This document shows, one piece after another, positions 1-64,000 of a stretch of 64,000 nt of DNA (within the stretch, counting starts at the first letter, position 1; every line of letters begins with the position of its first letter). Source of the stretch: Paludibaculum fermentans (lineage in GTDB: Bacteria; Acidobacteriota; Terriglobia; Bryobacterales; Bryobacteraceae). The DNA lies in contig NZ_CP063849.1 of NCBI RefSeq assembly GCF_015277775.1, positions 6,587,501-6,651,500 of the forward strand, read 5' to 3'. Below the pieces are notes generated by a model. The model saw only the letters and a program-made list of their open reading frames with translations. It made no database searches and was not told where the DNA came from. The position numbers were made by a program, and so were the translations under genes.

Positions 1-1878
1 CGGGAAGTTGCTGTCGATGCGACGCAGCAGCGACGGGACGAGATCCGGTGCGGAGTTGGGCGCAGTCAATGAAGTGGGCAGTAGTCCGTTCACGCGGAAG
101 TTGTTCAGGCCGGGTGTCAGCCAGTTGGGGGTGACAACGCGGGGAACTGTCAGGTCGTCGTTGATGTTGGTGATGGAGTAAGCGTGCTGATTCCATAGCT
201 TGCGCGAGTTGGCCCAGTTACCGTTTGCGCCGGAATAGACGCGTACGCCGAGTTGGGGCGTGGCTCCGCCGGGCACCGCCGGGACCACGATGTCGGCATG
301 CCCGTCGCCATCCACATCGGCCACTACGGGCATCTCCAAAGCGGTGCTCGACGAGCGTGGAAACTGATTCAGGATGGCGCCGTCGGTGCCGCGGAAGATG
401 TAGAAGAACTGTTCATCGGCGAACACGACCTCGGCACTCCCATCGCTGTTGAAGTCGAAGACAGAGGCGGAGGTGACGCCGGAGCTGCCATCCAGGATGG
501 GCACGCTCCATTTCATGGCGCCATCGGTCTCATAGACGATGAAATGCGCATTGTCGGCCACGCCGATCTCGGGCTGCCCGTCGTTGTCGAAATCGGCGAT
601 CACCGGGGGGCCGCCGCGCGCGAATGCGCCGGGGGCGTCGGAGACCCATTTGAGGGAGCCGTCGTGTTCCAGCAGGTAGAGGCTGAAGCTGCCGTTGGGC
701 CGGACGACAACCTCCGGGTAGGGGTCGGCGTCGAAGTTGCCGACTGCTACGAAGCCGTCAAAGAGCCCCCAGCCGCCATAGGCGGCGCCGGTTTTGTCCC
801 AGTAGATGGTGCCGTCCGCGCGGTAAGCGGTGGGGCCGGCGATAACTTCCAGCTTGCCGTCCAAGTCGAGATCGGCCACCACGGAGGCGCGTGCCGTGGC
901 GCCGAAGCCGCCGGTGCTGCCGGCGCCGGTCCAGAGCAGTGTGCCGTTGGCGTTGAATACCATGTTGCCGACCACCAGGTTGATGGTGCCGTTGGCGTTC
1001 AGGTCGGCGGCCGAGATTCCCACCCAGCAGTTCGTCTGCGCCAGGGGGCCCGCTAGTTGCTGGATGCCGCGCCACTTCAAACCGCCGTCGTGCTCAAAGG
1101 CGATGAGACGGCACGATTCGTCCGCCGTGATGATCTCCGGACGGCCATCGCCATCAATATCGGCCAGCGTCACCCCGGCTCCGGGATGCACGCGGAGCGC
1201 GGGGTCCGTGATCGACAGCAGGGGTGAGCCCGTATCACCGGAAACCACGCGCAGCACGCCGTTCTGGAATTCGCCGGTGATGAGTTCAAAGGTCGTGAAC
1301 ACGACATCCGGTACGCCGTCGCCATTCACGTCTCCGACGACGGGCGTGTTAGTGACGGCGCGGCTGGCGGGGACGTCGAAGAAGGTGTCGCGCAGCCACT
1401 TTACCTGCGGGTTGAGGGCGGTGGAGGCAGGCGGAGTGAACTTGCTGTTCTGGCCCGTGTGGCGCACGTTGTTCTCTTCGTTCTGCTCAGCAATCGCAGA
1501 AGCGGAGTCGGCGAGGACGTAGAGAATATTGCCTTTGAATTGAAGAGTTCCGCCCAGCGTGATGCTGACGGGCGTGCCGGCATTGACGGCCAGTGCCGAG
1601 TTCACTGTAGCCGTGCCCAGGGACTGGTCTGTGCCGCTGTCGTATTTGCCATTGGCATTGCGATCCTCAAACGCGCGCACCTGGAACGAACCGGCCGTTG
1701 CGGCCGAGCCCTGGTTCTTCACCGTGGCGCTGAGAGTGCCGGTGGTGACCAGGGTCTGGGCGTCCGTAGTGACGGAGCCCGTGATGGCGGTGACGACGAG
1801 GTCCGGTGTGGCCTGTGACCAGAGCCACCCGGCGGCGGCCAGTGGAAGTACGCAAAGAGATAGGGTGCGGGTGTTCAT
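1..1878 (-). CDS. Secreted CARDB / FG-GAP (VCBS) repeat protein, C-terminus cut by window edge
   Basis: The frame is open from an ATG at 1878 to base 1, giving 626 codons without a stop, so the C-terminus lies outside the window. A strong ribosome site (GGAGG, 6 nt spacing) fixes the start. The N-terminus is a short signal peptide ending near a W-S-Q-A site. Residues about 22-140 resemble a CARDB/APHP Ig-like domain (starting TPDLVVTAITG). The rest is a series of beta-propeller blades with the Ca-binding FG-GAP/VCBS loop, e.g. GDVNGDGVPDVVF, ADIDGDGRPEII, ADFDNDGQPEIGV and ADVDGDGHADIVV. Such proteins are extracellular and integrin-like, often adhesive, with no assigned enzymatic role. It starts 20 bp after the PEP-CTERM gene and is probably cotranscribed with it. 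The family assignment is firm; the function is unknown. Confidence 0.85.
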   Translation of the reverse strand, partial: MNTRTLSLCVLPLAAAGWLWSQATPDLVVTAITGSVTTDAQTLVTTGTLSATVKNQGSAATAGSFQVRAFEDRNANGKYDSGTDQSLGTATVNSALAVNAGTPVSITLGGTLQFKGNILYVLADSASAIAEQNEENNVRHTGQNSKFTPPASTALNPQVKWLRDTFFDVPASRAVTNTPVVGDVNGDGVPDVVFTTFELITGEFQNGVLRVVSGDTGSPLLSITDPALRVHPGAGVTLADIDGDGRPEIITADESCRLIAFEHDGGLKWRGIQQLAGPLAQTNCWVGISAADLNANGTINLVVGNMVFNANGTLLWTGAGSTGGFGATARASVVADLDLDGKLEVIAGPTAYRADGTIYWDKTGAAYGGWGLFDGFVAVGNFDADPYPEVVVRPNGSFSLYLLEHDGSLKWVSDAPGAFARGGPPVIADFDNDGQPEIGVADNAHFIVYETDGAMKWSVPILDGSSGVTSASVFDFNSDGSAEVVFADEQFFYIFRGTDGAILNQFPRSSSTALEMPVVADVDGDGHADIVVPAVPGGATPQLGVRVYSGANGNWANSRKLWNQHAYSITNINDDLTVPRVVTPNWLTPGLNNFRVNGLLPTSLTAPNSAPDLVPSLLRRIDSNFP

Positions 1879-1898
1879 GATTTCCTCCGGGCAGCGGC

Positions 1899-2666
1899 CT
1901 AGCGGCGGCGGGAAAAGGCCGAGGTCCAAATGCGGCGGGACAGGCAGACACTCAGGCCCGAGGCGAGTAGCAGCGCAGTGCCTGGTTCCGGGACGCCCGT
2001 GGGCGGTGGAGGCGGCGGAGGGGGCGGACCGGTGTAGGGACCGAGTTGCGCATAGGCGTTGAAGTACAAGGCGATGTTGGAGTCGGGATCGACGAGCTGC
2101 AGCCCGGCGGCGTCCGTGAGGCTGAGAGTGCCGAAGACATACAGGGACTGGCCCTGGTGCATCGTTTGAATCAGAAACTGGATGGCCGCTGATACGTCAT
2201 CGGGTGTGCTGGAAGGGACACCGATGGTCTCGTCGAGTGCTCCGGTGAGGGTGTGGGTGTAGATGTTGCCGAAAACATATTCGGGTTCGTCGATCTCCCA
2301 ACTGGTGAATGGGAGCGCGCCTACCGGCGCCAGGACGGGCAGAGCGTTGGAGATGTAGTCACCGTATTCATTGAAGAAGGAGTTGGTGTCGCGGTCGATG
2401 TCTGGGTCCAGGAAGAGCGTGAAGCGCAGATTCGAGATATCCGCGCCCGTGAGATTGGTCCAGGTGAAGCTGAAGCTGCCCAGATTCTCCGCATCGAGCG
2501 CGGAAGTGAACTGCGGCGATGCGCTGGTGAAGCTGGCCTTCGGGACGGAGCTGCCGCCGTAGTGGATGTAGGCTTCCAGGCTTTGGAGCTGGATGATGGC
2601 GGCCGCGGAAGCGATGCTTTGGCAGGCGAGCAGTCCCAGGACGACGCCCAGTCGAGAAATGAACAT
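1899..2666 (-). CDS. PEP-CTERM sorting domain protein
   Basis: A 255-residue exported protein. An N-terminal signal peptide (about residues 1-22, ending near ASAAA) is followed by a beta-rich body of about 185 residues with no recognised catalytic motif. A nine-proline linker leads to a C-terminal PEP-CTERM tripartite signal: the motif VPEPG, a hydrophobic stretch (TALLLASGLSVCL), then an arginine-rich tail. In known systems exosortase (EpsH/Xrt) recognises this signal and processes the protein during export, often with exopolysaccharide. No exosortase gene is in the window, so it must be elsewhere if the system works. The body resembles the choice-of-anchor type PEP-CTERM proteins but I cannot name it. 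It is followed 20 bp later by the FG-GAP protein on the same strand. Confidence 0.85.
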   Translation of the reverse strand: MFISRLGVVLGLLACQSIASAAAIIQLQSLEAYIHYGGSSVPKASFTSASPQFTSALDAENLGSFSFTWTNLTGADISNLRFTLFLDPDIDRDTNSFFNEYGDYISNALPVLAPVGALPFTSWEIDEPEYVFGNIYTHTLTGALDETIGVPSSTPDDVSAAIQFLIQTMHQGQSLYVFGTLSLTDAAGLQLVDPDSNIALYFNAYAQLGPYTGPPPPPPPPPTGVPEPGTALLLASGLSVCLSRRIWTSAFSRRR

Positions 2667-2793
2667 TTGCAGGTCCCCTCGCCTCTAACCCGCAACGCGA
2701 AGACGGGAAGGCTCACGGGAAGAGAGAATTTTTCGGCGAGCGGGCTGTGCCTGGCGAATCGTGTCGCGGTGCGAGCGGCGGGGCCATTAAGGC

Positions 2794-2799
2794 TATACT
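2794..2799 (+). promoter_or_regulatory. -10 box (TATACT) just upstream of the GTG start of the first MFS gene
   Basis: TATACT lies 11 nt before the GTG at 2811. It would place transcription initiation around 2806, leaving a leader of only about 5 nt. No Shine-Dalgarno sequence precedes the GTG. No clear -35 box is visible. Confidence 0.4.
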
Positions 2800-2810
2800 G
2801 ACCCCTATCC

Positions 2811-4031
2811 GTGCGGTTTTTTGAAGGTGTCTTCTCCACACCCCGCTGGCTGGCGTTGTGGGCCGCCCAACTGGGTTTCATGCTCGACGCGATGGACGTA
2901 CTGTTGTACGTCTTCGCCCTGACGACCCTGAAAGCGGAGTTCGGCTGGACGAACGCGCAGGCCGGGTTGGTCTCGTCGGTGACGCTGATTTCATCCGCGG
3001 CCGGCGGCATCGTCGCGGGCGTTGTCTCCGACAGGATCGGGCGGCGGCGCACGTTGATCTACACCATCCTGCTTTACTCGCTGGCATCGGCGGGCACGGC
3101 GACGTCGCGCGGGATCGTCGACCTGATTTTCTGGCGGGCGCTGGTGGGCCTGGGGCTCGGAGGGGAATGGTCGGCTGGCGCAACGCTGGTGGCGGAGTCG
3201 TGGCCGGCGGAACATCGGGCAAAGGCCGTGAGCTTCATGCAATCGGGCTGGGCGCTGGGGTATATGGCGGCGGCGGGGCTGTCGGCGTGGATCCTGCCGG
3301 CGTATGGCTGGCGGGCTTTGTTTCTGGCGGGTGTGTTGCCCGCGCTGGTGACTGTGTTTATCCGGCGCAAGGTAGAAGAGCCGGAGATCTGGGTGAAGTC
3401 GACCGGGAAGGCCAGCTTTATGGGCATCTTCCGGCCGCCGGTGGGGCGCAGGACCTTGTTCGCGACGATCCTCGCCACCAGCGTGTTGTTTGCCTACTGG
3501 GGCCTGTTCACTTGGCTGCCCGGGTTCCTCTCATCGCCCACTGAGCAGGGCGGAGCCGGCATGAGCATCCTGAAGACGAGCGGATTTGTGTTCGCGGTCC
3601 AGATGGGCGCGTTTTATGGATACCTGTGTTTTGGAGTCCTGGCGGACAAGTTCGGTCGGCGGCCGGCCTTTGCGTTCTATGTGGGCGTGGCGGCATTACT
3701 GACGCCGCTGTATGGACTGGCCCCGCGGATCTCCCCCATGCTGCTGCTGTTGTTGGGACCGTGCATCGGGTTCTTCGGCACGGGTTTCTTTTCGCTATTT
3801 GGGACGATGCTGGCGGAGTTGTACCCGACGGCCATCCGCGGTGCGGGACAGGGCTTTGTGTACAACTTTGGAAGGGGCTTGAGCGCCTTGGCGCCGTATG
3901 CAGTTGGGTCCCTGGCCGATCACTTTGGGCTAGGCGCGGCGCTGGGACTCAACTCCGCATTCTTCCTTGCGGCTTCGCTGCTGGTCTTCCTGCTGCCGGA
4001 GACCCGGCAAACCCAACTCGAGACTGTTTAG
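2811..4031 (+). CDS. MFS transporter (aromatic acid / sialic acid symporter-like)
   Basis: A 406-residue major facilitator with about 12 hydrophobic segments. The first-half signature DRIGRRRT appears between TM2 and TM3, and a corresponding ADKFGRRPA loop appears between TM8 and TM9. The sequence after TM1 (LDAMDVLLYV) and the LGLGGEWSAGA segment in TM4 are typical of the AAHS/SHS-type proton symporters for small organic acids (benzoate, lactate, sialate). The substrate cannot be read from sequence. The GTG start at 2811 gives a normal N-terminus ahead of TM1; the next ATG (2880) would cut TM1. The gene stands alone on the plus strand and converges on the fmdB-like gene. Confidence 0.85.
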   Translation: MRFFEGVFSTPRWLALWAAQLGFMLDAMDVLLYVFALTTLKAEFGWTNAQAGLVSSVTLISSAAGGIVAGVVSDRIGRRRTLIYTILLYSLASAGTATSRGIVDLIFWRALVGLGLGGEWSAGATLVAESWPAEHRAKAVSFMQSGWALGYMAAAGLSAWILPAYGWRALFLAGVLPALVTVFIRRKVEEPEIWVKSTGKASFMGIFRPPVGRRTLFATILATSVLFAYWGLFTWLPGFLSSPTEQGGAGMSILKTSGFVFAVQMGAFYGYLCFGVLADKFGRRPAFAFYVGVAALLTPLYGLAPRISPMLLLLLGPCIGFFGTGFFSLFGTMLAELYPTAIRGAGQGFVYNFGRGLSALAPYAVGSLADHFGLGAALGLNSAFFLAASLLVFLLPETRQTQLETV

Positions 4032-4062
4032 ACGACCACCCGGGCCGCCGAGGTTAGCGGGC

Positions 4063-4263
4063 TCAGGTAAAGCGTCCGGTGGGGATGCAGCCGCCGCCTT
4101 TGCCGCCGGAGGACGAGGAGCCGACGGCGCAGGCTGAGACGCGCCGCTCCACGTGCTGCGAGGCGCAACGAGGACAGACCAGGTGCCTATCCGCCTCGGA
4201 CATGCGGCGGAGCTGTTCATACAGATGGCCGCATTCGGTGCAACGGTACTCGTACATAGGCAT
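4063..4263 (-). CDS. FmdB-family zinc ribbon protein
   Basis: A 66-residue protein starting MPMYEYRC, the usual FmdB-family opening. The start chosen is the ATG at 4263; a TTG at 4275 would add four residues. A CxxC pair (CTEC) near residue 7 and a second pair (CPRC) near residue 31 form the zinc ribbon. The tail is Ser/Gly-rich with two further cysteines (CAVGSSSSGG...GGC), as usual for the family. FmdB proteins are small putative regulators first noted beside formamidase/amidase genes, and their molecular role is not settled. It begins 39 bp after the stop of the upstream MFS gene on the same strand, so the two may be cotranscribed. Confidence 0.9.
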   Translation of the reverse strand: MPMYEYRCTECGHLYEQLRRMSEADRHLVCPRCASQHVERRVSACAVGSSSSGGKGGGCIPTGRFT

Positions 4264-4302
4264 AGTTATTCCCAATGATGCCAGATGGCGGAAAGGGTGA
4301 CA

Positions 4303-5562
4303 CTAGACAGGCACGGTGATCTTTTGGATCTTGCCCATGAACACCTGGGTGCAAGTCCAGGCGATGAGATGGAACGTGCCCATCATCACAAAGACAGGTG
4401 TGTAGCCGTAGTGGGTGACCAGGTAGCCGGGCAGAAGGGCCGTAAAGATCACGCCTCCGATGCCGCCCATGAAGCCGCCGATGCCAATGACCGAAGCGAC
4501 CGCGCTCTTGGGAAAGACATCGCTGACTGTGGTGTACAGATTGGCCGAATAGCCTTGATGAGCGGCCGTGGCCAAGCTGATGAGGGCAATGGCGAGGATC
4601 GTCGACTCGACAGCCACGGCGGTGGCGGCCAGGGGCATACACAGGGCGAAAAGGGCCATGGTGGCTTTGCGGGCTTTGCCGCTCTCCCAGCCGCGCCCGA
4701 TGAGGAAACCGCTGACCCAGCCTCCAGCCACGCTGCCGAAGCTGGCGGTGAAGTAGATGACGGGGACGGCCCAGCCAATTTCCTGGAGGCTGAGACCGCG
4801 TGCGCGCTTGAAGTAGAGGGCGAGCCAGGTGAGATAGAACCACCAGACAGGATCGCTGAAGAACTTGGCCAGGCCGAAGCCGTAGGTTTCGCGGATGCGA
4901 AGCGCCTGGCTCCAGGTGATTTGGGTCTCGATCTTCTCGTCCGGATCGCTCTCGATGATGGCCAGTTCGGCTTCGTTTACCCATTTGTGCTGGCGGGGCT
5001 GGCGGTAGATCCACCACCAGAGAATGAGGCAGATGAAACCCGTGGAGGCGGTGATGAGGAAACAGGCTCGCCAGCCGTAATGGAAGTTCATCCAGACAAA
5101 GACGGGTGGTCCGCAAACTGAAGCGATATTGGTGCCGGAGTTAAAGATGCCGGTGGCGAGAGCACGATCCTTCTTGGGGAACCACTCGGATACGGCTTTG
5201 ATGGCGGCGGGGAAGTTGCCGCTTTCTCCCAGGCCCAGGAGGCCTCGCCAGAAGCTGAGGTCGACGAAGCTGCGCGCGAGGGAGTGGAGGCCGGCGGCCA
5301 CACTCCAGAAGACGATGGCCACGGAGTAGCCCCAGCGAGTCCCTTTGCTGTCAATCACTTTGCCCATGATGAGGAAGCCCACGGCATAGGCGAACTGGAA
5401 GGCGCTGTTGACGTAGCCGAACTCCAGCTCCGAGAAATGGAGGTCGTCGAGAATGACCGGACTGAGGATCGTGAGCATGATCCGGTCCAGGTAATTATTG
5501 GTGGTGACTATAAAGAGGATGGCGAGAATGAGCCAGCGGATCGACGAGGGTCTGGGATTCAC
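4303..5562 (-). CDS. MFS transporter, ACS/ExuT (hexuronate)-like
   Basis: A 419-residue 12-TM transporter of the anion:cation symporter branch. TM1 carries NYLDRIMLT, and the TM4-5 region has LGLGESGNFPAAIKAVSEWF, the diagnostic ExuT/GudP/phthalate-type signature. The central loop (about residues 190-235) is hydrophilic. Family members import hexuronates, glucarate, galactonate or similar sugar acids; substrate assignment is inference. The start is GTG at 5562 with no Shine-Dalgarno, but a consensus -10 box lies 7 nt upstream. The fmdB-like gene follows. rpsT and its terminator lie upstream. Confidence 0.87.
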   Translation of the reverse strand: MNPRPSSIRWLILAILFIVTTNNYLDRIMLTILSPVILDDLHFSELEFGYVNSAFQFAYAVGFLIMGKVIDSKGTRWGYSVAIVFWSVAAGLHSLARSFVDLSFWRGLLGLGESGNFPAAIKAVSEWFPKKDRALATGIFNSGTNIASVCGPPVFVWMNFHYGWRACFLITASTGFICLILWWWIYRQPRQHKWVNEAELAIIESDPDEKIETQITWSQALRIRETYGFGLAKFFSDPVWWFYLTWLALYFKRARGLSLQEIGWAVPVIYFTASFGSVAGGWVSGFLIGRGWESGKARKATMALFALCMPLAATAVAVESTILAIALISLATAAHQGYSANLYTTVSDVFPKSAVASVIGIGGFMGGIGGVIFTALLPGYLVTHYGYTPVFVMMGTFHLIAWTCTQVFMGKIQKITVPV

Positions 5563-5569
5563 GTGTCCG

Positions 5570-5575
5570 ATTATA
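5570..5575 (-). promoter_or_regulatory. Consensus -10 box (TATAAT) abutting the GTG start of the ExuT-like gene
   Basis: On the minus strand TATAAT ends 7 nt before the GTG at 5562. Transcription would therefore begin at or within a base of the start codon, which would give a leaderless mRNA. The -35 region is weak (TCACTT at 17-18 nt spacing). A TTGACA also occurs but only 6 nt upstream of the -10, which is too close to serve it. Confidence 0.5.
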
Positions 5576-5618
5576 CTGAAATGTCAATCGAAAGTGAGGC
5601 AGGGGGGGAGGCGGAGGC

Positions 5619-5648
5619 AAAAGAAAAGCGGCGCACTGAGTGCGCCGC
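5619..5648 (-). terminator. Intrinsic terminator of rpsT
   Basis: On the minus strand an 8-9 bp GC stem (GCGGCGCA paired with TGCGCCGC, short loop) at 5628-5648 is followed by TTTTCTTTT at 5627-5619. It lies 30 bp after the rpsT stop and separates rpsT from the MFS gene. Confidence 0.9.
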
Positions 5649-5677
5649 GGTTGAAATTGAGGCTGGTTGGACTTCTG

Positions 5678-5959
5678 CTACGCCGCGGCCGGAGCGCTGG
5701 TGAGCGACTTCAGGCGGTTGTGGAGGCGGGACTTATACCGCGAGGCGGTATTGTCCTTGATGATGCCCCACTTGGCGGCGCGATCGACAAGAGAGAAGGT
5801 CTGCGGCAGGAGTGCCGTGGCAGCAGCCACGTCTTTCTTTTCAACAGCCCGGCGCATGGCGCGAATGGCATGGCGCAGGCGGCTCTTCCGCATCCGGTTA
5901 ACTTCCGTGCGACGCTCAGTGATGCGCACACGCTTCAGCGATGAAAAATGATTCGCCAT
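5678..5959 (-). CDS. rpsT: 30S ribosomal protein S20
   Basis: A 93-residue, very basic helical protein with the S20 pattern: [17 protein letters not shown] at the N-terminus, the central [18 protein letters not shown] helix, and the C-terminal KGIIKDN-type segment (here [18 protein letters not shown]). Length matches the family (about 85-95). S20 binds 16S rRNA early in 30S assembly. It is monocistronic, with a predicted sigma70 promoter at about 6001-6030 and a strong terminator after the stop. Confidence 0.97.
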
Positions 5960-6000
5960 TGATTCTACTTACAGACCCTTACCCAAAGTTGTACATGGTC

Positions 6001-6030
6001 AGGATAGCGCATTGAGAGGCGAGGCGTCAA
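6001..6030 (-). promoter_or_regulatory. Predicted sigma70 promoter of rpsT
   Basis: On the minus strand a TTGACG -35 box (6030-6025) and a TATCCT -10 box (6006-6001) are separated by 18 nt. The predicted start is near 5994, about 35 nt before the rpsT ATG. Confidence 0.6.
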
Positions 6031-6087
6031 AGCCGAGCTTCGGATGAGTGCACTGCAAACCAGCCACCTGTAAATCTTTCGGATATT

Positions 6088-6115
6088 TTGACTATCCTAC
6101 GATAAGTCTTATGAG
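6088..6115 (+). promoter_or_regulatory. Possible promoter of the RND efflux operon
   Basis: TTGACT (6088-6093), a 16-nt spacer and TATGAG (6110-6115) lie upstream of the efflux operon. This implies a leader of about 155 nt if translation starts at the ATG at 6279. If the GTG at 6144 were used, the leader would be about 20 nt. The leader (6122-6278) contains two copies of GAATTGCCGG about 20 bp apart (6197 and 6219). Confidence 0.4.
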
Positions 6116-6278
6116 AGAATAACGGTAGATCGTTCGGCTAGGCGTGCCGACTCGACGCGATCCATGCCGTTGGATAGACCAATCATGTAGCTCCTCGAAT
6201 TGCCGGCATCTCTGGAATTGCCGGGCGAGCCTCCCTCTGCTGGATCACCCAGTGCTGGCTGAGTGTTTGAACCAAACC

Positions 6279-7637
6279 ATGCATTTACTGACCGGTCCCA
6301 CCTTCCGCCACAACTCTCTGCTCTGGAGGATCCTGGCTGCCGGGGTGCTGCTGGCGCCTCGAGCGTGGCCCCAAGCTGCTCATTCCACGACAGAAGCCTC
6401 CGTTGGGCGAGCCGCGCAGCAGAGCGTCCGTCCGCCTATCGGCACGGTGTCGACGGAGCCGGCGGAATCCCTGACCCTGGAGAAGGCCCTGGCCCTGGCT
6501 GAGGAGCACAATCCGCAGTTGAAGGCGGCCGCGGCGATGGCTCGGGGCGCCAAAGCCTCCATTACTACTGCGTCCGCTTACCCGAATCCGGAATTCACAA
6601 CATTTGCCGGACGGCAATACCGGCGTTTGCCCGGCGCGGAACCGGGCTTATTGCAACATTACAGCGTCGAGCAGCAGGTGGAATTGCCGTCGGTCCGCAA
6701 GTCGCGGATTCTGACCGCGGAGTTGGGCCGCCAAAGCAGCCGGTTTGGCCTGGAAGAGGCCCGGCTGGGTGTGCGGGCCGGTGTGAAACGGGCGTTCTAC
6801 CTGGTTTTGCGGCGGCGCGCCGAGCTGGAACTGGCGCGGGAGAATCTGCGGCTGGTGGAAGATCTGCGCCGAAGGATCCAGATTCAGGTCGAAGTGGGCG
6901 AGGCGGCGAAGCTGGAGTTGGTCCGCTCGGATGCGGAAACGGCGACGGCGCGGGTGCTGGCGAATAGTGCGCAGCTGCGGCTGCTGAATGCGACGACGGC
7001 GCTGCGGACGGCGATTGGGGCTCCGGTGGCGGGGGAGGTTGCTCCGCAGGGTTCGCTGACGCCACAGATCACGTTGCCTCCCTGGCAGACGCTGCTGGGT
7101 GTCGTCCTGAATGAGCATCCGATGCTGGCGCAGGCGGGTTCGGAGATCGAGCGTGCGAAGGCCCGTCTGTCGAATGAGTTGGCCCTCAGGAAGCCGCAAC
7201 CGTCGCTGCGGGCCGAGTATGAGAACCAGCCGGACCTGGGGTTTTTCCGGTTCGGCGTCACTCTGCCGGTGCCGGTCTGGAACAAGCGGGAAGGGCCCAT
7301 TGCGGAGGCCGAAGCGGCGTTGGAGCACCTGCGGGCCACGGCGGAGATGAGGCGGTTGGAGCTCACGGCGGAACTGGAACGCGCCTACGGCCAATATGAG
7401 GTGGCGAGCCAGCAGGTGGCTTCGTTTGAGCTGGGCGTGCTGAAGGAGGCGACCGCGGCTGTGGACGCAGCCGAAGCGGCGTTCCGCTTCGGGGAGCGAG
7501 GGATTATTGAGGTCCTGGACGCGCAAAGGGTGCTGCGCACCGTCAGGCAGGATTTCCTGACGGCGCAATACGACGTGCAGGACGCGCTGATCAATCTGGA
7601 ACAACTGCGAGCGATTGCCCCGGAGAACCATCCATGA
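6279..7637 (+). CDS. TolC-family outer membrane efflux protein (CzcC-like)
   Basis: The outer-membrane channel of a tripartite RND pump. From the ATG at 6279 the protein is 452 residues, beginning with a hydrophobic signal segment (LLWRILAAGVLLAPRAWPQA). The frame extends upstream to a GTG at 6144, but that stretch is Cys-rich and does not look like an export signal, so the later start is preferred without a clear ribosome site. The body has two OEP repeats of long helices: SLTLEKALALAEEHNPQLKA opens the first, and a second half starts around TLLGVVLNEHPML. It also has the CzcC-type FGVTLPVPVWNKREGP segment. The stop overlaps the next gene's start by 4 bp (ATGA), so the two are translationally coupled. 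Confidence 0.88.
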   Translation: MHLLTGPTFRHNSLLWRILAAGVLLAPRAWPQAAHSTTEASVGRAAQQSVRPPIGTVSTEPAESLTLEKALALAEEHNPQLKAAAAMARGAKASITTASAYPNPEFTTFAGRQYRRLPGAEPGLLQHYSVEQQVELPSVRKSRILTAELGRQSSRFGLEEARLGVRAGVKRAFYLVLRRRAELELARENLRLVEDLRRRIQIQVEVGEAAKLELVRSDAETATARVLANSAQLRLLNATTALRTAIGAPVAGEVAPQGSLTPQITLPPWQTLLGVVLNEHPMLAQAGSEIERAKARLSNELALRKPQPSLRAEYENQPDLGFFRFGVTLPVPVWNKREGPIAEAEAALEHLRATAEMRRLELTAELERAYGQYEVASQQVASFELGVLKEATAAVDAAEAAFRFGERGIIEVLDAQRVLRTVRQDFLTAQYDVQDALINLEQLRAIAPENHP

Positions 7638-8800
7638 AACTTGCCCACCGAATCCTATTACCGGCCTGCGCCGTGGGTGCGCTCTTACTGACAGGGTGCA
7701 AGGGCGCCGCTAGCGTGAGCGAGGCGAAGGCGAAAGAAGCGAAGCCGTGGGACGCGATGTCGATCCGCGTAACGGCCGACGTCGCGCGGCACATCCGGAC
7801 GGGCAAGCCGCAAATGTCGCCCGTGGCGGCGATCCTGGATGTCGCCGGGCGGGTTGAGGCCGACGAGAACCGCATTGCCCGCGTGAACTCACCGGTTTCC
7901 GGCCGGATTGTGGACCTCGAAGTAGTGGAAGGGCAGACGGTGAAGCGCGGCCAGGTGGTGGCGGTGATCCGCAGTACGGAACTGACGAGCGCGCAAACCG
8001 AGTTCCTGAAGGCCCATTCCCAGCGGCGCCTGGCGGAAAAGGCGGTAGACCGGGCGAAGAGGCTGCTGGACGCCGGCGTGATCGGCGAGGCGGAGTTGCA
8101 GCGGCGCGAGGCGGAACTGGTGCAGGCGACGGCGGAGGTCTCTTCGTCACGTGACCAACTGGCCGTGCTGGGCATGACGGAGGAGGCGTTGGACAAGCTG
8201 CAGACGAGCCGGACGATCAACTCGCTGTTCCAGGTGCAGGCGACTATAGACGGAACCGTCCTGGAGCGCAAGGCGACCATCGGCCAGGTGGTGCAGGACG
8301 CCGAGGTGGTTTGCGTGTTGTCGGATCTATCGAAGGTGTGGCTGGTGGCTGATCTGCCGGAGCAGTCGGCCGGCACGATTGATGTGGGGAAGAGCGTGGA
8401 GGCGCAGATTCCGGCGCTGCCGGGGCAGACGTTCCACGGGAAGCTCACATTCGTCAGCGCGACGGTGAACCCGGAGACGCGCACCGTGCGGATCCGCATG
8501 GATGTGCCGAATCCGAGGGGCAAGTTGAAGCCGGCGATGCTGGCCACGATGCTGCTGAAGGACGAGTCGCAGAAGCAGATGCTGGTGCCGTCGACGGCGG
8601 TCGTGCGCGAGGGGAATCAGGATCACCTCTACGTGGAGGCGGCGCAAGGCGTGTTTGCGATGCGGCCGGTACAACTGGCCGGCGAGTTTGAGAAGTCACG
8701 CGTGGTGGTGAGCGGGTTGACCGGCGACGAGACGATCGTCCTGGACGGGGCATTCCATCTGAACAACGAGCGCAAGCGGCTTGCGCTGCAAGGGGAATAG
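7634..8800 (+). CDS. RND efflux periplasmic adaptor (CzcB/CusB family)
   Basis: A 388-residue membrane-fusion lipoprotein. The N-terminus has a lipobox-like LLLTGCKG, so the mature protein is probably lipid-anchored at Cys about 22. A biotinyl-lipoyl half-motif (SPVSGRIVDLEVVEGQTVK) near residues 90-115 is followed by a coiled-coil hairpin. The return lipoyl half is QATIDGTVLERKATIGQVV. Beta-barrel and membrane-proximal domains follow. It bridges the RND pump and the TolC-like channel. I see no Met-rich N-terminal metal-binding segment such as CusB has. It is the middle gene of a three-gene operon, 6 bp before the pump. Confidence 0.9.
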   Translation: MKLAHRILLPACAVGALLLTGCKGAASVSEAKAKEAKPWDAMSIRVTADVARHIRTGKPQMSPVAAILDVAGRVEADENRIARVNSPVSGRIVDLEVVEGQTVKRGQVVAVIRSTELTSAQTEFLKAHSQRRLAEKAVDRAKRLLDAGVIGEAELQRREAELVQATAEVSSSRDQLAVLGMTEEALDKLQTSRTINSLFQVQATIDGTVLERKATIGQVVQDAEVVCVLSDLSKVWLVADLPEQSAGTIDVGKSVEAQIPALPGQTFHGKLTFVSATVNPETRTVRIRMDVPNPRGKLKPAMLATMLLKDESQKQMLVPSTAVVREGNQDHLYVEAAQGVFAMRPVQLAGEFEKSRVVVSGLTGDETIVLDGAFHLNNERKRLALQGE

Positions 8801-8806
8801 CGGCCC

Positions 8807-11800
8807 ATGCTGGACACTCTGGTTCAATTCGCGCTGAAGCAGCGTGTAGTGGTGGCCGTGGCGGCGCTGGCGCTGATGGGCTTTGGGCTGGACGCGACGC
8901 GGCGGCTGTCGGTGGACGCGTTTCCGGACGTGACGAACGTGCAGGTGCAGATCGCTACGGAAGCGCGCGGGCGTTCGCCGGAAGAGGTGGAGCGCTTCGT
9001 GACCGTGCCGGTGGAGATCGCGATGACGGGCCTGCCCGGCCTGGACGAGATGCGTTCACTGAACAAGCCCGGCCTGTCGATTGTGACGCTGGTCTTCACC
9101 GATGAAACGAACGTCTATTTCGCGCGACAACTGGTGATGGAGCGGCTGGTGGAGGCGCGGGAGAAGTTTCCGGAAGGCGTCATGCCGGTGCTGGGGCCGG
9201 TGTCTTCCGCCCTGGGCGAAGTGTATCAGTACACGCTGGAAAGCCCGAACGACGGTGATAAGGTCCTGACGAAGGAAGAGCTGGTGGAGCGGCGCATCGT
9301 GCAGGACTGGGTGGCGCGGCCGCTGCTGCGGTCGATTCCCGGCGTCGCCGAGATCAACTCGACGGGCGGCTATGTGCGGCAGTACCAGGTGCTGGTGGAT
9401 CCGGCGAAGCTGCGGTACTACAGCGTATCCATCCAGGATGTGGTGCAGGCGCTGGCGCGAAACAATGCGAATTCGGGCGGCGGGATTCTGCCCCAAAGCT
9501 CCGAACAGTACCTGATTCGAGGCGTGGGCCTCATCCAGTCGTTGGATGATATCCGGTTGATTGTGTTGAAGGAGGTTGGCTCGACTCCGGTGTATGTGAG
9601 GGACGTGGCGGAGGTGCGGTTCGGGGAAGAGGTCCGGTATGGCGCGATGATCAAGGGCGGCTATACCGAGGCCGTGGGTGGCATCGTGATGATGATCGCG
9701 GGCGGGAACGCCAAGCAGATTGTCAGCAAGGTGAAGGAGCGGGTGGAGGAGATCAACGGCAAGAACATGCTGCCGGGCGGACTGCGGATCGTTCCTTACT
9801 ACGACCGGTCGCAACTGGTGGATGCCGCGATTCACACGGTAGTGAAGGTGCTGATCGAGGGTATCGTGCTGGTGGTGATCATCCTGTTCCTGTTCCTGGG
9901 CGATCTGCGGTCGAGCCTGGTGGTGATTGCGACGCTGATCCTGACACCGCTGCTGACGTTCCTGGTCATGAACAAGATCCACCTGTCGGCGAACCTGATG
10001 TCGCTGGGTGGGCTTGCCATTGCGATTGGCCTGATGGTGGACGCGTCGGTGGTGGTGGTGGAGAACATCTTTGCCAAGCTGAGCCACAACAAGCACGCGG
10101 ACCGCACGGCCACGATGGTGGAGGCGGTGCGCGAGGTGAGCACTCCGGTGATCTTTGGAATTGGCGTGATCATCCTCGTGTTCCTGCCGCTGATGACGCT
10201 GGAGGGCATGGAAGGCAAGATGTTCGCGCCCCTGGCGTATACGATCGCCATTGCGCTGGCTATCTCGCTGGTGATCTCGCTGACGCTCTCACCGGTGCTG
10301 TCGTTCTTCCTGCTGAAGAGCAGCAACGAGCACGATACGATTCTGGTGCGGGTGCTGAAGCGGATGTACGGGGCCGTGCTGCAGCACAGTCTGAAGCATG
10401 AGCTGCGGACCGTGGTGATCACCGTGGGAATGCTGGTGGGCGCGGTGCTGCTGTTCCCCTACCTGGGCACGTCGTTCATTCCGGAAATGAAGGAAGGATC
10501 GATCTCGCCCAATATCGACAGGGTCCCGAATATCTCGCTGGATGAGTCGATCGCGATGGAGAAAGAGGCGCTCCGCATGGTGCGGGCAGTGCCTGGCGTG
10601 GAGAAGGTGGTGTCGAGGTTGGGCCGCGGAGAGTCGCCCGCCGATGCGGCGGGTCCGAATGAAGCGGACGTGATCACGACGCTGAAGCCGCGCGACCAGT
10701 GGCCGAAGGGCTGGACGCAGGATACGATCGCGGAGCAGATCTCGAAAAAGATCCAGACGCTGCCGGGCATCAACTTTGTCATGGCGCAGCCGATCTCGGA
10801 TCGTGTGGACGAGATGGTGACCGGTGTGCGCGCCGATGTGGCCGTGAAGGTGTTCGGCGACGACCTGGAGCAGTTGGTGGCCAAGGCGAACGAGATCTCG
10901 AAGATAGCGGCGACGATTCGCGGACTGCGGGACAGCCGCATCGATCGTGTAGGCGGGCAGCAGTACCTGAACATCACGATCGACCGCCAGGCGATTGCCC
11001 GCTTCGGTTTGAATGCGTCGGATATTCACGACATGATCGAGACCGCGATCGGCGGCAAGGCGGCCACCGAGATCTATGAGGGCGAGCGGCGGTTCCAGGC
11101 GGTGGTGCGGTATCCGGAGTGGCTGCGGCACAACGTGGAAGAGATCCGGCGGATCGTGATCCACACGCCGGACAACGGCAAGGTCCTGCTGGAGAACCTG
11201 GCGAAGATCGATGTGGTGGAAGGGCCGGCGCAGATCAACCGGGATACGGCGAAGAGGCGGATTGTCGTTGGACTCAACGTGCAGGATCGCGATCTGGGCG
11301 GGTTTGTGGCGGAACTCAAAGAGAAGGTCGGCAAACAGGTGCAGTTGCCGCCGGGCTACTTCATCGTGTGGGGCGGCCAGTTCCAGAACATGGAGCGCGC
11401 GTTGGAGCATCTGAAACTGATCGTGCCCATCACGATCGGGGCGATCTTCTTCCTGCTGTTCCTGCTGTTCGGCTCGCTGCGGTTTGCGGCGCTGATCATC
11501 ACGGTGCTGCCGTTTGCATCGATTGGTGGTGTTGTGGCGCTGTTCGCCACGGGCGAGTATCTGTCCGTACCCGCTTCAGTAGGGTTCATTGCGCTGTGGG
11601 GCATCGCTGTTTTGAACGGTGTGGTGCTGGTGTCGTATATCCGCAAGCTGCGGGAATCCGGGCTGGAGCAGAAGGAAGCGATTGCGCAGGGTGCGATGCT
11701 GCGGTTTCGTCCGGTGATGATGACGGCGACGGTGGCCGCGCTGGGACTGGTGCCCTTCCTGTTTGCGACGGGGCCGGGCTCTGAGGTACAGCGGCCGCTG

Positions 11801-11950
11801 GCGATTGTGCTGATTGGCGGGCTGTTCACTTCGACGCCGCTGACGCTTGTGGTGGTGCCGGTGTTGTACCGGTTCTTCGAGGCGCGGGATCCGCAGCCGC
11901 CAGCGGCGGGTCCGGTGGCCGAGCAGGAGCCGGTTCCGCAGCACGCATAG
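8807..11950 (+). CDS. Heavy-metal efflux RND pump (CzcA/CusA family, HME-RND)
   Basis: A 1047-residue inner-membrane proton/metal antiporter with the RND topology of TM1, a large periplasmic loop, TM2-6, TM7, a second loop and TM8-12. The N-terminal DAFPDVTNVQVQI motif is the HME-RND hallmark. TM4 reads IGLMVDASVVVVEN, keeping one Asp and the Glu of the proton relay. The extra upstream Asp of Zn/Co-type CzcA is replaced by Ala-Ile, which is closer to monovalent-type CusA pumps. Metal specificity therefore remains open. The gene converges on the ADOP permease with only 7 bp between the stop codons. No metal-responsive regulator is adjacent. Confidence 0.92.
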   Translation: MLDTLVQFALKQRVVVAVAALALMGFGLDATRRLSVDAFPDVTNVQVQIATEARGRSPEEVERFVTVPVEIAMTGLPGLDEMRSLNKPGLSIVTLVFTDETNVYFARQLVMERLVEAREKFPEGVMPVLGPVSSALGEVYQYTLESPNDGDKVLTKEELVERRIVQDWVARPLLRSIPGVAEINSTGGYVRQYQVLVDPAKLRYYSVSIQDVVQALARNNANSGGGILPQSSEQYLIRGVGLIQSLDDIRLIVLKEVGSTPVYVRDVAEVRFGEEVRYGAMIKGGYTEAVGGIVMMIAGGNAKQIVSKVKERVEEINGKNMLPGGLRIVPYYDRSQLVDAAIHTVVKVLIEGIVLVVIILFLFLGDLRSSLVVIATLILTPLLTFLVMNKIHLSANLMSLGGLAIAIGLMVDASVVVVENIFAKLSHNKHADRTATMVEAVREVSTPVIFGIGVIILVFLPLMTLEGMEGKMFAPLAYTIAIALAISLVISLTLSPVLSFFLLKSSNEHDTILVRVLKRMYGAVLQHSLKHELRTVVITVGMLVGAVLLFPYLGTSFIPEMKEGSISPNIDRVPNISLDESIAMEKEALRMVRAVPGVEKVVSRLGRGESPADAAGPNEADVITTLKPRDQWPKGWTQDTIAEQISKKIQTLPGINFVMAQPISDRVDEMVTGVRADVAVKVFGDDLEQLVAKANEISKIAATIRGLRDSRIDRVGGQQYLNITIDRQAIARFGLNASDIHDMIETAIGGKAATEIYEGERRFQAVVRYPEWLRHNVEEIRRIVIHTPDNGKVLLENLAKIDVVEGPAQINRDTAKRRIVVGLNVQDRDLGGFVAELKEKVGKQVQLPPGYFIVWGGQFQNMERALEHLKLIVPITIGAIFFLLFLLFGSLRFAALIITVLPFASIGGVVALFATGEYLSVPASVGFIALWGIAVLNGVVLVSYIRKLRESGLEQKEAIAQGAMLRFRPVMMTATVAALGLVPFLFATGPGSEVQRPLAIVLIGGLFTSTPLTLVVVPVLYRFFEARDPQPPAAGPVAEQEPVPQHA

Positions 11951-11957
11951 AGGCCGC

Positions 11958-14426
11958 CTACTCGCTGCGGAGCGAGGTCATCGGGTCGATGCGCGCCGCG
12001 CGCCGGGCCGGCACGTAGGTGGCGAAGAAGGCAATGGCAGAGAGCAGCGCCGCGATGGTGGAAAAGGTTGCTGAATCCGTGGCCTGCACGCCGTAGAGCA
12101 GGCTGCTCATGACTCGTGTGAGGGCCGCGGCACCGAGCAGGCCCGCCCCTACGCCGCAGGCCGCAACGAGCATACCGCGCGCGACGACGAAGCCGGTGAT
12201 CGAGTTCGGAGTGGCGCCCAGGGCCATGCGGATGCCGATTTCGCGCGTCCCTTGATCGACGAGGTACGACATGACGCCGTAGACTCCGATGGCTGCCAGG
12301 GCGAGGGCCAGGGAGGCAAAGAGCGTCAGGAGGGTCATCGAGAATCGGCGGCGGGCCATGGATTCCTCGACGCGCTGCTGCATGGTGCGGACGCGGTAGA
12401 TGGGCAACTCCGGATCCAGTGCCCGGATCTCTTTCCTGACGGCGGAGACGAGGGTGGCGGGGTCAGAGTCCGTGTGGAGAGTGACGTACAGGGCGCGTGT
12501 GGGGTACTGCGTATGGGGCAGGTAGAACGCAATGCGCGAGGTGGCGTCCAGGCCGTATTGCTTCACTTGCCTCACGACTCCAATCACCGTGTGCCAGGGC
12601 GCATCGGACCTGGCTCCGCTGGTTCGGATTCGTTTGCCGATGGGATCCTGATTGGGCCAAAGCTGCTGGGCCATGTACTCGTCGATCACGATGACGCGGG
12701 GCGCATCGAGTTTGTCCTGCTGCTGGAATAGACGGCCTCGCAGCAAGGGGATGCCCAGGGTTTCGAAATACCGGCCGCCCGCGATGCGCTGGTCGGCGTT
12801 GATGAATTCCTCGCCTGGTTGTGGCGTGCGGCCTTCCACCGTGATGGGGCCCCACGAGAAGTAGTTGGAGAGCGGCAGGGCACTGACTCCGCCGGAGGAG
12901 GTGACGCCGGGGAGGCGATCGAGGCGCTGCCAGAGATCGCGATAGGCACTGAGGACGTTCTCGGATTTCGCGTACCCGCGGCCGGTCATCGTCAGTTCGA
13001 GGGTGAGCACGCCTTTGGGGTTGAAGCCGGGCGGTACGTTCTGGAGCCGGGCGAAACTGCGAATGAGAAGGCCCGCACCGATCAGAAGCACAACGGAAAG
13101 GGCGAGTTCAGAGACGACCAGCAGGCGGCGCAGGTGATTGCCGCGGCCCCAGATGCTGTTGGCTCCGGCGGCTCCGCGGCCCTCTTCCTTGAGGCGGCCG
13201 GCGGGATGGGTGCCGGCCATGCGGAAGGCCGGGGCGAGTCCGAAGAGCAGGCCGGAGAGAAGGCTGATGACGAAGGTGAAGAGCAGCACTTCGCTGGTGA
13301 CGGAGATGCTGGAAAGGCGCGGCACGTTGCGCGGCTGGATGGCGTGGATCCAATCGATGCCGGCCATGGCGAAGACGACACCCAGCGCGCCGCCGCCCAG
13401 CGAGAGCAGGATGCTCTCCGTCAGCAACTGGCGCAGGATCTGGCCGCGCCCGGCGCCGAGTGCGACGCGGATGGCGATCTCCTTCTGGCGGCTCATTGCG
13501 CGGGCCAGCAGGAGGTTGGCGACGTTGGCGCAGGCGATGAGCAGCACGAACGCCACCGCGCCCAGCAGGATCAGCAGGGGGCGGCGGACATCGCCGACAA
13601 CCTGTTCCTGCAAGGGTACGACGCTGAAGGTGAGGCCCGAGTTGGGTGGGTAGTAATCAGGGAACGAGCGGACGAGGCGGGTGGTGATGCCGCTCATCTC
13701 CGCCTGGGCCTGGGCGGGGGTGACGCCCGGCTTCAGGCGGCCAAGGATGTTGTAGTCCTCGCGAGTCCTGGTGGACGCGGCTTCGGCGCCGAGAGGCAGC
13801 GGGAGAAAGATCTCGCCGTCTTCGGCGACACCGAGCGTAGGCAGCACTTCGCGCGGAAGCGAGAACTGTTGCGGCAGGACGCCGACGATCTGGTAGCTTT
13901 GCCCGTTGAGGGTGATGGAGCGCCCGACGACGCGCGGGTCGCTGCCATAGCGGCGAATCCATGTCGCGTGGCTGAGGATGGCGGTGCCGCCTCGGCCTGG
14001 GTGGTCCTCTTCGGCCAGAAACAGGCGGCCCAGCGCGGCCTGGGCGCCCAGCATGGGCAGCAGGTTGGAGGAGACCCGGATGGTGCCGATGCGTTCGGGT
14101 TCGCCGTCGCCTGTGAGGTTGTAGTTGGCTCCGATGGCGATGGCGAGTTGCTCAAAGCCGCTATGGCCGTTGCGGATGTCGAAGTACTGAGCCGTGGAGA
14201 ACCAGTCTTCCGCGATGTTGAGGCCGGGCGAGCGGTTCCAGAGGATGACGAGTCGATCGGGATTCCGGTAGGGCAGCGGCTGCAGCAGGAGTGCGTTGGC
14301 GACGCTGAAGATGGCGGAGTTGGCGCCAATGCCGATGGCCAGGGAGAGCACTGCGGCGAGGGTGAATCCTGGGCTTCTGGCGAAGCCTCGCAAGGCGTGC
14401 CGGAGATCCTGAAGCAGCGTATTCAT
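11958..14426 (-). CDS. ADOP-family ABC transporter permease (FtsX/MacB-like, duplicated)
   Basis: An 822-residue acidobacterial duplicated orphan permease. The N-terminal 25 residues (MNTLLQDLRHALRGFARSPG) form the family's cytoplasmic lead, followed by TM1 and a MacB periplasmic core domain. An FtsX block of three TMs then follows (AFVLLIACANVANLLLARA). A second periplasmic core and a second FtsX block end in ARRAARIDPMTSLRSE. The ATG at 14426 matches the conserved family start; an in-frame GTG lies 30 bp upstream. No ATPase gene is adjacent, which is normal for these orphan permeases. Substrates are unknown; related MacB systems export peptides, antibiotics or lipoproteins. This family is strongly enriched in Acidobacteriota and supports the host assignment. 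Confidence 0.92.
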   Translation of the reverse strand: MNTLLQDLRHALRGFARSPGFTLAAVLSLAIGIGANSAIFSVANALLLQPLPYRNPDRLVILWNRSPGLNIAEDWFSTAQYFDIRNGHSGFEQLAIAIGANYNLTGDGEPERIGTIRVSSNLLPMLGAQAALGRLFLAEEDHPGRGGTAILSHATWIRRYGSDPRVVGRSITLNGQSYQIVGVLPQQFSLPREVLPTLGVAEDGEIFLPLPLGAEAASTRTREDYNILGRLKPGVTPAQAQAEMSGITTRLVRSFPDYYPPNSGLTFSVVPLQEQVVGDVRRPLLILLGAVAFVLLIACANVANLLLARAMSRQKEIAIRVALGAGRGQILRQLLTESILLSLGGGALGVVFAMAGIDWIHAIQPRNVPRLSSISVTSEVLLFTFVISLLSGLLFGLAPAFRMAGTHPAGRLKEEGRGAAGANSIWGRGNHLRRLLVVSELALSVVLLIGAGLLIRSFARLQNVPPGFNPKGVLTLELTMTGRGYAKSENVLSAYRDLWQRLDRLPGVTSSGGVSALPLSNYFSWGPITVEGRTPQPGEEFINADQRIAGGRYFETLGIPLLRGRLFQQQDKLDAPRVIVIDEYMAQQLWPNQDPIGKRIRTSGARSDAPWHTVIGVVRQVKQYGLDATSRIAFYLPHTQYPTRALYVTLHTDSDPATLVSAVRKEIRALDPELPIYRVRTMQQRVEESMARRRFSMTLLTLFASLALALAAIGVYGVMSYLVDQGTREIGIRMALGATPNSITGFVVARGMLVAACGVGAGLLGAAALTRVMSSLLYGVQATDSATFSTIAALLSAIAFFATYVPARRAARIDPMTSLRSE

Positions 14427-14724
14427 TCGAAATTGTAGGCATCCTACCATGGGCACTCAGGGTTGGAGCCATGCTTCGGCGTAAACTCCTACGGATGCCC
14501 GGGGCAAACATAACAATTTTGATGTAAACCGGCCGTTCGGGGGGATCGTCTGGAAGAGCATCCGGGACAGCGATGGGCGCCATCAACCTGAAGGCGCTGC
14601 CGGGTCTCTCTGGAGTGGCTGGTGCGCGGGGCCGGGGCAGGATTTCGACACAGGGTACGGCGATTTCCGTGTTGGGTCTGCGCTTCGGCACGCAGGCATT
14701 CACTTCGATTCCGGTCGCCAACGG
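14427..14724. other. Intergenic region, no gene seen
   Basis: About 300 bp between two leftward genes. One plus-strand frame (PFGGIVWKSIRDSDG...) and a short plus-strand frame ending at 14728 are open, but neither has a ribosome site or resembles a known protein. It should contain the promoter of the ADOP gene, but I find no convincing boxes. Confidence 0.3.
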
Positions 14725-16606
14725 TTAGGTGGTGAGCGGCAGGGCGTGGGGACGAACGCCCGTTGCCGCGTATAACGCGTTGGCCAATGCGGGAGCGGGC
14801 AGGGCAATGGACGACTCGCCCGCTCCGGCGGCCGGAATCTCGCGGCGGTCGATGATCTCCACGCGCAGATCCGGCACATCCTGAAAACGCGGGACACGGT
14901 ATTGGGAGAGCCGCCGGGTAAGCTGGCGGCTGCCGTCGAAGCGCAACTGTTCCCAGAGCGCGCCGCCCAGGCCTTGAATGATGGCGCCCTGCATCTGGTT
15001 CTTCAGATTGTCGGGATTGAGCGCCGCGCCGAAGTCGCCGACGGCGACCAGGCGGACAACGCGCAGTTGCTTCGCCGCGCCTTCGGTTTCCACGAAGAGC
15101 GCCAGGCGGGCCAGTTTCTCGAGATTACAGGCCAGGCCGAAGCCGCGGCCGTTACCGAGCTTGCGGCGGCCCCAGCCGAAGAGCGCGGCGCCCTTCTCCA
15201 GTGCTTCCTTCAGGCGCGCGTCGTCGATGTTGGCGAGCCGGAATTCCAAGGGGTCTTGCTTCAACTCGTGCGCCCATTCGTCGACGTGCGATTCGCGGGC
15301 GAAGTTGTTGGCGGTGGCGGCCAGCGCGCGATAGGAGCCCTGGCGGAGAGGCGTCTCAGACCGCCAGAACTCGTTGGACATGTCGGCAATGACATAGGGC
15401 GGTTTGATGCCGGGCGCTCCGGCGTTGTAGTTGCGGAAGCGCCAGGCGGAGAGCCGGCCGGCGGCATCCACTCCGCTTTCCACGTCGACCAGGGCGGCGG
15501 GGCGCGAGTATGCCACCCAGAATTCCTCCTCGCGTGTCCAGGCCAGGCGGACCGGCGCTTGCGCGGCCTTGGCCAGCCGAGCGGCTTCGAGTTCGCATTC
15601 GCCGCGTTGTTTGCCGCCGAAGCCGCCCCCGGGCATGGTCACGATGATTCGTACCTTGGATTCCGGCACTCCGAAGGCCTTCGCCAATTCCGCGCGGACC
15701 AGGAAGGGCGCCTGCTTGCCGCAGCGGACGACCAGGGTTCCGTCGCGCCACTCGGCGATGGCGGCGCGAGGTTCCAGGGCCACGTGGGCGATGGGCGGTA
15801 GCCAGTAGGTGGAATGGAGACGGCGGTGGGCCTTGGCTAAAGCGGCTTCGGTGTCGCCCTGGCGGATGAGCGGCGGGTAGCGGGTGTCCTTTACCTCGAC
15901 GGGTTCGATGCTCTTGGTGCGGAAGGTCTCGCGCATTTCGTCGAGGGAGGGCAGGGGTTCCGGCTTCCACTTGGCCTGGACCAGGCGCGCGGCCTCCAGG
16001 GCGGTCTGGCGATCGGGCGCGACGACGCCGAGGAGATCGCCATCGCGGACGACTTGAACTCCGGGTATGGCGCGAGCTGCCGAATCGTCGAAGGATTCGA
16101 GCCGGGCGCGGTAGGCGTCCGGACGGACAATGCAGCCATGGCGCATATTTTCGACGTGCAGGTCTCCGCAATACTGCAGCGAGCCGGTGACGGCCGCGCG
16201 CCCGTGAAGCGGGGGTACCGACTGTCCCAGGACCTTCCAGTCCCTCGGCTCCGTCAAGGAGTGGCCCGCGAAGGCGGCGGCGTCCTTGCGCACGGCAGGC
16301 ACGGTTTCCGGCGAGGTCAGGGAGGCCCAGGTGCCGCCGTCATCGGGGACGAGGTCCGTGTCAGCCATGGTCAGGCGGATTCTCTCGACCGGCAGGCGCA
16401 GTTCTTCGGCGATGGCCTGGGCCAACAGTGTCCGCGCACCCTGGCCCATTTCGATCTTGCCGGTGAAGGCGTCGACCAGGCCATCGGGCGCCATGCGTAG
16501 GCGGACGGGCGGCTCGGCACCCTGTATGGAGAGGGTGAGCAGGCTGCCGGAGCCCAGCAACTTGAGGAAGTCGCGCCGCTTGTACTCGGCCAGGAGGAGG
16601 TCGTTT

Positions 16607-16614
<8 letters not shown>
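14725..16614 (-). CDS. Molybdopterin-binding subunit, xanthine dehydrogenase / IorB-type family, Tat-exported
   Basis: The large Mo-cofactor subunit of a molybdenum hydroxylase, 629 residues from a GTG at 16614. An ideal AAGGAGG ribosome site lies 6 nt upstream inside the preceding gene, which fixes this start. Residues 10-30 carry a Tat-type signal (RRDFLKLLG followed by a hydrophobic run). Cofactor motifs are GQGARTL (about 60), PGGGFGGKQRGE (about 330) and near the end GAGESSIALPAPA, whose Glu is the expected catalytic base. The enzyme likely hydroxylates a carbonyl or N-heterocyclic compound in the periplasm. It overlaps the 2Fe-2S subunit by 8 bp. No FAD subunit is present, as in isoquinoline-oxidoreductase-like enzymes, and no cytochrome partner is visible. 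Confidence 0.9.
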
Positions 16615-17083
<469 letters not shown>

Positions 17084-17125
17084 GGGCGTGTCTGTCAAAT
17101 CTTACGCCCATTCGAGGGGCTGGAC

Positions 17126-18445
17126 CTACTGCTTGAGGAGATCCTGCCCTTTGGACTCGGGCAATGAGACGCCCAGCAGGACACTCGTTGTGGTGGCAAC
17201 GTCGGCCAGATTGCCGTGGGGCAATGCGCGGGCGGCGATACCGGGTCCGTATACGAGGAAGGTACAGTCGAGCTCGGCGGGGCCGGGCACGAAACCGTGC
17301 ATGCCGCGGGTGGCTCCAGAGGACGTGATCCAGGCGCCGCTACGATTGCTGCCCACGGTGAAGCCGCGGCGCATGCTGACGGCGGCGAAGGCGTGCGAGT
17401 AGGATTTGCGCTCGGCAAGTTGAGTCTTGTCCAGGACGTGTTCCACGCCCCAGCGCTCGTTGGCCTGCAGGGTGGCCAGGGCCTTCATGACGATTTGCTG
17501 GGCTTCTGTGTCCTTTGGGTCTTTGACGACGAAGGCGACGGAGCCGCCGTTGGCGTGGGTGGCGACGCGCCACTCCGCGGGCTTGCCTTCGGGTGCGGCC
17601 AGGCCGAGGCTCGACAGGAACGCCTGGGGTTGGAAGGCCTGAGAGACCGGCCAGAAGCCGTGGTCGCTCAGGATGACCCAATGAGTGGAACTTTCGATGC
17701 CGGCTTCGCGGACAGCCGCACGGATCGAGCCGATGGCCTTGTCGATCTCTTCCAGCGCGTGATGGGCCTCAGGGCTGCCGGGGCCGAAGCCGTGTTCCTC
17801 ATGATCCAGGTCAATCAGGTGGATCAGCATGAGGTGCGGCTTGCGGGTGCGGAGGATGTAGGCGGCCTGGGCGGCGCGCAGGGCATCGGTTTGGGGTGCG
17901 TCCCATGTGTTCTTGCCGAGCGCCTTTTCGCATTCCTCATAGAGGCCGGGGGTGCTGATGGACCGTTGCAGCAGCAGCGAGTCTTCTCCGTGGAAGACGG
18001 CATACTCGGGAATGTTGTAGTCGATCCTGGCGCCGACGGTGACGGGCCAGGCGACGGCTCCAACGGTCTTGCCCGCAGATTTGGCGGCGTCCCAGAGCGT
18101 GGGCTTTTTGATGAGTTCGGAGAACCAGTACCAGGCCCCGTGCGTGCGGCTTTCAGGGTCGAACAGGTTGTTTCCGAGGATGCCGTGCTCGGCGGGCTGG
18201 ACCCCGGTCATCATCGTTGTGTGGCTGGGATAGGTCACCGTGGGGAAGACTCCAGTGAGACCGGCGGAAACTGCACCTTTGTCTCGCATTTCCGCGAGGT
18301 TAGGGATCTTTAGCCCCAGCTTCGCCGAGTCGCGGAGCGTCTCGGCTTTTAGGCCGTCGACCGAGATCACAATCACACGCCGGTCAGCCGTCTGGGCGAA
18401 CAGGGCGGTTGACAAGAGGGCAGTGGCCAGGAGGTTCTTCCACAT
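17126..18445 (-). CDS. Secreted type I phosphodiesterase / nucleotide pyrophosphatase-like (alkaline phosphatase superfamily)
   Basis: A 439-residue protein with a clear signal peptide (MWKNLLATALLSTALFAQ). The alkaline-phosphatase-superfamily metal sites are visible: VISVDGLK (first Asp), PTVTYPSHTTMMTG (nucleophile Thr), DLDHEEHGFG (Asp/His), LSDHGFW (Asp-His) and a late His in ATRGMHGFVPG. These match NPP/ectonucleotide pyrophosphatase proteins that cleave phosphodiester or pyrophosphate bonds with two zinc ions. The natural substrate cannot be inferred. The gene is 42 bp upstream of the 2Fe-2S subunit on the same strand's transcription direction reversed, i.e. it precedes that locus's left end, and it is divergent from the MacA-like gene. 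It is probably monocistronic. Confidence 0.85.
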   Translation of the reverse strand: MWKNLLATALLSTALFAQTADRRVIVISVDGLKAETLRDSAKLGLKIPNLAEMRDKGAVSAGLTGVFPTVTYPSHTTMMTGVQPAEHGILGNNLFDPESRTHGAWYWFSELIKKPTLWDAAKSAGKTVGAVAWPVTVGARIDYNIPEYAVFHGEDSLLLQRSISTPGLYEECEKALGKNTWDAPQTDALRAAQAAYILRTRKPHLMLIHLIDLDHEEHGFGPGSPEAHHALEEIDKAIGSIRAAVREAGIESSTHWVILSDHGFWPVSQAFQPQAFLSSLGLAAPEGKPAEWRVATHANGGSVAFVVKDPKDTEAQQIVMKALATLQANERWGVEHVLDKTQLAERKSYSHAFAAVSMRRGFTVGSNRSGAWITSSGATRGMHGFVPGPAELDCTFLVYGPGIAARALPHGNLADVATTTSVLLGVSLPESKGQDLLKQ

Positions 18446-18587
18446 AAGCTACGACTCTATCAGGGCAAGGTTGCATAATCGTGACTGCTCGTTAGCCAGG
18501 GAGGGCTATGCCATTTACACTTCTTCAGATGAAGGACCGTCATCCGCCGTGAACAGAGGGCGTCTTTACGAGTGGAAGGGCACTAAA

Positions 18588-19970
18588 ATGAGTCGCACAA
18601 AATCGACAGGTTGGGCCACGGTGGCGGCTGCCCTGGTGATCGCCGCCGCGGCTGGTTCGTATTCGTTGATGCGTGGCCGGAATACTGAGCACTACCGCAC
18701 GACAGTCATCTCGCGCGGTGACCTGCTCCAGACCGTGTCGGCCACCGGCAACCCGAATGCCGTGGTCACGGTGCAGGTGGGTACGCAGGTCTCCGGCAAC
18801 ATCCAGGCCCTTTACGCTGACTTCAACAGTCATGTGACGAAGGGCCAGTTGATCGCCCGGATTGACCCGACTTTGTTCGAAGCCAGGGTCCAGCAGGCGC
18901 AGGCGGCGTTGGACGCGTCCAAGGTGGCGGTGGTGAACGCGCAGGCGCAGATCCAGGCCCGGCAGGCGGACATCCTGACGGCGAAGGCAAATCTGGCTGC
19001 CGCGACGGCCAACGTGCTGAAGGCGCAGGCGGCTGTCATCGATGCGAAGAGCAAGTATGAGCGCCGCCACGCGATGGAGGACGACAAGATCTTCTCCAAA
19101 GAGGACATCGAAACAGCCAAGGCCACGTTGGACACCGCCAATGGCAGCCTGACCGCTGCGAAGGCCCAGGAAGACGCGGCCCGTCAGGGCATTGCTTCGG
19201 CCGAGGCGCAACTGGCAGTGGCCAAGGCAGGTCTCGACTCCGCCAATGCGCAGGTGAGGCAGAGTGCCGCGAACCTGGTCCAGAGCCAGATCGATCTGGA
19301 CCATACGGTCATCCGTGCCCCCGTCGATGGGACCGTGGTGGCGCGCCACGTCGATGTCGGACAGACCGTCGCCGCGAGCTTGCAGGCGCCCACCATCTTT
19401 GAGATCGCCGAGGATCTGACGAAAATGCAGGTGGACACCAACGTTTCGGAAGCCGATATCGGCAAGGTGGAAGTTGGGCAGGAGTCCAGTTTCAGCGTGG
19501 ATGCCTACCCCGGCCGCATCTTCCGCGGAGCGGTTCGTGAGATTCGCAAAGCGCCCATCAACGTTCAGAACGTCATCACCTACGACGTGGTGATCGGTGT
19601 GAACAATGAGGATCTGAAGCTATTCCCGGGCATGACCGCTACGGTCAAGATCGTTACCGGCCGCCGCGAGGGCGTGCTGAAGGTGCCGAATGCCGCACTG
19701 CGATTCCGCCCGGATGGCTCCGCTCCAGTTCCCGCGATGGCCTCACGCCGGGGGCCGGCCGCTTCCGCGGTCTGGACGATGGGGCCCGATGGGAAGCCGC
19801 GGCGGCAGACAGTTGCTACAGGTGCAACGGATGGAAACTTCACGGAAGTGTCGGGGAATGGTGTAGCGGAAGGAACGCCGGTGATCGTCGCTGCCACTGT
19901 CGGCTCTGGTGCAGCGGCGAAGAACGCGGCGCCGTTCGGCGGCTCCGGCAACCGAGGGCCCAGGATTTGA
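18588..19970 (+). CDS. MacA-like periplasmic adaptor subunit
   Basis: A 460-residue membrane-fusion protein starting at the ATG at 18588, with GGAAGGG 7 nt upstream. One N-terminal TM/signal anchor (about residues 8-26) is followed by the barrel-sandwich lipoyl half (VGTQVSGNIQALYADFN). An unusually long Ala-rich coiled-coil hairpin (about 100-225) follows, then the second lipoyl half (IRAPVDGTVVARHVDVG), a beta-barrel, and a Gly/Pro-rich tail. The architecture matches MacA adaptors that connect MacB-type ABC permeases to TolC. The permease follows 30 bp later. The open frame continues upstream to 18240, but that part overlaps the divergent gene and lacks coding character. Confidence 0.9.
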   Translation: MSRTKSTGWATVAAALVIAAAAGSYSLMRGRNTEHYRTTVISRGDLLQTVSATGNPNAVVTVQVGTQVSGNIQALYADFNSHVTKGQLIARIDPTLFEARVQQAQAALDASKVAVVNAQAQIQARQADILTAKANLAAATANVLKAQAAVIDAKSKYERRHAMEDDKIFSKEDIETAKATLDTANGSLTAAKAQEDAARQGIASAEAQLAVAKAGLDSANAQVRQSAANLVQSQIDLDHTVIRAPVDGTVVARHVDVGQTVAASLQAPTIFEIAEDLTKMQVDTNVSEADIGKVEVGQESSFSVDAYPGRIFRGAVREIRKAPINVQNVITYDVVIGVNNEDLKLFPGMTATVKIVTGRREGVLKVPNAALRFRPDGSAPVPAMASRRGPAASAVWTMGPDGKPRRQTVATGATDGNFTEVSGNGVAEGTPVIVAATVGSGAAAKNAAPFGGSGNRGPRI

Positions 19971-20000
19971 GCGGCGGCCCGTATAAGGGAGGGCAAAGCC

Positions 20001-21236
20001 ATGAAGAACCTTCTGGAAAGTGCGCGGATGGCCCTGGCCGCCCTGTCGGCCAACCGGATGCGGTCGTTGCTGACGATGCTGGGCATCATCATCGGCGTGG
20101 CGGCTGTGATTGCCATGGTCTCCGTCGGGTCGGGTGCGACGGAGCGGATCAGTGAACAGATCGCCAGCATGGGCAGCAATCTGATCATCGTCATGCCCGG
20201 CAGTTTGACCAGCGGCGGCATGCGCATGGGCAGTGGCGCCTCGCTGACGTTGACCGAAGAGGATGCGACGGCGATTGCCGTGGAATGTCCGTCAGTGTCG
20301 GTTGCTGCTCCCATGGTCCGCAGCGGAGCGCAGGTGATCTACGGCAACAATAACTGGGCCACCTCGGTGATCGGCACGGTCCCGTCCTATCTCGAAGTCC
20401 GCGACCTGACGCTGGACCGTGGTGAGCCGTTCACTACACAGGACATCGACTCGTCCGCACGCGTCGCCCTCTTGGGGCAGACCGTGGTCCAGAACCTGTT
20501 CGGCGGCGCGGATCCCGTGGGGCAGACGTTTCGAATCAAAAACGTCCCCTTCACGGTAACCGGTGTACTGACGCCGAAGGGGCAAAACCCGATGGGGCAG
20601 GACCAGGATGACGTGATCCTGATCCCGATCTCCACCGCGAAGAAGCGGGTCCTGGGCACAAGCCAGGCCAGTTCGCATTCGATTGGCAATGTCCTCGTGG
20701 AAGCGATCGGCCCGTCTCAGATGGACCCGGCGATCGAACAGATGACCCAGTTGCTGCGGCAGCGGCATCACATCCAGCCGGGCTCCGATGATGATTTCTC
20801 GGTCCGCAACCTGTCTGAGGTCTTCTCGGCGCAGGAAGAGTCGGCCAACGTGATGGCGATCCTGCTGGGCGCCATCGCGTCGGTTTCGCTGATCGTGGGC
20901 GGCATCGGGATCATGAACATCATGCTGGTCTCTGTGACGGAGCGCACGAAGGAGATCGGCATCCGCAAGGCAATTGGAGCTCGCATGGGCGACATCCTCT
21001 CGCAGTTCCTGGTGGAGGCAGTGACTCTTTCACTGGTTGGCGGTGTGGCCGGGATTGTCCTGGGCCTGGGTGGATCGTGGGCGATCAGTGCGATTGCACA
21101 CTGGTCCACGCAGATCAGCCTCTCGGCGATTGCCCTGGCCTTCGTATTCTCGGCGCTGGTGGGAGTCTTCTTCGGCTACTACCCGGCGCGGCAGGCGGCC
21201 CGCCTGGATCCGATCCTGGCGCTGAGGTTTGAGTAG
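20001..21236 (+). CDS. MacB-type ABC transporter permease (no fused ATPase)
   Basis: A 411-residue protein with a good ribosome site (GGGAGG). TM1 (RSLLTMLGIIIGVAAVIAMV) is followed by a MacB periplasmic core domain (about residues 45-245). The C-terminal FtsX domain has three TMs (VSLIVGGIGIMNIMLVSV, then TERTKEIGIRKAIGA). It ends in YYPARQAARLDPILALRFE, the usual coupling end of the family. Escherichia MacB fuses an N-terminal ATPase to this; here the ATPase is absent and no ABC ATPase gene lies next to it. With the preceding MacA-like adaptor it should form an export pump for an unknown substrate. It converges on the Rrf2 gene with only 3 bp between stops. Confidence 0.9.
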   Translation: MKNLLESARMALAALSANRMRSLLTMLGIIIGVAAVIAMVSVGSGATERISEQIASMGSNLIIVMPGSLTSGGMRMGSGASLTLTEEDATAIAVECPSVSVAAPMVRSGAQVIYGNNNWATSVIGTVPSYLEVRDLTLDRGEPFTTQDIDSSARVALLGQTVVQNLFGGADPVGQTFRIKNVPFTVTGVLTPKGQNPMGQDQDDVILIPISTAKKRVLGTSQASSHSIGNVLVEAIGPSQMDPAIEQMTQLLRQRHHIQPGSDDDFSVRNLSEVFSAQEESANVMAILLGAIASVSLIVGGIGIMNIMLVSVTERTKEIGIRKAIGARMGDILSQFLVEAVTLSLVGGVAGIVLGLGGSWAISAIAHWSTQISLSAIALAFVFSALVGVFFGYYPARQAARLDPILALRFE

Positions 21237-21239
21237 CCG

Positions 21240-21713
21240 CTAAATGTAATACATCAGGGATTCGGCTTCGCTGGCCTGTTCGCGGGCGCCTTCCACCCGG
21301 CGAATCACGTCAGCGATGGAGGTGTTGTCCAGGATGCCGGCGATGGCGTCGCGCACCTGGCGCATCACGATGCGCGTCCCGCAGGTGGCGATGTCGACGC
21401 ATTCGTCGCACTTGCGGAAGGCCGTTTCACTGGCGCAGGGCAAGGGCGCCAGGGGCCCCTCGATGCTGCGGATCACCGCGCCCACGGTGATCTGCTCGGG
21501 GGAACGGGCCAGCAGGTAACCCCCGCGGCGCCCCTTCCGGCTGTCCAGGAAGCCAGCGTTCTTGAGATCCAGTAGCAGCTTCTCCAGGAACTCGAGCGGG
21601 ATCACTTCTTCCTGCGCAATTTTCGCGATCAACACCGGCCCATTCCCGTAGTGGCGGCCCAGGGCGTACAAAGCACGCAGGCTGTATTGGGTCTTCTTCG
21701 AGAGGTTCCGCAT
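21240..21713 (-). CDS. Rrf2-family transcriptional regulator with cysteine cluster
   Basis: A 157-residue protein from the ATG at 21713 (MRNLSKKTQYSLRAL). The winged helix-turn-helix occupies residues about 1-65 (IAQEEVIPLEFLEKLLLDLKN, then GRRGGYLLAR as the wing). The dimerisation helix is followed by a Cys-rich loop with C-x8-C-x2-C-x5-C spacing (LPCASETAFRKC then DECVDIATC). Rrf2 proteins such as IscR, NsrR and RsrR use such cysteines for an Fe-S cluster sensing iron, NO or redox state, but this spacing is not the IscR spacing. The sensing role is therefore an inference. It lies 82 bp downstream of the DACNV-type gene on the same strand. Confidence 0.92.
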   Translation of the reverse strand: MRNLSKKTQYSLRALYALGRHYGNGPVLIAKIAQEEVIPLEFLEKLLLDLKNAGFLDSRKGRRGGYLLARSPEQITVGAVIRSIEGPLAPLPCASETAFRKCDECVDIATCGTRIVMRQVRDAIAGILDNTSIADVIRRVEGAREQASEAESLMYYI

Positions 21714-21795
21714 GTGCTGCCCGGATGTTACACCTCCAGTGTCCCACACGGGTTTGCGCTTCGCGGGCGAAGAGGATTGCGCGCTGGAGCAAAGG

Positions 21796-22920
21796 CTAGA
21801 GCAGTACGGATTCCACACGGCGCGCGTGCACCATGCCGTCGCACTCCGACCACCAGAAAACAGTGAACCGGCCGTCCTGCGAAGCCACCATGGCCACGGC
21901 ATCTTGTTGATCCTGGATGAATTGCGCCGCGGATAGATGGCGTGTGCCCCCCAGTTGGGAGGGCTCGATCACCGAGGCAAGTGAGCCCTCGATGGGCTCG
22001 CTCAGCGTGACTTGCGCGACAGGCGGCGCGCCGCGGCGGCGGATGATCTTGGCGCCAAACGCCAGCACCTCAAAGCGGTCGTTCAGAATCGTAGCGCCGT
22101 CCACCGCCGTCAGTCCCGCGACGCTCTCGATCTTTCGCCGCAGTTCTTCGATCGGTGCGGCGCCTGGCCCGGCGGATTCACCAGCCGGCACGGCTGAATA
22201 GGCAGGGGAGACCACATAGCCGGGGGGCGACAGGATGGATTCCTGCCAGGATTCTGAAGCGGCCGGAACCAACAGCAGGGCGCCCCCGCGTTGGTGTGCC
22301 CGCATGGAGACGGCAAACTGCAGCAGCACGCCGGGCGCATCCTGGGAACGGAACTGCATCTCAATGCCGAGCAGCGGAGTCAGCCTGGAAGGGCATTCCG
22401 GCAGGCTGGTCCCGCTGGGGTCGATCATCTTGAGCTGATCACCTTCGATCACCGCGATATTCACGAACTTTCCGGCATCCTCGCCGCGTGTGTACTTGAT
22501 GACCATCAGGCCCGGCGCCACCACGTCCAGGATCGCGGTCAGGGGCGGCAAATGGTGTGTGGCTCCCCAAGCGGTCAGGACCCCGTTCTCGTGCCAAACC
22601 CCAACATGGATGCCGGGACGGTCGACGGCCGGAGCCACCCGGGTCAGCGACTGGGGGGTGAGCACCAGGGGCGGCGCCAGTGTAAGCGGGCTCGGCGTGG
22701 AATCGGGTCGCAGGAAGGCCAGGGAGACATGCGGCGCATAACCCTCCTCGCGGCGCAGACTGGCCCAGAAGGCGACATCGATGGCTGCTTCAAGGGTGGC
22801 GAGGTCCACACAGGAACTTCGCTGCGGCTCCGCCAGTTTTGAAGTCGCAAACAAACGTTGAAACCGCTCGTGAATTCGCAGGGCAGCGGCTCGGGCCATG
22901 GGGTACGCCGATTCAGGCAT
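21796..22920 (-). CDS. DisA-N-like sensor domain protein (DACNV type)
   Basis: A 374-residue soluble protein with no signal or TM segments. The C-terminal part contains LGGTRHLSAAQFIQDQQDAV, resembling the GTRH(R) motif of the diadenylate cyclase (DisA-N/DAC) fold, followed by a beta strand of FTVFWW type. The DGA motif of active cyclases is present only weakly (VDGATILNDRFEVLAFGA). This agrees with the DACNV group, described by comparative genomics as DAC-related sensor proteins in nucleotide-signalling systems. The N-terminal 230 residues are beta-rich and unassigned. The start is ATG at 22920, directly preceded by an in-frame GTG. The assignment is from memory of motifs and is moderately sure. 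Confidence 0.6.
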   Translation of the reverse strand: MPESAYPMARAAALRIHERFQRLFATSKLAEPQRSSCVDLATLEAAIDVAFWASLRREEGYAPHVSLAFLRPDSTPSPLTLAPPLVLTPQSLTRVAPAVDRPGIHVGVWHENGVLTAWGATHHLPPLTAILDVVAPGLMVIKYTRGEDAGKFVNIAVIEGDQLKMIDPSGTSLPECPSRLTPLLGIEMQFRSQDAPGVLLQFAVSMRAHQRGGALLLVPAASESWQESILSPPGYVVSPAYSAVPAGESAGPGAAPIEELRRKIESVAGLTAVDGATILNDRFEVLAFGAKIIRRRGAPPVAQVTLSEPIEGSLASVIEPSQLGGTRHLSAAQFIQDQQDAVAMVASQDGRFTVFWWSECDGMVHARRVESVLL

Positions 22921-22994
22921 CACTCTCAGTGTCCGATAGTTGACAAGATTGTGGTGAATTGAGCAAGAGAAAGATGAGCGACAGCAGACAGTCC

Positions 22995-23039
22995 GGTCGG
23001 GCCGCCCGGATATGAACCCGGGACCTCTTGCACCCCAAG
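22995..23039 (-). other. 3' fragment / pseudo-copy of tRNA-Pro (candidate attachment site)
   Basis: This stretch matches 41 of 45 bases of the tRNA-Pro(GGG) gene at 45124-45168, in the same orientation. It covers the anticodon loop (TTGGGGT), the 3' side of the anticodon stem, the variable loop, the T arm, the 3' acceptor strand and the first CC-equivalent bases. Twenty-one consecutive bases at one end and twelve at the other are identical. The T stem has one compensated pair and one G-G mismatch. The 5' acceptor strand is missing and the 5' anticodon stem does not pair, so it cannot be a working tRNA. A GCGC...GCGC resembling a D stem follows, so a whole decayed tRNA is the alternative. Confidence 0.75.
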
Positions 23040-23083
23040 ATGCCCGCGCAACCCGGCGCCCCTCTCCACACTAAGGACGAAGC

Positions 23084-24460
23084 TCAAGTACTGGCCAGAT
23101 CCTCGATCGTCGCGCTTTCCTGTCCGGCGGTTTTGGGCCCAGCTTCAGTTCTTGACCCGGCCGCCAGCCCCAGCACCCATGCCGCCGCCATTGAGTTGGC
23201 TGGAACATACAGATTGAAATCGACGAGCGAATGCAGCCAGATCGCCGTCAGCGACCCGCAGCAAGCCATGGCCACATACCGCGCCGGCGAGTCCCCCGCC
23301 ATCCTCGCGTTGCGAACAGCGCTCCAACTCACGCAAAGCCCCGCGCCCACTACCAGCACAAACCCCAGGACGCCCAACTCCGCCAGCACCTGCAGATAGT
23401 CGTTGTGGGCGAAGTTCACAGTTTGCATCGGTGAACCTCGCTGGTATCGGACGAATGTCGGTTCATATGCGCCCAGCCCGCACCCCGCCACCCCATAGTC
23501 GGCCACCAACTGGCGTGTATCCTGCCAGATCCGCACCCGGTCGTCCTTCGAGAGATCCTCCCGCACCGCAATGCTCGCAAAGCGGCCAATCAACGCGTCC
23601 GTAGGCAGGAATACGGCACCAGCCATGACGGTTGCGGCCGCGGCTATGACCACCGCCCCCTTTAGGCGTCGGCCCTCCACCCGGGCCCATAGGATGAGCA
23701 GTCCGGTCGTCCCCAGCGCAGCCAGGGCAGACAGGAAACCCATGCGGGAAAGCGATAGCAGCGTTGCGCACAGAATTCCTGCCGCGAGCCCCAGCAGTAG
23801 ACACGCCGCCACTGTCGCTCCAACCGCAGGGCGCCGCTTCCGATGACCCTCAACTGGCCGGAGCCTCCACGCCGCCAGTGCGACTAGGAATGGGAGGCTC
23901 ATCGCCAACAAACCCGCGAAGTGATTCCGGTTCGCGTAGGTGCCCGTCACCACCTCGCCACCTTCAGTCATTCCGTACTGCACCAGCCCGAGCACGGCCT
24001 CCGCCAGAGCCATCAGCATCAGGGGCGCCGCCGCCCGCCAAATCCCGAGGTGCCGTTCGCGGACCACGGTTCTCACAACCAGCAGTGTGAGCACGCAGCC
24101 CAGCAATTGGAGCCACCTCTGCCAGGTGGCACTCACCTGATTCGAGAGGGGCGCCCAACTGGCCGCATCCGTCACCGGTGCCAGCGCCTGCAGCAGCTCA
24201 GCTCTCGCCGGAGATAGGTGGCTCATCAGCCCGAGAGGCAGCGGAACCATCTGCCCGGCGGCAATCAGCAACAACGCCACCGGCAGCACCACCGCCGGTG
24301 CTCGCCAGTTGTCCTCACGCGCCCGCCAGCCCACGCAGCAGGCCGCCAGTCCAATCAGGGCCAACGCGAGATTCGAATCCCTCGCCTCCACTCCGGCGAA
24401 ATTCAAGAGCATCCAGCCCAGCGCCGCACTGAGCAGCCCGATGGCCACCGCCTTTGTCAC
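23084..24460 (-). CDS. O-antigen ligase / Wzy-type polymerase family membrane protein (first copy)
   Basis: A 458-residue protein with about 11-12 hydrophobic segments. The Wzy_C hallmark region is TGTYANRNHFAGLLAMSLPF (about residue 185), followed by the large periplasmic loop. RIWQDTRQLVADYGVAGCG and FAHNDYLQVLAELGVLGF lie about 330-375. These are the residues found in O-antigen ligases and polysaccharide polymerases. The GTG start at 24460 overlaps the upstream stop as GTGA, with GGAG 7 nt upstream. It is translationally coupled to the TPR-like gene. It may polymerise or ligate the repeat unit of the exopolysaccharide made by this locus. Confidence 0.85.
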   Translation of the reverse strand: MTKAVAIGLLSAALGWMLLNFAGVEARDSNLALALIGLAACCVGWRAREDNWRAPAVVLPVALLLIAAGQMVPLPLGLMSHLSPARAELLQALAPVTDAASWAPLSNQVSATWQRWLQLLGCVLTLLVVRTVVRERHLGIWRAAAPLMLMALAEAVLGLVQYGMTEGGEVVTGTYANRNHFAGLLAMSLPFLVALAAWRLRPVEGHRKRRPAVGATVAACLLLGLAAGILCATLLSLSRMGFLSALAALGTTGLLILWARVEGRRLKGAVVIAAAATVMAGAVFLPTDALIGRFASIAVREDLSKDDRVRIWQDTRQLVADYGVAGCGLGAYEPTFVRYQRGSPMQTVNFAHNDYLQVLAELGVLGFVLVVGAGLCVSWSAVRNARMAGDSPARYVAMACCGSLTAIWLHSLVDFNLYVPANSMAAAWVLGLAAGSRTEAGPKTAGQESATIEDLAST

Positions 24461-25614
24461 CTGGGCTCCAGTCTGAGTGCCCGCACCCACGCCACGCCCC
24501 GAACACGGTTGTCGAGCTTTTCCGACGAGTGTCGGACCAGGCCCAGTTCCAACACGCGAGTGCCCATCGGTACATCCAGATCGTAGACCCAGCTCTCCCA
24601 CGCGTTGGTCCCACTCAACTGCCTGCTCTCAAATGAGAATCGTTGGGGCCTCTCCGGGTCCCTCACCCGCAGAAGCAGCCCTTCATTCGTTGAGAGGCCG
24701 TCGGACTTCACACGCGCCTTCATCCGCCATCGCCCCGCCCCCACCGGGATCGTCTGGGTCACGTGCTGGAACTCGACATTCTCCGCCCCCAGGAATTCGA
24801 CCTGTATCGTTCCTTCTTCCTCAAATCCAATCCGCACACCCGCACACACCCCCACGTGCCAGTCAAAGGGCCCCGGTAGGAAAGGCTGTAGGAACTTCGG
24901 ATTGAACACCAGGTTCCCTGGCTCTCTCCTTTCCGCCTGGTTCACTTGCCCATCCCAGATTCGGCGCGCCTCCTCGATGCGGCCCCACTTCACCAAAGCG
25001 CTGGTGTAGGTGCTCAGCGCCTCCCTCGTAATCAGTCCCCGTCCGGACAACCAGGCCCAGGCCGCGCCAGCCCCCGCTTCGTGATCATTGCCCGCCTCGT
25101 CGGCCAGCCAGGCGGCACCCGCCCCCGCATCCTCCGGAACACCGCTCCGCTTCAACTCTTCCAGGCTGGTCCCGGACTCGCGGTAGTAGCGAAAGACGAC
25201 CGCGTCATACTCCCGCGAGATCGCCAACAGTCTCGCCCCCGTCCGCAATACCCCGTCTTTACTCTCACGCCCCATCCAGTAATTCAGCGCCCTCGCCTGC
25301 ACCGGCCCTACCCACGGCCCCAACTGCTCGGCGCGGCGCACGCAGTATGCCCCGGATTCCATCTGGCCCTGCGCCGCCAAATGGAGCCCCCTGCTCATCC
25401 AGGCATAGGGTGATGCCGCGTCCAGTCGCAAAAGGTCTCGATCCATCCCTGGCCGGTTCTCCGCAGGCTCCGCGGCCCGCAGTATTTCCAGTTCGCATCC
25501 GCCCAGGCGGCAGGCCACCCAGGCCCGGCGCCACCCGGCCAGCTCATTCAGCCACAGACTTGCGCCACCGCCGGCCACCGCTGCCAACCCCAGCATCACC
25601 ATCAGAATTCGCAA
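24457..25614 (-). CDS. Membrane-anchored TPR-like protein of the polysaccharide locus
   Basis: A 385-residue protein with one N-terminal TM (ILMVMLGLAAVAGGGASLWL). Next come degenerate helical repeats (about residues 30-215) with TPR-like spacing: LLRLDAASPYAWMSRGLHLA, then AEQLGPWVGPVQARALNYW. The C-terminal part is a beta-sandwich resembling a carbohydrate-binding module (FNPKFLQPFLPGPFDWHV start, about 225-385). A TTG at 25614 is the best start because GGAGGAG lies 6 nt before it; an in-frame ATG is 12 bp further in. Such proteins commonly sit beside O-antigen ligase genes in exopolysaccharide loci and probably assist polymerisation or secretion. No exact family recognised. Confidence 0.65.
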   Translation of the reverse strand: MRILMVMLGLAAVAGGGASLWLNELAGWRRAWVACRLGGCELEILRAAEPAENRPGMDRDLLRLDAASPYAWMSRGLHLAAQGQMESGAYCVRRAEQLGPWVGPVQARALNYWMGRESKDGVLRTGARLLAISREYDAVVFRYYRESGTSLEELKRSGVPEDAGAGAAWLADEAGNDHEAGAGAAWAWLSGRGLITREALSTYTSALVKWGRIEEARRIWDGQVNQAERREPGNLVFNPKFLQPFLPGPFDWHVGVCAGVRIGFEEEGTIQVEFLGAENVEFQHVTQTIPVGAGRWRMKARVKSDGLSTNEGLLLRVRDPERPQRFSFESRQLSGTNAWESWVYDLDVPMGTRVLELGLVRHSSEKLDNRVRGVAWVRALRLEPR

Positions 25615-25629
25615 CTGGCTCTCCTCCAC

Positions 25630-25676
25630 AAAAAAGGCGCCTACTCGCGGAGGCAGTTCTCAGCAAGTACGCGCCT
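25630..25676 (-). terminator. Intrinsic terminator between FecR-domain gene and TPR/ligase pair
   Basis: On the minus strand a 14-bp imperfect stem (25676-25663 with 25648-25635, one mismatch and one G-U pair) is followed by six U residues (25635-25630). It sits 67 bp after the FecR-domain stop and only 16 bp ahead of the next start codon, so it could also act as an attenuator for the TPR/ligase pair. Confidence 0.75.
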
Positions 25677-25743
25677 TCATTCCTCTTCCCGGCACGCAGG
25701 CCGTCAAGGTCCGCGTGCCTACCGGCACTCGCCCCGGCTCAGT

Positions 25744-26325
25744 TTAGTGCCAGGCGTCACGGTTGGGCGGTCTCGGCGGCTCCGGGTGCCGCGGCAGCTG
25801 CGGGTGCCCGTGATACCTGCTGACCGGATCCGGACAATTGGTCCACGTGCCACCCCACGGCGCCTCTCCATACATCCGCTCCACCAGCGCGGCGGACGAC
25901 GCCCCATTCTGGGATCCGAAGTAACCGGCGTCAACCACTGTCGAAACGGCGCCCTTCTCGTTCCTCGTCACACCCACCAGCGCCGGTGCCCGCTCCACTC
26001 CGTAGAGCCCGACCGAATCCGCGGCCTTCAGGCGGAACGACGCCTCCCCTTTCACCACCTTCAGGGAAACCCGGCCGGCCTTCTCCACCAGCTGGATCGT
26101 TGACTCCTTCGCTACCAGCACATTGCTCCCGTCCTTGAACGTCAGCAGGGCCGCCCCTTCCTGTGTCGCCAGGCTATCGCCTGGGAATACCGCCCAACCG
26201 CCTGCGCCGGAAACCGGAACCACCTTGCCCCGCAAGGTGAAGGCAATCCCGCTGTCCACCGTTGCCACTGGCTGTGACGCCATCAACGCGCCACCGAACG
26301 CAATCATGACTATCAGACTTCGCAT
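25744..26325 (-). CDS. Secreted FecR-like domain protein
   Basis: A 193-residue protein with a short signal peptide (MRSLIVMIAFGGALMAS). A FecR-type beta-rich domain follows: PGDSLATQEGAALLTFKDG, then VLVAKESTIQLVEKAG and VVKGEASFRL (about residues 45-100). The C-terminus is Pro/His-rich (HGHPQLPRHPEPPRPP) and looks disordered. FecR domains in polysaccharide loci are usually periplasmic and thought to bind or pattern other components; no sigma factor partner is present here, so a FecI-type signalling role is unlikely. GAGGAG lies 9 nt upstream of the ATG. It is followed by an intrinsic terminator. Confidence 0.7.
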   Translation of the reverse strand: MRSLIVMIAFGGALMASQPVATVDSGIAFTLRGKVVPVSGAGGWAVFPGDSLATQEGAALLTFKDGSNVLVAKESTIQLVEKAGRVSLKVVKGEASFRLKAADSVGLYGVERAPALVGVTRNEKGAVSTVVDAGYFGSQNGASSAALVERMYGEAPWGGTWTNCPDPVSRYHGHPQLPRHPEPPRPPNRDAWH

Positions 26326-26452
26326 CGTACTCGACTCCTCTCACTTTGCCCACGCCGCGATCCACTGTTGTGCGCTGCCGGCAGTACCTGCTTCGTCAGT
26401 CAATACTACTGCCGCCATCTACCTCAGGCAAGGCATAAGATGTTGAAACGAA

Positions 26453-26494
26453 ACACCTTGTATAACATCTGCTAGCGCTCGGTATAACACCTTG
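26453..26494. repeat. Short direct repeats in the wecA-fecR-like intergenic region
   Basis: ACACCTTG occurs at 26453-26460 and 26487-26494, and GTATAACA at 26460-26467 and 26482-26489, all in the same orientation. The two GTATAACA copies are 22 bp apart, about two helical turns. They lie 128 bp upstream of the FecR-like gene's ATG and could be an operator or promoter element. Confidence 0.5.
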
Positions 26495-26542
26495 CACAGC
26501 CCGGCCCTTCCTCGAGCCGCCCGCGCGCTCTATGAACAGCCA

Positions 26543-28018
26543 TCACTTGCCGCCGGCAGCCGCGGCTGCAGCGCGTGCCGGCTCCGGCTTGATCTGCCCG
26601 GCAATCTCCACCAGGCTGCCGCCCATTGCCATTCGGGTATGCAGGATCGTCGCGAGCGGCACCAGGGCTCCGCCCGGCACGGACTCTTCCGTAAAGCGGT
26701 GCCGCAACTCCACCAGCCCGTTGCCCTCCAAGGGAACCTGCATCGTCCAGACGCCGGGACACGATCCAACGCCCCCGCATTCCGTAGGGCAGCGGGATTC
26801 CCACAGTCGCCCTCTTTGCTCCACTCTGACCTTGCAGAAGCCGAGTTCCCGGTACGCGGCCTCCAGTGCGACCAACCGCCCCGTCATGCCGCCGGCCGCG
26901 CTCATCGCTTCGTCCATCTGCTGTAGCGCCAGTTGGGTCTGCAAGGTCCTTCGAAACGCACCGTGGAACACCATCCGGCTCGCCATGCCGATCTCGACAT
27001 AACCCAGGCTCTGCACGCCAGCCCACGCGCCCACCCCAAAAATCACGAGCACCAGGCCGGAGGATGCACCCTGCCCTGCACCCAGCAGCAGCGACAGCAC
27101 GGCCACCACGCCGGAAACTCCATACAGCACCAGCACCGCTCGCCTCGGAGTCATGCCCATGTCCAGCAGCTTGTGATGGATGTGCCCGCGGTCCGCCCCG
27201 AACACCGGTTTGCTGCGCAGGAACCTCCGGATCACCGCCACTGCCGTATCCATCAAGGGCACCGCAAACGCCATCAGCGGCGCGGTCATACCCAGTAGAG
27301 TCGCTGACTTGTGGCTCCACAGAACCCCATAGCAGCCCAGCAGGAAGCCAATCGTATAACTCCCGCTGTCACCCAGGAAGATGGATGCTGGATTGAAGTT
27401 GTAGCGCAAGAAGCCCAACAGCGCCGCTGCTAGCGGGACCGTGGCCAGTACCAGGGGATAGTTCTCACCGATCAGCCCCGCCACCAGGACGGTCAGGGTG
27501 GCAAACAAGCCCACCCCCGTCGCCAGGCCATCCACGCCGTCTATCAAATTGAACGCGTTCGTGCACAAGAGCAGCCAGAACACCGTCACCGGCACGGCTA
27601 CCCAGGAAGCCAGTGGGTGGCCCCCGACGCTGCCGACGCACACTCCGCAGAGAACGGCCGTCACGGCGGCCAGGCACTGTACGCCGAACTTGGTCCAGGG
27701 CCGCAGTGTTTTCAAATCGTCCAGCAGGCCAACCAGGAAGACCATCCCGACGGCTGGAGCCAGCCGCCACACCAACCCCAGGTCTCCGGCGACAATCCGG
27801 CCACCCTGCGTGCCCATCGCCAGCAGCACCCCGTACGCCATCGTGCACGAAACCGCAATCGCAATCCCGCCCACCCGCGGAATCGCCCCCGCATGCGTCT
27901 TCCGGACACCATCCGCCGCGTCGGTCATGCCCCATCGCCGGAACAGGTTCCGCACTAATGGAGTCGCCACCATCACTGTCGCAAAAGCTACCACCGCTAA
28001 TAAGATGATCGAATACAT
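26543..28018 (-). CDS. WecA/TagO-type undecaprenyl-phosphate glycosyl-1-phosphate transferase with C-terminal extension
   Basis: A 491-residue PNPT-family enzyme predicted to transfer a GlcNAc-1-phosphate-type sugar to undecaprenyl phosphate, starting the lipid-linked repeat unit. The family motifs are all present: KTHAGAIPRVGG (about 41), GLLDDLKTLRP (about 98), NAFNLIDGVDGLA (about 155), FLGDSGS (about 213) and GADRGHIHHKLLDMG (about 275). The membrane core ends near residue 340. Residues about 345-491 are a soluble extension with a CPTECGGVGSC cluster, absent from typical WecA (about 350-370 aa). The start ATG has GAGG 6 nt upstream, within a tandem duplication. It probably initiates the polysaccharide made by this locus. 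Confidence 0.9.
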   Translation of the reverse strand: MYSIILLAVVAFATVMVATPLVRNLFRRWGMTDAADGVRKTHAGAIPRVGGIAIAVSCTMAYGVLLAMGTQGGRIVAGDLGLVWRLAPAVGMVFLVGLLDDLKTLRPWTKFGVQCLAAVTAVLCGVCVGSVGGHPLASWVAVPVTVFWLLLCTNAFNLIDGVDGLATGVGLFATLTVLVAGLIGENYPLVLATVPLAAALLGFLRYNFNPASIFLGDSGSYTIGFLLGCYGVLWSHKSATLLGMTAPLMAFAVPLMDTAVAVIRRFLRSKPVFGADRGHIHHKLLDMGMTPRRAVLVLYGVSGVVAVLSLLLGAGQGASSGLVLVIFGVGAWAGVQSLGYVEIGMASRMVFHGAFRRTLQTQLALQQMDEAMSAAGGMTGRLVALEAAYRELGFCKVRVEQRGRLWESRCPTECGGVGSCPGVWTMQVPLEGNGLVELRHRFTEESVPGGALVPLATILHTRMAMGGSLVEIAGQIKPEPARAAAAAAGGK

Positions 28019-28019
28019 A

Positions 28020-28053
28020 ATTGCCTCAGGATCGTTATTGCCTCAGGATCGTT
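28020..28053. repeat. 17-bp perfect tandem duplication upstream of the wecA-like start
   Basis: ATTGCCTCAGGATCGTT is present twice back to back (28020-28036 and 28037-28053). On the coding strand each copy carries a GAGGCAAT segment; the proximal one serves as the ribosome site of the wecA-like gene. Confidence 0.9.
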
Positions 28054-28870
28054 CTCGATAGGAGACGCAAGACCCGAATCACGCTCAATAATCGCTATAG
28101 ATGAATTGACTGTTGGGGGTCACTCGTGCCGTGCTGGCGCATTGCCTGCAAACCGGCCAATATTAGTAACTCAACATGAATGGAACGGGCCTTTCGCTAC
28201 CGTGTTCGCCGGGCCGGCACGGCCAGGCGTGCCATTCTCCGCAGGTGCGACAGGACCCGGGAAAGGGGAGTTTCCTCATTCAGGCCGCGTTGACTACGTT
28301 CAACGGTCGGCGCCGCAAATCGCCACACCTCTCGCACGCCATAAGCGGAAACTGTCCAATCCGGTTCACTCTCACATCGTGCAACCACCCTCTGCCCTTC
28401 CTCTCACGCCCGGCGGGTACAGTAAGAGGATGAATCCACTCGTCAACGTGACAATGCGGATCCCGCTCGACAGAGTCTTCGGAGATCGAAGTTGCGCGCC
28501 ACGCAGCGCCAATTATTCTTAATCCATTTGAGTGAAGGTAAGGCCGGCTAGGAATACAGCACTCACTCGTACTATTGGCATTCCGATGTCATCGCTAACA
28601 ACCTGCCTGCCGCCACGCGGTACAAAGAAGGCTGAAAAGCACCCAGTGAAGATTCCGCTCGCCGCATGCCTCGAAGAGCCTTCAGGAAGCAGTATTGAGC
28701 TGACGATGCAGGGCAATCTCCCAAGCAAATAGGGGAGAACATCCGTACGTGCTAGTGCCTTCCGCTCCTCCCGGCAGCTTGTCTATCAAGCGATAAGGAA
28801 ATCATGAGGTAGACGGCTGGGTAGCGCTCAGTACCATGACCGCGTTAGCCCTCGCCGTCGCTATCAATCA
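28054..28870. other. Intergenic region of about 820 bp, no gene recognised
   Basis: It lies between the leftward wecA-like gene and the rightward beta-helix gene, so it should hold divergent promoters. Short frames up to 138 codons are open (28106-28522 plus) but have low-complexity, unfamiliar sequence and no good ribosome site. Base composition is lower in GC than in flanking chromosomal genes. No repeat, RNA or terminator stands out. Confidence 0.4.
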
Positions 28871-31492
28871 ATGATCTTAAGTAACAAGTCCAAGCCCGCC
28901 ACCGCAGTACCAGGGGGCCCTTCATTCCAGTCCATCTCAAGATGGATCTCCGGAGGTGCAATCCTTACCGCACGCATAGCCGCCCACCTTGCCGTACTTT
29001 CAGCGATCATCCTTCTTCGCGGTGCAGAGCCCTCATCAGGGCTTGTCATCAACGTGGATGGTGTCCAGCAGACACTGCAGAGCGCACTGCTGGCTTCTCG
29101 ATCCGCCGCTCCTGGCACACCTCGCACAATCGTCCTGCGTGGTGGGCGCTACTTGCTGTCAAGCCCGCTCATTCTCACGCCGCAAGACTCAAACCTCGCG
29201 ATCCAATCGGCGTCCGGAGAGCGTGCCGAACTCTGCGGCGGTCGACGAATCACCGGATGGCGTCAGGAAGGGAGCGGTCCGGTCTGGGTGGCAAGCCTGC
29301 CCGACTTGAACCACCAGCCCTGGAGGTTCCGTGTCCTCATCGTGGGTGGTCAGTTGTCAACTCGCGCCCGCCTGCCGGAGAGTGGATACTTCAAGGATCT
29401 TGGACCAGACTTCCAGGTCGGGAGTCGAATAGCGACAAGCGCCGAACTAACCACCTTGAACTACAGCGCTGCGGATCTTGGGCCATGGCTAAACCTGCAA
29501 AGCGCAGAAGTCCGCGTCTATCGCGTCTGGGATGAGTCCTTGTCCAAAGTGGCGTGGCTCAATGATGTCAATCATACAATCGGCCTCTCCACGCCGCTCC
29601 GCTTCCCACCAGGCGCTTACGGCATACATAAGTATGAAGTCCTGAATGTCAGGGAAGGCCTGCGCGCTCCCGGCCAATGGTTCCTTAACTATGCAACGAA
29701 CGAGGTTTTTTACTGGCCTAGGTCAGGCGAAGACATGACAACTACTGAGGTCTGGGCGCCAGTCACGGAAGTGCTCCTGCGTATTGAGGGAACGAATGTG
29801 CCGGTGAAGAACATCACGCTAAGCAATCTCGATTTCTCAATTACCGATGCACCTCCCAGGTCCAGTGGCTTCTCAGGGGCTGGTTATGATGGCGCTGTAA
29901 GCATGTCGGACGTGGATACAATCACCCTCTCTGGCGTTAGGATAAGACGAGTAGGCGCCAGCGGTATACAAGCAAGCAACACACAGAATATGCGTGTCCT
30001 TGCCTCGGAGTTCACTGAGACTGGGGCTTGCGCCATCTCCACGTATAACAGCAATGATCTCGAGATCGCCGACTCACGCGTTCAACTCGCCGGGCACTCG
30101 ACACCTGCCGCGGCCGGTATGGTCCTGCTGGGAGACAGGATGCATGTCCACCACAATGAGATCCGCGGGGTCCCCTATTCTGGCATCTCCGTCGGAGGGC
30201 AATCTCCACTAGTCGAATACAATCATGTCTTTAACGTAATGCAGTTGATGTCCGACGGAGCGGCCTATTATGTGGACGGAGGCCGTGCCGGTACCATCCG
30301 CAACAACTGGGCAAATGATGTTGGCGTAGGCATCGCCAGCCAGGCGCCAGCCTACTATCTGGACGAAGAGACCAGCGGCTTCTTGATTGAGCACAATGTT
30401 GCCATGGTGACGAACTGGATGCTGCACGTGCATATGGCCATCTCGAACACCGTGCACGACAACAGCTTCATCAGCTCCGGAGATGCCCGCCTGACCTTCC
30501 AGGGATCCAAGGCAACTCTCCTTACTCGGAACGTAGTCTATGCGGCTGGACAGCTGAGCTATGAGGCCGCTCCGGATGCCATTTCGTCACAGTCGGGCAG
30601 CATCCTGTTTAGTGGTACTCACAAAATGGAACTGGTTCGAGTGGATGCTAATTTCCAGAGAACTCCCCTTGACTCCACTGGAAATCTGATTGCGGATCCA
30701 GTTTTTCGAGATATGCCGCGCAATGATCTATATCTGATGCCGGCATCACCCGCCTTGGCCATTGGTGTGTCGCAACCCCTCACGCTTTCGGATGTCGGGC
30801 CGCGGACGTTGCCCACCATCGATGCACCCGCCACGCCGCCGGTGTTGTCGTATACCTTGACTCCTCAATCACTGAGCTTCGGCAATCAGCTCGTCGCGAC
30901 AACAAGCACGCCTCAGATCGCAAGACTCTCCAATACCGGCACATTGCCGATAACGATAGGGAAAGTCCAGCTGGCAGGCACAGCGCCAGGTAACTTCAAT
31001 CTGTCAACGAGTTGCCCAACCATCGTGCCAGCACGTTCTAGCTGCGATATCGCAATCACTTTCAAGCCGACGAACGCCAACCCGAGCCTGAAAAATGCAG
31101 CGCTGGACGTATACTTGACGACCCCTGCCGTGAAACTGTCGGTAGCGCTCAGCGGGGCAGGAATCGTCCCCACTTTCTCACTCTCTCCTGCGTCCTTGGT
31201 CTTTCCCTTGCAGAAGGTAGGGACAGCCAGCGCGGCTCAGGCTGTGACCATGCGTAACACGGGTAGTCTGCCAGTGACGATGACAAGTATATCCCTCACT
31301 GGCGTGGCGCCCGGCAACTTTGCCCAGTCGAATAACTGCGGTACAACACTGAAGGTTGCCTCGACTTGCACCATTAACGTCACGTTCAAGCCAACCAATG
31401 CGGCGCCAAGCGTCAAGACCGCATCCTTGACAATTAGTGCTCCAGCGCCGGCAGCTTCGCAATCTATCACTTTAAGCGGAGCCGGGAAGTAG
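28871..31492 (+). CDS. Secreted right-handed beta-helix protein with two choice-of-anchor D (Hydin-like) domains
   Basis: An 873-residue exported protein with an N-terminal hydrophobic signal (about residues 30-50, IAAHLAVLSAIILLRGA). Residues about 55-640 form a parallel beta-helix of the pectate-lyase/GH-type fold. It opens with VDGVQQTLQSALLASR and continues with coils such as ITLSNLDFSI, ITLSGVRIRRVGASGIQ and MHVHHNEIRGVPYSGISVGG. The start resembles family GH141/GH120-like helices, but I cannot place catalytic residues. Two tandem Ig-like repeats follow (about 655-765 and 765-873), each with the SFGNQLV/FPLQKVG opening and ITFKPTNA/VTFKPTNA ending. It is the only plus-strand gene in the polysaccharide locus and may act on, or be displayed with, the polymer. 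Confidence 0.75.
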   Translation: MILSNKSKPATAVPGGPSFQSISRWISGGAILTARIAAHLAVLSAIILLRGAEPSSGLVINVDGVQQTLQSALLASRSAAPGTPRTIVLRGGRYLLSSPLILTPQDSNLAIQSASGERAELCGGRRITGWRQEGSGPVWVASLPDLNHQPWRFRVLIVGGQLSTRARLPESGYFKDLGPDFQVGSRIATSAELTTLNYSAADLGPWLNLQSAEVRVYRVWDESLSKVAWLNDVNHTIGLSTPLRFPPGAYGIHKYEVLNVREGLRAPGQWFLNYATNEVFYWPRSGEDMTTTEVWAPVTEVLLRIEGTNVPVKNITLSNLDFSITDAPPRSSGFSGAGYDGAVSMSDVDTITLSGVRIRRVGASGIQASNTQNMRVLASEFTETGACAISTYNSNDLEIADSRVQLAGHSTPAAAGMVLLGDRMHVHHNEIRGVPYSGISVGGQSPLVEYNHVFNVMQLMSDGAAYYVDGGRAGTIRNNWANDVGVGIASQAPAYYLDEETSGFLIEHNVAMVTNWMLHVHMAISNTVHDNSFISSGDARLTFQGSKATLLTRNVVYAAGQLSYEAAPDAISSQSGSILFSGTHKMELVRVDANFQRTPLDSTGNLIADPVFRDMPRNDLYLMPASPALAIGVSQPLTLSDVGPRTLPTIDAPATPPVLSYTLTPQSLSFGNQLVATTSTPQIARLSNTGTLPITIGKVQLAGTAPGNFNLSTSCPTIVPARSSCDIAITFKPTNANPSLKNAALDVYLTTPAVKLSVALSGAGIVPTFSLSPASLVFPLQKVGTASAAQAVTMRNTGSLPVTMTSISLTGVAPGNFAQSNNCGTTLKVASTCTINVTFKPTNAAPSVKTASLTISAPAPAASQSITLSGAGK

Positions 31493-31624
31493 CTCTGCCG
31501 CGCATCGGCGCCAGTCGCGTCGCGCAACATTTAGGGATTTGCATATGATTGCTCCTGACGTGGCGGAATATCCATCGTGATCATGTGAGCTAGCTATATG
31601 CTCTCCTGTCATCGGGTTGCGGAG

Positions 31625-32389
31625 CTATCCGTGACTGGCATTCTCGCTGATTCGTTGTGCAATAATTCTCGCAACGAAGATCGGGCTATCCAGGTTCCTT
31701 CGCCAAAGACGCCGAGGTTCATGAGCCAGCCGAAAGGCCCATTCGAGACCCGCTCGTCGAATCCAGTAAGGCGCCCAGGGGACGGTACCGGCATGAAAGT
31801 CGAATGCCGCCCCCACGCCTACTAGGGCAGCAGCCCGAACACGCCCTACGTGGCTCTCCATCCACTTCTCCTGCCTTCCCGTCCCGAGCCCCACCCAGAC
31901 TACGTCTGGATTGGCCGCATTGATCTGTTCGACGAGGTCTGCGTCCTCCAGCGGCGTCAGTTCACGAAACGGGGGGCAGATGGTGCCACAAACATTGAGA
32001 CCGGAGAATCTCTCCCTTAGTCGTGACACCAGGGAATCGGCGACTCCCTCCCCGCCCCCATAAAAGAAATGACGCAGCCCTGCCGATCTTCCTCCATCGC
32101 AGATATCCAGCACCAATGACGGCCCAGCTACTCTCTGTATGTGCCTATGCCCGAGCAGATACCCGCCTACCGTAATGCCGACTCCGTCTGCCAGGATAAG
32201 GTCTGAACCAGTTATGGCAGAGCGGACCTGCTCTTCGCGGTGACACACTAGAACGCTGTGCGGATTGACACAGGATATGTATCCACGATGCTTCGCAATA
32301 CGCCACTGGATCAACTTCGCTAGGACCTCAGCCGGGGAGACCATGTCAATCGACACCCCCAGCATATCGACTCTTCTGTCATTTTCCAT
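31625..32389 (-). CDS. WecG/TagA/CpsF-family glycosyltransferase
   Basis: A 254-residue GT26 enzyme with the family pattern. The N-terminal motif is MLGVSIDMVSPAEVL. YISCVNPHSVLVC leads to LILADGVGITVGG (catalytic Asp region, about 66-78), followed by FFYGGGEGVADSL. The most diagnostic segment is NPDVVWVGLGTGRQEKWM (about 165-185). Family members add ManNAc(A)-like sugars to an undecaprenyl-PP-GlcNAc primer, which fits with the WecA-type enzyme of the same locus. The C-terminal amphipathic residues (RRLWRRNLDSPIF) would mediate membrane association. It is the last gene of the leftward run of glycosyl genes before the inverted beta-helix gene. Confidence 0.92.
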   Translation of the reverse strand: MENDRRVDMLGVSIDMVSPAEVLAKLIQWRIAKHRGYISCVNPHSVLVCHREEQVRSAITGSDLILADGVGITVGGYLLGHRHIQRVAGPSLVLDICDGGRSAGLRHFFYGGGEGVADSLVSRLRERFSGLNVCGTICPPFRELTPLEDADLVEQINAANPDVVWVGLGTGRQEKWMESHVGRVRAAALVGVGAAFDFHAGTVPWAPYWIRRAGLEWAFRLAHEPRRLWRRNLDSPIFVARIIAQRISENASHG

Positions 32390-32575
32390 CTAGGTTGCTC
32401 ATTTCATTCCACTTGCCTGATCGGAGTGCGCTCCTGCTTCTCAGTTGGCAATTCAAGATGTCCGCATCCTCGGTGGCTAGCCCATGCGCCACCCGGCCAG
32501 GAGTTGATCGATTGGCCTGAGGCTCCTCCGGCACATGCCGGCGACTCGCGCTGCTGGATCCCAATCGAGTTCTGC

Positions 32576-33829
32576 TCAGTGAACTTTGGCGGCCGATACG
32601 GAGTTCGCTTTTCCCTGGGAGGCTTGGCGCGCCCGCCGGTGTTCCATCGCCATCGCATAGACCCTGGAAGTGATGCGCAGGTGAGCCGCCTCCGTGTACG
32701 AACGCTCAAAGCTAATGCGCCCACAGGCGCCGAGGGATTGCGCCCGCTTATCGTCCCCCCAGAGTTGCTCGATGATGTTGGCCAATTCGGCGGCATCTCC
32801 AGGCCTCACCAGCAGACCGTTCTCCCCGTCTTGGATGATCGACGCAATCGATCCAATTTGGGACGCAACCACGGGAACGCCATGCGCGAAGGCTTCCCGT
32901 ATGACCATCGGGAACCCTTCAAACGACAGGGAAGGGACAACGAGCAGGCGTGATTTGCGAATGCGATCCTGGACATCGTCGAAAGAGAGTTGGCCGAGGA
33001 ACGTGATTGGCAGCTTGGCCTCCTCCGCATCCCGCATCAGGCTGCACAGCTCACGTCCGGAACCGATAACTTCAAGCCGAGGTGCTTTCTCTCTCATTTG
33101 CTTCCAGGCCGAAAGCAGCACTTGCACACCCTTTTCCGATGTCAACCGGCCGACAAAGATTGCTTTGGGTTCCCGAGCATCCCAAGGCAGCGGTTGGGGT
33201 GCATTCGGATAACAATTAGGTTTGACGTGGATTCGATCCGCTGGCAGGCCGCCCCTGACTAGCAAGTCACGTTGAAACTCGCTCAGTGCAATAAAGGCAT
33301 CTACGTGCCTGCACCACGTACCCAGGGCTCGATGCACGGCAATCATCGATGCCACTGGCGCTGTCGATGCCAAGCTTGACCTATAGCAGCGAAATCTGAG
33401 CGCCGAACGAACGGAGTGCTCGTCAATACAGCGCATGCATGGGGCGCCATCGCGAAAACACAGCCCATTGGCGCAAAACATTCTGGAGTTGTGCACAGTC
33501 AGGACAGTCGCGGTGGGAGTGCCTCTAGCTGCCAGGAACACCGCTGGAGAGAACTGGGGAAAGGTATTGTGAACGTGCAGTATGTTGGGGGCAGCGTTCT
33601 GGATTGTCGCTCTAACTTCGCCGACAGCGGCTGCATTCCATGTGGCGCGGATTCCAATGCCTAGCTTCCGGCATCCACTCCAGTCCGTAATATCGTCGTT
33701 GTATCGTACGATCTCCGTCACGTCCCACGGTGTCGACGTTTTGAGGATCTTGCGCTCAGTATCAAAGACTTCGTTCTCGCCCGACGGGGCCGTGGTGCAA
33801 TAGTAATTATGCAGCAATAGAACTTTCAT
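32576..33829 (-). CDS. Glycosyltransferase family 4 (GT-B) protein
   Basis: A 417-residue GT-B glycosyltransferase. The N-terminal acceptor domain includes the common SGENEVFDTE motif near residue 17 and ILHVHNTFPQFSPA (about 83). The C-terminal nucleotide-sugar domain has FVGRLTSEKGVQVLLSAW (about 222), LPITFLGQLSFDDV and the EX7E region VPSLSFEGFPMVIREAFAHG (about 305-325), whose two Glu contact the sugar-nucleotide. Sugar specificity is unknown. The gene ends 186 bp before wecG-like and begins 8 bp after the stop of the next GT4 gene, so they are cotranscribed. Confidence 0.9.
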   Translation of the reverse strand: MKVLLLHNYYCTTAPSGENEVFDTERKILKTSTPWDVTEIVRYNDDITDWSGCRKLGIGIRATWNAAAVGEVRATIQNAAPNILHVHNTFPQFSPAVFLAARGTPTATVLTVHNSRMFCANGLCFRDGAPCMRCIDEHSVRSALRFRCYRSSLASTAPVASMIAVHRALGTWCRHVDAFIALSEFQRDLLVRGGLPADRIHVKPNCYPNAPQPLPWDAREPKAIFVGRLTSEKGVQVLLSAWKQMREKAPRLEVIGSGRELCSLMRDAEEAKLPITFLGQLSFDDVQDRIRKSRLLVVPSLSFEGFPMVIREAFAHGVPVVASQIGSIASIIQDGENGLLVRPGDAAELANIIEQLWGDDKRAQSLGACGRISFERSYTEAAHLRITSRVYAMAMEHRRARQASQGKANSVSAAKVH

Positions 33830-33837
33830 ATGCCTAA

Positions 33838-35007
33838 CTACACTCCTCGGCGCTTTTGAGTCACACGTTCGATGGCTGCTGAAAACGCATCTACCATTTG
33901 CTCCTGTCCCCAGGTCGCAATTCGGCTTCGGGCATTCGCTGAGAGCTTGCCGCGTAGCGCCTGATCGTCTACAACACGCGACACTGCAGCCGCAATTGCA
34001 TGCGCATCCCTTTCGGGAACGATGAATCCGTTCTCACCGTCACGCACCAGGCCGCCATCGGCCGCGCCTACGGCATTCGTAGCAATGACCGGAACACCTT
34101 GATTGAACGCTTCGTTGACCACCAGGCCCCATGACTCTTTCCATCCGTGGCTCGTAACACTTGCGATCACGAAGACGGTCGCCGCGGCGTAGTAGCGGAC
34201 AGTATCGTACGGCGACATATAACCGGCGAATCGAACACGTTCAGCTATCTTGAGCTCTTTGGCCAGAGCTTCAATTTGCTCCCGCTCAGGGCCCGTTCCC
34301 ACTAAGACAAGGATGAGGTTGCGCGCGGTCGCCGCTTCAGCGAAGCCTCTGATCAGGTATTGCAGCCCTTTTATTTCAACAAGTCTTCCGACAGATAGAA
34401 CTATGCGGGCATCGTCCGGGATCTGAAGGGAACTTCTCAGTTCTTCAACCTCCTGCAAGCTGACCGGCCTGGAGTAAAAGGCGTTTGTCACGGCATGCTG
34501 GCTTGTGATGATGTTTTCAGATGGCACGCCATTTGCTATCAAATACCTGCTGACATGCTCGCCATAGGTGACAACGGCATCTGCGTGACGGCACACCGCG
34601 TTGTTGAGCTTTGCAAATAAACGGCTGAGTCGCGTATCTAGCACACTCCAATCGCCGGTCCAGATGATGAAAGGGTGACGGCGCGCCATGCAGGCCAATG
34701 CCACCACGGGAAGGGCGAATTTGCCATTCAGGCATTTGACTGTCACATCGCTATTGTCAAGCCATGCGATTGGTATGAGACCCGGCGCAATACGCACGCC
34801 GCCAAAGCGAAATCCTTTCAGGTATGTATATTGAAAATGCCCGCTTGCGGTTCCGTTCTCCTGCAGCCAGTTCTTCTCCCTTCCATCCGAGAACAAGACA
34901 AAGCGTGTCTGGTATCGCTGCGCTAACAACCTAAAAGTCTCAACTCGATAATGTGGTATGAAATTGGTGATAAAAGTGAGTCGAAGAGACGTCATGCTTG
35001 CATTCAT
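33838..35007 (-). CDS. Glycosyltransferase family 4 (GT-B) protein
   Basis: A 389-residue enzyme from the ATG at 35007 (MNASMTSLRLTF). An ATG at 34995 is equally possible, while the longer frame up to 35100 lacks family similarity. It has FITNFIPHYRVETFRLL near the N-terminus and FIIWTGDWSVLDTRL in the acceptor domain. The donor domain has VLSVGRLVEIKGLQYLIRGF (about 215), RVRFAGYMSPYDTVRYYAAA and the EX7E-type segment HGWKESWGLVVNEAFNQG (about 305). Substrate unknown. The 8-bp gap to the following GT4 gene suggests coupling. A 391-bp non-coding stretch separates it from the upstream deacetylase. Confidence 0.88.
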   Translation of the reverse strand: MNASMTSLRLTFITNFIPHYRVETFRLLAQRYQTRFVLFSDGREKNWLQENGTASGHFQYTYLKGFRFGGVRIAPGLIPIAWLDNSDVTVKCLNGKFALPVVALACMARRHPFIIWTGDWSVLDTRLSRLFAKLNNAVCRHADAVVTYGEHVSRYLIANGVPSENIITSQHAVTNAFYSRPVSLQEVEELRSSLQIPDDARIVLSVGRLVEIKGLQYLIRGFAEAATARNLILVLVGTGPEREQIEALAKELKIAERVRFAGYMSPYDTVRYYAAATVFVIASVTSHGWKESWGLVVNEAFNQGVPVIATNAVGAADGGLVRDGENGFIVPERDAHAIAAAVSRVVDDQALRGKLSANARSRIATWGQEQMVDAFSAAIERVTQKRRGV

Positions 35008-35398
35008 ACTCAGTAGTCCTATGGGTGTACCCTTGGTCGCTGGGTCGCACTTGCCCTCCAGTTGCGCGCGGTGCGCCGTACTTGCCAAAGACCGCGTCAA
35101 CGCCGCCAGAAAAAGACCACGGGGGGAGTGCCCTCCTGCCCGGCAGTTCCCTCATCCCCAATGCCGGCGGTGGCTCCGTCGGGCTGTCTAGGGCCGAGGA
35201 GCCCCGGGTCAGGGTGGATCCTGCCTTCGGGGCGGCTTGTCCGCAATGCTCACCGCCGCAATTGCTGCTACCAGGAGCAAGACGCCGGCACGCTGTTCGC
35301 ACGCTCGCGCCACAGTGCTAAGCAGGAATGAGATCACCTATCGTGTGAGCTGCCAGCCATGATTTGCGGCTGTAGAGTTGGTGCCTGCGGGAATAGTT
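35008..35398. other. Gap of 391 bp within the glycosyl gene run, no gene supported
   Basis: On the minus strand a 35-codon frame starting at a GTG near 35307 encodes a short hydrophobic peptide (AGVLLLVAAIAAVSIAD) with no clear ribosome site. Otherwise the stretch is GC-rich with no recognisable protein. It may be the remains of a deleted gene or hold a promoter for the two GT4 genes. Confidence 0.3.
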
Positions 35399-36148
35399 TC
35401 AACGAAGTTGATCGTAGCCAATCAAATGATGCTTCACCGCCATGGAGCGCCATTGCTGGGATGCTAACAACACATCATCTTCATGGTGATCCGGGTGGCC
35501 CGGGTGAACCATGATCTCAAGACTTCTGATCTTCTCCTTCAGGCGCGAATGAGCACTCAGAAAGGTCGGAAGATCCGTGAAGGCGTCGGTTGCTATGCCA
35601 TTGGTGCCAACCATAAGTCCTAAATGACATGCTACACGCCAGGCAAGAACGCAGTAATTATAGCAGCTGTCGAATGCGTAAACATTCTTCCCGCGTCGAA
35701 CTCGCCTGATGCCGAAGTCTTTCTGTAGTGCTCGTATAACAGGGTAGAGCTGAGGCAAGGTATGGATATGATGGTGTGAATCTAGATGGGTAGGTTGAAT
35801 CCCGCTTCGGATAACTTCTCGTATCTGGGCAGACCACTCAAGATAGACAGCGTGAACGAGCATTCGAGTTGGATAAATACGCCTGATCTTTCCATTGAAC
35901 GCGCCGTCTGCATTCAGCAATGGTTTAAGCGCCGCGTCGCTTGTAAGCGGAAAGAACTCCGTCGCATTCAGGTGCACTCCGACGGAGCTCGGTGCCCGGC
36001 GCTGAAGCTGCGAGATGGCATCGCGAAATGCCGGTGCATTTGCCATCACCGTTGTGGACGTGATTCGATTGGAATCCAGTGCTTGCAGAATGGCAGCATT
36101 GGTCTGCTCGTCCCTGCCTAGGTCATCTGCATTTACGATGATGTACAT
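35399..36148 (-). CDS. ChbG/YdjC/HpnK-family carbohydrate deacetylase
   Basis: A 249-residue TIM-barrel deacetylase. IIVNADDLGRDEQTN at the N-terminus supplies the catalytic Asp pair. GVHLNATEF (about 58), HLDSHHHIHTLPQLYPV (about 120) and EIMVHPGHPDHHED (about 212) provide metal-binding His and the catalytic His. Relatives remove N-acetyl groups from chito-oligosaccharides (ChbG) or from hopanoid glucosamine (HpnK). In this polysaccharide locus it probably deacetylates an amino sugar of the repeat unit. It starts 16 bp after the stop of the Wzy-like gene and is in the same operon. Confidence 0.9.
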   Translation of the reverse strand: MYIIVNADDLGRDEQTNAAILQALDSNRITSTTVMANAPAFRDAISQLQRRAPSSVGVHLNATEFFPLTSDAALKPLLNADGAFNGKIRRIYPTRMLVHAVYLEWSAQIREVIRSGIQPTHLDSHHHIHTLPQLYPVIRALQKDFGIRRVRRGKNVYAFDSCYNYCVLAWRVACHLGLMVGTNGIATDAFTDLPTFLSAHSRLKEKIRSLEIMVHPGHPDHHEDDVLLASQQWRSMAVKHHLIGYDQLR

Positions 36149-36164
36149 GGGAGTGTTTGTGTAG

Positions 36165-37703
36165 TCAGGTTCCAGGGCTCGTACAATGACTCGATCTGGT
36201 GATGCCCGGCTTTACTGCTGATCCACTGTTTACCTTGTTGCATCGTGGGGGAGGTGGCCAGGAGGCAACGCAGAAGCCGAAAAGTATACTGGATCCGCGC
36301 AAATCATAGGTGATATTGGCTATGCACAAACAGTAGATAACAAGAGGTAGCACTGACTCTCGAGTCATCATGCGCAAAGGGGAAACGAGTGAGCGCAAAC
36401 GAAAGCCGGCGATGACCGGAGGACCTAGTATGAACAGTGTGCCGAGGCCTCCGGTTTCCACCAGCAACTCCAGGAGTACATTGTGCGGCGAGGAGCCAAA
36501 TGGGCTCTCTATGTACGACTCGCTGCCCGGCAGTGACAATCCGTCGATGTAATAACCGCCCAGGCCATGACCTGCAACCGGCCCCTCTTTGATGCGCTGT
36601 ATTGCTGCGGTCCAGTTGACTGAGCGGTTAAGGCGTTCGGATGTAGACGCCCCGTCGTGCACCACTTGCGTCAGCAACGGGTTGTTAGTCGCCAGCCCTC
36701 CGGCCGCCACGCCAAAGATGATGAGTGTTGCGGCTCCAGCAAGGCCAATGGTTGCGCGGCTGCGGGTTGCCCTAAAGAGGACTAGCGAAACAATTGAAAT
36801 GAACAAGGCGGCAAGAGCCGCGCGCTGCCCCGCGGAACTGACGACAACGAGCGAAACTAGTGCGGTTGCTGTGAGTAGGCAGACGGCCGGTTTCGTTCGC
36901 ATACCTGGGGCCATGCCCGGCACGCTGCCGAATATCATCGCCAGGCTCCATCCTGCCAATTGCGCTATTGGGCGGGAACCAACGAAATCTCCACCGGGTG
37001 TGAGCGCCATTCCAGCCAGCCTCACCCCTCCAAAAGACAGCAGACTGGAAGGCCGAACCGCGGGCTGGGTGTAGAAGAGCACGCTTAGACAGAAGACTGA
37101 TGCGGCACATGCGATAACGGCCAGGTCGGATAGGGACATCTTGCGGCCTCTTATCATCACGGAGCCCGCAAGTGCTGAGGCTACAATTCCTAGCGCAAAC
37201 CCCGTGATCTTGTCACGTGCATATTCCGTCTGCGGACCGAATAGATAAGCTGTCAAAACAACAATGGCGACCACAGAAAGCCAGGAGAGAGCCGCAGGCT
37301 GGATCCTGAACGCAGCGCGTCGCTGGCGAGTGGACCAACTTGCCAGTAGTAATGCACCTGCCGCTCCTGCGAGTGGAGCTCCAACTGGCGGCAGATTGAA
37401 GAGCTCCAGGCCGGCCCGGAAAACATAGGGGCCGAGGAGGAATGATGCGGCTGCAAGCGTGTGGGAAGAAGCACCAACGCACGACAGCAGCACTCCTCCC
37501 ATTGCCGCCGCTGGGCCAAGGAGTCCTCCTGGCTGAGCAGCCATGTACATTACCGAGATGCCAATGGCAACCGCCTGCGCAAGCCGTGCGCCGGAAACGG
37601 TATTCCTGCGGATTGTGTGGACGCTGCGCCATGTATTGCTTGGGAGCATGGTTCGATCACCCACTACGGCGACTGTGACTCTACACTTCTCTGACGAGAT
37701 CAC
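36165..37703 (-). CDS. O-antigen polymerase/ligase-like membrane protein (second copy)
   Basis: A 512-residue protein with about 12 TMs and the Wzy_C-type periplasmic signature SVNWTAAIQRIKEGPVAGHG then SSPHNVLLELLVETGGLG (about residues 370-425). The core SSAGQRAALAALFISIVSLVLF is also typical. The GTG at 37703 overlaps the flippase 3' end by 23 bp. An in-frame ATG at 37649 would avoid the overlap; neither has a clear ribosome site. The tail (about 470-512) is hydrophilic. It is more likely the repeat-unit polymerase than the copy at 23-24 kb, because it sits between the flippase and the glycosyltransferases. Confidence 0.82.
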   Translation of the reverse strand: MISSEKCRVTVAVVGDRTMLPSNTWRSVHTIRRNTVSGARLAQAVAIGISVMYMAAQPGGLLGPAAAMGGVLLSCVGASSHTLAAASFLLGPYVFRAGLELFNLPPVGAPLAGAAGALLLASWSTRQRRAAFRIQPAALSWLSVVAIVVLTAYLFGPQTEYARDKITGFALGIVASALAGSVMIRGRKMSLSDLAVIACAASVFCLSVLFYTQPAVRPSSLLSFGGVRLAGMALTPGGDFVGSRPIAQLAGWSLAMIFGSVPGMAPGMRTKPAVCLLTATALVSLVVVSSAGQRAALAALFISIVSLVLFRATRSRATIGLAGAATLIIFGVAAGGLATNNPLLTQVVHDGASTSERLNRSVNWTAAIQRIKEGPVAGHGLGGYYIDGLSLPGSESYIESPFGSSPHNVLLELLVETGGLGTLFILGPPVIAGFRLRSLVSPLRMMTRESVLPLVIYCLCIANITYDLRGSSILFGFCVASWPPPPRCNKVNSGSAVKPGITRSSHCTSPGT

Positions 37704-39060
37704 GGCCAGCTTGCATCAATTGCAGTTCTCCGGATGAAGCCGGGTCTGGGGCGGCGGGTTTCGCAAAGCCGAGGAGATAGATCGTAGAGGCGAGGAAACT
37801 GGCCGCAACTGCAATTGCAAGGTGAGTGACGCTAAATGCTGAAGCAAGGAGCACCATAACCACAACACACATCACATTGATGCTCGCTGCAATAACATTG
37901 GCAATGAAGACTCTTGAGACGCGGCCCTTTGCCAGCAGAAGATAGTATGTGGGAATAGAAGCAACTTCGATTAGCACTCCCGCCAGGATAATGCGTAATG
38001 TGTTGGGTAGCAGCATGTGAAAGCGTGAGCCCAGCCAGATTCGTAGAAGGGGGCCGCAGCAAACGCTGGCTGAGCCGTAGATAACCAGGCCAAGAAGAAT
38101 CGCTGAGCGCGTTGCCCGCCTGCTAAGTGACTGAATCCGCTTCAGCGAGATACTTGTGCCACTGGCCTGCAGACGGCAGATCTCAGGCATAATGGCACTC
38201 ACTCCCGTGTCCACTATCGACCTGAGCTGCATCGAGAGACTCCAGGAGAGATCGAATACTGGCACCAGGGCCACCCCGCCATATCGCGCCAGCATCACTT
38301 TGTTGAAGGGAGCGATGAGGATGTTCACCAATGATGCGGCGAAAACTCCTGATCCGAAATCAAGCAACGTGCGGAGGCGCCGGATGTTGAATGCCGGTAA
38401 GCTGAGGCACCCGCAACCAGTGATACGACGAACCGCGACCAATGTTGACACATGTACGAATAGGTACGCGATAGCATTCGACCATAGGAGACTAGTGATG
38501 CCAATCCCATTTGCGAGCAGCACGACTGCAATGGAAAGGCTGATGATCCTGGCAATAACTTGCAGCAGGCTGGCCACGTCCATGCGGCCCAGTCCCGCCA
38601 GAACGCCGTTTAGTGCTTCCACTTGGAGCACGTAGATGGAGAGCCCTGCGATCCAAGGCATCAACCGGAGAGCTTGCGCCGCATTCTCGGGGCTGAGATG
38701 CATTGTCGAGACAAAGAGGCCGCGTAGCGCCATCACCAGGCCGAACATTGCGGTTCCAGTAATGGCAAGTGCCAGGAGGCCAGTGGTTGCATAGGAACGG
38801 ATCGCCAGGATGTCGCGGCGACTGTATTCTTCCGCCACATGTTTGGTCATGGCGGGAACCAAGCCAATCTTCCCGAACTGCGCAAATGCTAGAACGACTC
38901 CGAGCGTCAGCCACACTCCGTAGAGTTCATATCCCAGGTAGCCTAAGTACACCGGATACGATATACATGCAATCGCAGCCGTGACAATGACTTGGCTCGA
39001 ACCGGCGGCCGCGTTACGGTGAACTTGAGACGAACGTAAACGGCTTAGGACGGACGCCAT
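37681..39060 (-). CDS. Wzx-type polysaccharide flippase (MATE/MOP superfamily)
   Basis: A 459-residue integral membrane protein with about 12-14 TMs, from the ATG at 39060 (MASVLSRLRSSQVHRN). The frame is open to 39111 but the added 17 residues look non-coding. The N-terminal half has the polysaccharide-synthase pattern: YPVYLGYLGYELYGVWLTLG near TM1-2, then FGKIGLVPAMTKHVAEEYSR. TM pairs and loops such as FGSGVFAASLVNILIAPFNK and IMPEICRLQASG follow. It should flip the undecaprenyl-PP-linked repeat unit to the periplasm for Wzy. It is first in the leftward run of assembly genes after the repeat array. Confidence 0.87.
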   Translation of the reverse strand: MASVLSRLRSSQVHRNAAAGSSQVIVTAAIACISYPVYLGYLGYELYGVWLTLGVVLAFAQFGKIGLVPAMTKHVAEEYSRRDILAIRSYATTGLLALAITGTAMFGLVMALRGLFVSTMHLSPENAAQALRLMPWIAGLSIYVLQVEALNGVLAGLGRMDVASLLQVIARIISLSIAVVLLANGIGITSLLWSNAIAYLFVHVSTLVAVRRITGCGCLSLPAFNIRRLRTLLDFGSGVFAASLVNILIAPFNKVMLARYGGVALVPVFDLSWSLSMQLRSIVDTGVSAIMPEICRLQASGTSISLKRIQSLSRRATRSAILLGLVIYGSASVCCGPLLRIWLGSRFHMLLPNTLRIILAGVLIEVASIPTYYLLLAKGRVSRVFIANVIAASINVMCVVVMVLLASAFSVTHLAIAVAASFLASTIYLLGFAKPAAPDPASSGELQLMQAGRDLVREV

Positions 39061-39482
39061 GCCTGCTGGCGGCTTGAGCTGGCGGACGTGAAATGCGAAT
39101 GATCCTGGCATCTTTCACCGATAGAGGAGTCTGAGCGGCCGGCGGCATCGCGCTGGTCGGTCAATGGGGGATGTCATCACAGAACCGGCGAGATTATTTC
39201 CTATGTCGCTACAACAACATCCGAAACATGCCCGCCACTACGGCAAAACTCTCGTGGTACAACTTTGGCGCGACAGGTGTAGATCCCGTTCGCGCGGATC
39301 CGGACTCTTCCTAGGAGCCGGTCCACAGGTTCTTTGAAATCCGCACCGCCGCCCTACCACCACTCGCGCTCCAGTTCTCTGGGTCACTGAGCCTGGAGCG
39401 CCGGCCCGAGGGTCCGCAGTCTCGTCAATCTCGGTGCATGGAGGCTAGCTTTGAACTGGCACGGCCATCCAAATTCTCCCGG
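39061..39482. other. Non-coding stretch upstream of the flippase gene
   Basis: About 420 bp between the flippase start and the tandem repeat array. No gene, RNA or terminator is recognisable. It probably carries the leader or promoter of the flippase operon. Confidence 0.3.
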
Positions 39483-39915
39483 TTTGAGGGAACAAACCCA
39501 TCTTTGCGAGCCGGATCATCCGTAGGCCTGCCCCATCCACGAGACGGCCCAGGGCCTTACGGAATTCGCTGAAACAAACCCATCGATTGCCCCCGGGTCA
39601 CTCCAGGGCATGCACTCGCTCACCCTGGGTCTGGACCATGTTCTTACTTTTGAGGGAACAAACCCATCATTGCGAGCCGGATCATCCGTAGGCCTGCCCC
39701 ATCCACGAGACGGCCCAGGGCCTTACGGAATTCGCTGAAACAAACCCATCGATTGCCCCCGGGTCACTCCAGGGCACGCACTCACTCACCCTGGATTTGG
39801 AACATGTCCTTACTTTTGAGGGAACAAACCCATCCTGGGCCGATTGCCCCCGCGGCCTCAGTCGCTATCGCTCGGTTGGCCCCGAAACCACGGATTGTGA
39901 GGGATCAAACCCATT
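39483..39915. repeat. Tandem repeat array, 166-bp unit (about 83-bp sub-period), after the wzc-like gene
   Basis: A 166-bp unit is present twice almost perfectly (from 39485 and 39651). A third copy starting at 39817 is truncated and decays. Within each unit the motif AACAAACCCAT(C/T) occurs twice, so six copies start at 39491, 39573, 39657, 39739, 39823 and 39904, spaced 82, 84, 82, 84 and 81 bp. Read on the minus strand (the direction of transcription) each copy becomes (G)ATGGGTTTG. Spacers contain short inverted repeats such as CCAGGG...CCCTGG. The array lies 18 bp beyond the wzc-like stop codon. Confidence 0.9.
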
Positions 39916-39933
39916 CGGAGCTCAGATCGCGTG

Positions 39934-42336
39934 CTAGGAGGAATGATACTCGTACTTCTGACGGTATTTCGAGTACCCGTCATAGTAGCCCGATGCCCCG
40001 CCCCGGCCTCGCTTCGGATTCCAGTCGTTCATGATCGTCCCAAGAACCCTGATTCCGTCCTCTCTCAGCCTCGTTCGCGCCGAAATCGCCGAATCCCGCG
40101 TCGTCTTCCCAGCTCGTACTACGAGAATTACCCCGCTGGCCAGCCTTCCGATCACACGGGCATCCGGGATCTGGAGCATCGGCGGAGTGTCCACAAAAAC
40201 AACGTCATACTCCCGCGCAAAGCGTTCCATGGCATCCGCCAGCCACTGGGAGTACAGCAGGTTCGTCGCGCCCGCCACCGGCGGACCGCTCGTCATCAGG
40301 CTCAGCCCGGGTACTTGCGTCGCCTGGATCATAGCGAGGCCGCTCCAGTGTCCGCCGCGATTGTCGCCCCCCAGGGTCACCGGTTCCCCCAGCGCATCTC
40401 GCCCTTGCAGCACCGTCGTCAGCCCGGCTTCATTACTCTTTTCGAATATTTCGTGCAAACGTGGTTTCCGCGTATCCGCATCCACTAGCAGGACGCGTTG
40501 ACCGGTCTCCGCCATCGCGATCGCCAGATTGCTGGCCACCGTCGTCTTCCCCTCGCCAGGGCTTGGACTCGTCACCACCAGCACCTTTGGGCGCACCGCC
40601 CCACTCCGCGCAATCGCCCCCTGCCCGGTGAATAGGATGCTCGTCAGGGAGGACCGGAAGCTCTCAGCCAGAGCCGACGGCTTCTGGGCGAACGTCACCA
40701 GTTCCATCGGCTGGCGAGGTTCCGCCACCTTTCCCCTCGGCAGCAGTTTGCCTGCGCGGCCATTCAGCCGGCCGTAAATCCCACTGGACGAATCCTCACT
40801 GGGAATCATGCCTAGTTCCGGAACGTTCAGGTAGTAGCCGATGTCGGACGGATCGTGGAGCGTCCGGTCAGTTCGTTCTGTCATTACCACCAGGACAACC
40901 CCTGCGAAGAGCCCGCAGATCAGGCCGAGCGCCGCATTGATCGGCAGGTTGGGCTTATATGGCCTCTTCGGCGCCATCGCGGCGTCCACCACTCGCACAT
41001 TGCTCGCCCGCAGCGCGGAGGCCAGGCTCGCCTCCTTCAGTTTCTGCAGCATGCTGTCGTACAGCGCCCGGTTTGTATCCACCTCTCGCTTCAATATGTT
41101 GTACTGGATTGCCTTCTCACTCTGATCCGTCACCACGCCCGTCTGTTCCTTGAAAGACCCCAGCAACAGCTTCTCCCGGCGCGCAGCCTCTTCGTATTCG
41201 TTCTTGATCCTTGCCAGGATGTCGCCTCGCTGGCGAGCCAGGCTCTGCTCCACCGACGCGAGTTGGGCCTCCACCTTCTTCAGCTTCGGATGGCCCGCCT
41301 CGTAGGTCTCGTTTAGCTCCGCCTTCTGCCGCTGCAAATCGGAAACGCGCGTCTGAAACTCTTGCAGGATCTTGTCGTTCAGGATGTCCGGCAGGCTGCC
41401 GATGGCCGCACTGCTCGCCATTTCCCACCGGCTCTGCTTCTGAACGCGCTCGCTCTGCGCCCTCGTCAACTCGGTCTGCAGTTGGCTTAACTTCTCCTCG
41501 CTGACGTTCTTCTTCTCCTCGTCCCCTGTCAGCAGCAGACCGGTCCGCCGCGCATATGCCTGCAGCCCATCCTCGCTCTTCTCCAGGCGCCCACGCATGT
41601 CCGCAATCTGCTTGCCCAGAAACTGGCTCGTGCGCTCAGTCATCTGGAAACGGGCGTCCATGTTCATCGTGATGTACTGCTCCGTGAGCCGGTTGGCGAA
41701 CTCAGCCGCCACCTGCTTGTCTGTTGAATCCACCAGCACTTCGATGATCTTCGTTTGCCCGTTCGCCCTCGCCTTCAAGGTCTTCGCCGCCATCTTTACC
41801 GCCGCCGTCCGCGCGTCCACTTTGACAACGTCCGGCAGATTCAGCGCTCGCCGCCATGCTGAGATCCGCCCCGTCGCCGTCCCGGAATCCCTGTCTACAT
41901 CCTTCACCTGCATCTCTTCCAGCACGCGCCGCGTCAGGCTCTCACTTTGGAGAATCTGGATCTGCGTCTGAATGTCCGTCACCAGGCTCGAGTTCCCGCC
42001 CTCACTCAATGGCTGCACGCTGCCCATGTTCATGAAGTTCTGGTTCATTTCCAGAACTTCCAGCGTCGTCTTGGCCTGATACACAGGTGTCTGCGGCAAC
42101 GTAACCAGTACGGCCAGCAGGAAACCCGCGCCAGCCAGCAGGATGAGCGTCCCCATCCGCCGCCGTAGAATCTGCCAGTACTCCACCAACCCGCCACCTT
42201 CGTCGGGATCGTCCTGGAATTCCTGCGGATAGCCCCCCTGGACCGAATACGCCGGTGGTGCATATGCCTGCGCGTCGAAAGTGATGCCCTGCTTCCGGGC
42301 CGGCACCAAATCCCCTTGTTCGTCGTTCATTGTCAT
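39934..42336 (-). CDS. Polysaccharide co-polymerase / BY-kinase (Wzc-type tyrosine autokinase)
   Basis: An 800-residue fusion of a Wzz domain and a bacterial tyrosine kinase. The cytoplasmic N-terminus (about 1-55) is followed by TM1 (GTLILLAGAGFLLAVLVTL) and a periplasmic coiled-coil domain (about 85-455). TM2 (AALGLICGLFAGVVLVVM) follows. The kinase has Walker A SPSPGEGKTTVASN (about 595), A' LLVDADTRKPRLHEIF and Walker B VFVDTPPMLQIPDA. It ends in a Tyr cluster (YYDGYSKYRQKYEY), the autophosphorylation tail. It controls chain length and export through Wza. ATG follows directly on the wza-like stop, so the two are coupled. The repeat array follows the stop. Confidence 0.95.
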   Translation of the reverse strand: MTMNDEQGDLVPARKQGITFDAQAYAPPAYSVQGGYPQEFQDDPDEGGGLVEYWQILRRRMGTLILLAGAGFLLAVLVTLPQTPVYQAKTTLEVLEMNQNFMNMGSVQPLSEGGNSSLVTDIQTQIQILQSESLTRRVLEEMQVKDVDRDSGTATGRISAWRRALNLPDVVKVDARTAAVKMAAKTLKARANGQTKIIEVLVDSTDKQVAAEFANRLTEQYITMNMDARFQMTERTSQFLGKQIADMRGRLEKSEDGLQAYARRTGLLLTGDEEKKNVSEEKLSQLQTELTRAQSERVQKQSRWEMASSAAIGSLPDILNDKILQEFQTRVSDLQRQKAELNETYEAGHPKLKKVEAQLASVEQSLARQRGDILARIKNEYEEAARREKLLLGSFKEQTGVVTDQSEKAIQYNILKREVDTNRALYDSMLQKLKEASLASALRASNVRVVDAAMAPKRPYKPNLPINAALGLICGLFAGVVLVVMTERTDRTLHDPSDIGYYLNVPELGMIPSEDSSSGIYGRLNGRAGKLLPRGKVAEPRQPMELVTFAQKPSALAESFRSSLTSILFTGQGAIARSGAVRPKVLVVTSPSPGEGKTTVASNLAIAMAETGQRVLLVDADTRKPRLHEIFEKSNEAGLTTVLQGRDALGEPVTLGGDNRGGHWSGLAMIQATQVPGLSLMTSGPPVAGATNLLYSQWLADAMERFAREYDVVFVDTPPMLQIPDARVIGRLASGVILVVRAGKTTRDSAISARTRLREDGIRVLGTIMNDWNPKRGRGGASGYYDGYSKYRQKYEYHSS

Positions 42337-43272
42337 TTACCGCCGGCCGTAAATCACCACTCCGGTACCCATCGAAATCATGGCATCCAACGTCCGTGCC
42401 ATCGCTTTCTTCGACCCACTGACGGGAACGTATAGGATGTCGTCGCTCTGCATGGGTACATCTTTGTTGGTGCCTTTCAGGATCTCCGCGAGATTCACCG
42501 TGATCTCTGCCCGGATCTCGGGATTCGCTGTTCTGCGGAGGATCTTGGCCTCTCTGTTGTTTGCGTAGTTATCCACGCCTTCCGCCATCGACAGCGCCTG
42601 CAGTACCGTTGTCTTCTCCCGTTCACCCAGCACAAAGCCCCCGCTCTTCTTCACTGCGCCCATCACATACACCACCTGCCCTTTGGGCACAGTGATCACA
42701 TCGTTCGGCTTCACTTGAATATTCTGCGCCGGAGACCGGGCCTCCATAATGTCCCTCACGCCCACTTCCGCCACATAGAACTGCCCACTCTCATCGAATC
42801 TTGCGCCCTCGACCGGAATCTCGCCCCATGCCTTCTGGCGCGCAATCCTGATGGCATAGCCCGCATCGGGGTTCAAACCGCCGGCCAGGCTCACCATCTC
42901 GAGCAGGGTCTTCTGTCCTTGCACCTGGAACACCCCAGGATTCTTCACACTCCCCAATACACTCACCGGCTGGCTTCGCATCTCCAGCACGCTCACCGTC
43001 ACCTCGGGCTTTTTCAGGTACGGCATCAATCGCTCGCCAATAGCCGCTTCAAACTCTTCCAGGGTTCGGCCCGACGCTCTCACGCGCCCAGCCATCGGCA
43101 GATTCACGTTTCCGCGTATGTCAATCTGGTATGGATCTTTTCCGATCTCCTCCAGGTCGAGCACCCGCACCACGATCTGATCACCCGGTCCTAAGACGTA
43201 GGTCGATCGTGCCCCTGACTCCTGCCCCGGCAGCGTCGCCGCCATCAGCACAAGCAGGAATGCCCTGGTCAT
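42337..43272 (-). CDS. Wza-type polysaccharide export protein (Poly_export + SLBB)
   Basis: A 311-residue outer-membrane export protein. A signal peptide (MTRAFLLVLMAATLPGQ) without a lipobox Cys is followed by the Poly_export domain (YVLGPGDQIVVRVLDLEEIG, about residues 25-110). Two SLBB domains follow: VSVLGSVKNPGVFQVQG (about 120) and VVYVMGAVKKSGGFVLG (about 213). The C-terminus (TLDAMISMGTGVVIYGRR) resembles the amphipathic helix that lines the export pore. It pairs with the Wzc-type kinase encoded next. Its ATG overlaps the RHH gene's stop (ATGA), so it is translationally coupled. Confidence 0.92.
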   Translation of the reverse strand: MTRAFLLVLMAATLPGQESGARSTYVLGPGDQIVVRVLDLEEIGKDPYQIDIRGNVNLPMAGRVRASGRTLEEFEAAIGERLMPYLKKPEVTVSVLEMRSQPVSVLGSVKNPGVFQVQGQKTLLEMVSLAGGLNPDAGYAIRIARQKAWGEIPVEGARFDESGQFYVAEVGVRDIMEARSPAQNIQVKPNDVITVPKGQVVYVMGAVKKSGGFVLGEREKTTVLQALSMAEGVDNYANNREAKILRRTANPEIRAEITVNLAEILKGTNKDVPMQSDDILYVPVSGSKKAMARTLDAMISMGTGVVIYGRR

Positions 43273-43541
43273 TCGTGCGCCTCCCCGACAATCGACGACA
43301 GCCGCAGCAGTTCCTTCTGCATCAGTGTCATCCTGCGATTCAGATCTTCCAGTCGCACACAGATGTCGTCGTCGGGCAGGTCAGCGTAGCCCCCCTGCGC
43401 CACCACGCTGTTCATCGCATCCCGCGCCAGGTCGCTGATGCTCCTTGCCCCGATCGTTGCGCAAGCTTCGTGCAGCTTGCGGAATTCATCGTCAGACAAC
43501 CGGATGCACACCATCTTGGTTCGCTTTCTAGTCAGCGTCAT
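43269..43541 (-). CDS. Small ribbon-helix-helix-like protein
   Basis: A 90-residue protein. Residues 9-45 fit a ribbon-helix-helix fold: a strand KMVCIRLSDDEF followed by helix RKLHEACATIG and helix SISDLARDAMNSV. The C-terminal half is acidic with a coiled-coil-like helix (CVRLEDLNRRMTLMQKELLR). RHH proteins are usually DNA-binding repressors; a protein of this shape may autoregulate the operon. The start abuts the antiterminator stop and the end overlaps wza by 4 bp, so it is embedded in the translationally coupled chain. Function inferred from fold only. Confidence 0.7.
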   Translation of the reverse strand: MTLTRKRTKMVCIRLSDDEFRKLHEACATIGARSISDLARDAMNSVVAQGGYADLPDDDICVRLEDLNRRMTLMQKELLRLSSIVGEAHE

Positions 43542-44024
43542 TTAGGTCAAGGCCTCGACTGATTCCGCATCTACCTCCACTTGTACACTTCGCTGCAGCA
43601 GATGCACCGAAAGCACAAGCACATACCGGTTCTTCACTTTATCCAGGACGCCGCTCACGCCTTTCAGCGGCCCACTCCTCACCCGCACAGTCATTCCTTC
43701 CCTCAAATAAGGGCATGGCGACGCCGTTAGATTGCCCGCGGCCAGCCGCCTGACTCCCTCAATCTCTGCCTCCGAAATATGCCCCCAGACAATCTGCAGC
43801 ACGCCAGGTGTACTTTTGATCGGCACCCATTTGAGCGGATCAAATCTTACAAACACGTATCCGTCAAATAGCGGCAAGTCCACAAACTTAATCCGGTCGG
43901 TCCACTTCCTTCGCGAACGGTAAGATGGAAAGAAGTCTTCATACCCCTTGGCTCTTAGTCCTTCTGCGACTATCTGCTCTTGGTGTGGTTTGGTACGGAT
44001 GGCGTGCCACGGATACTGCTGCAT
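43542..44024 (-). CDS. UpxY/RfaH-like NusG-family transcription antiterminator
   Basis: A 160-residue NusG paralog. The N-terminal NGN domain starts WHAIRTKPHQEQIVAEGLRAKG and includes FFPSYRSRRKWTDRI and LPLFDGYVFVRFD (about residues 20-80). The C-terminal KOW domain has LREGMTVRVRSGPLKGVSGVL and KNRYVLVLSVHLL. Such proteins (UpxY, RfaH, LoaP) ride RNA polymerase and suppress termination in long polysaccharide operons. An ATG at 44024 matches the usual family start; the frame also opens at an ATG at 44096, which the predicted promoter would also include. It is the first gene of the export operon. Confidence 0.92.
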   Translation of the reverse strand: MQQYPWHAIRTKPHQEQIVAEGLRAKGYEDFFPSYRSRRKWTDRIKFVDLPLFDGYVFVRFDPLKWVPIKSTPGVLQIVWGHISEAEIEGVRRLAAGNLTASPCPYLREGMTVRVRSGPLKGVSGVLDKVKNRYVLVLSVHLLQRSVQVEVDAESVEALT

Positions 44025-44156
44025 AAGAAATGGCTTACGTTTGGGCAGACTTCGTCCCCATCGGTCCCATCCGGGACTCAGGGCGAGAATGCACACATTG
44101 GGATAGTGATCGATTTCAGACCATGTAACCGAGGTGTCTGATATTGACCGAGTTCA

Positions 44157-44185
44157 ATTGTGGGAGTATGTATCACGTCTGTCAA
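44157..44185 (-). promoter_or_regulatory. Predicted sigma70 promoter of the polysaccharide export operon
   Basis: On the minus strand TTGACA (44185-44180), a 17-nt spacer and CACAAT (44162-44157) predict a start near 44150, upstream of the antiterminator gene. An inverted repeat TAGTA-AA-TACTA lies at 44231-44242, about 46 bp upstream of the -35 box, a possible operator. Confidence 0.6.
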
Positions 44186-45122
44186 TCATTAGTTTTCCAG
44201 CCGGGCATTAAAGTTGTTCTCTGGTACTCGTAGTAAATACTATGATGGCTAATTCAAATTAGTGGCTTCTGATCGCCTTCCCCTTATCTGTCCTTTGGTG
44301 CCCTGGATGATTTGATACAGGATACTGGTGCACCTCGAGGGTGTTCACAGCAAAGCCGGAATGCCATGTTGGGATTGAACCTGGCGAATAACTCGAAGGC
44401 TGGCAAGGGTTTGGCGGCGTCAGAGCCGCGCCTGGCCTTCCACTCAGATGCTTGCTCCCTCGCCGCATCGCACTCGTGCCACGCCTCCAGGGCAATGTCC
44501 AGATGGACTTTCCGGCGGACGATAGATTACTGACATGTCCGCATGTTTAAAAGACGAAATGCCAGTGACTAGTACAATCTCGCATTTTCAGATTTGTGAG
44601 ACAGAATACTGCGGCAGAAATCAAGATAGAGAGGCGAGCCCCATGTTGATCTGCAGGCCTAGTGTGTGGTGGAGCAGTCGGATGAAACGTACACCGAAAT
44701 AGGGGGTGCCAGCTAATGCCAGAATCGTGCCGCCCAGGTCGAAATCCTATGCCTCGCAGCAGGCAGCAGGGTCGCCAAGTTGATGGTGTGAGTCCCGCGA
44801 TCAGCATGCCGGCGGGACGCCTGCAAGCAAACAAAAATGTATGACGGGAGACACTACAAACGGAGCCTGCACCACGGTCATCACCTGGCCGGGTATCTTC
44901 CAGTGGCCGGGGTTTGGCAGGTTCGAGCTCTAGGCGTCCATGGCCGGTCTCGAGTCAATTCCGGCCCATCCGACCTTCTGCCTGGACATTGACCAGGGCA
45001 GCGTGAGTTTGCATCAGCCGAGGAAAGCGCTGGTGGGGCCCAGTGAGCAAACTCCACGCAATCTGGGCAAACGCCAGTGCACACTCTGGACCGCGAGGGG
45101 AATGGATACTGAGGAGGTTAGT
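44186..45122. other. About 940 bp without an intact gene, between the operon promoter and tRNA-Pro
   Basis: One minus-strand stretch (about 44520-44275) reads as a plausible coding fragment (ALEAWHECDAAREQASEW, then AFELFARFNPNMAFRLCCEH), with an in-frame stop just upstream and no start codon until mid-way. This could be a decayed gene. I do not recognise the protein. No other features are seen, and no integrase. Confidence 0.35.
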
Positions 45123-45200
45123 TGGTCGGGCCGCCGAGATTTGAACTCGGGACCTCTTGCACCCCAAGCAAGCGCGCTAGCCAGGCTGCGCCACGGCCCG
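45123..45200 (-). tRNA. tRNA-Pro (anticodon GGG), CCA encoded
   Basis: The cloverleaf folds by eye. The acceptor CGGGCCG pairs with CGGCCCG. The D stem is GCGC/GCGC with a 10-nt loop. The anticodon stem CTTGC/GCAAG encloses TTGGGGT, so the anticodon is GGG and it reads CCC and CCU codons. The T arm is CCGAG-TTCAAAT-CTCGG, then discriminator A and CCA. Its 3' half is repeated imperfectly at 22995-23039. The gene marks the right boundary of the polysaccharide locus, which lies on its 3' side. Confidence 0.95.
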
Positions 45201-45375
45201 ACACCGTGAACGAACAACCCTATTCTCGCACACCCTTGCGTTTCGCACCAGCGCCGCGCTGTCCGGGGGATTTGCGACAGGGGGCCGACGCACCGATGCC
45301 AGGCTGGAATCGCCCCGGCTCCGCTTGTTGAGAACTCCAAAATAAACACAACTAACGCATCCAGTTTCGTAGGAA

Positions 45376-48300
45376 ATGCTGTCACGAGATATTATCCGGG
45401 TCGAGTTGACTTATGCATTCCAGCACGGTAGGTTCGACGGTGAGGTCGTCTTGCGTTCCATTATTCGTCCCGCACTTTCCCTGGCATTGTGTCTTTTCCC
45501 GATCAGCCAGTTTACGATGGCGGCTGCAGGCGCAGCACCCGATCTGTCCATCAAGGTGGCGCGGGCCACCGTCTTTATCCAGGGTCAAATCAACGCCTAT
45601 TACCTGATACGGAGCGTCAACGCGGGCAGCGCCCCGACCGCGGGGCCCATTACTGTTACAGAAAGCCTGCCCACTGGACTGGCTATGACTTCGATGTCCG
45701 GACCCGGTTGGTTGTGCCAGCTGAATACCTGCACGAGAAGCGATGTTTTTGCCGCAGGCCAGATGCTGCCTGCCATTCGCGTGCTGGTTTCGGTAGCGCC
45801 CAATGCGCCCACAATGGTTAGCAATTCGGCGACCATTTCCGGCGGCGGCGATTCGGATCCGACAAATAATACCGGCAGCGACCTGACGCCGATCAATTTC
45901 GGCGGGTATCCAATGAATTGGGGCGACCGGCTGGCAATCAACAGCCGCGTCCCGTACAACGTCTCAGATGTGGTTGCCGTGACAACGGGAGACCGGCATG
46001 CCCTTGCCCTTCAGAAAGATGGAAACCTGCTGTTGTGGAACTACGGTGGGCAGCTTCAGTCGATTACAGCCTCGAGCCAGACAGGCGCGGTGTCTATCGC
46101 CGCTGGCCGCGATGCCAGCTACGTGCTGAAAAGCGACGGCACGGTCGCGGCATGGGGGCTGTCGTCCCCCGATCCCGTGGTCCCGGCGACTCTCTCCAAT
46201 ATTGTTGCAATCGCCGCAGCCGGAGATCACTGTCTCGCCTTGAAGGCAGACGGAACGGTGACGGGGTTCGGTTCGACGACCCGCGGCGAGTTGGGCGTTC
46301 CGGCGAACCTAACCGGGGTTATCGGCATTTCGACCACCGTCGGCCAGGTAATCGCGCTGAAGTGGGATGGCAGTGTTGTCACCTGGGGCGAGACGGCTCC
46401 CGCTATACCTGGCAATCTTCCCAAACTGGTTCGTGTGACTTCTGTGGGAGCGGGAACAATGGCGGGCATCCGAACCGATGGCACTGTCACGGCCTGGAAC
46501 GCCCAGGGAGGCGGCCTGGCGGCGGTCCCGGCGAATCTGAACCATGTGGTGGATCTGGCTGGCGACGGCTATGTCCTTGCAATCAAGGACGACGGGACAG
46601 TCGTGGCGTGGGGGGATGACACTTACGGGCAGGTCTCTAGAGCACCGCAACTGGCCCATGTGGTCGCCGCAATGGGGGCGAGCACGCACGCGCTCGCCAT
46701 CCTCTCCACTTCATTGGTGAACGTCACTGTTGATTCAAAGCTGTTTGGAAAGGGCGGCCCGATATCCACCAGCTACGAGGCGCCGGCAGTGATGTTCGAC
46801 GGTGTTCCTTGCGGAGCAACCTGCTCGATCGCCGTAATCCCGGGCACGCGCCATGAGATCTCGACAACTGCAACCCAGACTTTCCCGCCCTTTATCCGTC
46901 ATTTCTTCACCGGGTGGAATATTGGCGGGTCGATGACCCAGACAGTGTATCCGACTGCGGACGTGACTTATTCGGCCGCCTTTCGGACACAGTTCCAACT
47001 CGCCACCACGGCGAGTTCGGGCGGCGCCATCACCCCCGGTTCCCAGTTTTTGGACGCCGGCACCGAGGTGCTGGTCCGAGCTACTCCGCAGGCGGGCTAC
47101 CAGTTCAGCGGATTCACGCTTGGTTTGGGTTCGGAAGGAAACAACCCGCTGCGGGTGACGATGGATGCGCCATGGGACATCACGGCCAATTTCGTGCAGC
47201 CCTCGAGTGCGGTGATGGTGGTCAGCCTGCAGCAGGCCCGGCCGCTCGTACAAGGCCAACAGAATGCGGAATTCGTGGCGCGTATCGTGAATACCGGGGC
47301 GGCAGCGGTGAACGGTGTCACCGTCCAGGCCCAGGGTATGGGCGTGACCATCGCACGTACTTGGGGGAGCGGCTGGATCTGCGTCGGCGCGCTCTGTACT
47401 CGAACCGACGCGCTACCACCGGGTGGGCAGTATCCGGCCCTGGTACTCATCGCCGCCGTGGATGCGAATGCCACCTCGGCCAAAGTGTGGGTGTCTGTTA
47501 CGCCCAGCGGGTCGAGCCAGGCGAAAGCGGCGTCCGTCGTGTCCAAAGTCAGCAGCGCGGGCAACGGGTTGGTTGCCTGGGGCGACAACACCTACACCCA
47601 GCGGAGCGTGCCTTCGGGGCTCAGCAACCTTGTGGATGTATCCGCCGGAGCCCGCCACAGCCTGGCCTTGAAGGGCGACGGAAGCATGGCGGCCTGGGGC
47701 GACAACACGAAGCAGCAATCGGTCGTTCCGGGCGGTGCCGGCATTGTCATCGCCACGGCCAGCGGCGCTTACCACAACCTGGCGCTGAACCGGAGCGGTG
47801 GCGTCACTGCCTGGGGCGACAACTCCAGCGGCCAGACCACGGTGCCGGCAGCGGCGGCGCTGGTGGTGGCGGTCGCCGCGGGTGCGAACCATAGCCTGGC
47901 CCTCACCAGTGGCGGAACCGTCGTGGCCTGGGGTGCGAACGGCAGCGGCCAGTGCAACGTGCCGGCCAGTGTGGTGAACGCCACAGCCATCGCCGCGGGG
48001 GGCGATCATTCCCTGGCCGTGCTCAGCGACGGCAGCGTGGTGGCGTGGGGGAACAACTCCGCAGGCGAGAGCGCCGTACCGGCGAACCTTTCGCGGGTCG
48101 TCGCAGTCGCCGCCGGATCCAAGTTCAGCCTGGCTGTGCAGGACGATGGCGCCGTGGTGGTGTGGGGCAACACGCCCGCGTCCATCCTGTCCGGCATTCC
48201 TTCCGGATTGTCGAACGTCCGGACCGTGGCCGCCGGCAGCGGTCATGCGATCACACTCGGCTGGGATGGGACGGTGCAGAGCTGGGGAGATAACGGCAGC

Positions 48301-51300
48301 GGCCAGACGACCATTCCCACCAATCTGCTGGAGGTGGCCGCCGTGGCAGGCGGTGCGGCGCACAGCCTTGCGATCACGGCAGTGGTCGCGCCGATCACTG
48401 TGACCCTGTCAACAAAGGTGCCGGGCACGGTCTACCGGGTGGATGGCGTACCTTTTTCGACGGGCCATAGTTTTGTCTGGCCAGCCGGAAGTGTGCATGC
48501 ACTTGCCGTCGAACCGGTGCAGGAGAGTACCACGCCGGGTGTGAGGTACTCCTTCAGCGGGTGGAGTGACATTGCCGCACCAGCTTCCAGGACGCTTCAG
48601 GTCTGGAGCGACTATAACCTGATCATCGATATGTATCCCCAGTATATGGTCACTACCTCGGCCATCGGGGGAGGCGCCATTACTCCTTCCACCGGCTATG
48701 TCGATGCAGGCACGGCGCTGACGTTCAGAGCTTCGCCCAATGCGGGTTACGCCTTCACCGGGTTCAGCGGCGACATGCAGGGGCTTTCCTATCCCCGTGA
48801 CATCCAGTTGTCCCGCCCGATCTCCGTGACTGCGAACTTTAGCGCGATTCTGACGAAGCCCTCGCTCAGCATGGATGTCCGCCACACCAGTGCCTTCCTG
48901 CGCGGGCAGACCAACGCCGTCTACCTGCTCCGGGTGAGCAACAGCCCCCTGGGTACCGCTACCTCGGGAAATGTGCAGTTGAGCCTCAACATTCCGGCTG
49001 GGCTCCAGATCCTCTCGATGCGCGGCCCGGGCTGGCTCTGCGGGAGCACTTCCTGCAGCCGGAGTGACGCGCTGGCCGGCGGCGACAACTATCCGGCCGT
49101 CCTCGTGCTGGCGCAGATCGATGCGAATGCGCCGTCCTCCCTGGCGCTGCAGGCGACCGTCAGCGGCGGCGGCGATCCGGCGAATCACACCGCCATTGAC
49201 ACTGCCGCGGTGAACTCAACGGCGGTACCAGTGGGTTGGACTTCGCCCAGCGTCGTCGCCACCGCGCCCTTTCCACAGAACCTGACAGACGTGGTCTCGG
49301 TATCGGTGGGCGACTACCATTTTGTGGCCCTCCGCAAGGACGGCACCGTGGTGGCCTGGGGCAACAATGATCAGCACCAATGCGATGTCCCCCAAGGGCT
49401 CACCGGCGTGATCGCCGTGGCCGCAGGCGGCCTGTCCACCTTTGTGTTGAAATCGGACGGCACCGTGCTGGGATGGGGCTACGGGCCGGCCGTATCCAGT
49501 GTGCCCGCCGGCGTGACCGATTTTGTGGATATCAAGAATGGTTCCACCACGGCTGTCGGAGTGAAGGCGGACGGGACGATCCAGTATTGGGGGTCGGGTA
49601 TCGAGATCCATACGGTGATGGCGGGCAGAGCCAGGAACGTGGTGGAGGTCGCGATCCGCTATTGGAGCATGGCGCTGACCGCCGATGGGTCGCTCCTCAC
49701 GCTGAACGTGGATTACAGAAGCATGCCTCCGGCCGGCACTCCGAAAGGCGTAACCATCTCCACTTTTGGGGGCACCGAAGCGGCGCTCACCAGCGATGGC
49801 ACCATGGTGAACTGGTCAGAAACAGGCCTGCAGACCTGGCCCAACTGGACCAATCTGATCCGGTTCGACCTGGGTGGGTACTGCAGCGTAGGGCAGAAGC
49901 AGACTGGCAGCGTCGTGGCTATCTGCAGTGACGATGCGCTCACCAGACTCCGGCCGCAGGATCTCACCAATGTGACCGCTATCGCCTCCGGCGGCGCGGG
50001 CGCGACCGTGCTGACCTCCACGCTGCCGACTGTGACTTACCAGTTGAAGTCCGCGGTGGGCGGCGTTCGAGTGGATGGGGTGGCGTATCCTTCGGGCCAG
50101 ACGTTCGACTGGACGTACGGGAGCAGCCACGTCATTTCGGTGGATTCGCCCACCGCGGGCTCAAACGGCCAGCGCTCGGCGTTCCTGATGTGGACGGACA
50201 ATGGAGCGATCACCCACACCGTTACCGCCTCCACACTCAGCCCGAATGTGATTGAAGCCTATTTCACCGACCAGTACTACCTCACAACGTCCGCCACGAC
50301 CGGTGGCACCATCACGCCGCCCAGCGGCTGGTATAACAAATCGTACATCCAGGTGGTGGCGAAGGCGGACCCCGGCTATGTCTTCAAAGACTTCAGCGGG
50401 ATCCTGGCGGGCAGCAGTCCCACGACGAGTTTCTACCTGTACCAACCGTCCAGCATCACCGCTTATTTCGAGCCCAACGGCAAAGCGCCGGTTCTCTCGG
50501 TGACCAGCACGCACATTGGCGACTTCACGCAGGGTCAGCAGGATTCGTACTACACGGTGGTAGTCCGAAACGCCACAGGCGCCGGTCCCACCTCGGGCAC
50601 CGTGACTGTGACGGACACGCTGCCTGCCGGACTGGCCGCGGTCTCCATGGGGGGCAGCGGTTGGACATGCACCACCCCAACCAGTTGTACCCGCGGGGAT
50701 GCCCTGGCCGCGGGCGCCAGCTACCAGCCGATTATTGTGAAGGCCACCGTCTCCTCGAACGCAACATCGCCACAGGTGAACCAGGTTACTGTCAGCGGCG
50801 GCGGTTCCGCTACCGCCAACGGCTCCGACTCGACGAATATTCTCACTCTCGTCACCCTGGTCACCAATCCGCCCGGGCTGAACGTCATCGCGGACGGGGT
50901 TTCCTACACAGCACCCAAGTCCCTGGGCTGGGCAGCGGGCTCCAGCCACACCCTCAACGTCCCTTCGCCACAGGGATCCGGAGGCGCCCGCCGGGTCTTC
51001 ACCGGTTGGAGTGACAGCGGGGCTCAAACGCATTCGGTAACGGCCGGAACCAGCCCCGTGACTCTCACCGCAAACTTCAAGGCGCAATACTTTCTGACCA
51101 CCAGCGTCCTACCGGCCGGTGCGGGTTCCATCTTGATCACGCCTTCGTCCGCCGATGGCTGGTTCGACGAGGGGCAGACGCTGCAGGTCACCGCCAACCC
51201 GGCTTACAGCTACTCCTTCGCCTCATTCACGAATGGCCTGAGCGGTGCCGTGAATCCGCAGTCGATGACCATGTCCTCGGCGAAGACGGTCGTGGCCAAC

Positions 51301-52206
51301 TTCGCCGCGATCGATCCACATCCCAGCGCCGTCGGTGTCAGTCCCGCTTCCGGTTCGGGCTCGCCCGCATCCTTGATCGCAGACTACTCGGCCGGCCTCG
51401 GTTATCAGAATCTGGCCTGGGTACAGTTGCTGGTGGCGGCCGCTCCGGACGGCGGCGGGCAGCCTTTCTGTTTCATTCATTTCGACGTACAGGGCGACTC
51501 ATTCTGGGTCTATGGCGACGGAGGGTTTTTCGTCGGTCCGGTGAAACGCGGCACGCCGAGCGCCCTATTGCAGAATTCCTTCTGCGGCTTCAATACAAAA
51601 ACTTCGACAGTCACCGGGAATGGCACCGGGCTTTCATTGAAGGCCGACATTCTTTTCAAGGCGGCGGCGGCGCGAAACATCTACCTGCGCGCCTACACGG
51701 TGGGCGAACTTGATACAGGCTGGCAGCTCAAGGGGACGTGGGCCACCTCGGCCGCAGTTCCCGGTGGGATGAACTCTTTGCCGAACTCCGGCTCAGGCGC
51801 CCAGCAGACCTTCGCGGCAACCTACACCGACCCAGCCGGCTTCGAGGGGGCGCCACTGGGTTGGATGCAGTTCCTTGTTGCGAAAGCCACCGATGGCGGA
51901 GGGCAGCCGTTCTGTTTTGTCCACTACGACAGGGCTGGCAACGGGCTGTGGATGTATTCCAGCGATGTGGGGTTCTTCCTGGGTCCGGTGGCGCCCGGTA
52001 CCGCCTCAAACGCACTCGACAGCAGCGCATGTTCAATCAATACGGGCACCGCATCCGCCAGCAGCCAAGCGGGCGTTCTCACCCTGAGCGTGCCCGTTAC
52101 CCTGAAAACGCCGATGGTGGGATCCAAGGACCTCTATCAACGCATGCTCGATCCGCTGAATCGCGATTCCGGGTGGGTCAAGACCGGGGCCTGGACCATT
52201 CCGTAG
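45376..52206 (+). CDS. Giant secreted modular protein: DUF11, RCC1-type and InlB-type repeats with twin C-terminal domain
   Basis: A 2276-residue exported protein. The hydrophobic signal is at about residues 26-50 (SIIRPALSLALCLFPIS). A TTG at 45451 with upstream GTGAGG would place it directly at the N-terminus and is a plausible alternative to the ATG at 45376. Modules repeat: DUF11-like domains near 52, 610, 1160 and 1703; RCC1/propeller-like blocks near 195-430, 730-1000 and 1300-1540 (units such as HSLALKGDGSMAAWGDN); InlB/Flg_new-type domains near 450-605, 1010-1160, 1550-1700 and 1825-1975. The last 300 residues are two copies of a domain I do not recognise, with Cys in DGGGQPFCF and NSFC. 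A surface or extracellular adhesive or structural role is inferred. Confidence 0.8.
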   Translation: MLSRDIIRVELTYAFQHGRFDGEVVLRSIIRPALSLALCLFPISQFTMAAAGAAPDLSIKVARATVFIQGQINAYYLIRSVNAGSAPTAGPITVTESLPTGLAMTSMSGPGWLCQLNTCTRSDVFAAGQMLPAIRVLVSVAPNAPTMVSNSATISGGGDSDPTNNTGSDLTPINFGGYPMNWGDRLAINSRVPYNVSDVVAVTTGDRHALALQKDGNLLLWNYGGQLQSITASSQTGAVSIAAGRDASYVLKSDGTVAAWGLSSPDPVVPATLSNIVAIAAAGDHCLALKADGTVTGFGSTTRGELGVPANLTGVIGISTTVGQVIALKWDGSVVTWGETAPAIPGNLPKLVRVTSVGAGTMAGIRTDGTVTAWNAQGGGLAAVPANLNHVVDLAGDGYVLAIKDDGTVVAWGDDTYGQVSRAPQLAHVVAAMGASTHALAILSTSLVNVTVDSKLFGKGGPISTSYEAPAVMFDGVPCGATCSIAVIPGTRHEISTTATQTFPPFIRHFFTGWNIGGSMTQTVYPTADVTYSAAFRTQFQLATTASSGGAITPGSQFLDAGTEVLVRATPQAGYQFSGFTLGLGSEGNNPLRVTMDAPWDITANFVQPSSAVMVVSLQQARPLVQGQQNAEFVARIVNTGAAAVNGVTVQAQGMGVTIARTWGSGWICVGALCTRTDALPPGGQYPALVLIAAVDANATSAKVWVSVTPSGSSQAKAASVVSKVSSAGNGLVAWGDNTYTQRSVPSGLSNLVDVSAGARHSLALKGDGSMAAWGDNTKQQSVVPGGAGIVIATASGAYHNLALNRSGGVTAWGDNSSGQTTVPAAAALVVAVAAGANHSLALTSGGTVVAWGANGSGQCNVPASVVNATAIAAGGDHSLAVLSDGSVVAWGNNSAGESAVPANLSRVVAVAAGSKFSLAVQDDGAVVVWGNTPASILSGIPSGLSNVRTVAAGSGHAITLGWDGTVQSWGDNGSGQTTIPTNLLEVAAVAGGAAHSLAITAVVAPITVTLSTKVPGTVYRVDGVPFSTGHSFVWPAGSVHALAVEPVQESTTPGVRYSFSGWSDIAAPASRTLQVWSDYNLIIDMYPQYMVTTSAIGGGAITPSTGYVDAGTALTFRASPNAGYAFTGFSGDMQGLSYPRDIQLSRPISVTANFSAILTKPSLSMDVRHTSAFLRGQTNAVYLLRVSNSPLGTATSGNVQLSLNIPAGLQILSMRGPGWLCGSTSCSRSDALAGGDNYPAVLVLAQIDANAPSSLALQATVSGGGDPANHTAIDTAAVNSTAVPVGWTSPSVVATAPFPQNLTDVVSVSVGDYHFVALRKDGTVVAWGNNDQHQCDVPQGLTGVIAVAAGGLSTFVLKSDGTVLGWGYGPAVSSVPAGVTDFVDIKNGSTTAVGVKADGTIQYWGSGIEIHTVMAGRARNVVEVAIRYWSMALTADGSLLTLNVDYRSMPPAGTPKGVTISTFGGTEAALTSDGTMVNWSETGLQTWPNWTNLIRFDLGGYCSVGQKQTGSVVAICSDDALTRLRPQDLTNVTAIASGGAGATVLTSTLPTVTYQLKSAVGGVRVDGVAYPSGQTFDWTYGSSHVISVDSPTAGSNGQRSAFLMWTDNGAITHTVTASTLSPNVIEAYFTDQYYLTTSATTGGTITPPSGWYNKSYIQVVAKADPGYVFKDFSGILAGSSPTTSFYLYQPSSITAYFEPNGKAPVLSVTSTHIGDFTQGQQDSYYTVVVRNATGAGPTSGTVTVTDTLPAGLAAVSMGGSGWTCTTPTSCTRGDALAAGASYQPIIVKATVSSNATSPQVNQVTVSGGGSATANGSDSTNILTLVTLVTNPPGLNVIADGVSYTAPKSLGWAAGSSHTLNVPSPQGSGGARRVFTGWSDSGAQTHSVTAGTSPVTLTANFKAQYFLTTSVLPAGAGSILITPSSADGWFDEGQTLQVTANPAYSYSFASFTNGLSGAVNPQSMTMSSAKTVVANFAAIDPHPSAVGVSPASGSGSPASLIADYSAGLGYQNLAWVQLLVAAAPDGGGQPFCFIHFDVQGDSFWVYGDGGFFVGPVKRGTPSALLQNSFCGFNTKTSTVTGNGTGLSLKADILFKAAAARNIYLRAYTVGELDTGWQLKGTWATSAAVPGGMNSLPNSGSGAQQTFAATYTDPAGFEGAPLGWMQFLVAKATDGGGQPFCFVHYDRAGNGLWMYSSDVGFFLGPVAPGTASNALDSSACSINTGTASASSQAGVLTLSVPVTLKTPMVGSKDLYQRMLDPLNRDSGWVKTGAWTIP

Positions 52207-52377
52207 AAGCTCAATTCACTGCTGCCTTCCGATGGTTGCCTGTGGAATCGACCACGGCAACCATCCGCCGGGCAACGCATCACACCCGGTTGAATCTTTT
52301 GATGGGAGAATACCTACCGGATAAGCAGCCTAAGTTGACTCAACCAGGGCTCCGCTGTAAGTTTATGCAGGGGCTTC
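52207..52377. other. Gap between the two giant-protein paralogs
   Basis: 171 bp with no recognisable gene or hairpin. A promoter for the second paralog could lie here but none is clear. Confidence 0.3.
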
Positions 52378-55077
52378 TTGCGTATCACTTATAGCTGTAT
52401 CCTCCACTGCGGTTTCGCACTATTTATTCTGAATTCGTTTGGGTGTATCGCCCAGTCTTCCGTTGTGCAGGCCAGCGCCGCGGATTCCCGCGCAATTGAC
52501 GTCATCCACGGTACGCAGGATGCGGGCCTCCAACAGGCTGCCGTGCCGGCCAACGCCGGTTCTCCAGCCGCGCTGAAGATCAGCCTTTCCCGGATGAGCA
52601 CCTTTCTGCGCGGCCAGACGAACGCTGCCTACTTAATCCGGGTCGGTAATGACGCACTGGCGGGTCCTACCGTGGGACAAGTGCAGGTGACGGTGCCCGC
52701 TCCGGTTGGACTTCAGATTTCGAAACTGAGGGGCCCGGGTTGGTCATGCAATGCCACATCCTGTGTCCGGACCGACGTTCTTGCCGCGGGAAAGAACTAT
52801 CCGGCCATCACGGTGCTTGCCTCGGTCGACCTCAATGCGCCGGACCCGCTGACGTTGCAGGTATCCGTGGCCGGTGGTGGTGACCCTGCTGCGAAGTCCG
52901 CCAGTGATGTCGCCACGGTCCGGGACACCGCCGTGCCTGTCGTTTTCACGACGGTCATCAACTATCCATATGTACCTATGCCTGGCAATCTCACCGACGT
53001 GGTTTCCGTGTCGGCTACCGGCGAGATGTTGGCCTTGCGAAAAAACGGCACCGTGGCGGCCTGGGGCTGCCCGGACGACTACCAATGTGCTGTCCCGGCC
53101 GGCCTCAACAACCTCATCGCCGTGGCGGCTGGTGCGTCCTTTGGAGTCGGACTTCGATCGGATGGGACTGTTGTGGCCTGGGGGCCCGGCCCTGGCGGAA
53201 CAGGTGTACCTGCCGGCTTAACTGATGTCGTCAAGATCGCAGCGAACAACCATGTCGGTTTGGCCCTCAGGGCGGATGGAACAGTCAGCGCCTGGGGAGA
53301 CACGCAATACATCTTCACGACGACAGTGAAGAATGCCACGGATATTGTCGACGTGTCGGCCGGCTCGAATGTGATTGCCCTGAGGTCCAATGGCGTGCCG
53401 GTGGCGTTCAATAACTTTTACTCCCCCATGCCCGCAGGCATCACAGATGCAGTCTCAGTAGTTGCCGGTACCTACATGACCGCCGTGATTCATGCGGACC
53501 ATAGCATCACAATGTGGGCTGACTATGGCTTGCCGGACCTGACCGGCTGGACCAACGTCGACAGCATGGGGCTTGGCGCCGGGTACTGCGGAGTGGCACT
53601 GAAGAGGGATGGGTCCCTGGCCATGTACGGCTGCGAACCGGACCACGGTCACGCGGTGCCCACTGACCTTCAGAATGTGACGGCGGTGGCCGGCGGTGGG
53701 ATCACCGTTGTACTGCTGACCTCTACTCCCCCGATGGTTGCCGTGCAGATTTACTCCGGCGACCTGCCATTTTATGTGGATGGGTTCCTCTACCAGGCGG
53801 CCCAGAATTTCAGTTGGGTGTACGGCAGCAGCCATAGTGTGCTGGCCCTTGATTTCATCGGTGGTGGAACAGGATCCCGCTACCGTTTTGACAGTTGGAG
53901 CGATGGTTATGGCCCCGCCCATGCAATATCGGCCAACTCCCTTCGGCCGTCCAGCCTGAGCGTTTTCTACAAGCCTCAGTACTTCCTGACCACCATCGCT
54001 ACCCAGGGCGGCTCGATCTCTCCAGCCAGCGGCTGGTATGACCGCGGCCAGGTGATGATTTCCGCCGGCGCTATCGGCAACAACACATTCACGACCTTTG
54101 CCGGTGCTTATTATGGCAGTCAGCCCGTTTTCGGCCTCTTCCTGCAAAATCCAGCCACGGTCTACGCCATCTTTAGCGGATTGCCACTTCCACTCAGTAA
54201 GCTGTCGGTGACACCTGCATCCGGCTCAGGCTCTGGCGTAGCCCTGAGTTCCACTTACACAGCCGCCGCCGGATTCAATGACCTGGCCTGGTATGAACTG
54301 CTGATCGCCGCCGCCCCTGACGGCGGAGGCCAGCCATACTGCTTCGTCCATTACGATGTCCAGGGCAACGGGTTCTGGGTGTATGGCGACGGAGGCTTCT
54401 TTGTGGGCCCTGTCCAGCCGGGCACGGCCAGTGCCGAGCTTCAGAACTCAGTGTGCGGATTGAATACGAAGACTTCGTCCGTCACCAGTTCCGGCGCTAC
54501 CGTCACCTTAAACGCCAATCTGGTATTCAAGTCGGCCGCCGCGTATAACGTATATGTCCGGTCCTACACGCTCAGTGAGACCGACAGCCACTGGACCCAG
54601 AAGGGGACCTGGAATCCGGCAGCGGCGCCCATGGCTGTCATGAGCCAGGCCCTCAATTCCAGCGCCGGCAGCCAGAGAACCTACACCTTGACCTACCCGG
54701 ACCCGGCCGGCTTTGGGGGCACGAACAAAGGCTGGTCGCAATTCCTCATCGCCACGGCCACGGATGGCGGGGGCCAGCCCTTCTGTTTCCTGCACTATGA
54801 TCGTGCCGGCAACGGGCTTTGGATGTATTCGAGCGATGTAGGCTTCTTCCTTGGGCCGGTTGCCCTCGGGGCCAGTTCCAACCTGCTGAACAGCAGCGCG
54901 TGTTCCATCGATACAGGCACTGCCCAGGTCACGAATCTGGCCAGCGGCTTCACGCTCAAGGCGACCCTCAACGCCAAGCCGCCCATGTCCGGCAATAAGT
55001 TGGTGTTTCAGCGTACTCTCGATCCCCTGGGCCGCGATTCGGGTTGGGTTCAGACCGGCACCGCGGTCATTCCCTAG
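52378..55077 (+). CDS. Secreted modular paralog of the giant protein (DUF11, RCC1-type, InlB-type, twin C-terminal domain)
   Basis: An 899-residue protein starting at a TTG (CAGGGGC 5 nt upstream), which gives a clean signal sequence (SCILHCGFALFILNSFGCIA). One set of modules is present. DUF11-like at about 64-175 starts LKISLSRMSTFLRGQTNAAY. The RCC1-type block is about 195-440, e.g. LIAVAAGASFGVGLRSDGTV. The InlB/Flg_new-type domain is about 455-600. The twin C-terminal domain is at about 605-755 and 760-899. It looks like a shortened version of the upstream paralog, made by duplication with loss of two module sets. Secreted or surface function is inferred. Confidence 0.8.
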   Translation: MRITYSCILHCGFALFILNSFGCIAQSSVVQASAADSRAIDVIHGTQDAGLQQAAVPANAGSPAALKISLSRMSTFLRGQTNAAYLIRVGNDALAGPTVGQVQVTVPAPVGLQISKLRGPGWSCNATSCVRTDVLAAGKNYPAITVLASVDLNAPDPLTLQVSVAGGGDPAAKSASDVATVRDTAVPVVFTTVINYPYVPMPGNLTDVVSVSATGEMLALRKNGTVAAWGCPDDYQCAVPAGLNNLIAVAAGASFGVGLRSDGTVVAWGPGPGGTGVPAGLTDVVKIAANNHVGLALRADGTVSAWGDTQYIFTTTVKNATDIVDVSAGSNVIALRSNGVPVAFNNFYSPMPAGITDAVSVVAGTYMTAVIHADHSITMWADYGLPDLTGWTNVDSMGLGAGYCGVALKRDGSLAMYGCEPDHGHAVPTDLQNVTAVAGGGITVVLLTSTPPMVAVQIYSGDLPFYVDGFLYQAAQNFSWVYGSSHSVLALDFIGGGTGSRYRFDSWSDGYGPAHAISANSLRPSSLSVFYKPQYFLTTIATQGGSISPASGWYDRGQVMISAGAIGNNTFTTFAGAYYGSQPVFGLFLQNPATVYAIFSGLPLPLSKLSVTPASGSGSGVALSSTYTAAAGFNDLAWYELLIAAAPDGGGQPYCFVHYDVQGNGFWVYGDGGFFVGPVQPGTASAELQNSVCGLNTKTSSVTSSGATVTLNANLVFKSAAAYNVYVRSYTLSETDSHWTQKGTWNPAAAPMAVMSQALNSSAGSQRTYTLTYPDPAGFGGTNKGWSQFLIATATDGGGQPFCFLHYDRAGNGLWMYSSDVGFFLGPVALGASSNLLNSSACSIDTGTAQVTNLASGFTLKATLNAKPPMSGNKLVFQRTLDPLGRDSGWVQTGTAVIP

Positions 55078-55100
55078 CTACCTGGCCAGTGTGCCGCCGC

Positions 55101-56060
55101 CTATGCGCTGCCGATGAACATACCAGCCAGGAACACCAGCACTCCGCCCAGGACCACCTGCAGCGTCGCCGAAACGACGGGCGTGTCCATGTAGCGATGC
55201 CGCACCCAACTGATCACCGCCAGCTCCACCGCCACCACGGCCACAGCCGAGGTCATCGCGAGGTGGAAGTTCGGGATCAGGAAGGGCAGCGTATGGCCGA
55301 TTCCGCCCGCTGTCGTCATCAGGCCGCAGACCAGGCCTCGAATCCAGGGATGGCCGCGCCCCGTCAACGAACCGTCGTCCGAAAGGGCCTCCGCAAAGCC
55401 CATGGAGATGCCTGCACCTACCGACGCGGCCAGCCCGACCAGAAACGCATTCCAACTGCTGTGCGTGGAATAGGCGGCCGCGAATAGAGGCGCCAGCGTC
55501 GAAACGGAGCCGTCCATCAACCCGGCCAGGCCCGGCTGCACGATCTGCAGTACGAACAACCGGCGGTGCGCGGCATCTTCCTTCTCGCGCTCACCGTGGG
55601 AGAGATGCTCCTCTTCCAACGATTCTGCCGCGGCGGAGTGCTTGCGCTCCTCCTCGGCCAGATCGCCCAGCAACTTGCGGATGGAGGCATCGGAGACCTG
55701 CTGCGCTGCTTTTTCGTAGAAGCGCCGGGTCTCCAGTTCCATGATCTCCGCCTGTTTGCGCACCACGTTGATACCCAGTGGGCGCACCAGCCATACGGGC
55801 CGGCGCTGCACAAACCCCTTCACATCGGTGCGCCGGATGAGTGGAATGTGCTCTCCGAACTTGTGCTGGAAAAGTTCAATCAGGCGCGCACGATGGTTGG
55901 ATTCCTCGCCGCGGATCCCATCGAAGATCGCTGCCGTAGCCGGGTAGGTGTCTCGCAGGCCGTCCGAGAAATCGGCGTAAATGCGGCCGTCTTCCTCTTC
56001 CAGAGCGATCGCCAGGGCGAGGATCTCGCGCTCGTGCAGATCCTTGAAATTGCGGGCCAT
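55101..56060 (-). CDS. mbfA: Membrane-bound ferritin (erythrin-vacuolar iron transport fusion)
   Basis: A 319-residue fusion from the ATG at 56060. The N-terminal ferritin-like/erythrin domain (about residues 1-150) has Glu/His ligands in EREILALAIALEEEDGRIYA, IRGEESNHRARLIELF, AEIMELETRRFYEKAA and DLAEEERKHSAAAESLEEEH. The C-terminal VIT1/CCC1-like membrane domain (about 165-319) has five TMs and the PGLAGLMDGSVSTLAPLFAA signature. MbfA in Agrobacterium and Bradyrhizobium exports iron and protects against iron/peroxide stress; that role is assumed by similarity. It follows the thiamine-binding gene by 1 bp. Confidence 0.92.
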   Translation of the reverse strand: MARNFKDLHEREILALAIALEEEDGRIYADFSDGLRDTYPATAAIFDGIRGEESNHRARLIELFQHKFGEHIPLIRRTDVKGFVQRRPVWLVRPLGINVVRKQAEIMELETRRFYEKAAQQVSDASIRKLLGDLAEEERKHSAAAESLEEEHLSHGEREKEDAAHRRLFVLQIVQPGLAGLMDGSVSTLAPLFAAAYSTHSSWNAFLVGLAASVGAGISMGFAEALSDDGSLTGRGHPWIRGLVCGLMTTAGGIGHTLPFLIPNFHLAMTSAVAVVAVELAVISWVRHRYMDTPVVSATLQVVLGGVLVFLAGMFIGSA

Positions 56061-56061
56061 G

Positions 56062-56373
56062 TCAGAGAGTATCCTCCACCAGACGGCGCTCCACTCGCTC
56101 GACCTTATCCTGCATCGTCTGCGCCTTGTCGGTGCGGGTTCCGATGCGGATGTTGGTGGAGATGCGCGGCACACCCATTTCGTGAAGGGCTTCGTGGCAG
56201 CGTTTGATGGCCGCCATCACGTCGTCCCATTCTCCCTCCACATTCGTGCCATAGGCGTGGAGCATCGTCTTGAGGCCGGACTCCCGCAGGATCCTCTCGC
56301 AGACGGTCACCTCGCGGGACACCGAGGTCCCGACACCCAGGGGAATTACGCAAATGTCGGCAATGGTATGCAT
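56062..56373 (-). CDS. MTH1187/YkoF-like thiamine-binding protein
   Basis: A 103-residue member of the MTH1187 (DUF77) family: IADICVIPLGVGTSVSREVT at the start, LKTMLHAYGTNVEGEWDDVM centrally, then GVPRISTNIRIGTRTDK. It is the usual length for a single ferredoxin-like domain that assembles as a tetramer. Relatives bind thiamine or its precursor, but the physiological role is uncertain. It lies 45 bp after atpC and 1 bp before mbfA, so it probably shares their transcript. The first bases of its ATG sit in the arm of a 10-bp inverted repeat. Confidence 0.85.
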   Translation of the reverse strand: MHTIADICVIPLGVGTSVSREVTVCERILRESGLKTMLHAYGTNVEGEWDDVMAAIKRCHEALHEMGVPRISTNIRIGTRTDKAQTMQDKVERVERRLVEDTL

Positions 56374-56396
56374 GGCGGTAGGCTCGCTACCGCCAT
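56372..56396 (-). promoter_or_regulatory. Hairpin covering the start codon of the thiamine-binding gene
   Basis: A perfect 10-bp inverted repeat ATGGCGGTAG / CTACCGCCAT with a 5-nt loop lies between atpC and the thiamine-binding gene. The downstream arm includes the A and T of the ATG at 56373. No U tract follows, so it is not an intrinsic terminator. Confidence 0.7.
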
Positions 56397-56418
56397 TGTA
56401 TCGGGGTGGGTGTGCCGG

Positions 56419-56835
56419 CTACCTGCCGGCGGCGATCTTCGCTACGGCCACGCGGGCCTGGGCGCGTTTCAGGGCGTTCAGGGCGCGGGCGACATCCAGA
56501 TCGGCTGTCGGGTGCAGCAGGCGTTCGTTGGCACGCTGCAGGGCGGTTTCGGCGCGCTTGGCGTCGATCTCGCTTGCGTTCTCGGCCTGCGCGGCCAGTA
56601 CTCGGACATGGTCGGGCAGCACTTCCACATAACCGCCGCAGATGGAGATGTACTTCTTCTGCCCGTTCTCCAGCTCAAAGGAGAGCGGCCCGCAGCCCAG
56701 TTCGGAAAGCAGCGGAGCATGCTCGGGGAGAATGCCCAACTCGCCGTCCAGGCCGGGTACGGTCACGCCTTTCACCTGCTCTTTCAACAGCATGCGCTCC
56801 GGCGTCGCAACTTCCAGCGTCAACTGTCCGGACAT
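56419..56835 (-). CDS. atpC: ATP synthase F1 epsilon subunit
   Basis: A 138-residue protein. The N-terminal beta-sandwich (LTLEVATPERMLLKEQVKGV, GLDGELGILPEHAPLLSELG) is followed by a C-terminal two-helix hairpin (ERLLHPTADLDVARALNALK) that can extend to inhibit ATP hydrolysis. Epsilon is part of the central stalk with gamma. It starts 3 bp after the atpD stop. Last subunit gene of the operon. Confidence 0.97.
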   Translation of the reverse strand: MSGQLTLEVATPERMLLKEQVKGVTVPGLDGELGILPEHAPLLSELGCGPLSFELENGQKKYISICGGYVEVLPDHVRVLAAQAENASEIDAKRAETALQRANERLLHPTADLDVARALNALKRAQARVAVAKIAAGR

Positions 56836-56838
56836 GGC

Positions 56839-59170
<2,332 letters not shown>

Positions 59171-59191
59171 GAAAACCTCGCTGGATCGGGC

Positions 59192-60721
<1,530 letters not shown>

Positions 60722-60736
60722 ACTTTCAGTTCCTTG

Positions 60737-61291
60737 TCAGGCCTCACTCGTGAGGCGGCGGCGAAGGCTATCGAGCTGCCCCCTCACCGATCCGTCATAC
60801 ATCGTCGAACCCACGCGAACGGCCAGGCCGCCCACTAGTGTGTCGTCTACTTCATAGCCGCAACGCATCTGCTTGCCCGTCACTTGGGACAGCGCCGCTT
60901 CCAACGCCGTCATCTGCTCCGGAGTCAAGGGAGCCGCCGTGGAAACCCGGGCCCTCAGCAGGCCGAGCGTCTCGTCCAGCAGCGCCTGATAGCGCTCGCG
61001 GATTTCACCCAGCAGGTTCAGCCGCCGGTGACGCGTCACCACAAACAGGAAATTGCGGACAAATCCATGCAGGCCCAGCAGTTCGGCCAACCGGCCAAGG
61101 ACTTTCTGCTTCTGGGCATGAGCCACGGCAGGGGAGAGGAGGATCGTGTGGAGGTCGTGCGAACTCTTCAGGAGGGAATCAAACTGCTCCAGCTGGGTGA
61201 GCGCTTCCTCTGAGGTCGCCCCACTGCCGGGCTGTGAGATGGATTCAAGCAGCGCTTTAGCGTATTGGTTGGCGATCGCGAGCGTCGACAT
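60737..61291 (-). CDS. atpH: ATP synthase F1 delta subunit (OSCP)
   Basis: A 184-residue peripheral-stalk subunit. The N-terminal six-helix part ([19 protein letters not shown]) contacts alpha. The C-terminal part ([20 protein letters not shown]) ends with the family's typical [20 protein letters not shown]. It links the b subunits to the F1 head. 11 bp after atpF. Confidence 0.96.
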
Positions 61292-61302
61292 GGTGCTCTT
61301 CC

Positions 61303-61896
61303 CTATCCTCGCAGCTCACTCGAGTCGCCGAGATGCTGCGTAAAGCGGTCCACCAGGACGCCCTGCGTCCCCGCGGTCATGCGCGAACGAATCTTCTGGC
61401 TGGCCAGATCCAGCGCCAGTTTGGCGGCTGTGGCCTTCAGTTGCTGGGTGGCGAATTTGGCCGAGGACGCAATCTCCTGCTCCGCCGTCTGTTCCACCTT
61501 GGCCAGCAATTGTTCCGTCTCTTTTTCCAGCCGGGCCGCCTCGGCTGCCAGTTCCGTGGCCGCCTTCTTGCGAATCGCGTCCACTTCCACCTGGAGCCCC
61601 GAGATGCGCTTGTCCATCTCGTCCGCCTGCACCTTCGCGGCTTCCGCGCGGCGCGAGGCCTGGCTCATCTTGTCGAGAATCTGCTGCTGCTGGCCCTTCA
61701 GGGCAGGTCCGCCAAACTTGATCGCCAGGAACCCGAGACCAGAGGCCAGAATCGCGAAGTTCACCCACTTGGCAGGCAGGGTCGGATCCGAGCCTTCGTG
61801 TGCGGCTGCTTCGTGGCCTTCCTTGGCGGGTTCGGCGTGTTCCTGGGCCCAAACCGTGGTGCCGGCCAACATCAGGAGGAGGGCAATGCGCTTCAT
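61303..61896 (-). CDS. atpF: ATP synthase F0 b subunit with N-terminal signal-like segment
   Basis: A 197-residue peripheral-stalk subunit from the ATG at 61896. It begins with a cleavable-looking signal peptide (MKRIALLLMLAGTTVWAQ). A His/Glu-rich linker follows (EHAEPAKEGHEAAAHEG), then the usual b-subunit TM (WVNFAILASGLGFLAIKF) and a long charged coiled coil ending in the delta-binding C-terminus. Ordinary b subunits are about 155-170 residues with the TM at the N-terminus; here the signal and linker add about 40. 4 bp after the b'-type gene. Confidence 0.92.
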   Translation of the reverse strand: MKRIALLLMLAGTTVWAQEHAEPAKEGHEAAAHEGSDPTLPAKWVNFAILASGLGFLAIKFGGPALKGQQQQILDKMSQASRRAEAAKVQADEMDKRISGLQVEVDAIRKKAATELAAEAARLEKETEQLLAKVEQTAEQEIASSAKFATQQLKATAAKLALDLASQKIRSRMTAGTQGVLVDRFTQHLGDSSELRG

Positions 61897-61900
61897 GGGC

Positions 61901-62350
61901 CTACTGTACCTTTCCGGCAAGAACCAAGCCGGCAATCTCTTCCGCCAGCCGGTCCGACTCGGCGGCCAGGGTGGCTGTGGCCTTGTCGACTTCCAGTGCC
62001 AGCTCCGCTTTCACTGCGGCAACACGCTCGCCTGCCTTGATCCGGGCGGCTTCAACCGCCTTGGCCTGCTGGTCGGCCAGACGTTTCCGTCCGGCTTCCT
62101 GCTCTTTGTAGATCTCGGCACGGGCATCGGCCAGGGAGTTCTCGTAGGTGGCCAACTTCTCGTTCACCAAGGCAAGTGTGGCCTCGCTGGCTTCCACGGC
62201 GCCTTCGGTCTTCTTGCGCCGTTCCTCAAGGACCTTTTCCATCGGCTGGAACAGGACTTTCTTCAGGAACCAATGAAGAAGAATGACGAGTGCGAACGTA
62301 GGCAGGGCTCGGACGATGATCCCTTTAAGGGTTTCGAAAATCTGTTCCAT
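61901..62350 (-). CDS. ATP synthase F0 b-type (b') subunit
   Basis: A 149-residue protein with an N-terminal TM (ALPTFALVILLHWFLKKVLF) followed by a long charged helix (MEKVLEERRKKTEGAVEASE...). It is a second b-type subunit distinct from the following gene, so the peripheral stalk is probably a b/b' heterodimer. It is the first gene in this F1F0 operon. Genes for subunits a (atpB) and c (atpE) are not upstream within the window; the next gene to the right is an unrelated TonB receptor with its own terminator. Confidence 0.9.
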   Translation of the reverse strand: MEQIFETLKGIIVRALPTFALVILLHWFLKKVLFQPMEKVLEERRKKTEGAVEASEATLALVNEKLATYENSLADARAEIYKEQEAGRKRLADQQAKAVEAARIKAGERVAAVKAELALEVDKATATLAAESDRLAEEIAGLVLAGKVQ

Positions 62351-62610
62351 GCTATCGGCGCCTTACCGGAGGATGTCTCGGTAATTCCGGGGGTGTGGAG
62401 GCGGGGGAGTGACTCTTAACCCCAAGCTTGTAGGCTAACACAACAATTTTAGGGGGGTCAAACTCGCAAGCGATTGAAATTGAACCAGTGACATGCCAAT
62501 TCGTAGGATTTGCGGATACGTTCCTCTGAACTGAATCTGAATCAATATGCCATGGATGCTAAGGATATCCAAAGATAGCACTTTGAAGCAGAAAGTCCCG
62601 CTGTCTGGAC
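62351..62610. other. Upstream region of the ATP synthase operon
   Basis: About 260 bp without a gene, between the TonB-receptor terminator and the first ATP synthase gene. It must hold the operon promoter; TTGACC (62460 region, minus strand) is a possible -35 box but no good -10 follows. Confidence 0.3.
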
Positions 62611-62645
62611 AAAAAAGGGCCCCACGCCGCGAACCGGCGTGGGGC
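62611..62645 (-). terminator. Intrinsic terminator of the TonB-dependent receptor gene
   Basis: On the minus strand an 11-bp perfect GC stem (62645-62635 with 62629-62619), loop of 5 nt, is followed by a run of six U (62616-62611). It sits 24 bp after the receptor stop. Confidence 0.92.
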
Positions 62646-62669
62646 GTGAGAGTGTCGCGACGGACTGAA

Positions 62670-64000
62670 CTAGAAGTTCAGCCGCAGTGAGAGTTGGATC
62701 TGACGGCTTGCGCCCAGGCCAACGTCCTTGGTGACGGTGGAGTTGGCGATGCCGAAGGTGCCGCCGGCCGCCGCCGCTGAGAAGGACTGGCCGGGTTGCA
62801 ACTGATTCGCTCCGGTACCCAGCGCATTGTTCAGGCGCGCCGAGGGGCTGGCGAAGTTGGTTTTGTTGAAGAGGTTATACAGTTCGCCGCGGAACTCCAT
62901 GTTCATCCGTTCGGTGAGCCGGAACCGCTTCTGGAGTGTCATGTCGAACTGGGTCAGGCTGGGGCCGTGCAACGCCCAGCGGCCCAGGTTGCCGAACGTG
63001 CCGGGCGTCGGGAAGGCGAAGGCGGCGGGATTCAGGAAGTAGCGGCTGTCGCTGCCGTGCAGGAAGGGATCGACGCCGGCCACGACATCCGGACGCCGGT
63101 TGTTGCGGAAGGCGCCGCCGTAGGGATTGTTGATCACCGGTGTGGTGAGTACCGTGGTCCCGGAAACGATCGGATTGGAGACAATCTGGCCCGTTGAGTT
63201 CACCTGGTAGGCGATGTCGTTGCGGGCGATGGTGAGGTCAATCGGCAGACCGGTGCGAGCGTTCAGGACGCCGCCCAGTTGCCAGCCGCCGGCCAGCAGG
63301 TTCACCAGCTTGCTGGAGTTGGCCAGATACTTCCGGCCGGTGCCGACAGGCAATTCATACAGCGCCGTGGCGTTGACGCTATGGCGGATGTCGAAGGCGT
63401 TGTTGCCGCGATCGGCATTGAAATTAAAGGGGTTCTGGGCTGTTTGGGCTTCGTTGGAGCCGCCGGTGTTGCCCAGCGAGTGGGCGTAGGTCCACTGGCC
63501 GCCGATCGTCAGGCCCTGATTGAAACGGCGCTGAACGGAAGTCTGCAGGGAGTTGTAGTTATCCGTGCCGCCGCTGGTCTTGTAATCGATCTGGCCAAAC
63601 CGGGAGCCGAACTGGAGTTGCGGATTCCCAACCCCTGTCGTCGGGTTCATGGTGAGGCCGACGATACCGTTGGTCCAGGACCGCAGGAAGAGGTTGCGCC
63701 CCTGGCTGCCCACGTAGGCGACGGTCATGACGGTGTTGCCCGGCAGTTGCTGCTGAATGGAAGCGGTGTAGCTGAGGACCTTCTCCGGCAGGGTGTAGTT
63801 CGCCGAGTAAGCGCGGGGGGTGAAGCCGGACAGATTGCTCGGGTTGGTATTGGCGATGATCTGCTGGCTGTTGACGGGGAAGGCGGAACCCGCGGGCGCA
63901 TTGACGGTAATGCGGTCGCTATCAATGGGTTGGACCTGATCTTCGGTCTGGCCCGGGCCGAAGAAGTAGCCGGCGCCGACGCGCAGAACCGTCTTGTTGT
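62670..64000 (-). CDS. Oar-like TonB-dependent receptor, N-terminus outside the window
   Basis: The C-terminal 443 residues of a large outer-membrane beta-barrel. The frame is open to the right edge, so plug and N-terminal carboxypeptidase-regulatory-like domains lie beyond. Barrel features are clear: VLSYTASIQQQLPGNTVMTV, SGGTDNYNSLQTSVQRRFNQ, QWTYAHSLGN, AFDIRHSVNATALYELPVG, GGWQLGGVLNARTGLPIDLT, EFRGELYNLFNKTNFASP and the terminal aromatic strand SRQIQLSLRLNF. These match the Oar-like family that is heavily expanded in Acidobacteriota and probably imports oligosaccharides or peptides. A terminator follows the stop. Confidence 0.92.
   Translation of the reverse strand, partial: NKTVLRVGAGYFFGPGQTEDQVQPIDSDRITVNAPAGSAFPVNSQQIIANTNPSNLSGFTPRAYSANYTLPEKVLSYTASIQQQLPGNTVMTVAYVGSQGRNLFLRSWTNGIVGLTMNPTTGVGNPQLQFGSRFGQIDYKTSGGTDNYNSLQTSVQRRFNQGLTIGGQWTYAHSLGNTGGSNEAQTAQNPFNFNADRGNNAFDIRHSVNATALYELPVGTGRKYLANSSKLVNLLAGGWQLGGVLNARTGLPIDLTIARNDIAYQVNSTGQIVSNPIVSGTTVLTTPVINNPYGGAFRNNRRPDVVAGVDPFLHGSDSRYFLNPAAFAFPTPGTFGNLGRWALHGPSLTQFDMTLQKRFRLTERMNMEFRGELYNLFNKTNFASPSARLNNALGTGANQLQPGQSFSAAAAGGTFGIANSTVTKDVGLGASRQIQLSLRLNF

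Follow-up and report, generated by a model that had tools for sequence, protein, structure and literature searches.

Exchangeable surface-polysaccharide loci of the Wzx/Wzy type, such as those for capsule and O-antigen, have conserved assembly genes at their ends and low-GC specific genes mid-locus. Work on Prochlorococcus has reportedly described tycheposons with repeated tRNA ends. The Islander method (PMC4383910) recognizes an island by a tRNA gene and a fragment of that same gene on one replicon, with the 3' fragment lying downstream in the same orientation and reaching the tRNA end, an interval of 2 to 200 kb, a fragment that is not a full tRNA and lies outside protein-domain coding sequence, and an integrase gene inside the island. 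Copies of tRNA ends also mark the borders of additive islands (PMC10872708). We found little literature on tRNA islands in the soil and wetland bacteria considered here; the Solibacter paper lists IslandPath islands (PMC3174227).

The window is a 64,000-nucleotide stretch of the genome of the wetland acidobacterium Paludibaculum fermentans, and its sole tRNA gene is an intact tRNA-Pro(GGG) at 45123-45200 on the minus strand (ARAGORN; 61.6 bits against the Rfam tRNA model). A displaced copy of its 3' half lies in the same orientation at 22995-23039, with 41 of 45 bases identical to tRNA bases 45124-45168 and 43 of 45 identical to the tRNA-Pro form found in genus members including G004. The preliminary description had proposed that these two features bracket a Wzx/Wzy locus of about 22 kb, and ARAGORN, Rfam, and a genome search confirm the arrangement. 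The copy starts at the anticodon loop, including the last base of the 5' anticodon stem, which is also where integrase attachment segments start, and it stops one base before the ARAGORN tRNA end, leaving the final A of the encoded CCA unmatched. It sits between ORFs at 21796-22923 and 23084-24601 in a place where ARAGORN calls no tRNA, and a putative 123-aa ORF (23028-23399) overlaps its edge. In the whole genome its only other match is the tRNA itself (E 5e-11; next best E 0.3), which disposes of the concern that it is a common scattered pseudogene, and scanning the window with 45127-45171 gave no further ungapped place at 27/45 or better. By our own arithmetic, if one fragment were dropped at random into 9.48 Mb, the chance of its lying no more than 22 kb away on the 3' side, with matching orientation, would be about 1 in 850.

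We conclude that the interval is very probably a genomic-island site at the 3' end of tRNA-Pro(GGG) that sister species have refilled differently and that is now without an integrase; the island is best read as old. The 3' half of the tRNA is the presumed attachment site on the attL side, and the displaced copy is the presumed attR remnant. Set against Islander-type islands (PMC4383910), the locus is alike in having an intact tRNA, a same-orientation 3' fragment 22 kb off on the 3' side of the same replicon (its end, one base short, being counted as reaching the tRNA end), a fragment outside the coding domains found, and partly foreign-looking contents; however, it has no integrase, so Islander's filter would reject it. 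With tycheposons, and with additive islands (PMC10872708), it shares a tRNA at one border and tRNA-end copies at the island borders, but it has no recombinase, and its contents and tRNA differ.

The whole genome has seven matches to PF00589, none of them in the window, which bears out the earlier observation that the interval has no integrase; by the same profile, the islands of two sister genomes, G002 and G006, have none either. The recombinase remnants envisaged near the tRNA or the fragment did not materialize: with seven integrases from near tRNA-Pro copies as queries, neither the 1-kb gap next to the tRNA nor the rest of the window yielded anything better than E 0.1. A tyrosine recombinase presumably made this insertion and was then lost, or acted in trans. 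Elsewhere in the family, partial 3'-half copies of tRNA-Pro occur in 12 of 37 genomes, a wider tRNA search gave matches in 139 of 150, and the pattern of att ends was present at 16 sites in 15 of the 150 genomes (reversed control, 0). At six of the 16 sites an integrase of one family lies 1.4 to 9.1 kb away on the same contig and strand, and in related genera, as well as in G008 within the genus, integrase-bearing elements use this tRNA half (family tRNA-Pro(GGG) elements include those of G010, G019, G065, G087, G097, and G008). The family elements have a conserved arm, GTAAGTGATTGAT, before the fragment, and a sequence like TCAAAGACTTACA follows many of the intact tRNAs. The island described here has the tRNA half and the start of the copied segment in common with these elements; unlike them it has neither arm, as no GTAAGTGATTGAT and nothing resembling TCAAAGACTTACA was found in it, nor the related integrase that they often carry. 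Membership in the GTAAGTGATTGAT class was rejected because the conserved arm is missing at the fragment side.

Both flanks of the interval are common to G002 and G006, with DNA identities of 84% and 79%, respectively, on the left and 88% and 89% on the right; the first conserved left-flank gene in both encodes a DACNV-domain protein (21796-22923, minus strand), and the flank on the tRNA side is a rubrerythrin/ATP-synthase region. Similarity to the two left flanks (blastn) begins not at the fragment but 34 bases past it, beyond the stretch at 22961-22994. The inserts between the shared flanks measure 22 kb here, about 37 kb in G002, and 25 kb in G006, and the insert described here has no DNA similarity to either of the others at E 0.01; protein likeness to the G002 insert is weak (export protein, 28%; glycosyltransferases, 29-31%). 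The G002 slot contains other polysaccharide genes, and G002 has no tRNA-Pro fragment at 31/45 or better, and in G006 an ORF for a plasmid-type RepA (repA) abuts that genome's own displaced tRNA 3' half (44/45). Vertical descent of a common cluster in this position, which would have spoken against integration, is thus not what these relatives show. In the comparison with relatives that had been proposed, the slot is differently filled in both genomes that share both flanks, but the expected empty site was not found, as each of the three genomes in which both flanks occur carries an insert there. An ortholog of the flank gene is present only in G002 and G006 among the eight other genus genomes, several of them incomplete, and G004 has a 50% copy on another contig. 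Variation extends to the 5' side of the tRNA (an extra ~9.9 kb here, ~4 kb in G006, and none in G002), so the neighborhood takes insertions without the help of the tRNA.

The T stem differs between the fragment and the gene. At the pair that distinguishes them, which we take to be 52-62 in tRNA numbering, the fragment keeps the G-C of five other genus members (G003, G004, G005, G007, and G008, among eight genus tRNAs read), unlike the present tRNA, which has A-U, as do those of G002 and G006. If the island arose by integration, a mobile element would have recombined into the half of the tRNA gene running from the anticodon loop to the 3' end, the element's own copy of that half would have rebuilt the tRNA, and the original half would have been displaced to the element's far end, surviving as the 45-base fragment. 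The slot would afterwards have received new or exchanged contents, different in each of the sister species, and here would now contain a second Wzx/Wzy-type polysaccharide locus with no integrase. The displaced fragment of G006 is of the new T-stem type, and an extra event is therefore needed under the integration reading.

Fifteen ORFs of at least 100 aa were picked in the interval, 13 of them on the minus strand, and functions were assigned by family match. Leftward from the tRNA, a gap (44097-45122) with no ORF of at least 100 aa except one overlapping the tRNA leads to a minus-strand series: a NusG-like antiterminator (43542-44096; RfaH/UpxY type, with all matches below NCBIfam cut-offs), the first gene after the tRNA; a Wza-like polysaccharide export protein (42337-43272); a Wzz/Wzc-like chain-length determinant fused to a BY-kinase type ATPase (39934-42336); a Wzx-like flippase (37681-39111); a Wzy_C protein, the presumed polymerase (36165-37703); a YdjC-like deacetylase (35399-36148); two group 1 glycosyltransferases (33838-35100 and 32576-33829); and a WecG/TagA/CpsF glycosyltransferase (31625-32389). 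A beta-helix protein with a choice-of-anchor D domain is encoded on the plus strand (28871-31492), followed, again on the minus strand, by a WecA-like initiating sugar-phosphate transferase (26543-28018), two ORFs without Pfam or NCBIfam matches (25744-26325 and 24457-25629), and an O-antigen-ligase-like protein (23084-24601; Wzy_C, with a weak, below-cut-off match to exosortase-associated O-ligase), the last gene before the fragment. By family match the Wzx/Wzy set is complete, with an initiating transferase, glycosyltransferases, Wzx, Wzy, and Wzc/Wza-type export. Going by these family names, the predicted product is an undecaprenol-linked glycan that would be flipped by Wzx, polymerized by Wzy, and exported via Wzc/Wza, and the RfaH-like antiterminator is predicted to act on the operon. 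We note that GC skew switches at 23.0 kb, which we read as strand bias of the locus because most genes to the right run on the minus strand.

By GC and tetranucleotide distance, composition within the locus is most atypical at 28001-40000. Five 4-kb composition windows wholly inside 28-40 kb have a GC content of 55.7 to 57.1%, so the lower GC reported earlier for the center of the interval is real, and between 0 and 1.1% of 180 background windows match or exceed their tetranucleotide distances. Beside the tRNA, the composition window at 42-46 kb is also unusual (2.2% of background windows), and 22-28 kb, adjoining the fragment, is host-like. Taken as a whole, the insert has a distance (0.189) above that of any of the 20 background segments of 20 kb (at most 0.131), but this signal stems from 28-40 kb and the tRNA-side end, and the atypical k-mer composition anticipated for an integrated segment does not extend over the full length. 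The genome has a second, vertically kept polysaccharide locus at C1:5.06-5.09 Mb, also variable in its middle, and the cluster-end genes of the island (NusG-like, Wza, Wzc, WecA-like, and ligase-like) are collinear with it at 43 to 67% identity; a 29% homolog of the ORF at 24457-25629 adjoins its antiterminator end. Because both cluster ends are homologous to this locus, the low-GC center is more plausibly the kind of variable middle that polysaccharide loci usually have. The original proposal of integration at a tRNA 3' end is supported by the geometry, extent, and uniqueness of the copy, its genus-type T stem, the unlike inserts of the two sisters, and the use of this tRNA half by integrase-bearing elements in related genera; the polysaccharide cluster may have been the original cargo. 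Weighing against the proposal are the missing empty site, integrase, and arms, the 34-base offset of the left-flank similarity, the lack of a fragment in G002, the variable 5' side of the tRNA, the host-like composition at 22-28 kb, and the likeness of the cluster ends to the second locus. The locus is like exchangeable surface-polysaccharide loci in its conserved ends, its low-GC middle, and contents that differ between sisters (two of the three genomes hold polysaccharide genes at the slot), and unlike them in lying at a tRNA attachment site alongside a second such locus.

The collinear ends raise an alternative that shares the att reading and differs on the cargo: the fragment may be the true attR of an earlier element, with the polysaccharide locus arriving later through homologous recombination between conserved flanks, as in capsule switching. 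We give this somewhat less than an even chance. The conserved ends around a variable middle, the lack of an integrase, and the polysaccharide genes of G002 at the same site with no fragment all argue for it; however, the fragments here and in G006 are nearly equidistant from the shared flank gene (71 and ~67 bases, respectively), and the same tRNA half is targeted by integrase-bearing elements in related genera and G008. A transposition or rearrangement that brought a second copy of the genome's own polysaccharide locus next to the tRNA, with no involvement of the tRNA site, is a very unlikely origin: collinearity of the homologous ends would fit, but the end proteins reach only 43 to 67% identity, the middle is different and low in GC, and the borders are set by the tRNA and the fragment. 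Scarcely credible is the alternative that the fragment is a decayed duplicate tRNA-Pro, as the preliminary description had considered, and that the locus lies between the two genes by chance; we rejected it because, although a GCGC...GCGC stretch follows the fragment, the fragment has a tRNA-like G-C pair, and G004 has two full tRNA-Pro genes 4 kb apart, the 36 bases past the fragment are no more similar to the 5' half of the tRNA than random DNA is (the score is reached by 35% of 5,000 GC-matched genome 36-mers), the similarity starts with the anticodon loop, like that of att sites in relatives, and the sister species' inserts differ.

Under the preferred reading of an island site at tRNA-Pro(GGG), the slot looks like a genuine docking site for mobile DNA, of a sort already familiar, and three related genomes show one tRNA-bounded slot with inserts of 22 to 37 kb and quite different contents. 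It is doubtful, although worth stating, that across the family the tRNA-Pro(GGG) 3' half swaps large surface and metabolic gene sets between species, with the T-stem type logging the order of arrival and integrase-less islands as passengers. Taken jointly, and just as tentatively, each arriving element would bring its own T arm, polysaccharide loci would be among the cargo, and integrase-less polysaccharide islands would be moved by the integrases of other elements. The family-wide att sequence and the matching integrase family make site-specific integration directly testable in these little-studied bacteria.

The RepA of G006 was considered as the marker of a second element class and rejected; it has no homolog in the window or the other loci compared, and the comparison gave only short matches, which fall on tRNA-Pro sequence. 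Counting in favor of the island reading, the closest copies of its Wzc in G002 and G006, among the 6 of 44 and 6 of 41 preliminary candidates scored, respectively, are 62% identical over part of the length and lie at a shared locus elsewhere. A MacB-type permease has many paralogs, with at least 80 loci in a scan of the contigs.

The polysaccharide locus lies between an intact tRNA-Pro(GGG) gene (45123-45200, minus strand), the sole tRNA detected in the window, and a 45-base copy of its 3' half (22995-23039), which has the same orientation and is identical at 41/45 positions. The preliminary description had reported this copy, and we find no comparable second match beyond the tRNA itself: in the whole genome (two contigs totalling 9,532,094 bases, the larger with 9,476,802), the fragment matches the tRNA with an E value of 5e-11, and the next-best match reaches only 0.3. 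The published P. fermentans P105T chromosome is 9,476,802 bp, accompanied by a 55,292-bp plasmid (PMC8407742). The fragment starts at the anticodon loop and stops one base short of the called tRNA end. Strand exchange by tyrosine integrases that target tRNA genes usually takes place within the segment from the anticodon loop to the tRNA end. We consider it very likely that the fragment is an attR remnant and that the interval is a tRNA-Pro island site. As the Islander rule is outlined in PMC4383910, a regenerated tRNA and a displaced fragment mark the island endpoints; by that outline, the window island resembles Islander islands in position, orientation, and length, but departs from them in having no PF00589 integrase within it; no integrase had been seen at first reading either.

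Among the eight other genus genomes, close orthologs of the left-flank gene (21796-22923) are present only in sister species G002 and G006 (81 to 85% protein identity), and these also share the right flank, with its ATP synthase alpha/beta-type subunit genes and rubrerythrin-type gene. DNA identity to the window is 84% (G002) and 79% (G006) on the left, and 88% and 89%, respectively, on the right. The left-flank similarity begins 34 bases past the fragment, so the border is resolved to within 34 bases and not to a single base. The distance from the tRNA to the left flank is 22,084 bases in the window, 24,969 in G006, and about 37,170 in G002, and blastn at an E value of 0.01 aligns nothing in the window insert with either sister insert, and 116 bases at 73% between the two sister inserts. 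In protein comparisons with the island, G002 yields an export protein at 28% and one stretch that aligns with two glycosyltransferases at 29 to 31%. Matches for the G002 insert (16 ORFs scanned) include a YhcG-type nuclease, glycosyltransferases, epimerases, a carbamoyltransferase, export and Wzz-type proteins, AlgX, and glycosidases, with no displaced tRNA-Pro half at 31/45 or better. The G006 insert has its own displaced half (44/45 to the G006 tRNA), separated from the flank gene by about 67 bases, compared with 71 in the window. A plasmid-type RepA ORF (L120 14439-15815), whose called start overlaps the displaced half, suggests an integrated plasmid-like element; other G006 matches (13 ORFs scanned) are LodA, ferritin-like, radical SAM, FAD/halogenase-type, di-haem oxidoreductase, and kinase-PD40 proteins. 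None of the three inserts contains a PF00589 integrase. The empty site that the preliminary description had proposed to seek in relatives is not seen, all three genomes with both flanks being filled, but both sisters do have other contents there.

Reading from the tRNA, family matches within the island are to a NusG/RfaH-like antiterminator, a Wza-like exporter, a Wzc-like protein, Wzx, Wzy, and YdjC, then two glycosyltransferases, a WecG-type transferase, and a beta-helix gene on the opposite strand; at the fragment end are a WecA-like initiator, two ORFs without family match, and a ligase-like Wzy_C protein. The window species and both sisters also carry a second polysaccharide locus (C1:5.06-5.09 Mb in the window genome, within the region C1:5.05-5.10 Mb; L217-L219), whose gene order at both ends matches the island ends, with protein identities of 53 to 59% (antiterminator), 62 to 67% (exporter), 57 to 58% (Wzc), 52 to 56% (initiator), and 43 to 45% (ligase-like protein); the homolog of 24457-25629 sits at the opposite end. 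This second locus is vertically shared; its ends are conserved, and its middle aligns only partly with G002 and hardly with G006. Among the candidates scored (for Wzc, 6 of 44 first-look candidates in G002 and 6 of 41 in G006), no counterpart of the island Wzc or initiator in either sister is closer than the second locus.

The lower GC of the center noted initially holds: 28-40 kb is the most atypical part of the island (56.5% GC). The stretch at 42-46 kb, beside the tRNA, is also unusual, but 22-28 kb is host-like, and composition therefore does not trace the island edge at the fragment. By composition, the specific middle of the island looks foreign, as perhaps does its tRNA-side end. The most likely history begins with the integration of an element at the tRNA-Pro 3' half in an ancestor; the older half stayed behind as the fragment, the integrase was lost afterwards, and the slot was refilled or exchanged separately in each lineage. 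The chances are roughly even that the polysaccharide locus arrived on the integrating element or that it replaced the element's contents by recombination. An account of the site based only on the tRNA is disfavored by the variability of its 5' side, where the window has about 9.9 kb (45201-55100), G006 has about 4 kb, and G002 has none; the window region, which has no counterpart in G002, encodes RCC1-repeat proteins of 2276 aa and 899 aa, the larger of which also bears InlB-type and DUF11 domains.

Two of the four differences between the fragment and the present tRNA form a compensatory T-stem pair (A-U in the tRNA, G-C in the fragment); the others, one disrupting a stem pair and one altering a T-loop base, look like decay. 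In the genus comparison (eight genomes; G001 has no match), tRNA-Pro has the G-C form in 5/8 (G003, G004, G005, G007, and G008) and the A-U form in 3/8 (the window genome, G002, and G006), and with this genus-type T stem the fragment looks like half of the previous host tRNA. It is also possible that the host tRNA itself changed later, because both forms occur in the wider family (A-U in 7/21 genomes, G-C in 14/21). The alternative raised at first, that the fragment is a decayed duplicate of the whole tRNA, is not supported: no tRNA 5' half is recognizable in the adjoining sequence, which aligns with a score of 2.5, a value attained by 35% of 5,000 GC-matched and 23% of 5,000 unmatched 36-mers of the same genome. 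Separately, GC skew flips sign sharply at 23000, at the fragment, from about +0.05 to -0.19.

Islands bounded by tRNAs and surface-polysaccharide loci differing between relatives are already well known; what is new here is the window locus, plus a family-wide att sequence with its integrase. A limited literature search, which included PMC3174227, found no publication on a tRNA-Pro site in this group. Partial tRNA-Pro matches restricted to the 3' half (query start 32-42 and end 85-90, with shorter partial matches and contig-edge hits excluded) occur in 12/37 family genomes (G000-G036). In nine of the 13 fragments inspected, from 11 of those 12 genomes (G005 excluded), GTAAGTGATTGAT stands a few bases ahead of the anticodon loop; the G035 fragment has it with two changes, and it is missing at the fragments of the window genome and G006 and at one of two in G009. 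The usual order at 16 sites (L201-L216) is a CTAAGTCTTTTGTTTTCA-like sequence, about 13 bases, GTAAGTGATTGAT, 8 to 9 bases, and the tRNA half. Many intact tRNAs (loci L010-L029) are followed by a TCAAAGACTTACA-like sequence, TCAAAGACTTACA being near the reverse complement of the conserved-end motif. The exact conserved-end pattern occurs 16 times in 15/150 family genomes, and the reversed control not at all.

Integrases beside the fragments of G008, G010, G018, and G019 share 64 to 94% identity in local alignments; those of G004, G009, and G035 fall outside this group or are too short to tell. Relatives of the G010 integrase (E value of 1e-40 or better) are present in 25/150 family genomes, which include 7 of the 15 pattern genomes (against an expected 2.5; P = 0.004, hypergeometric test), and six of the 16 pattern sites have a G010-type integrase 1.4 to 9.1 kb away on the same contig and strand. 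These 16 sites mark a tRNA-Pro(GGG) integrative element that occurs across the family and has conserved ends and a related integrase. Within the genus, G008 has a fragment-integrase pair 9.7 kb apart, and G004 carries a pair of complete tRNA-Pro(GGG) genes separated by 4.1 kb (L125 15318-19573), with a short integrase piece directly after the first and a gamma-glutamyltranspeptidase gene in between. Neither the exact pattern nor a G010-type integrase relative at 1e-40 is found in the window genome, G002, or G006. The window island thus belongs to another wave in which this site was used, or to a much older one.

At three loci (L132 5457-6549, L134 8162-10678, and L133 7357-12996), tRNA-Pro and fragment are 1.1, 2.5, and 5.6 kb apart; all three have the conserved end, and none has a PF00589 match in the interval, which makes them possible non-autonomous cassettes. 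Near the 16 conserved-end sites are a GajB-like helicase and a TGT/DpdA-like protein (G019), a PDC-M04A protein (G036), and an HTH_37 protein (G027). In G013 (L208 near 990), the tRNA half that follows the conserved end is reduced to its first 19 bases, and in G128 (L202 near 292) it has a different T stem. Elsewhere, the window genome (C1:8862921, 8869533, and 8879616) and G006 (C3:1791569, C3:2340081, and C1:3673589) each carry three integrases whose PF00589 scores are equal or almost equal and which are probably recent copies within each genome.
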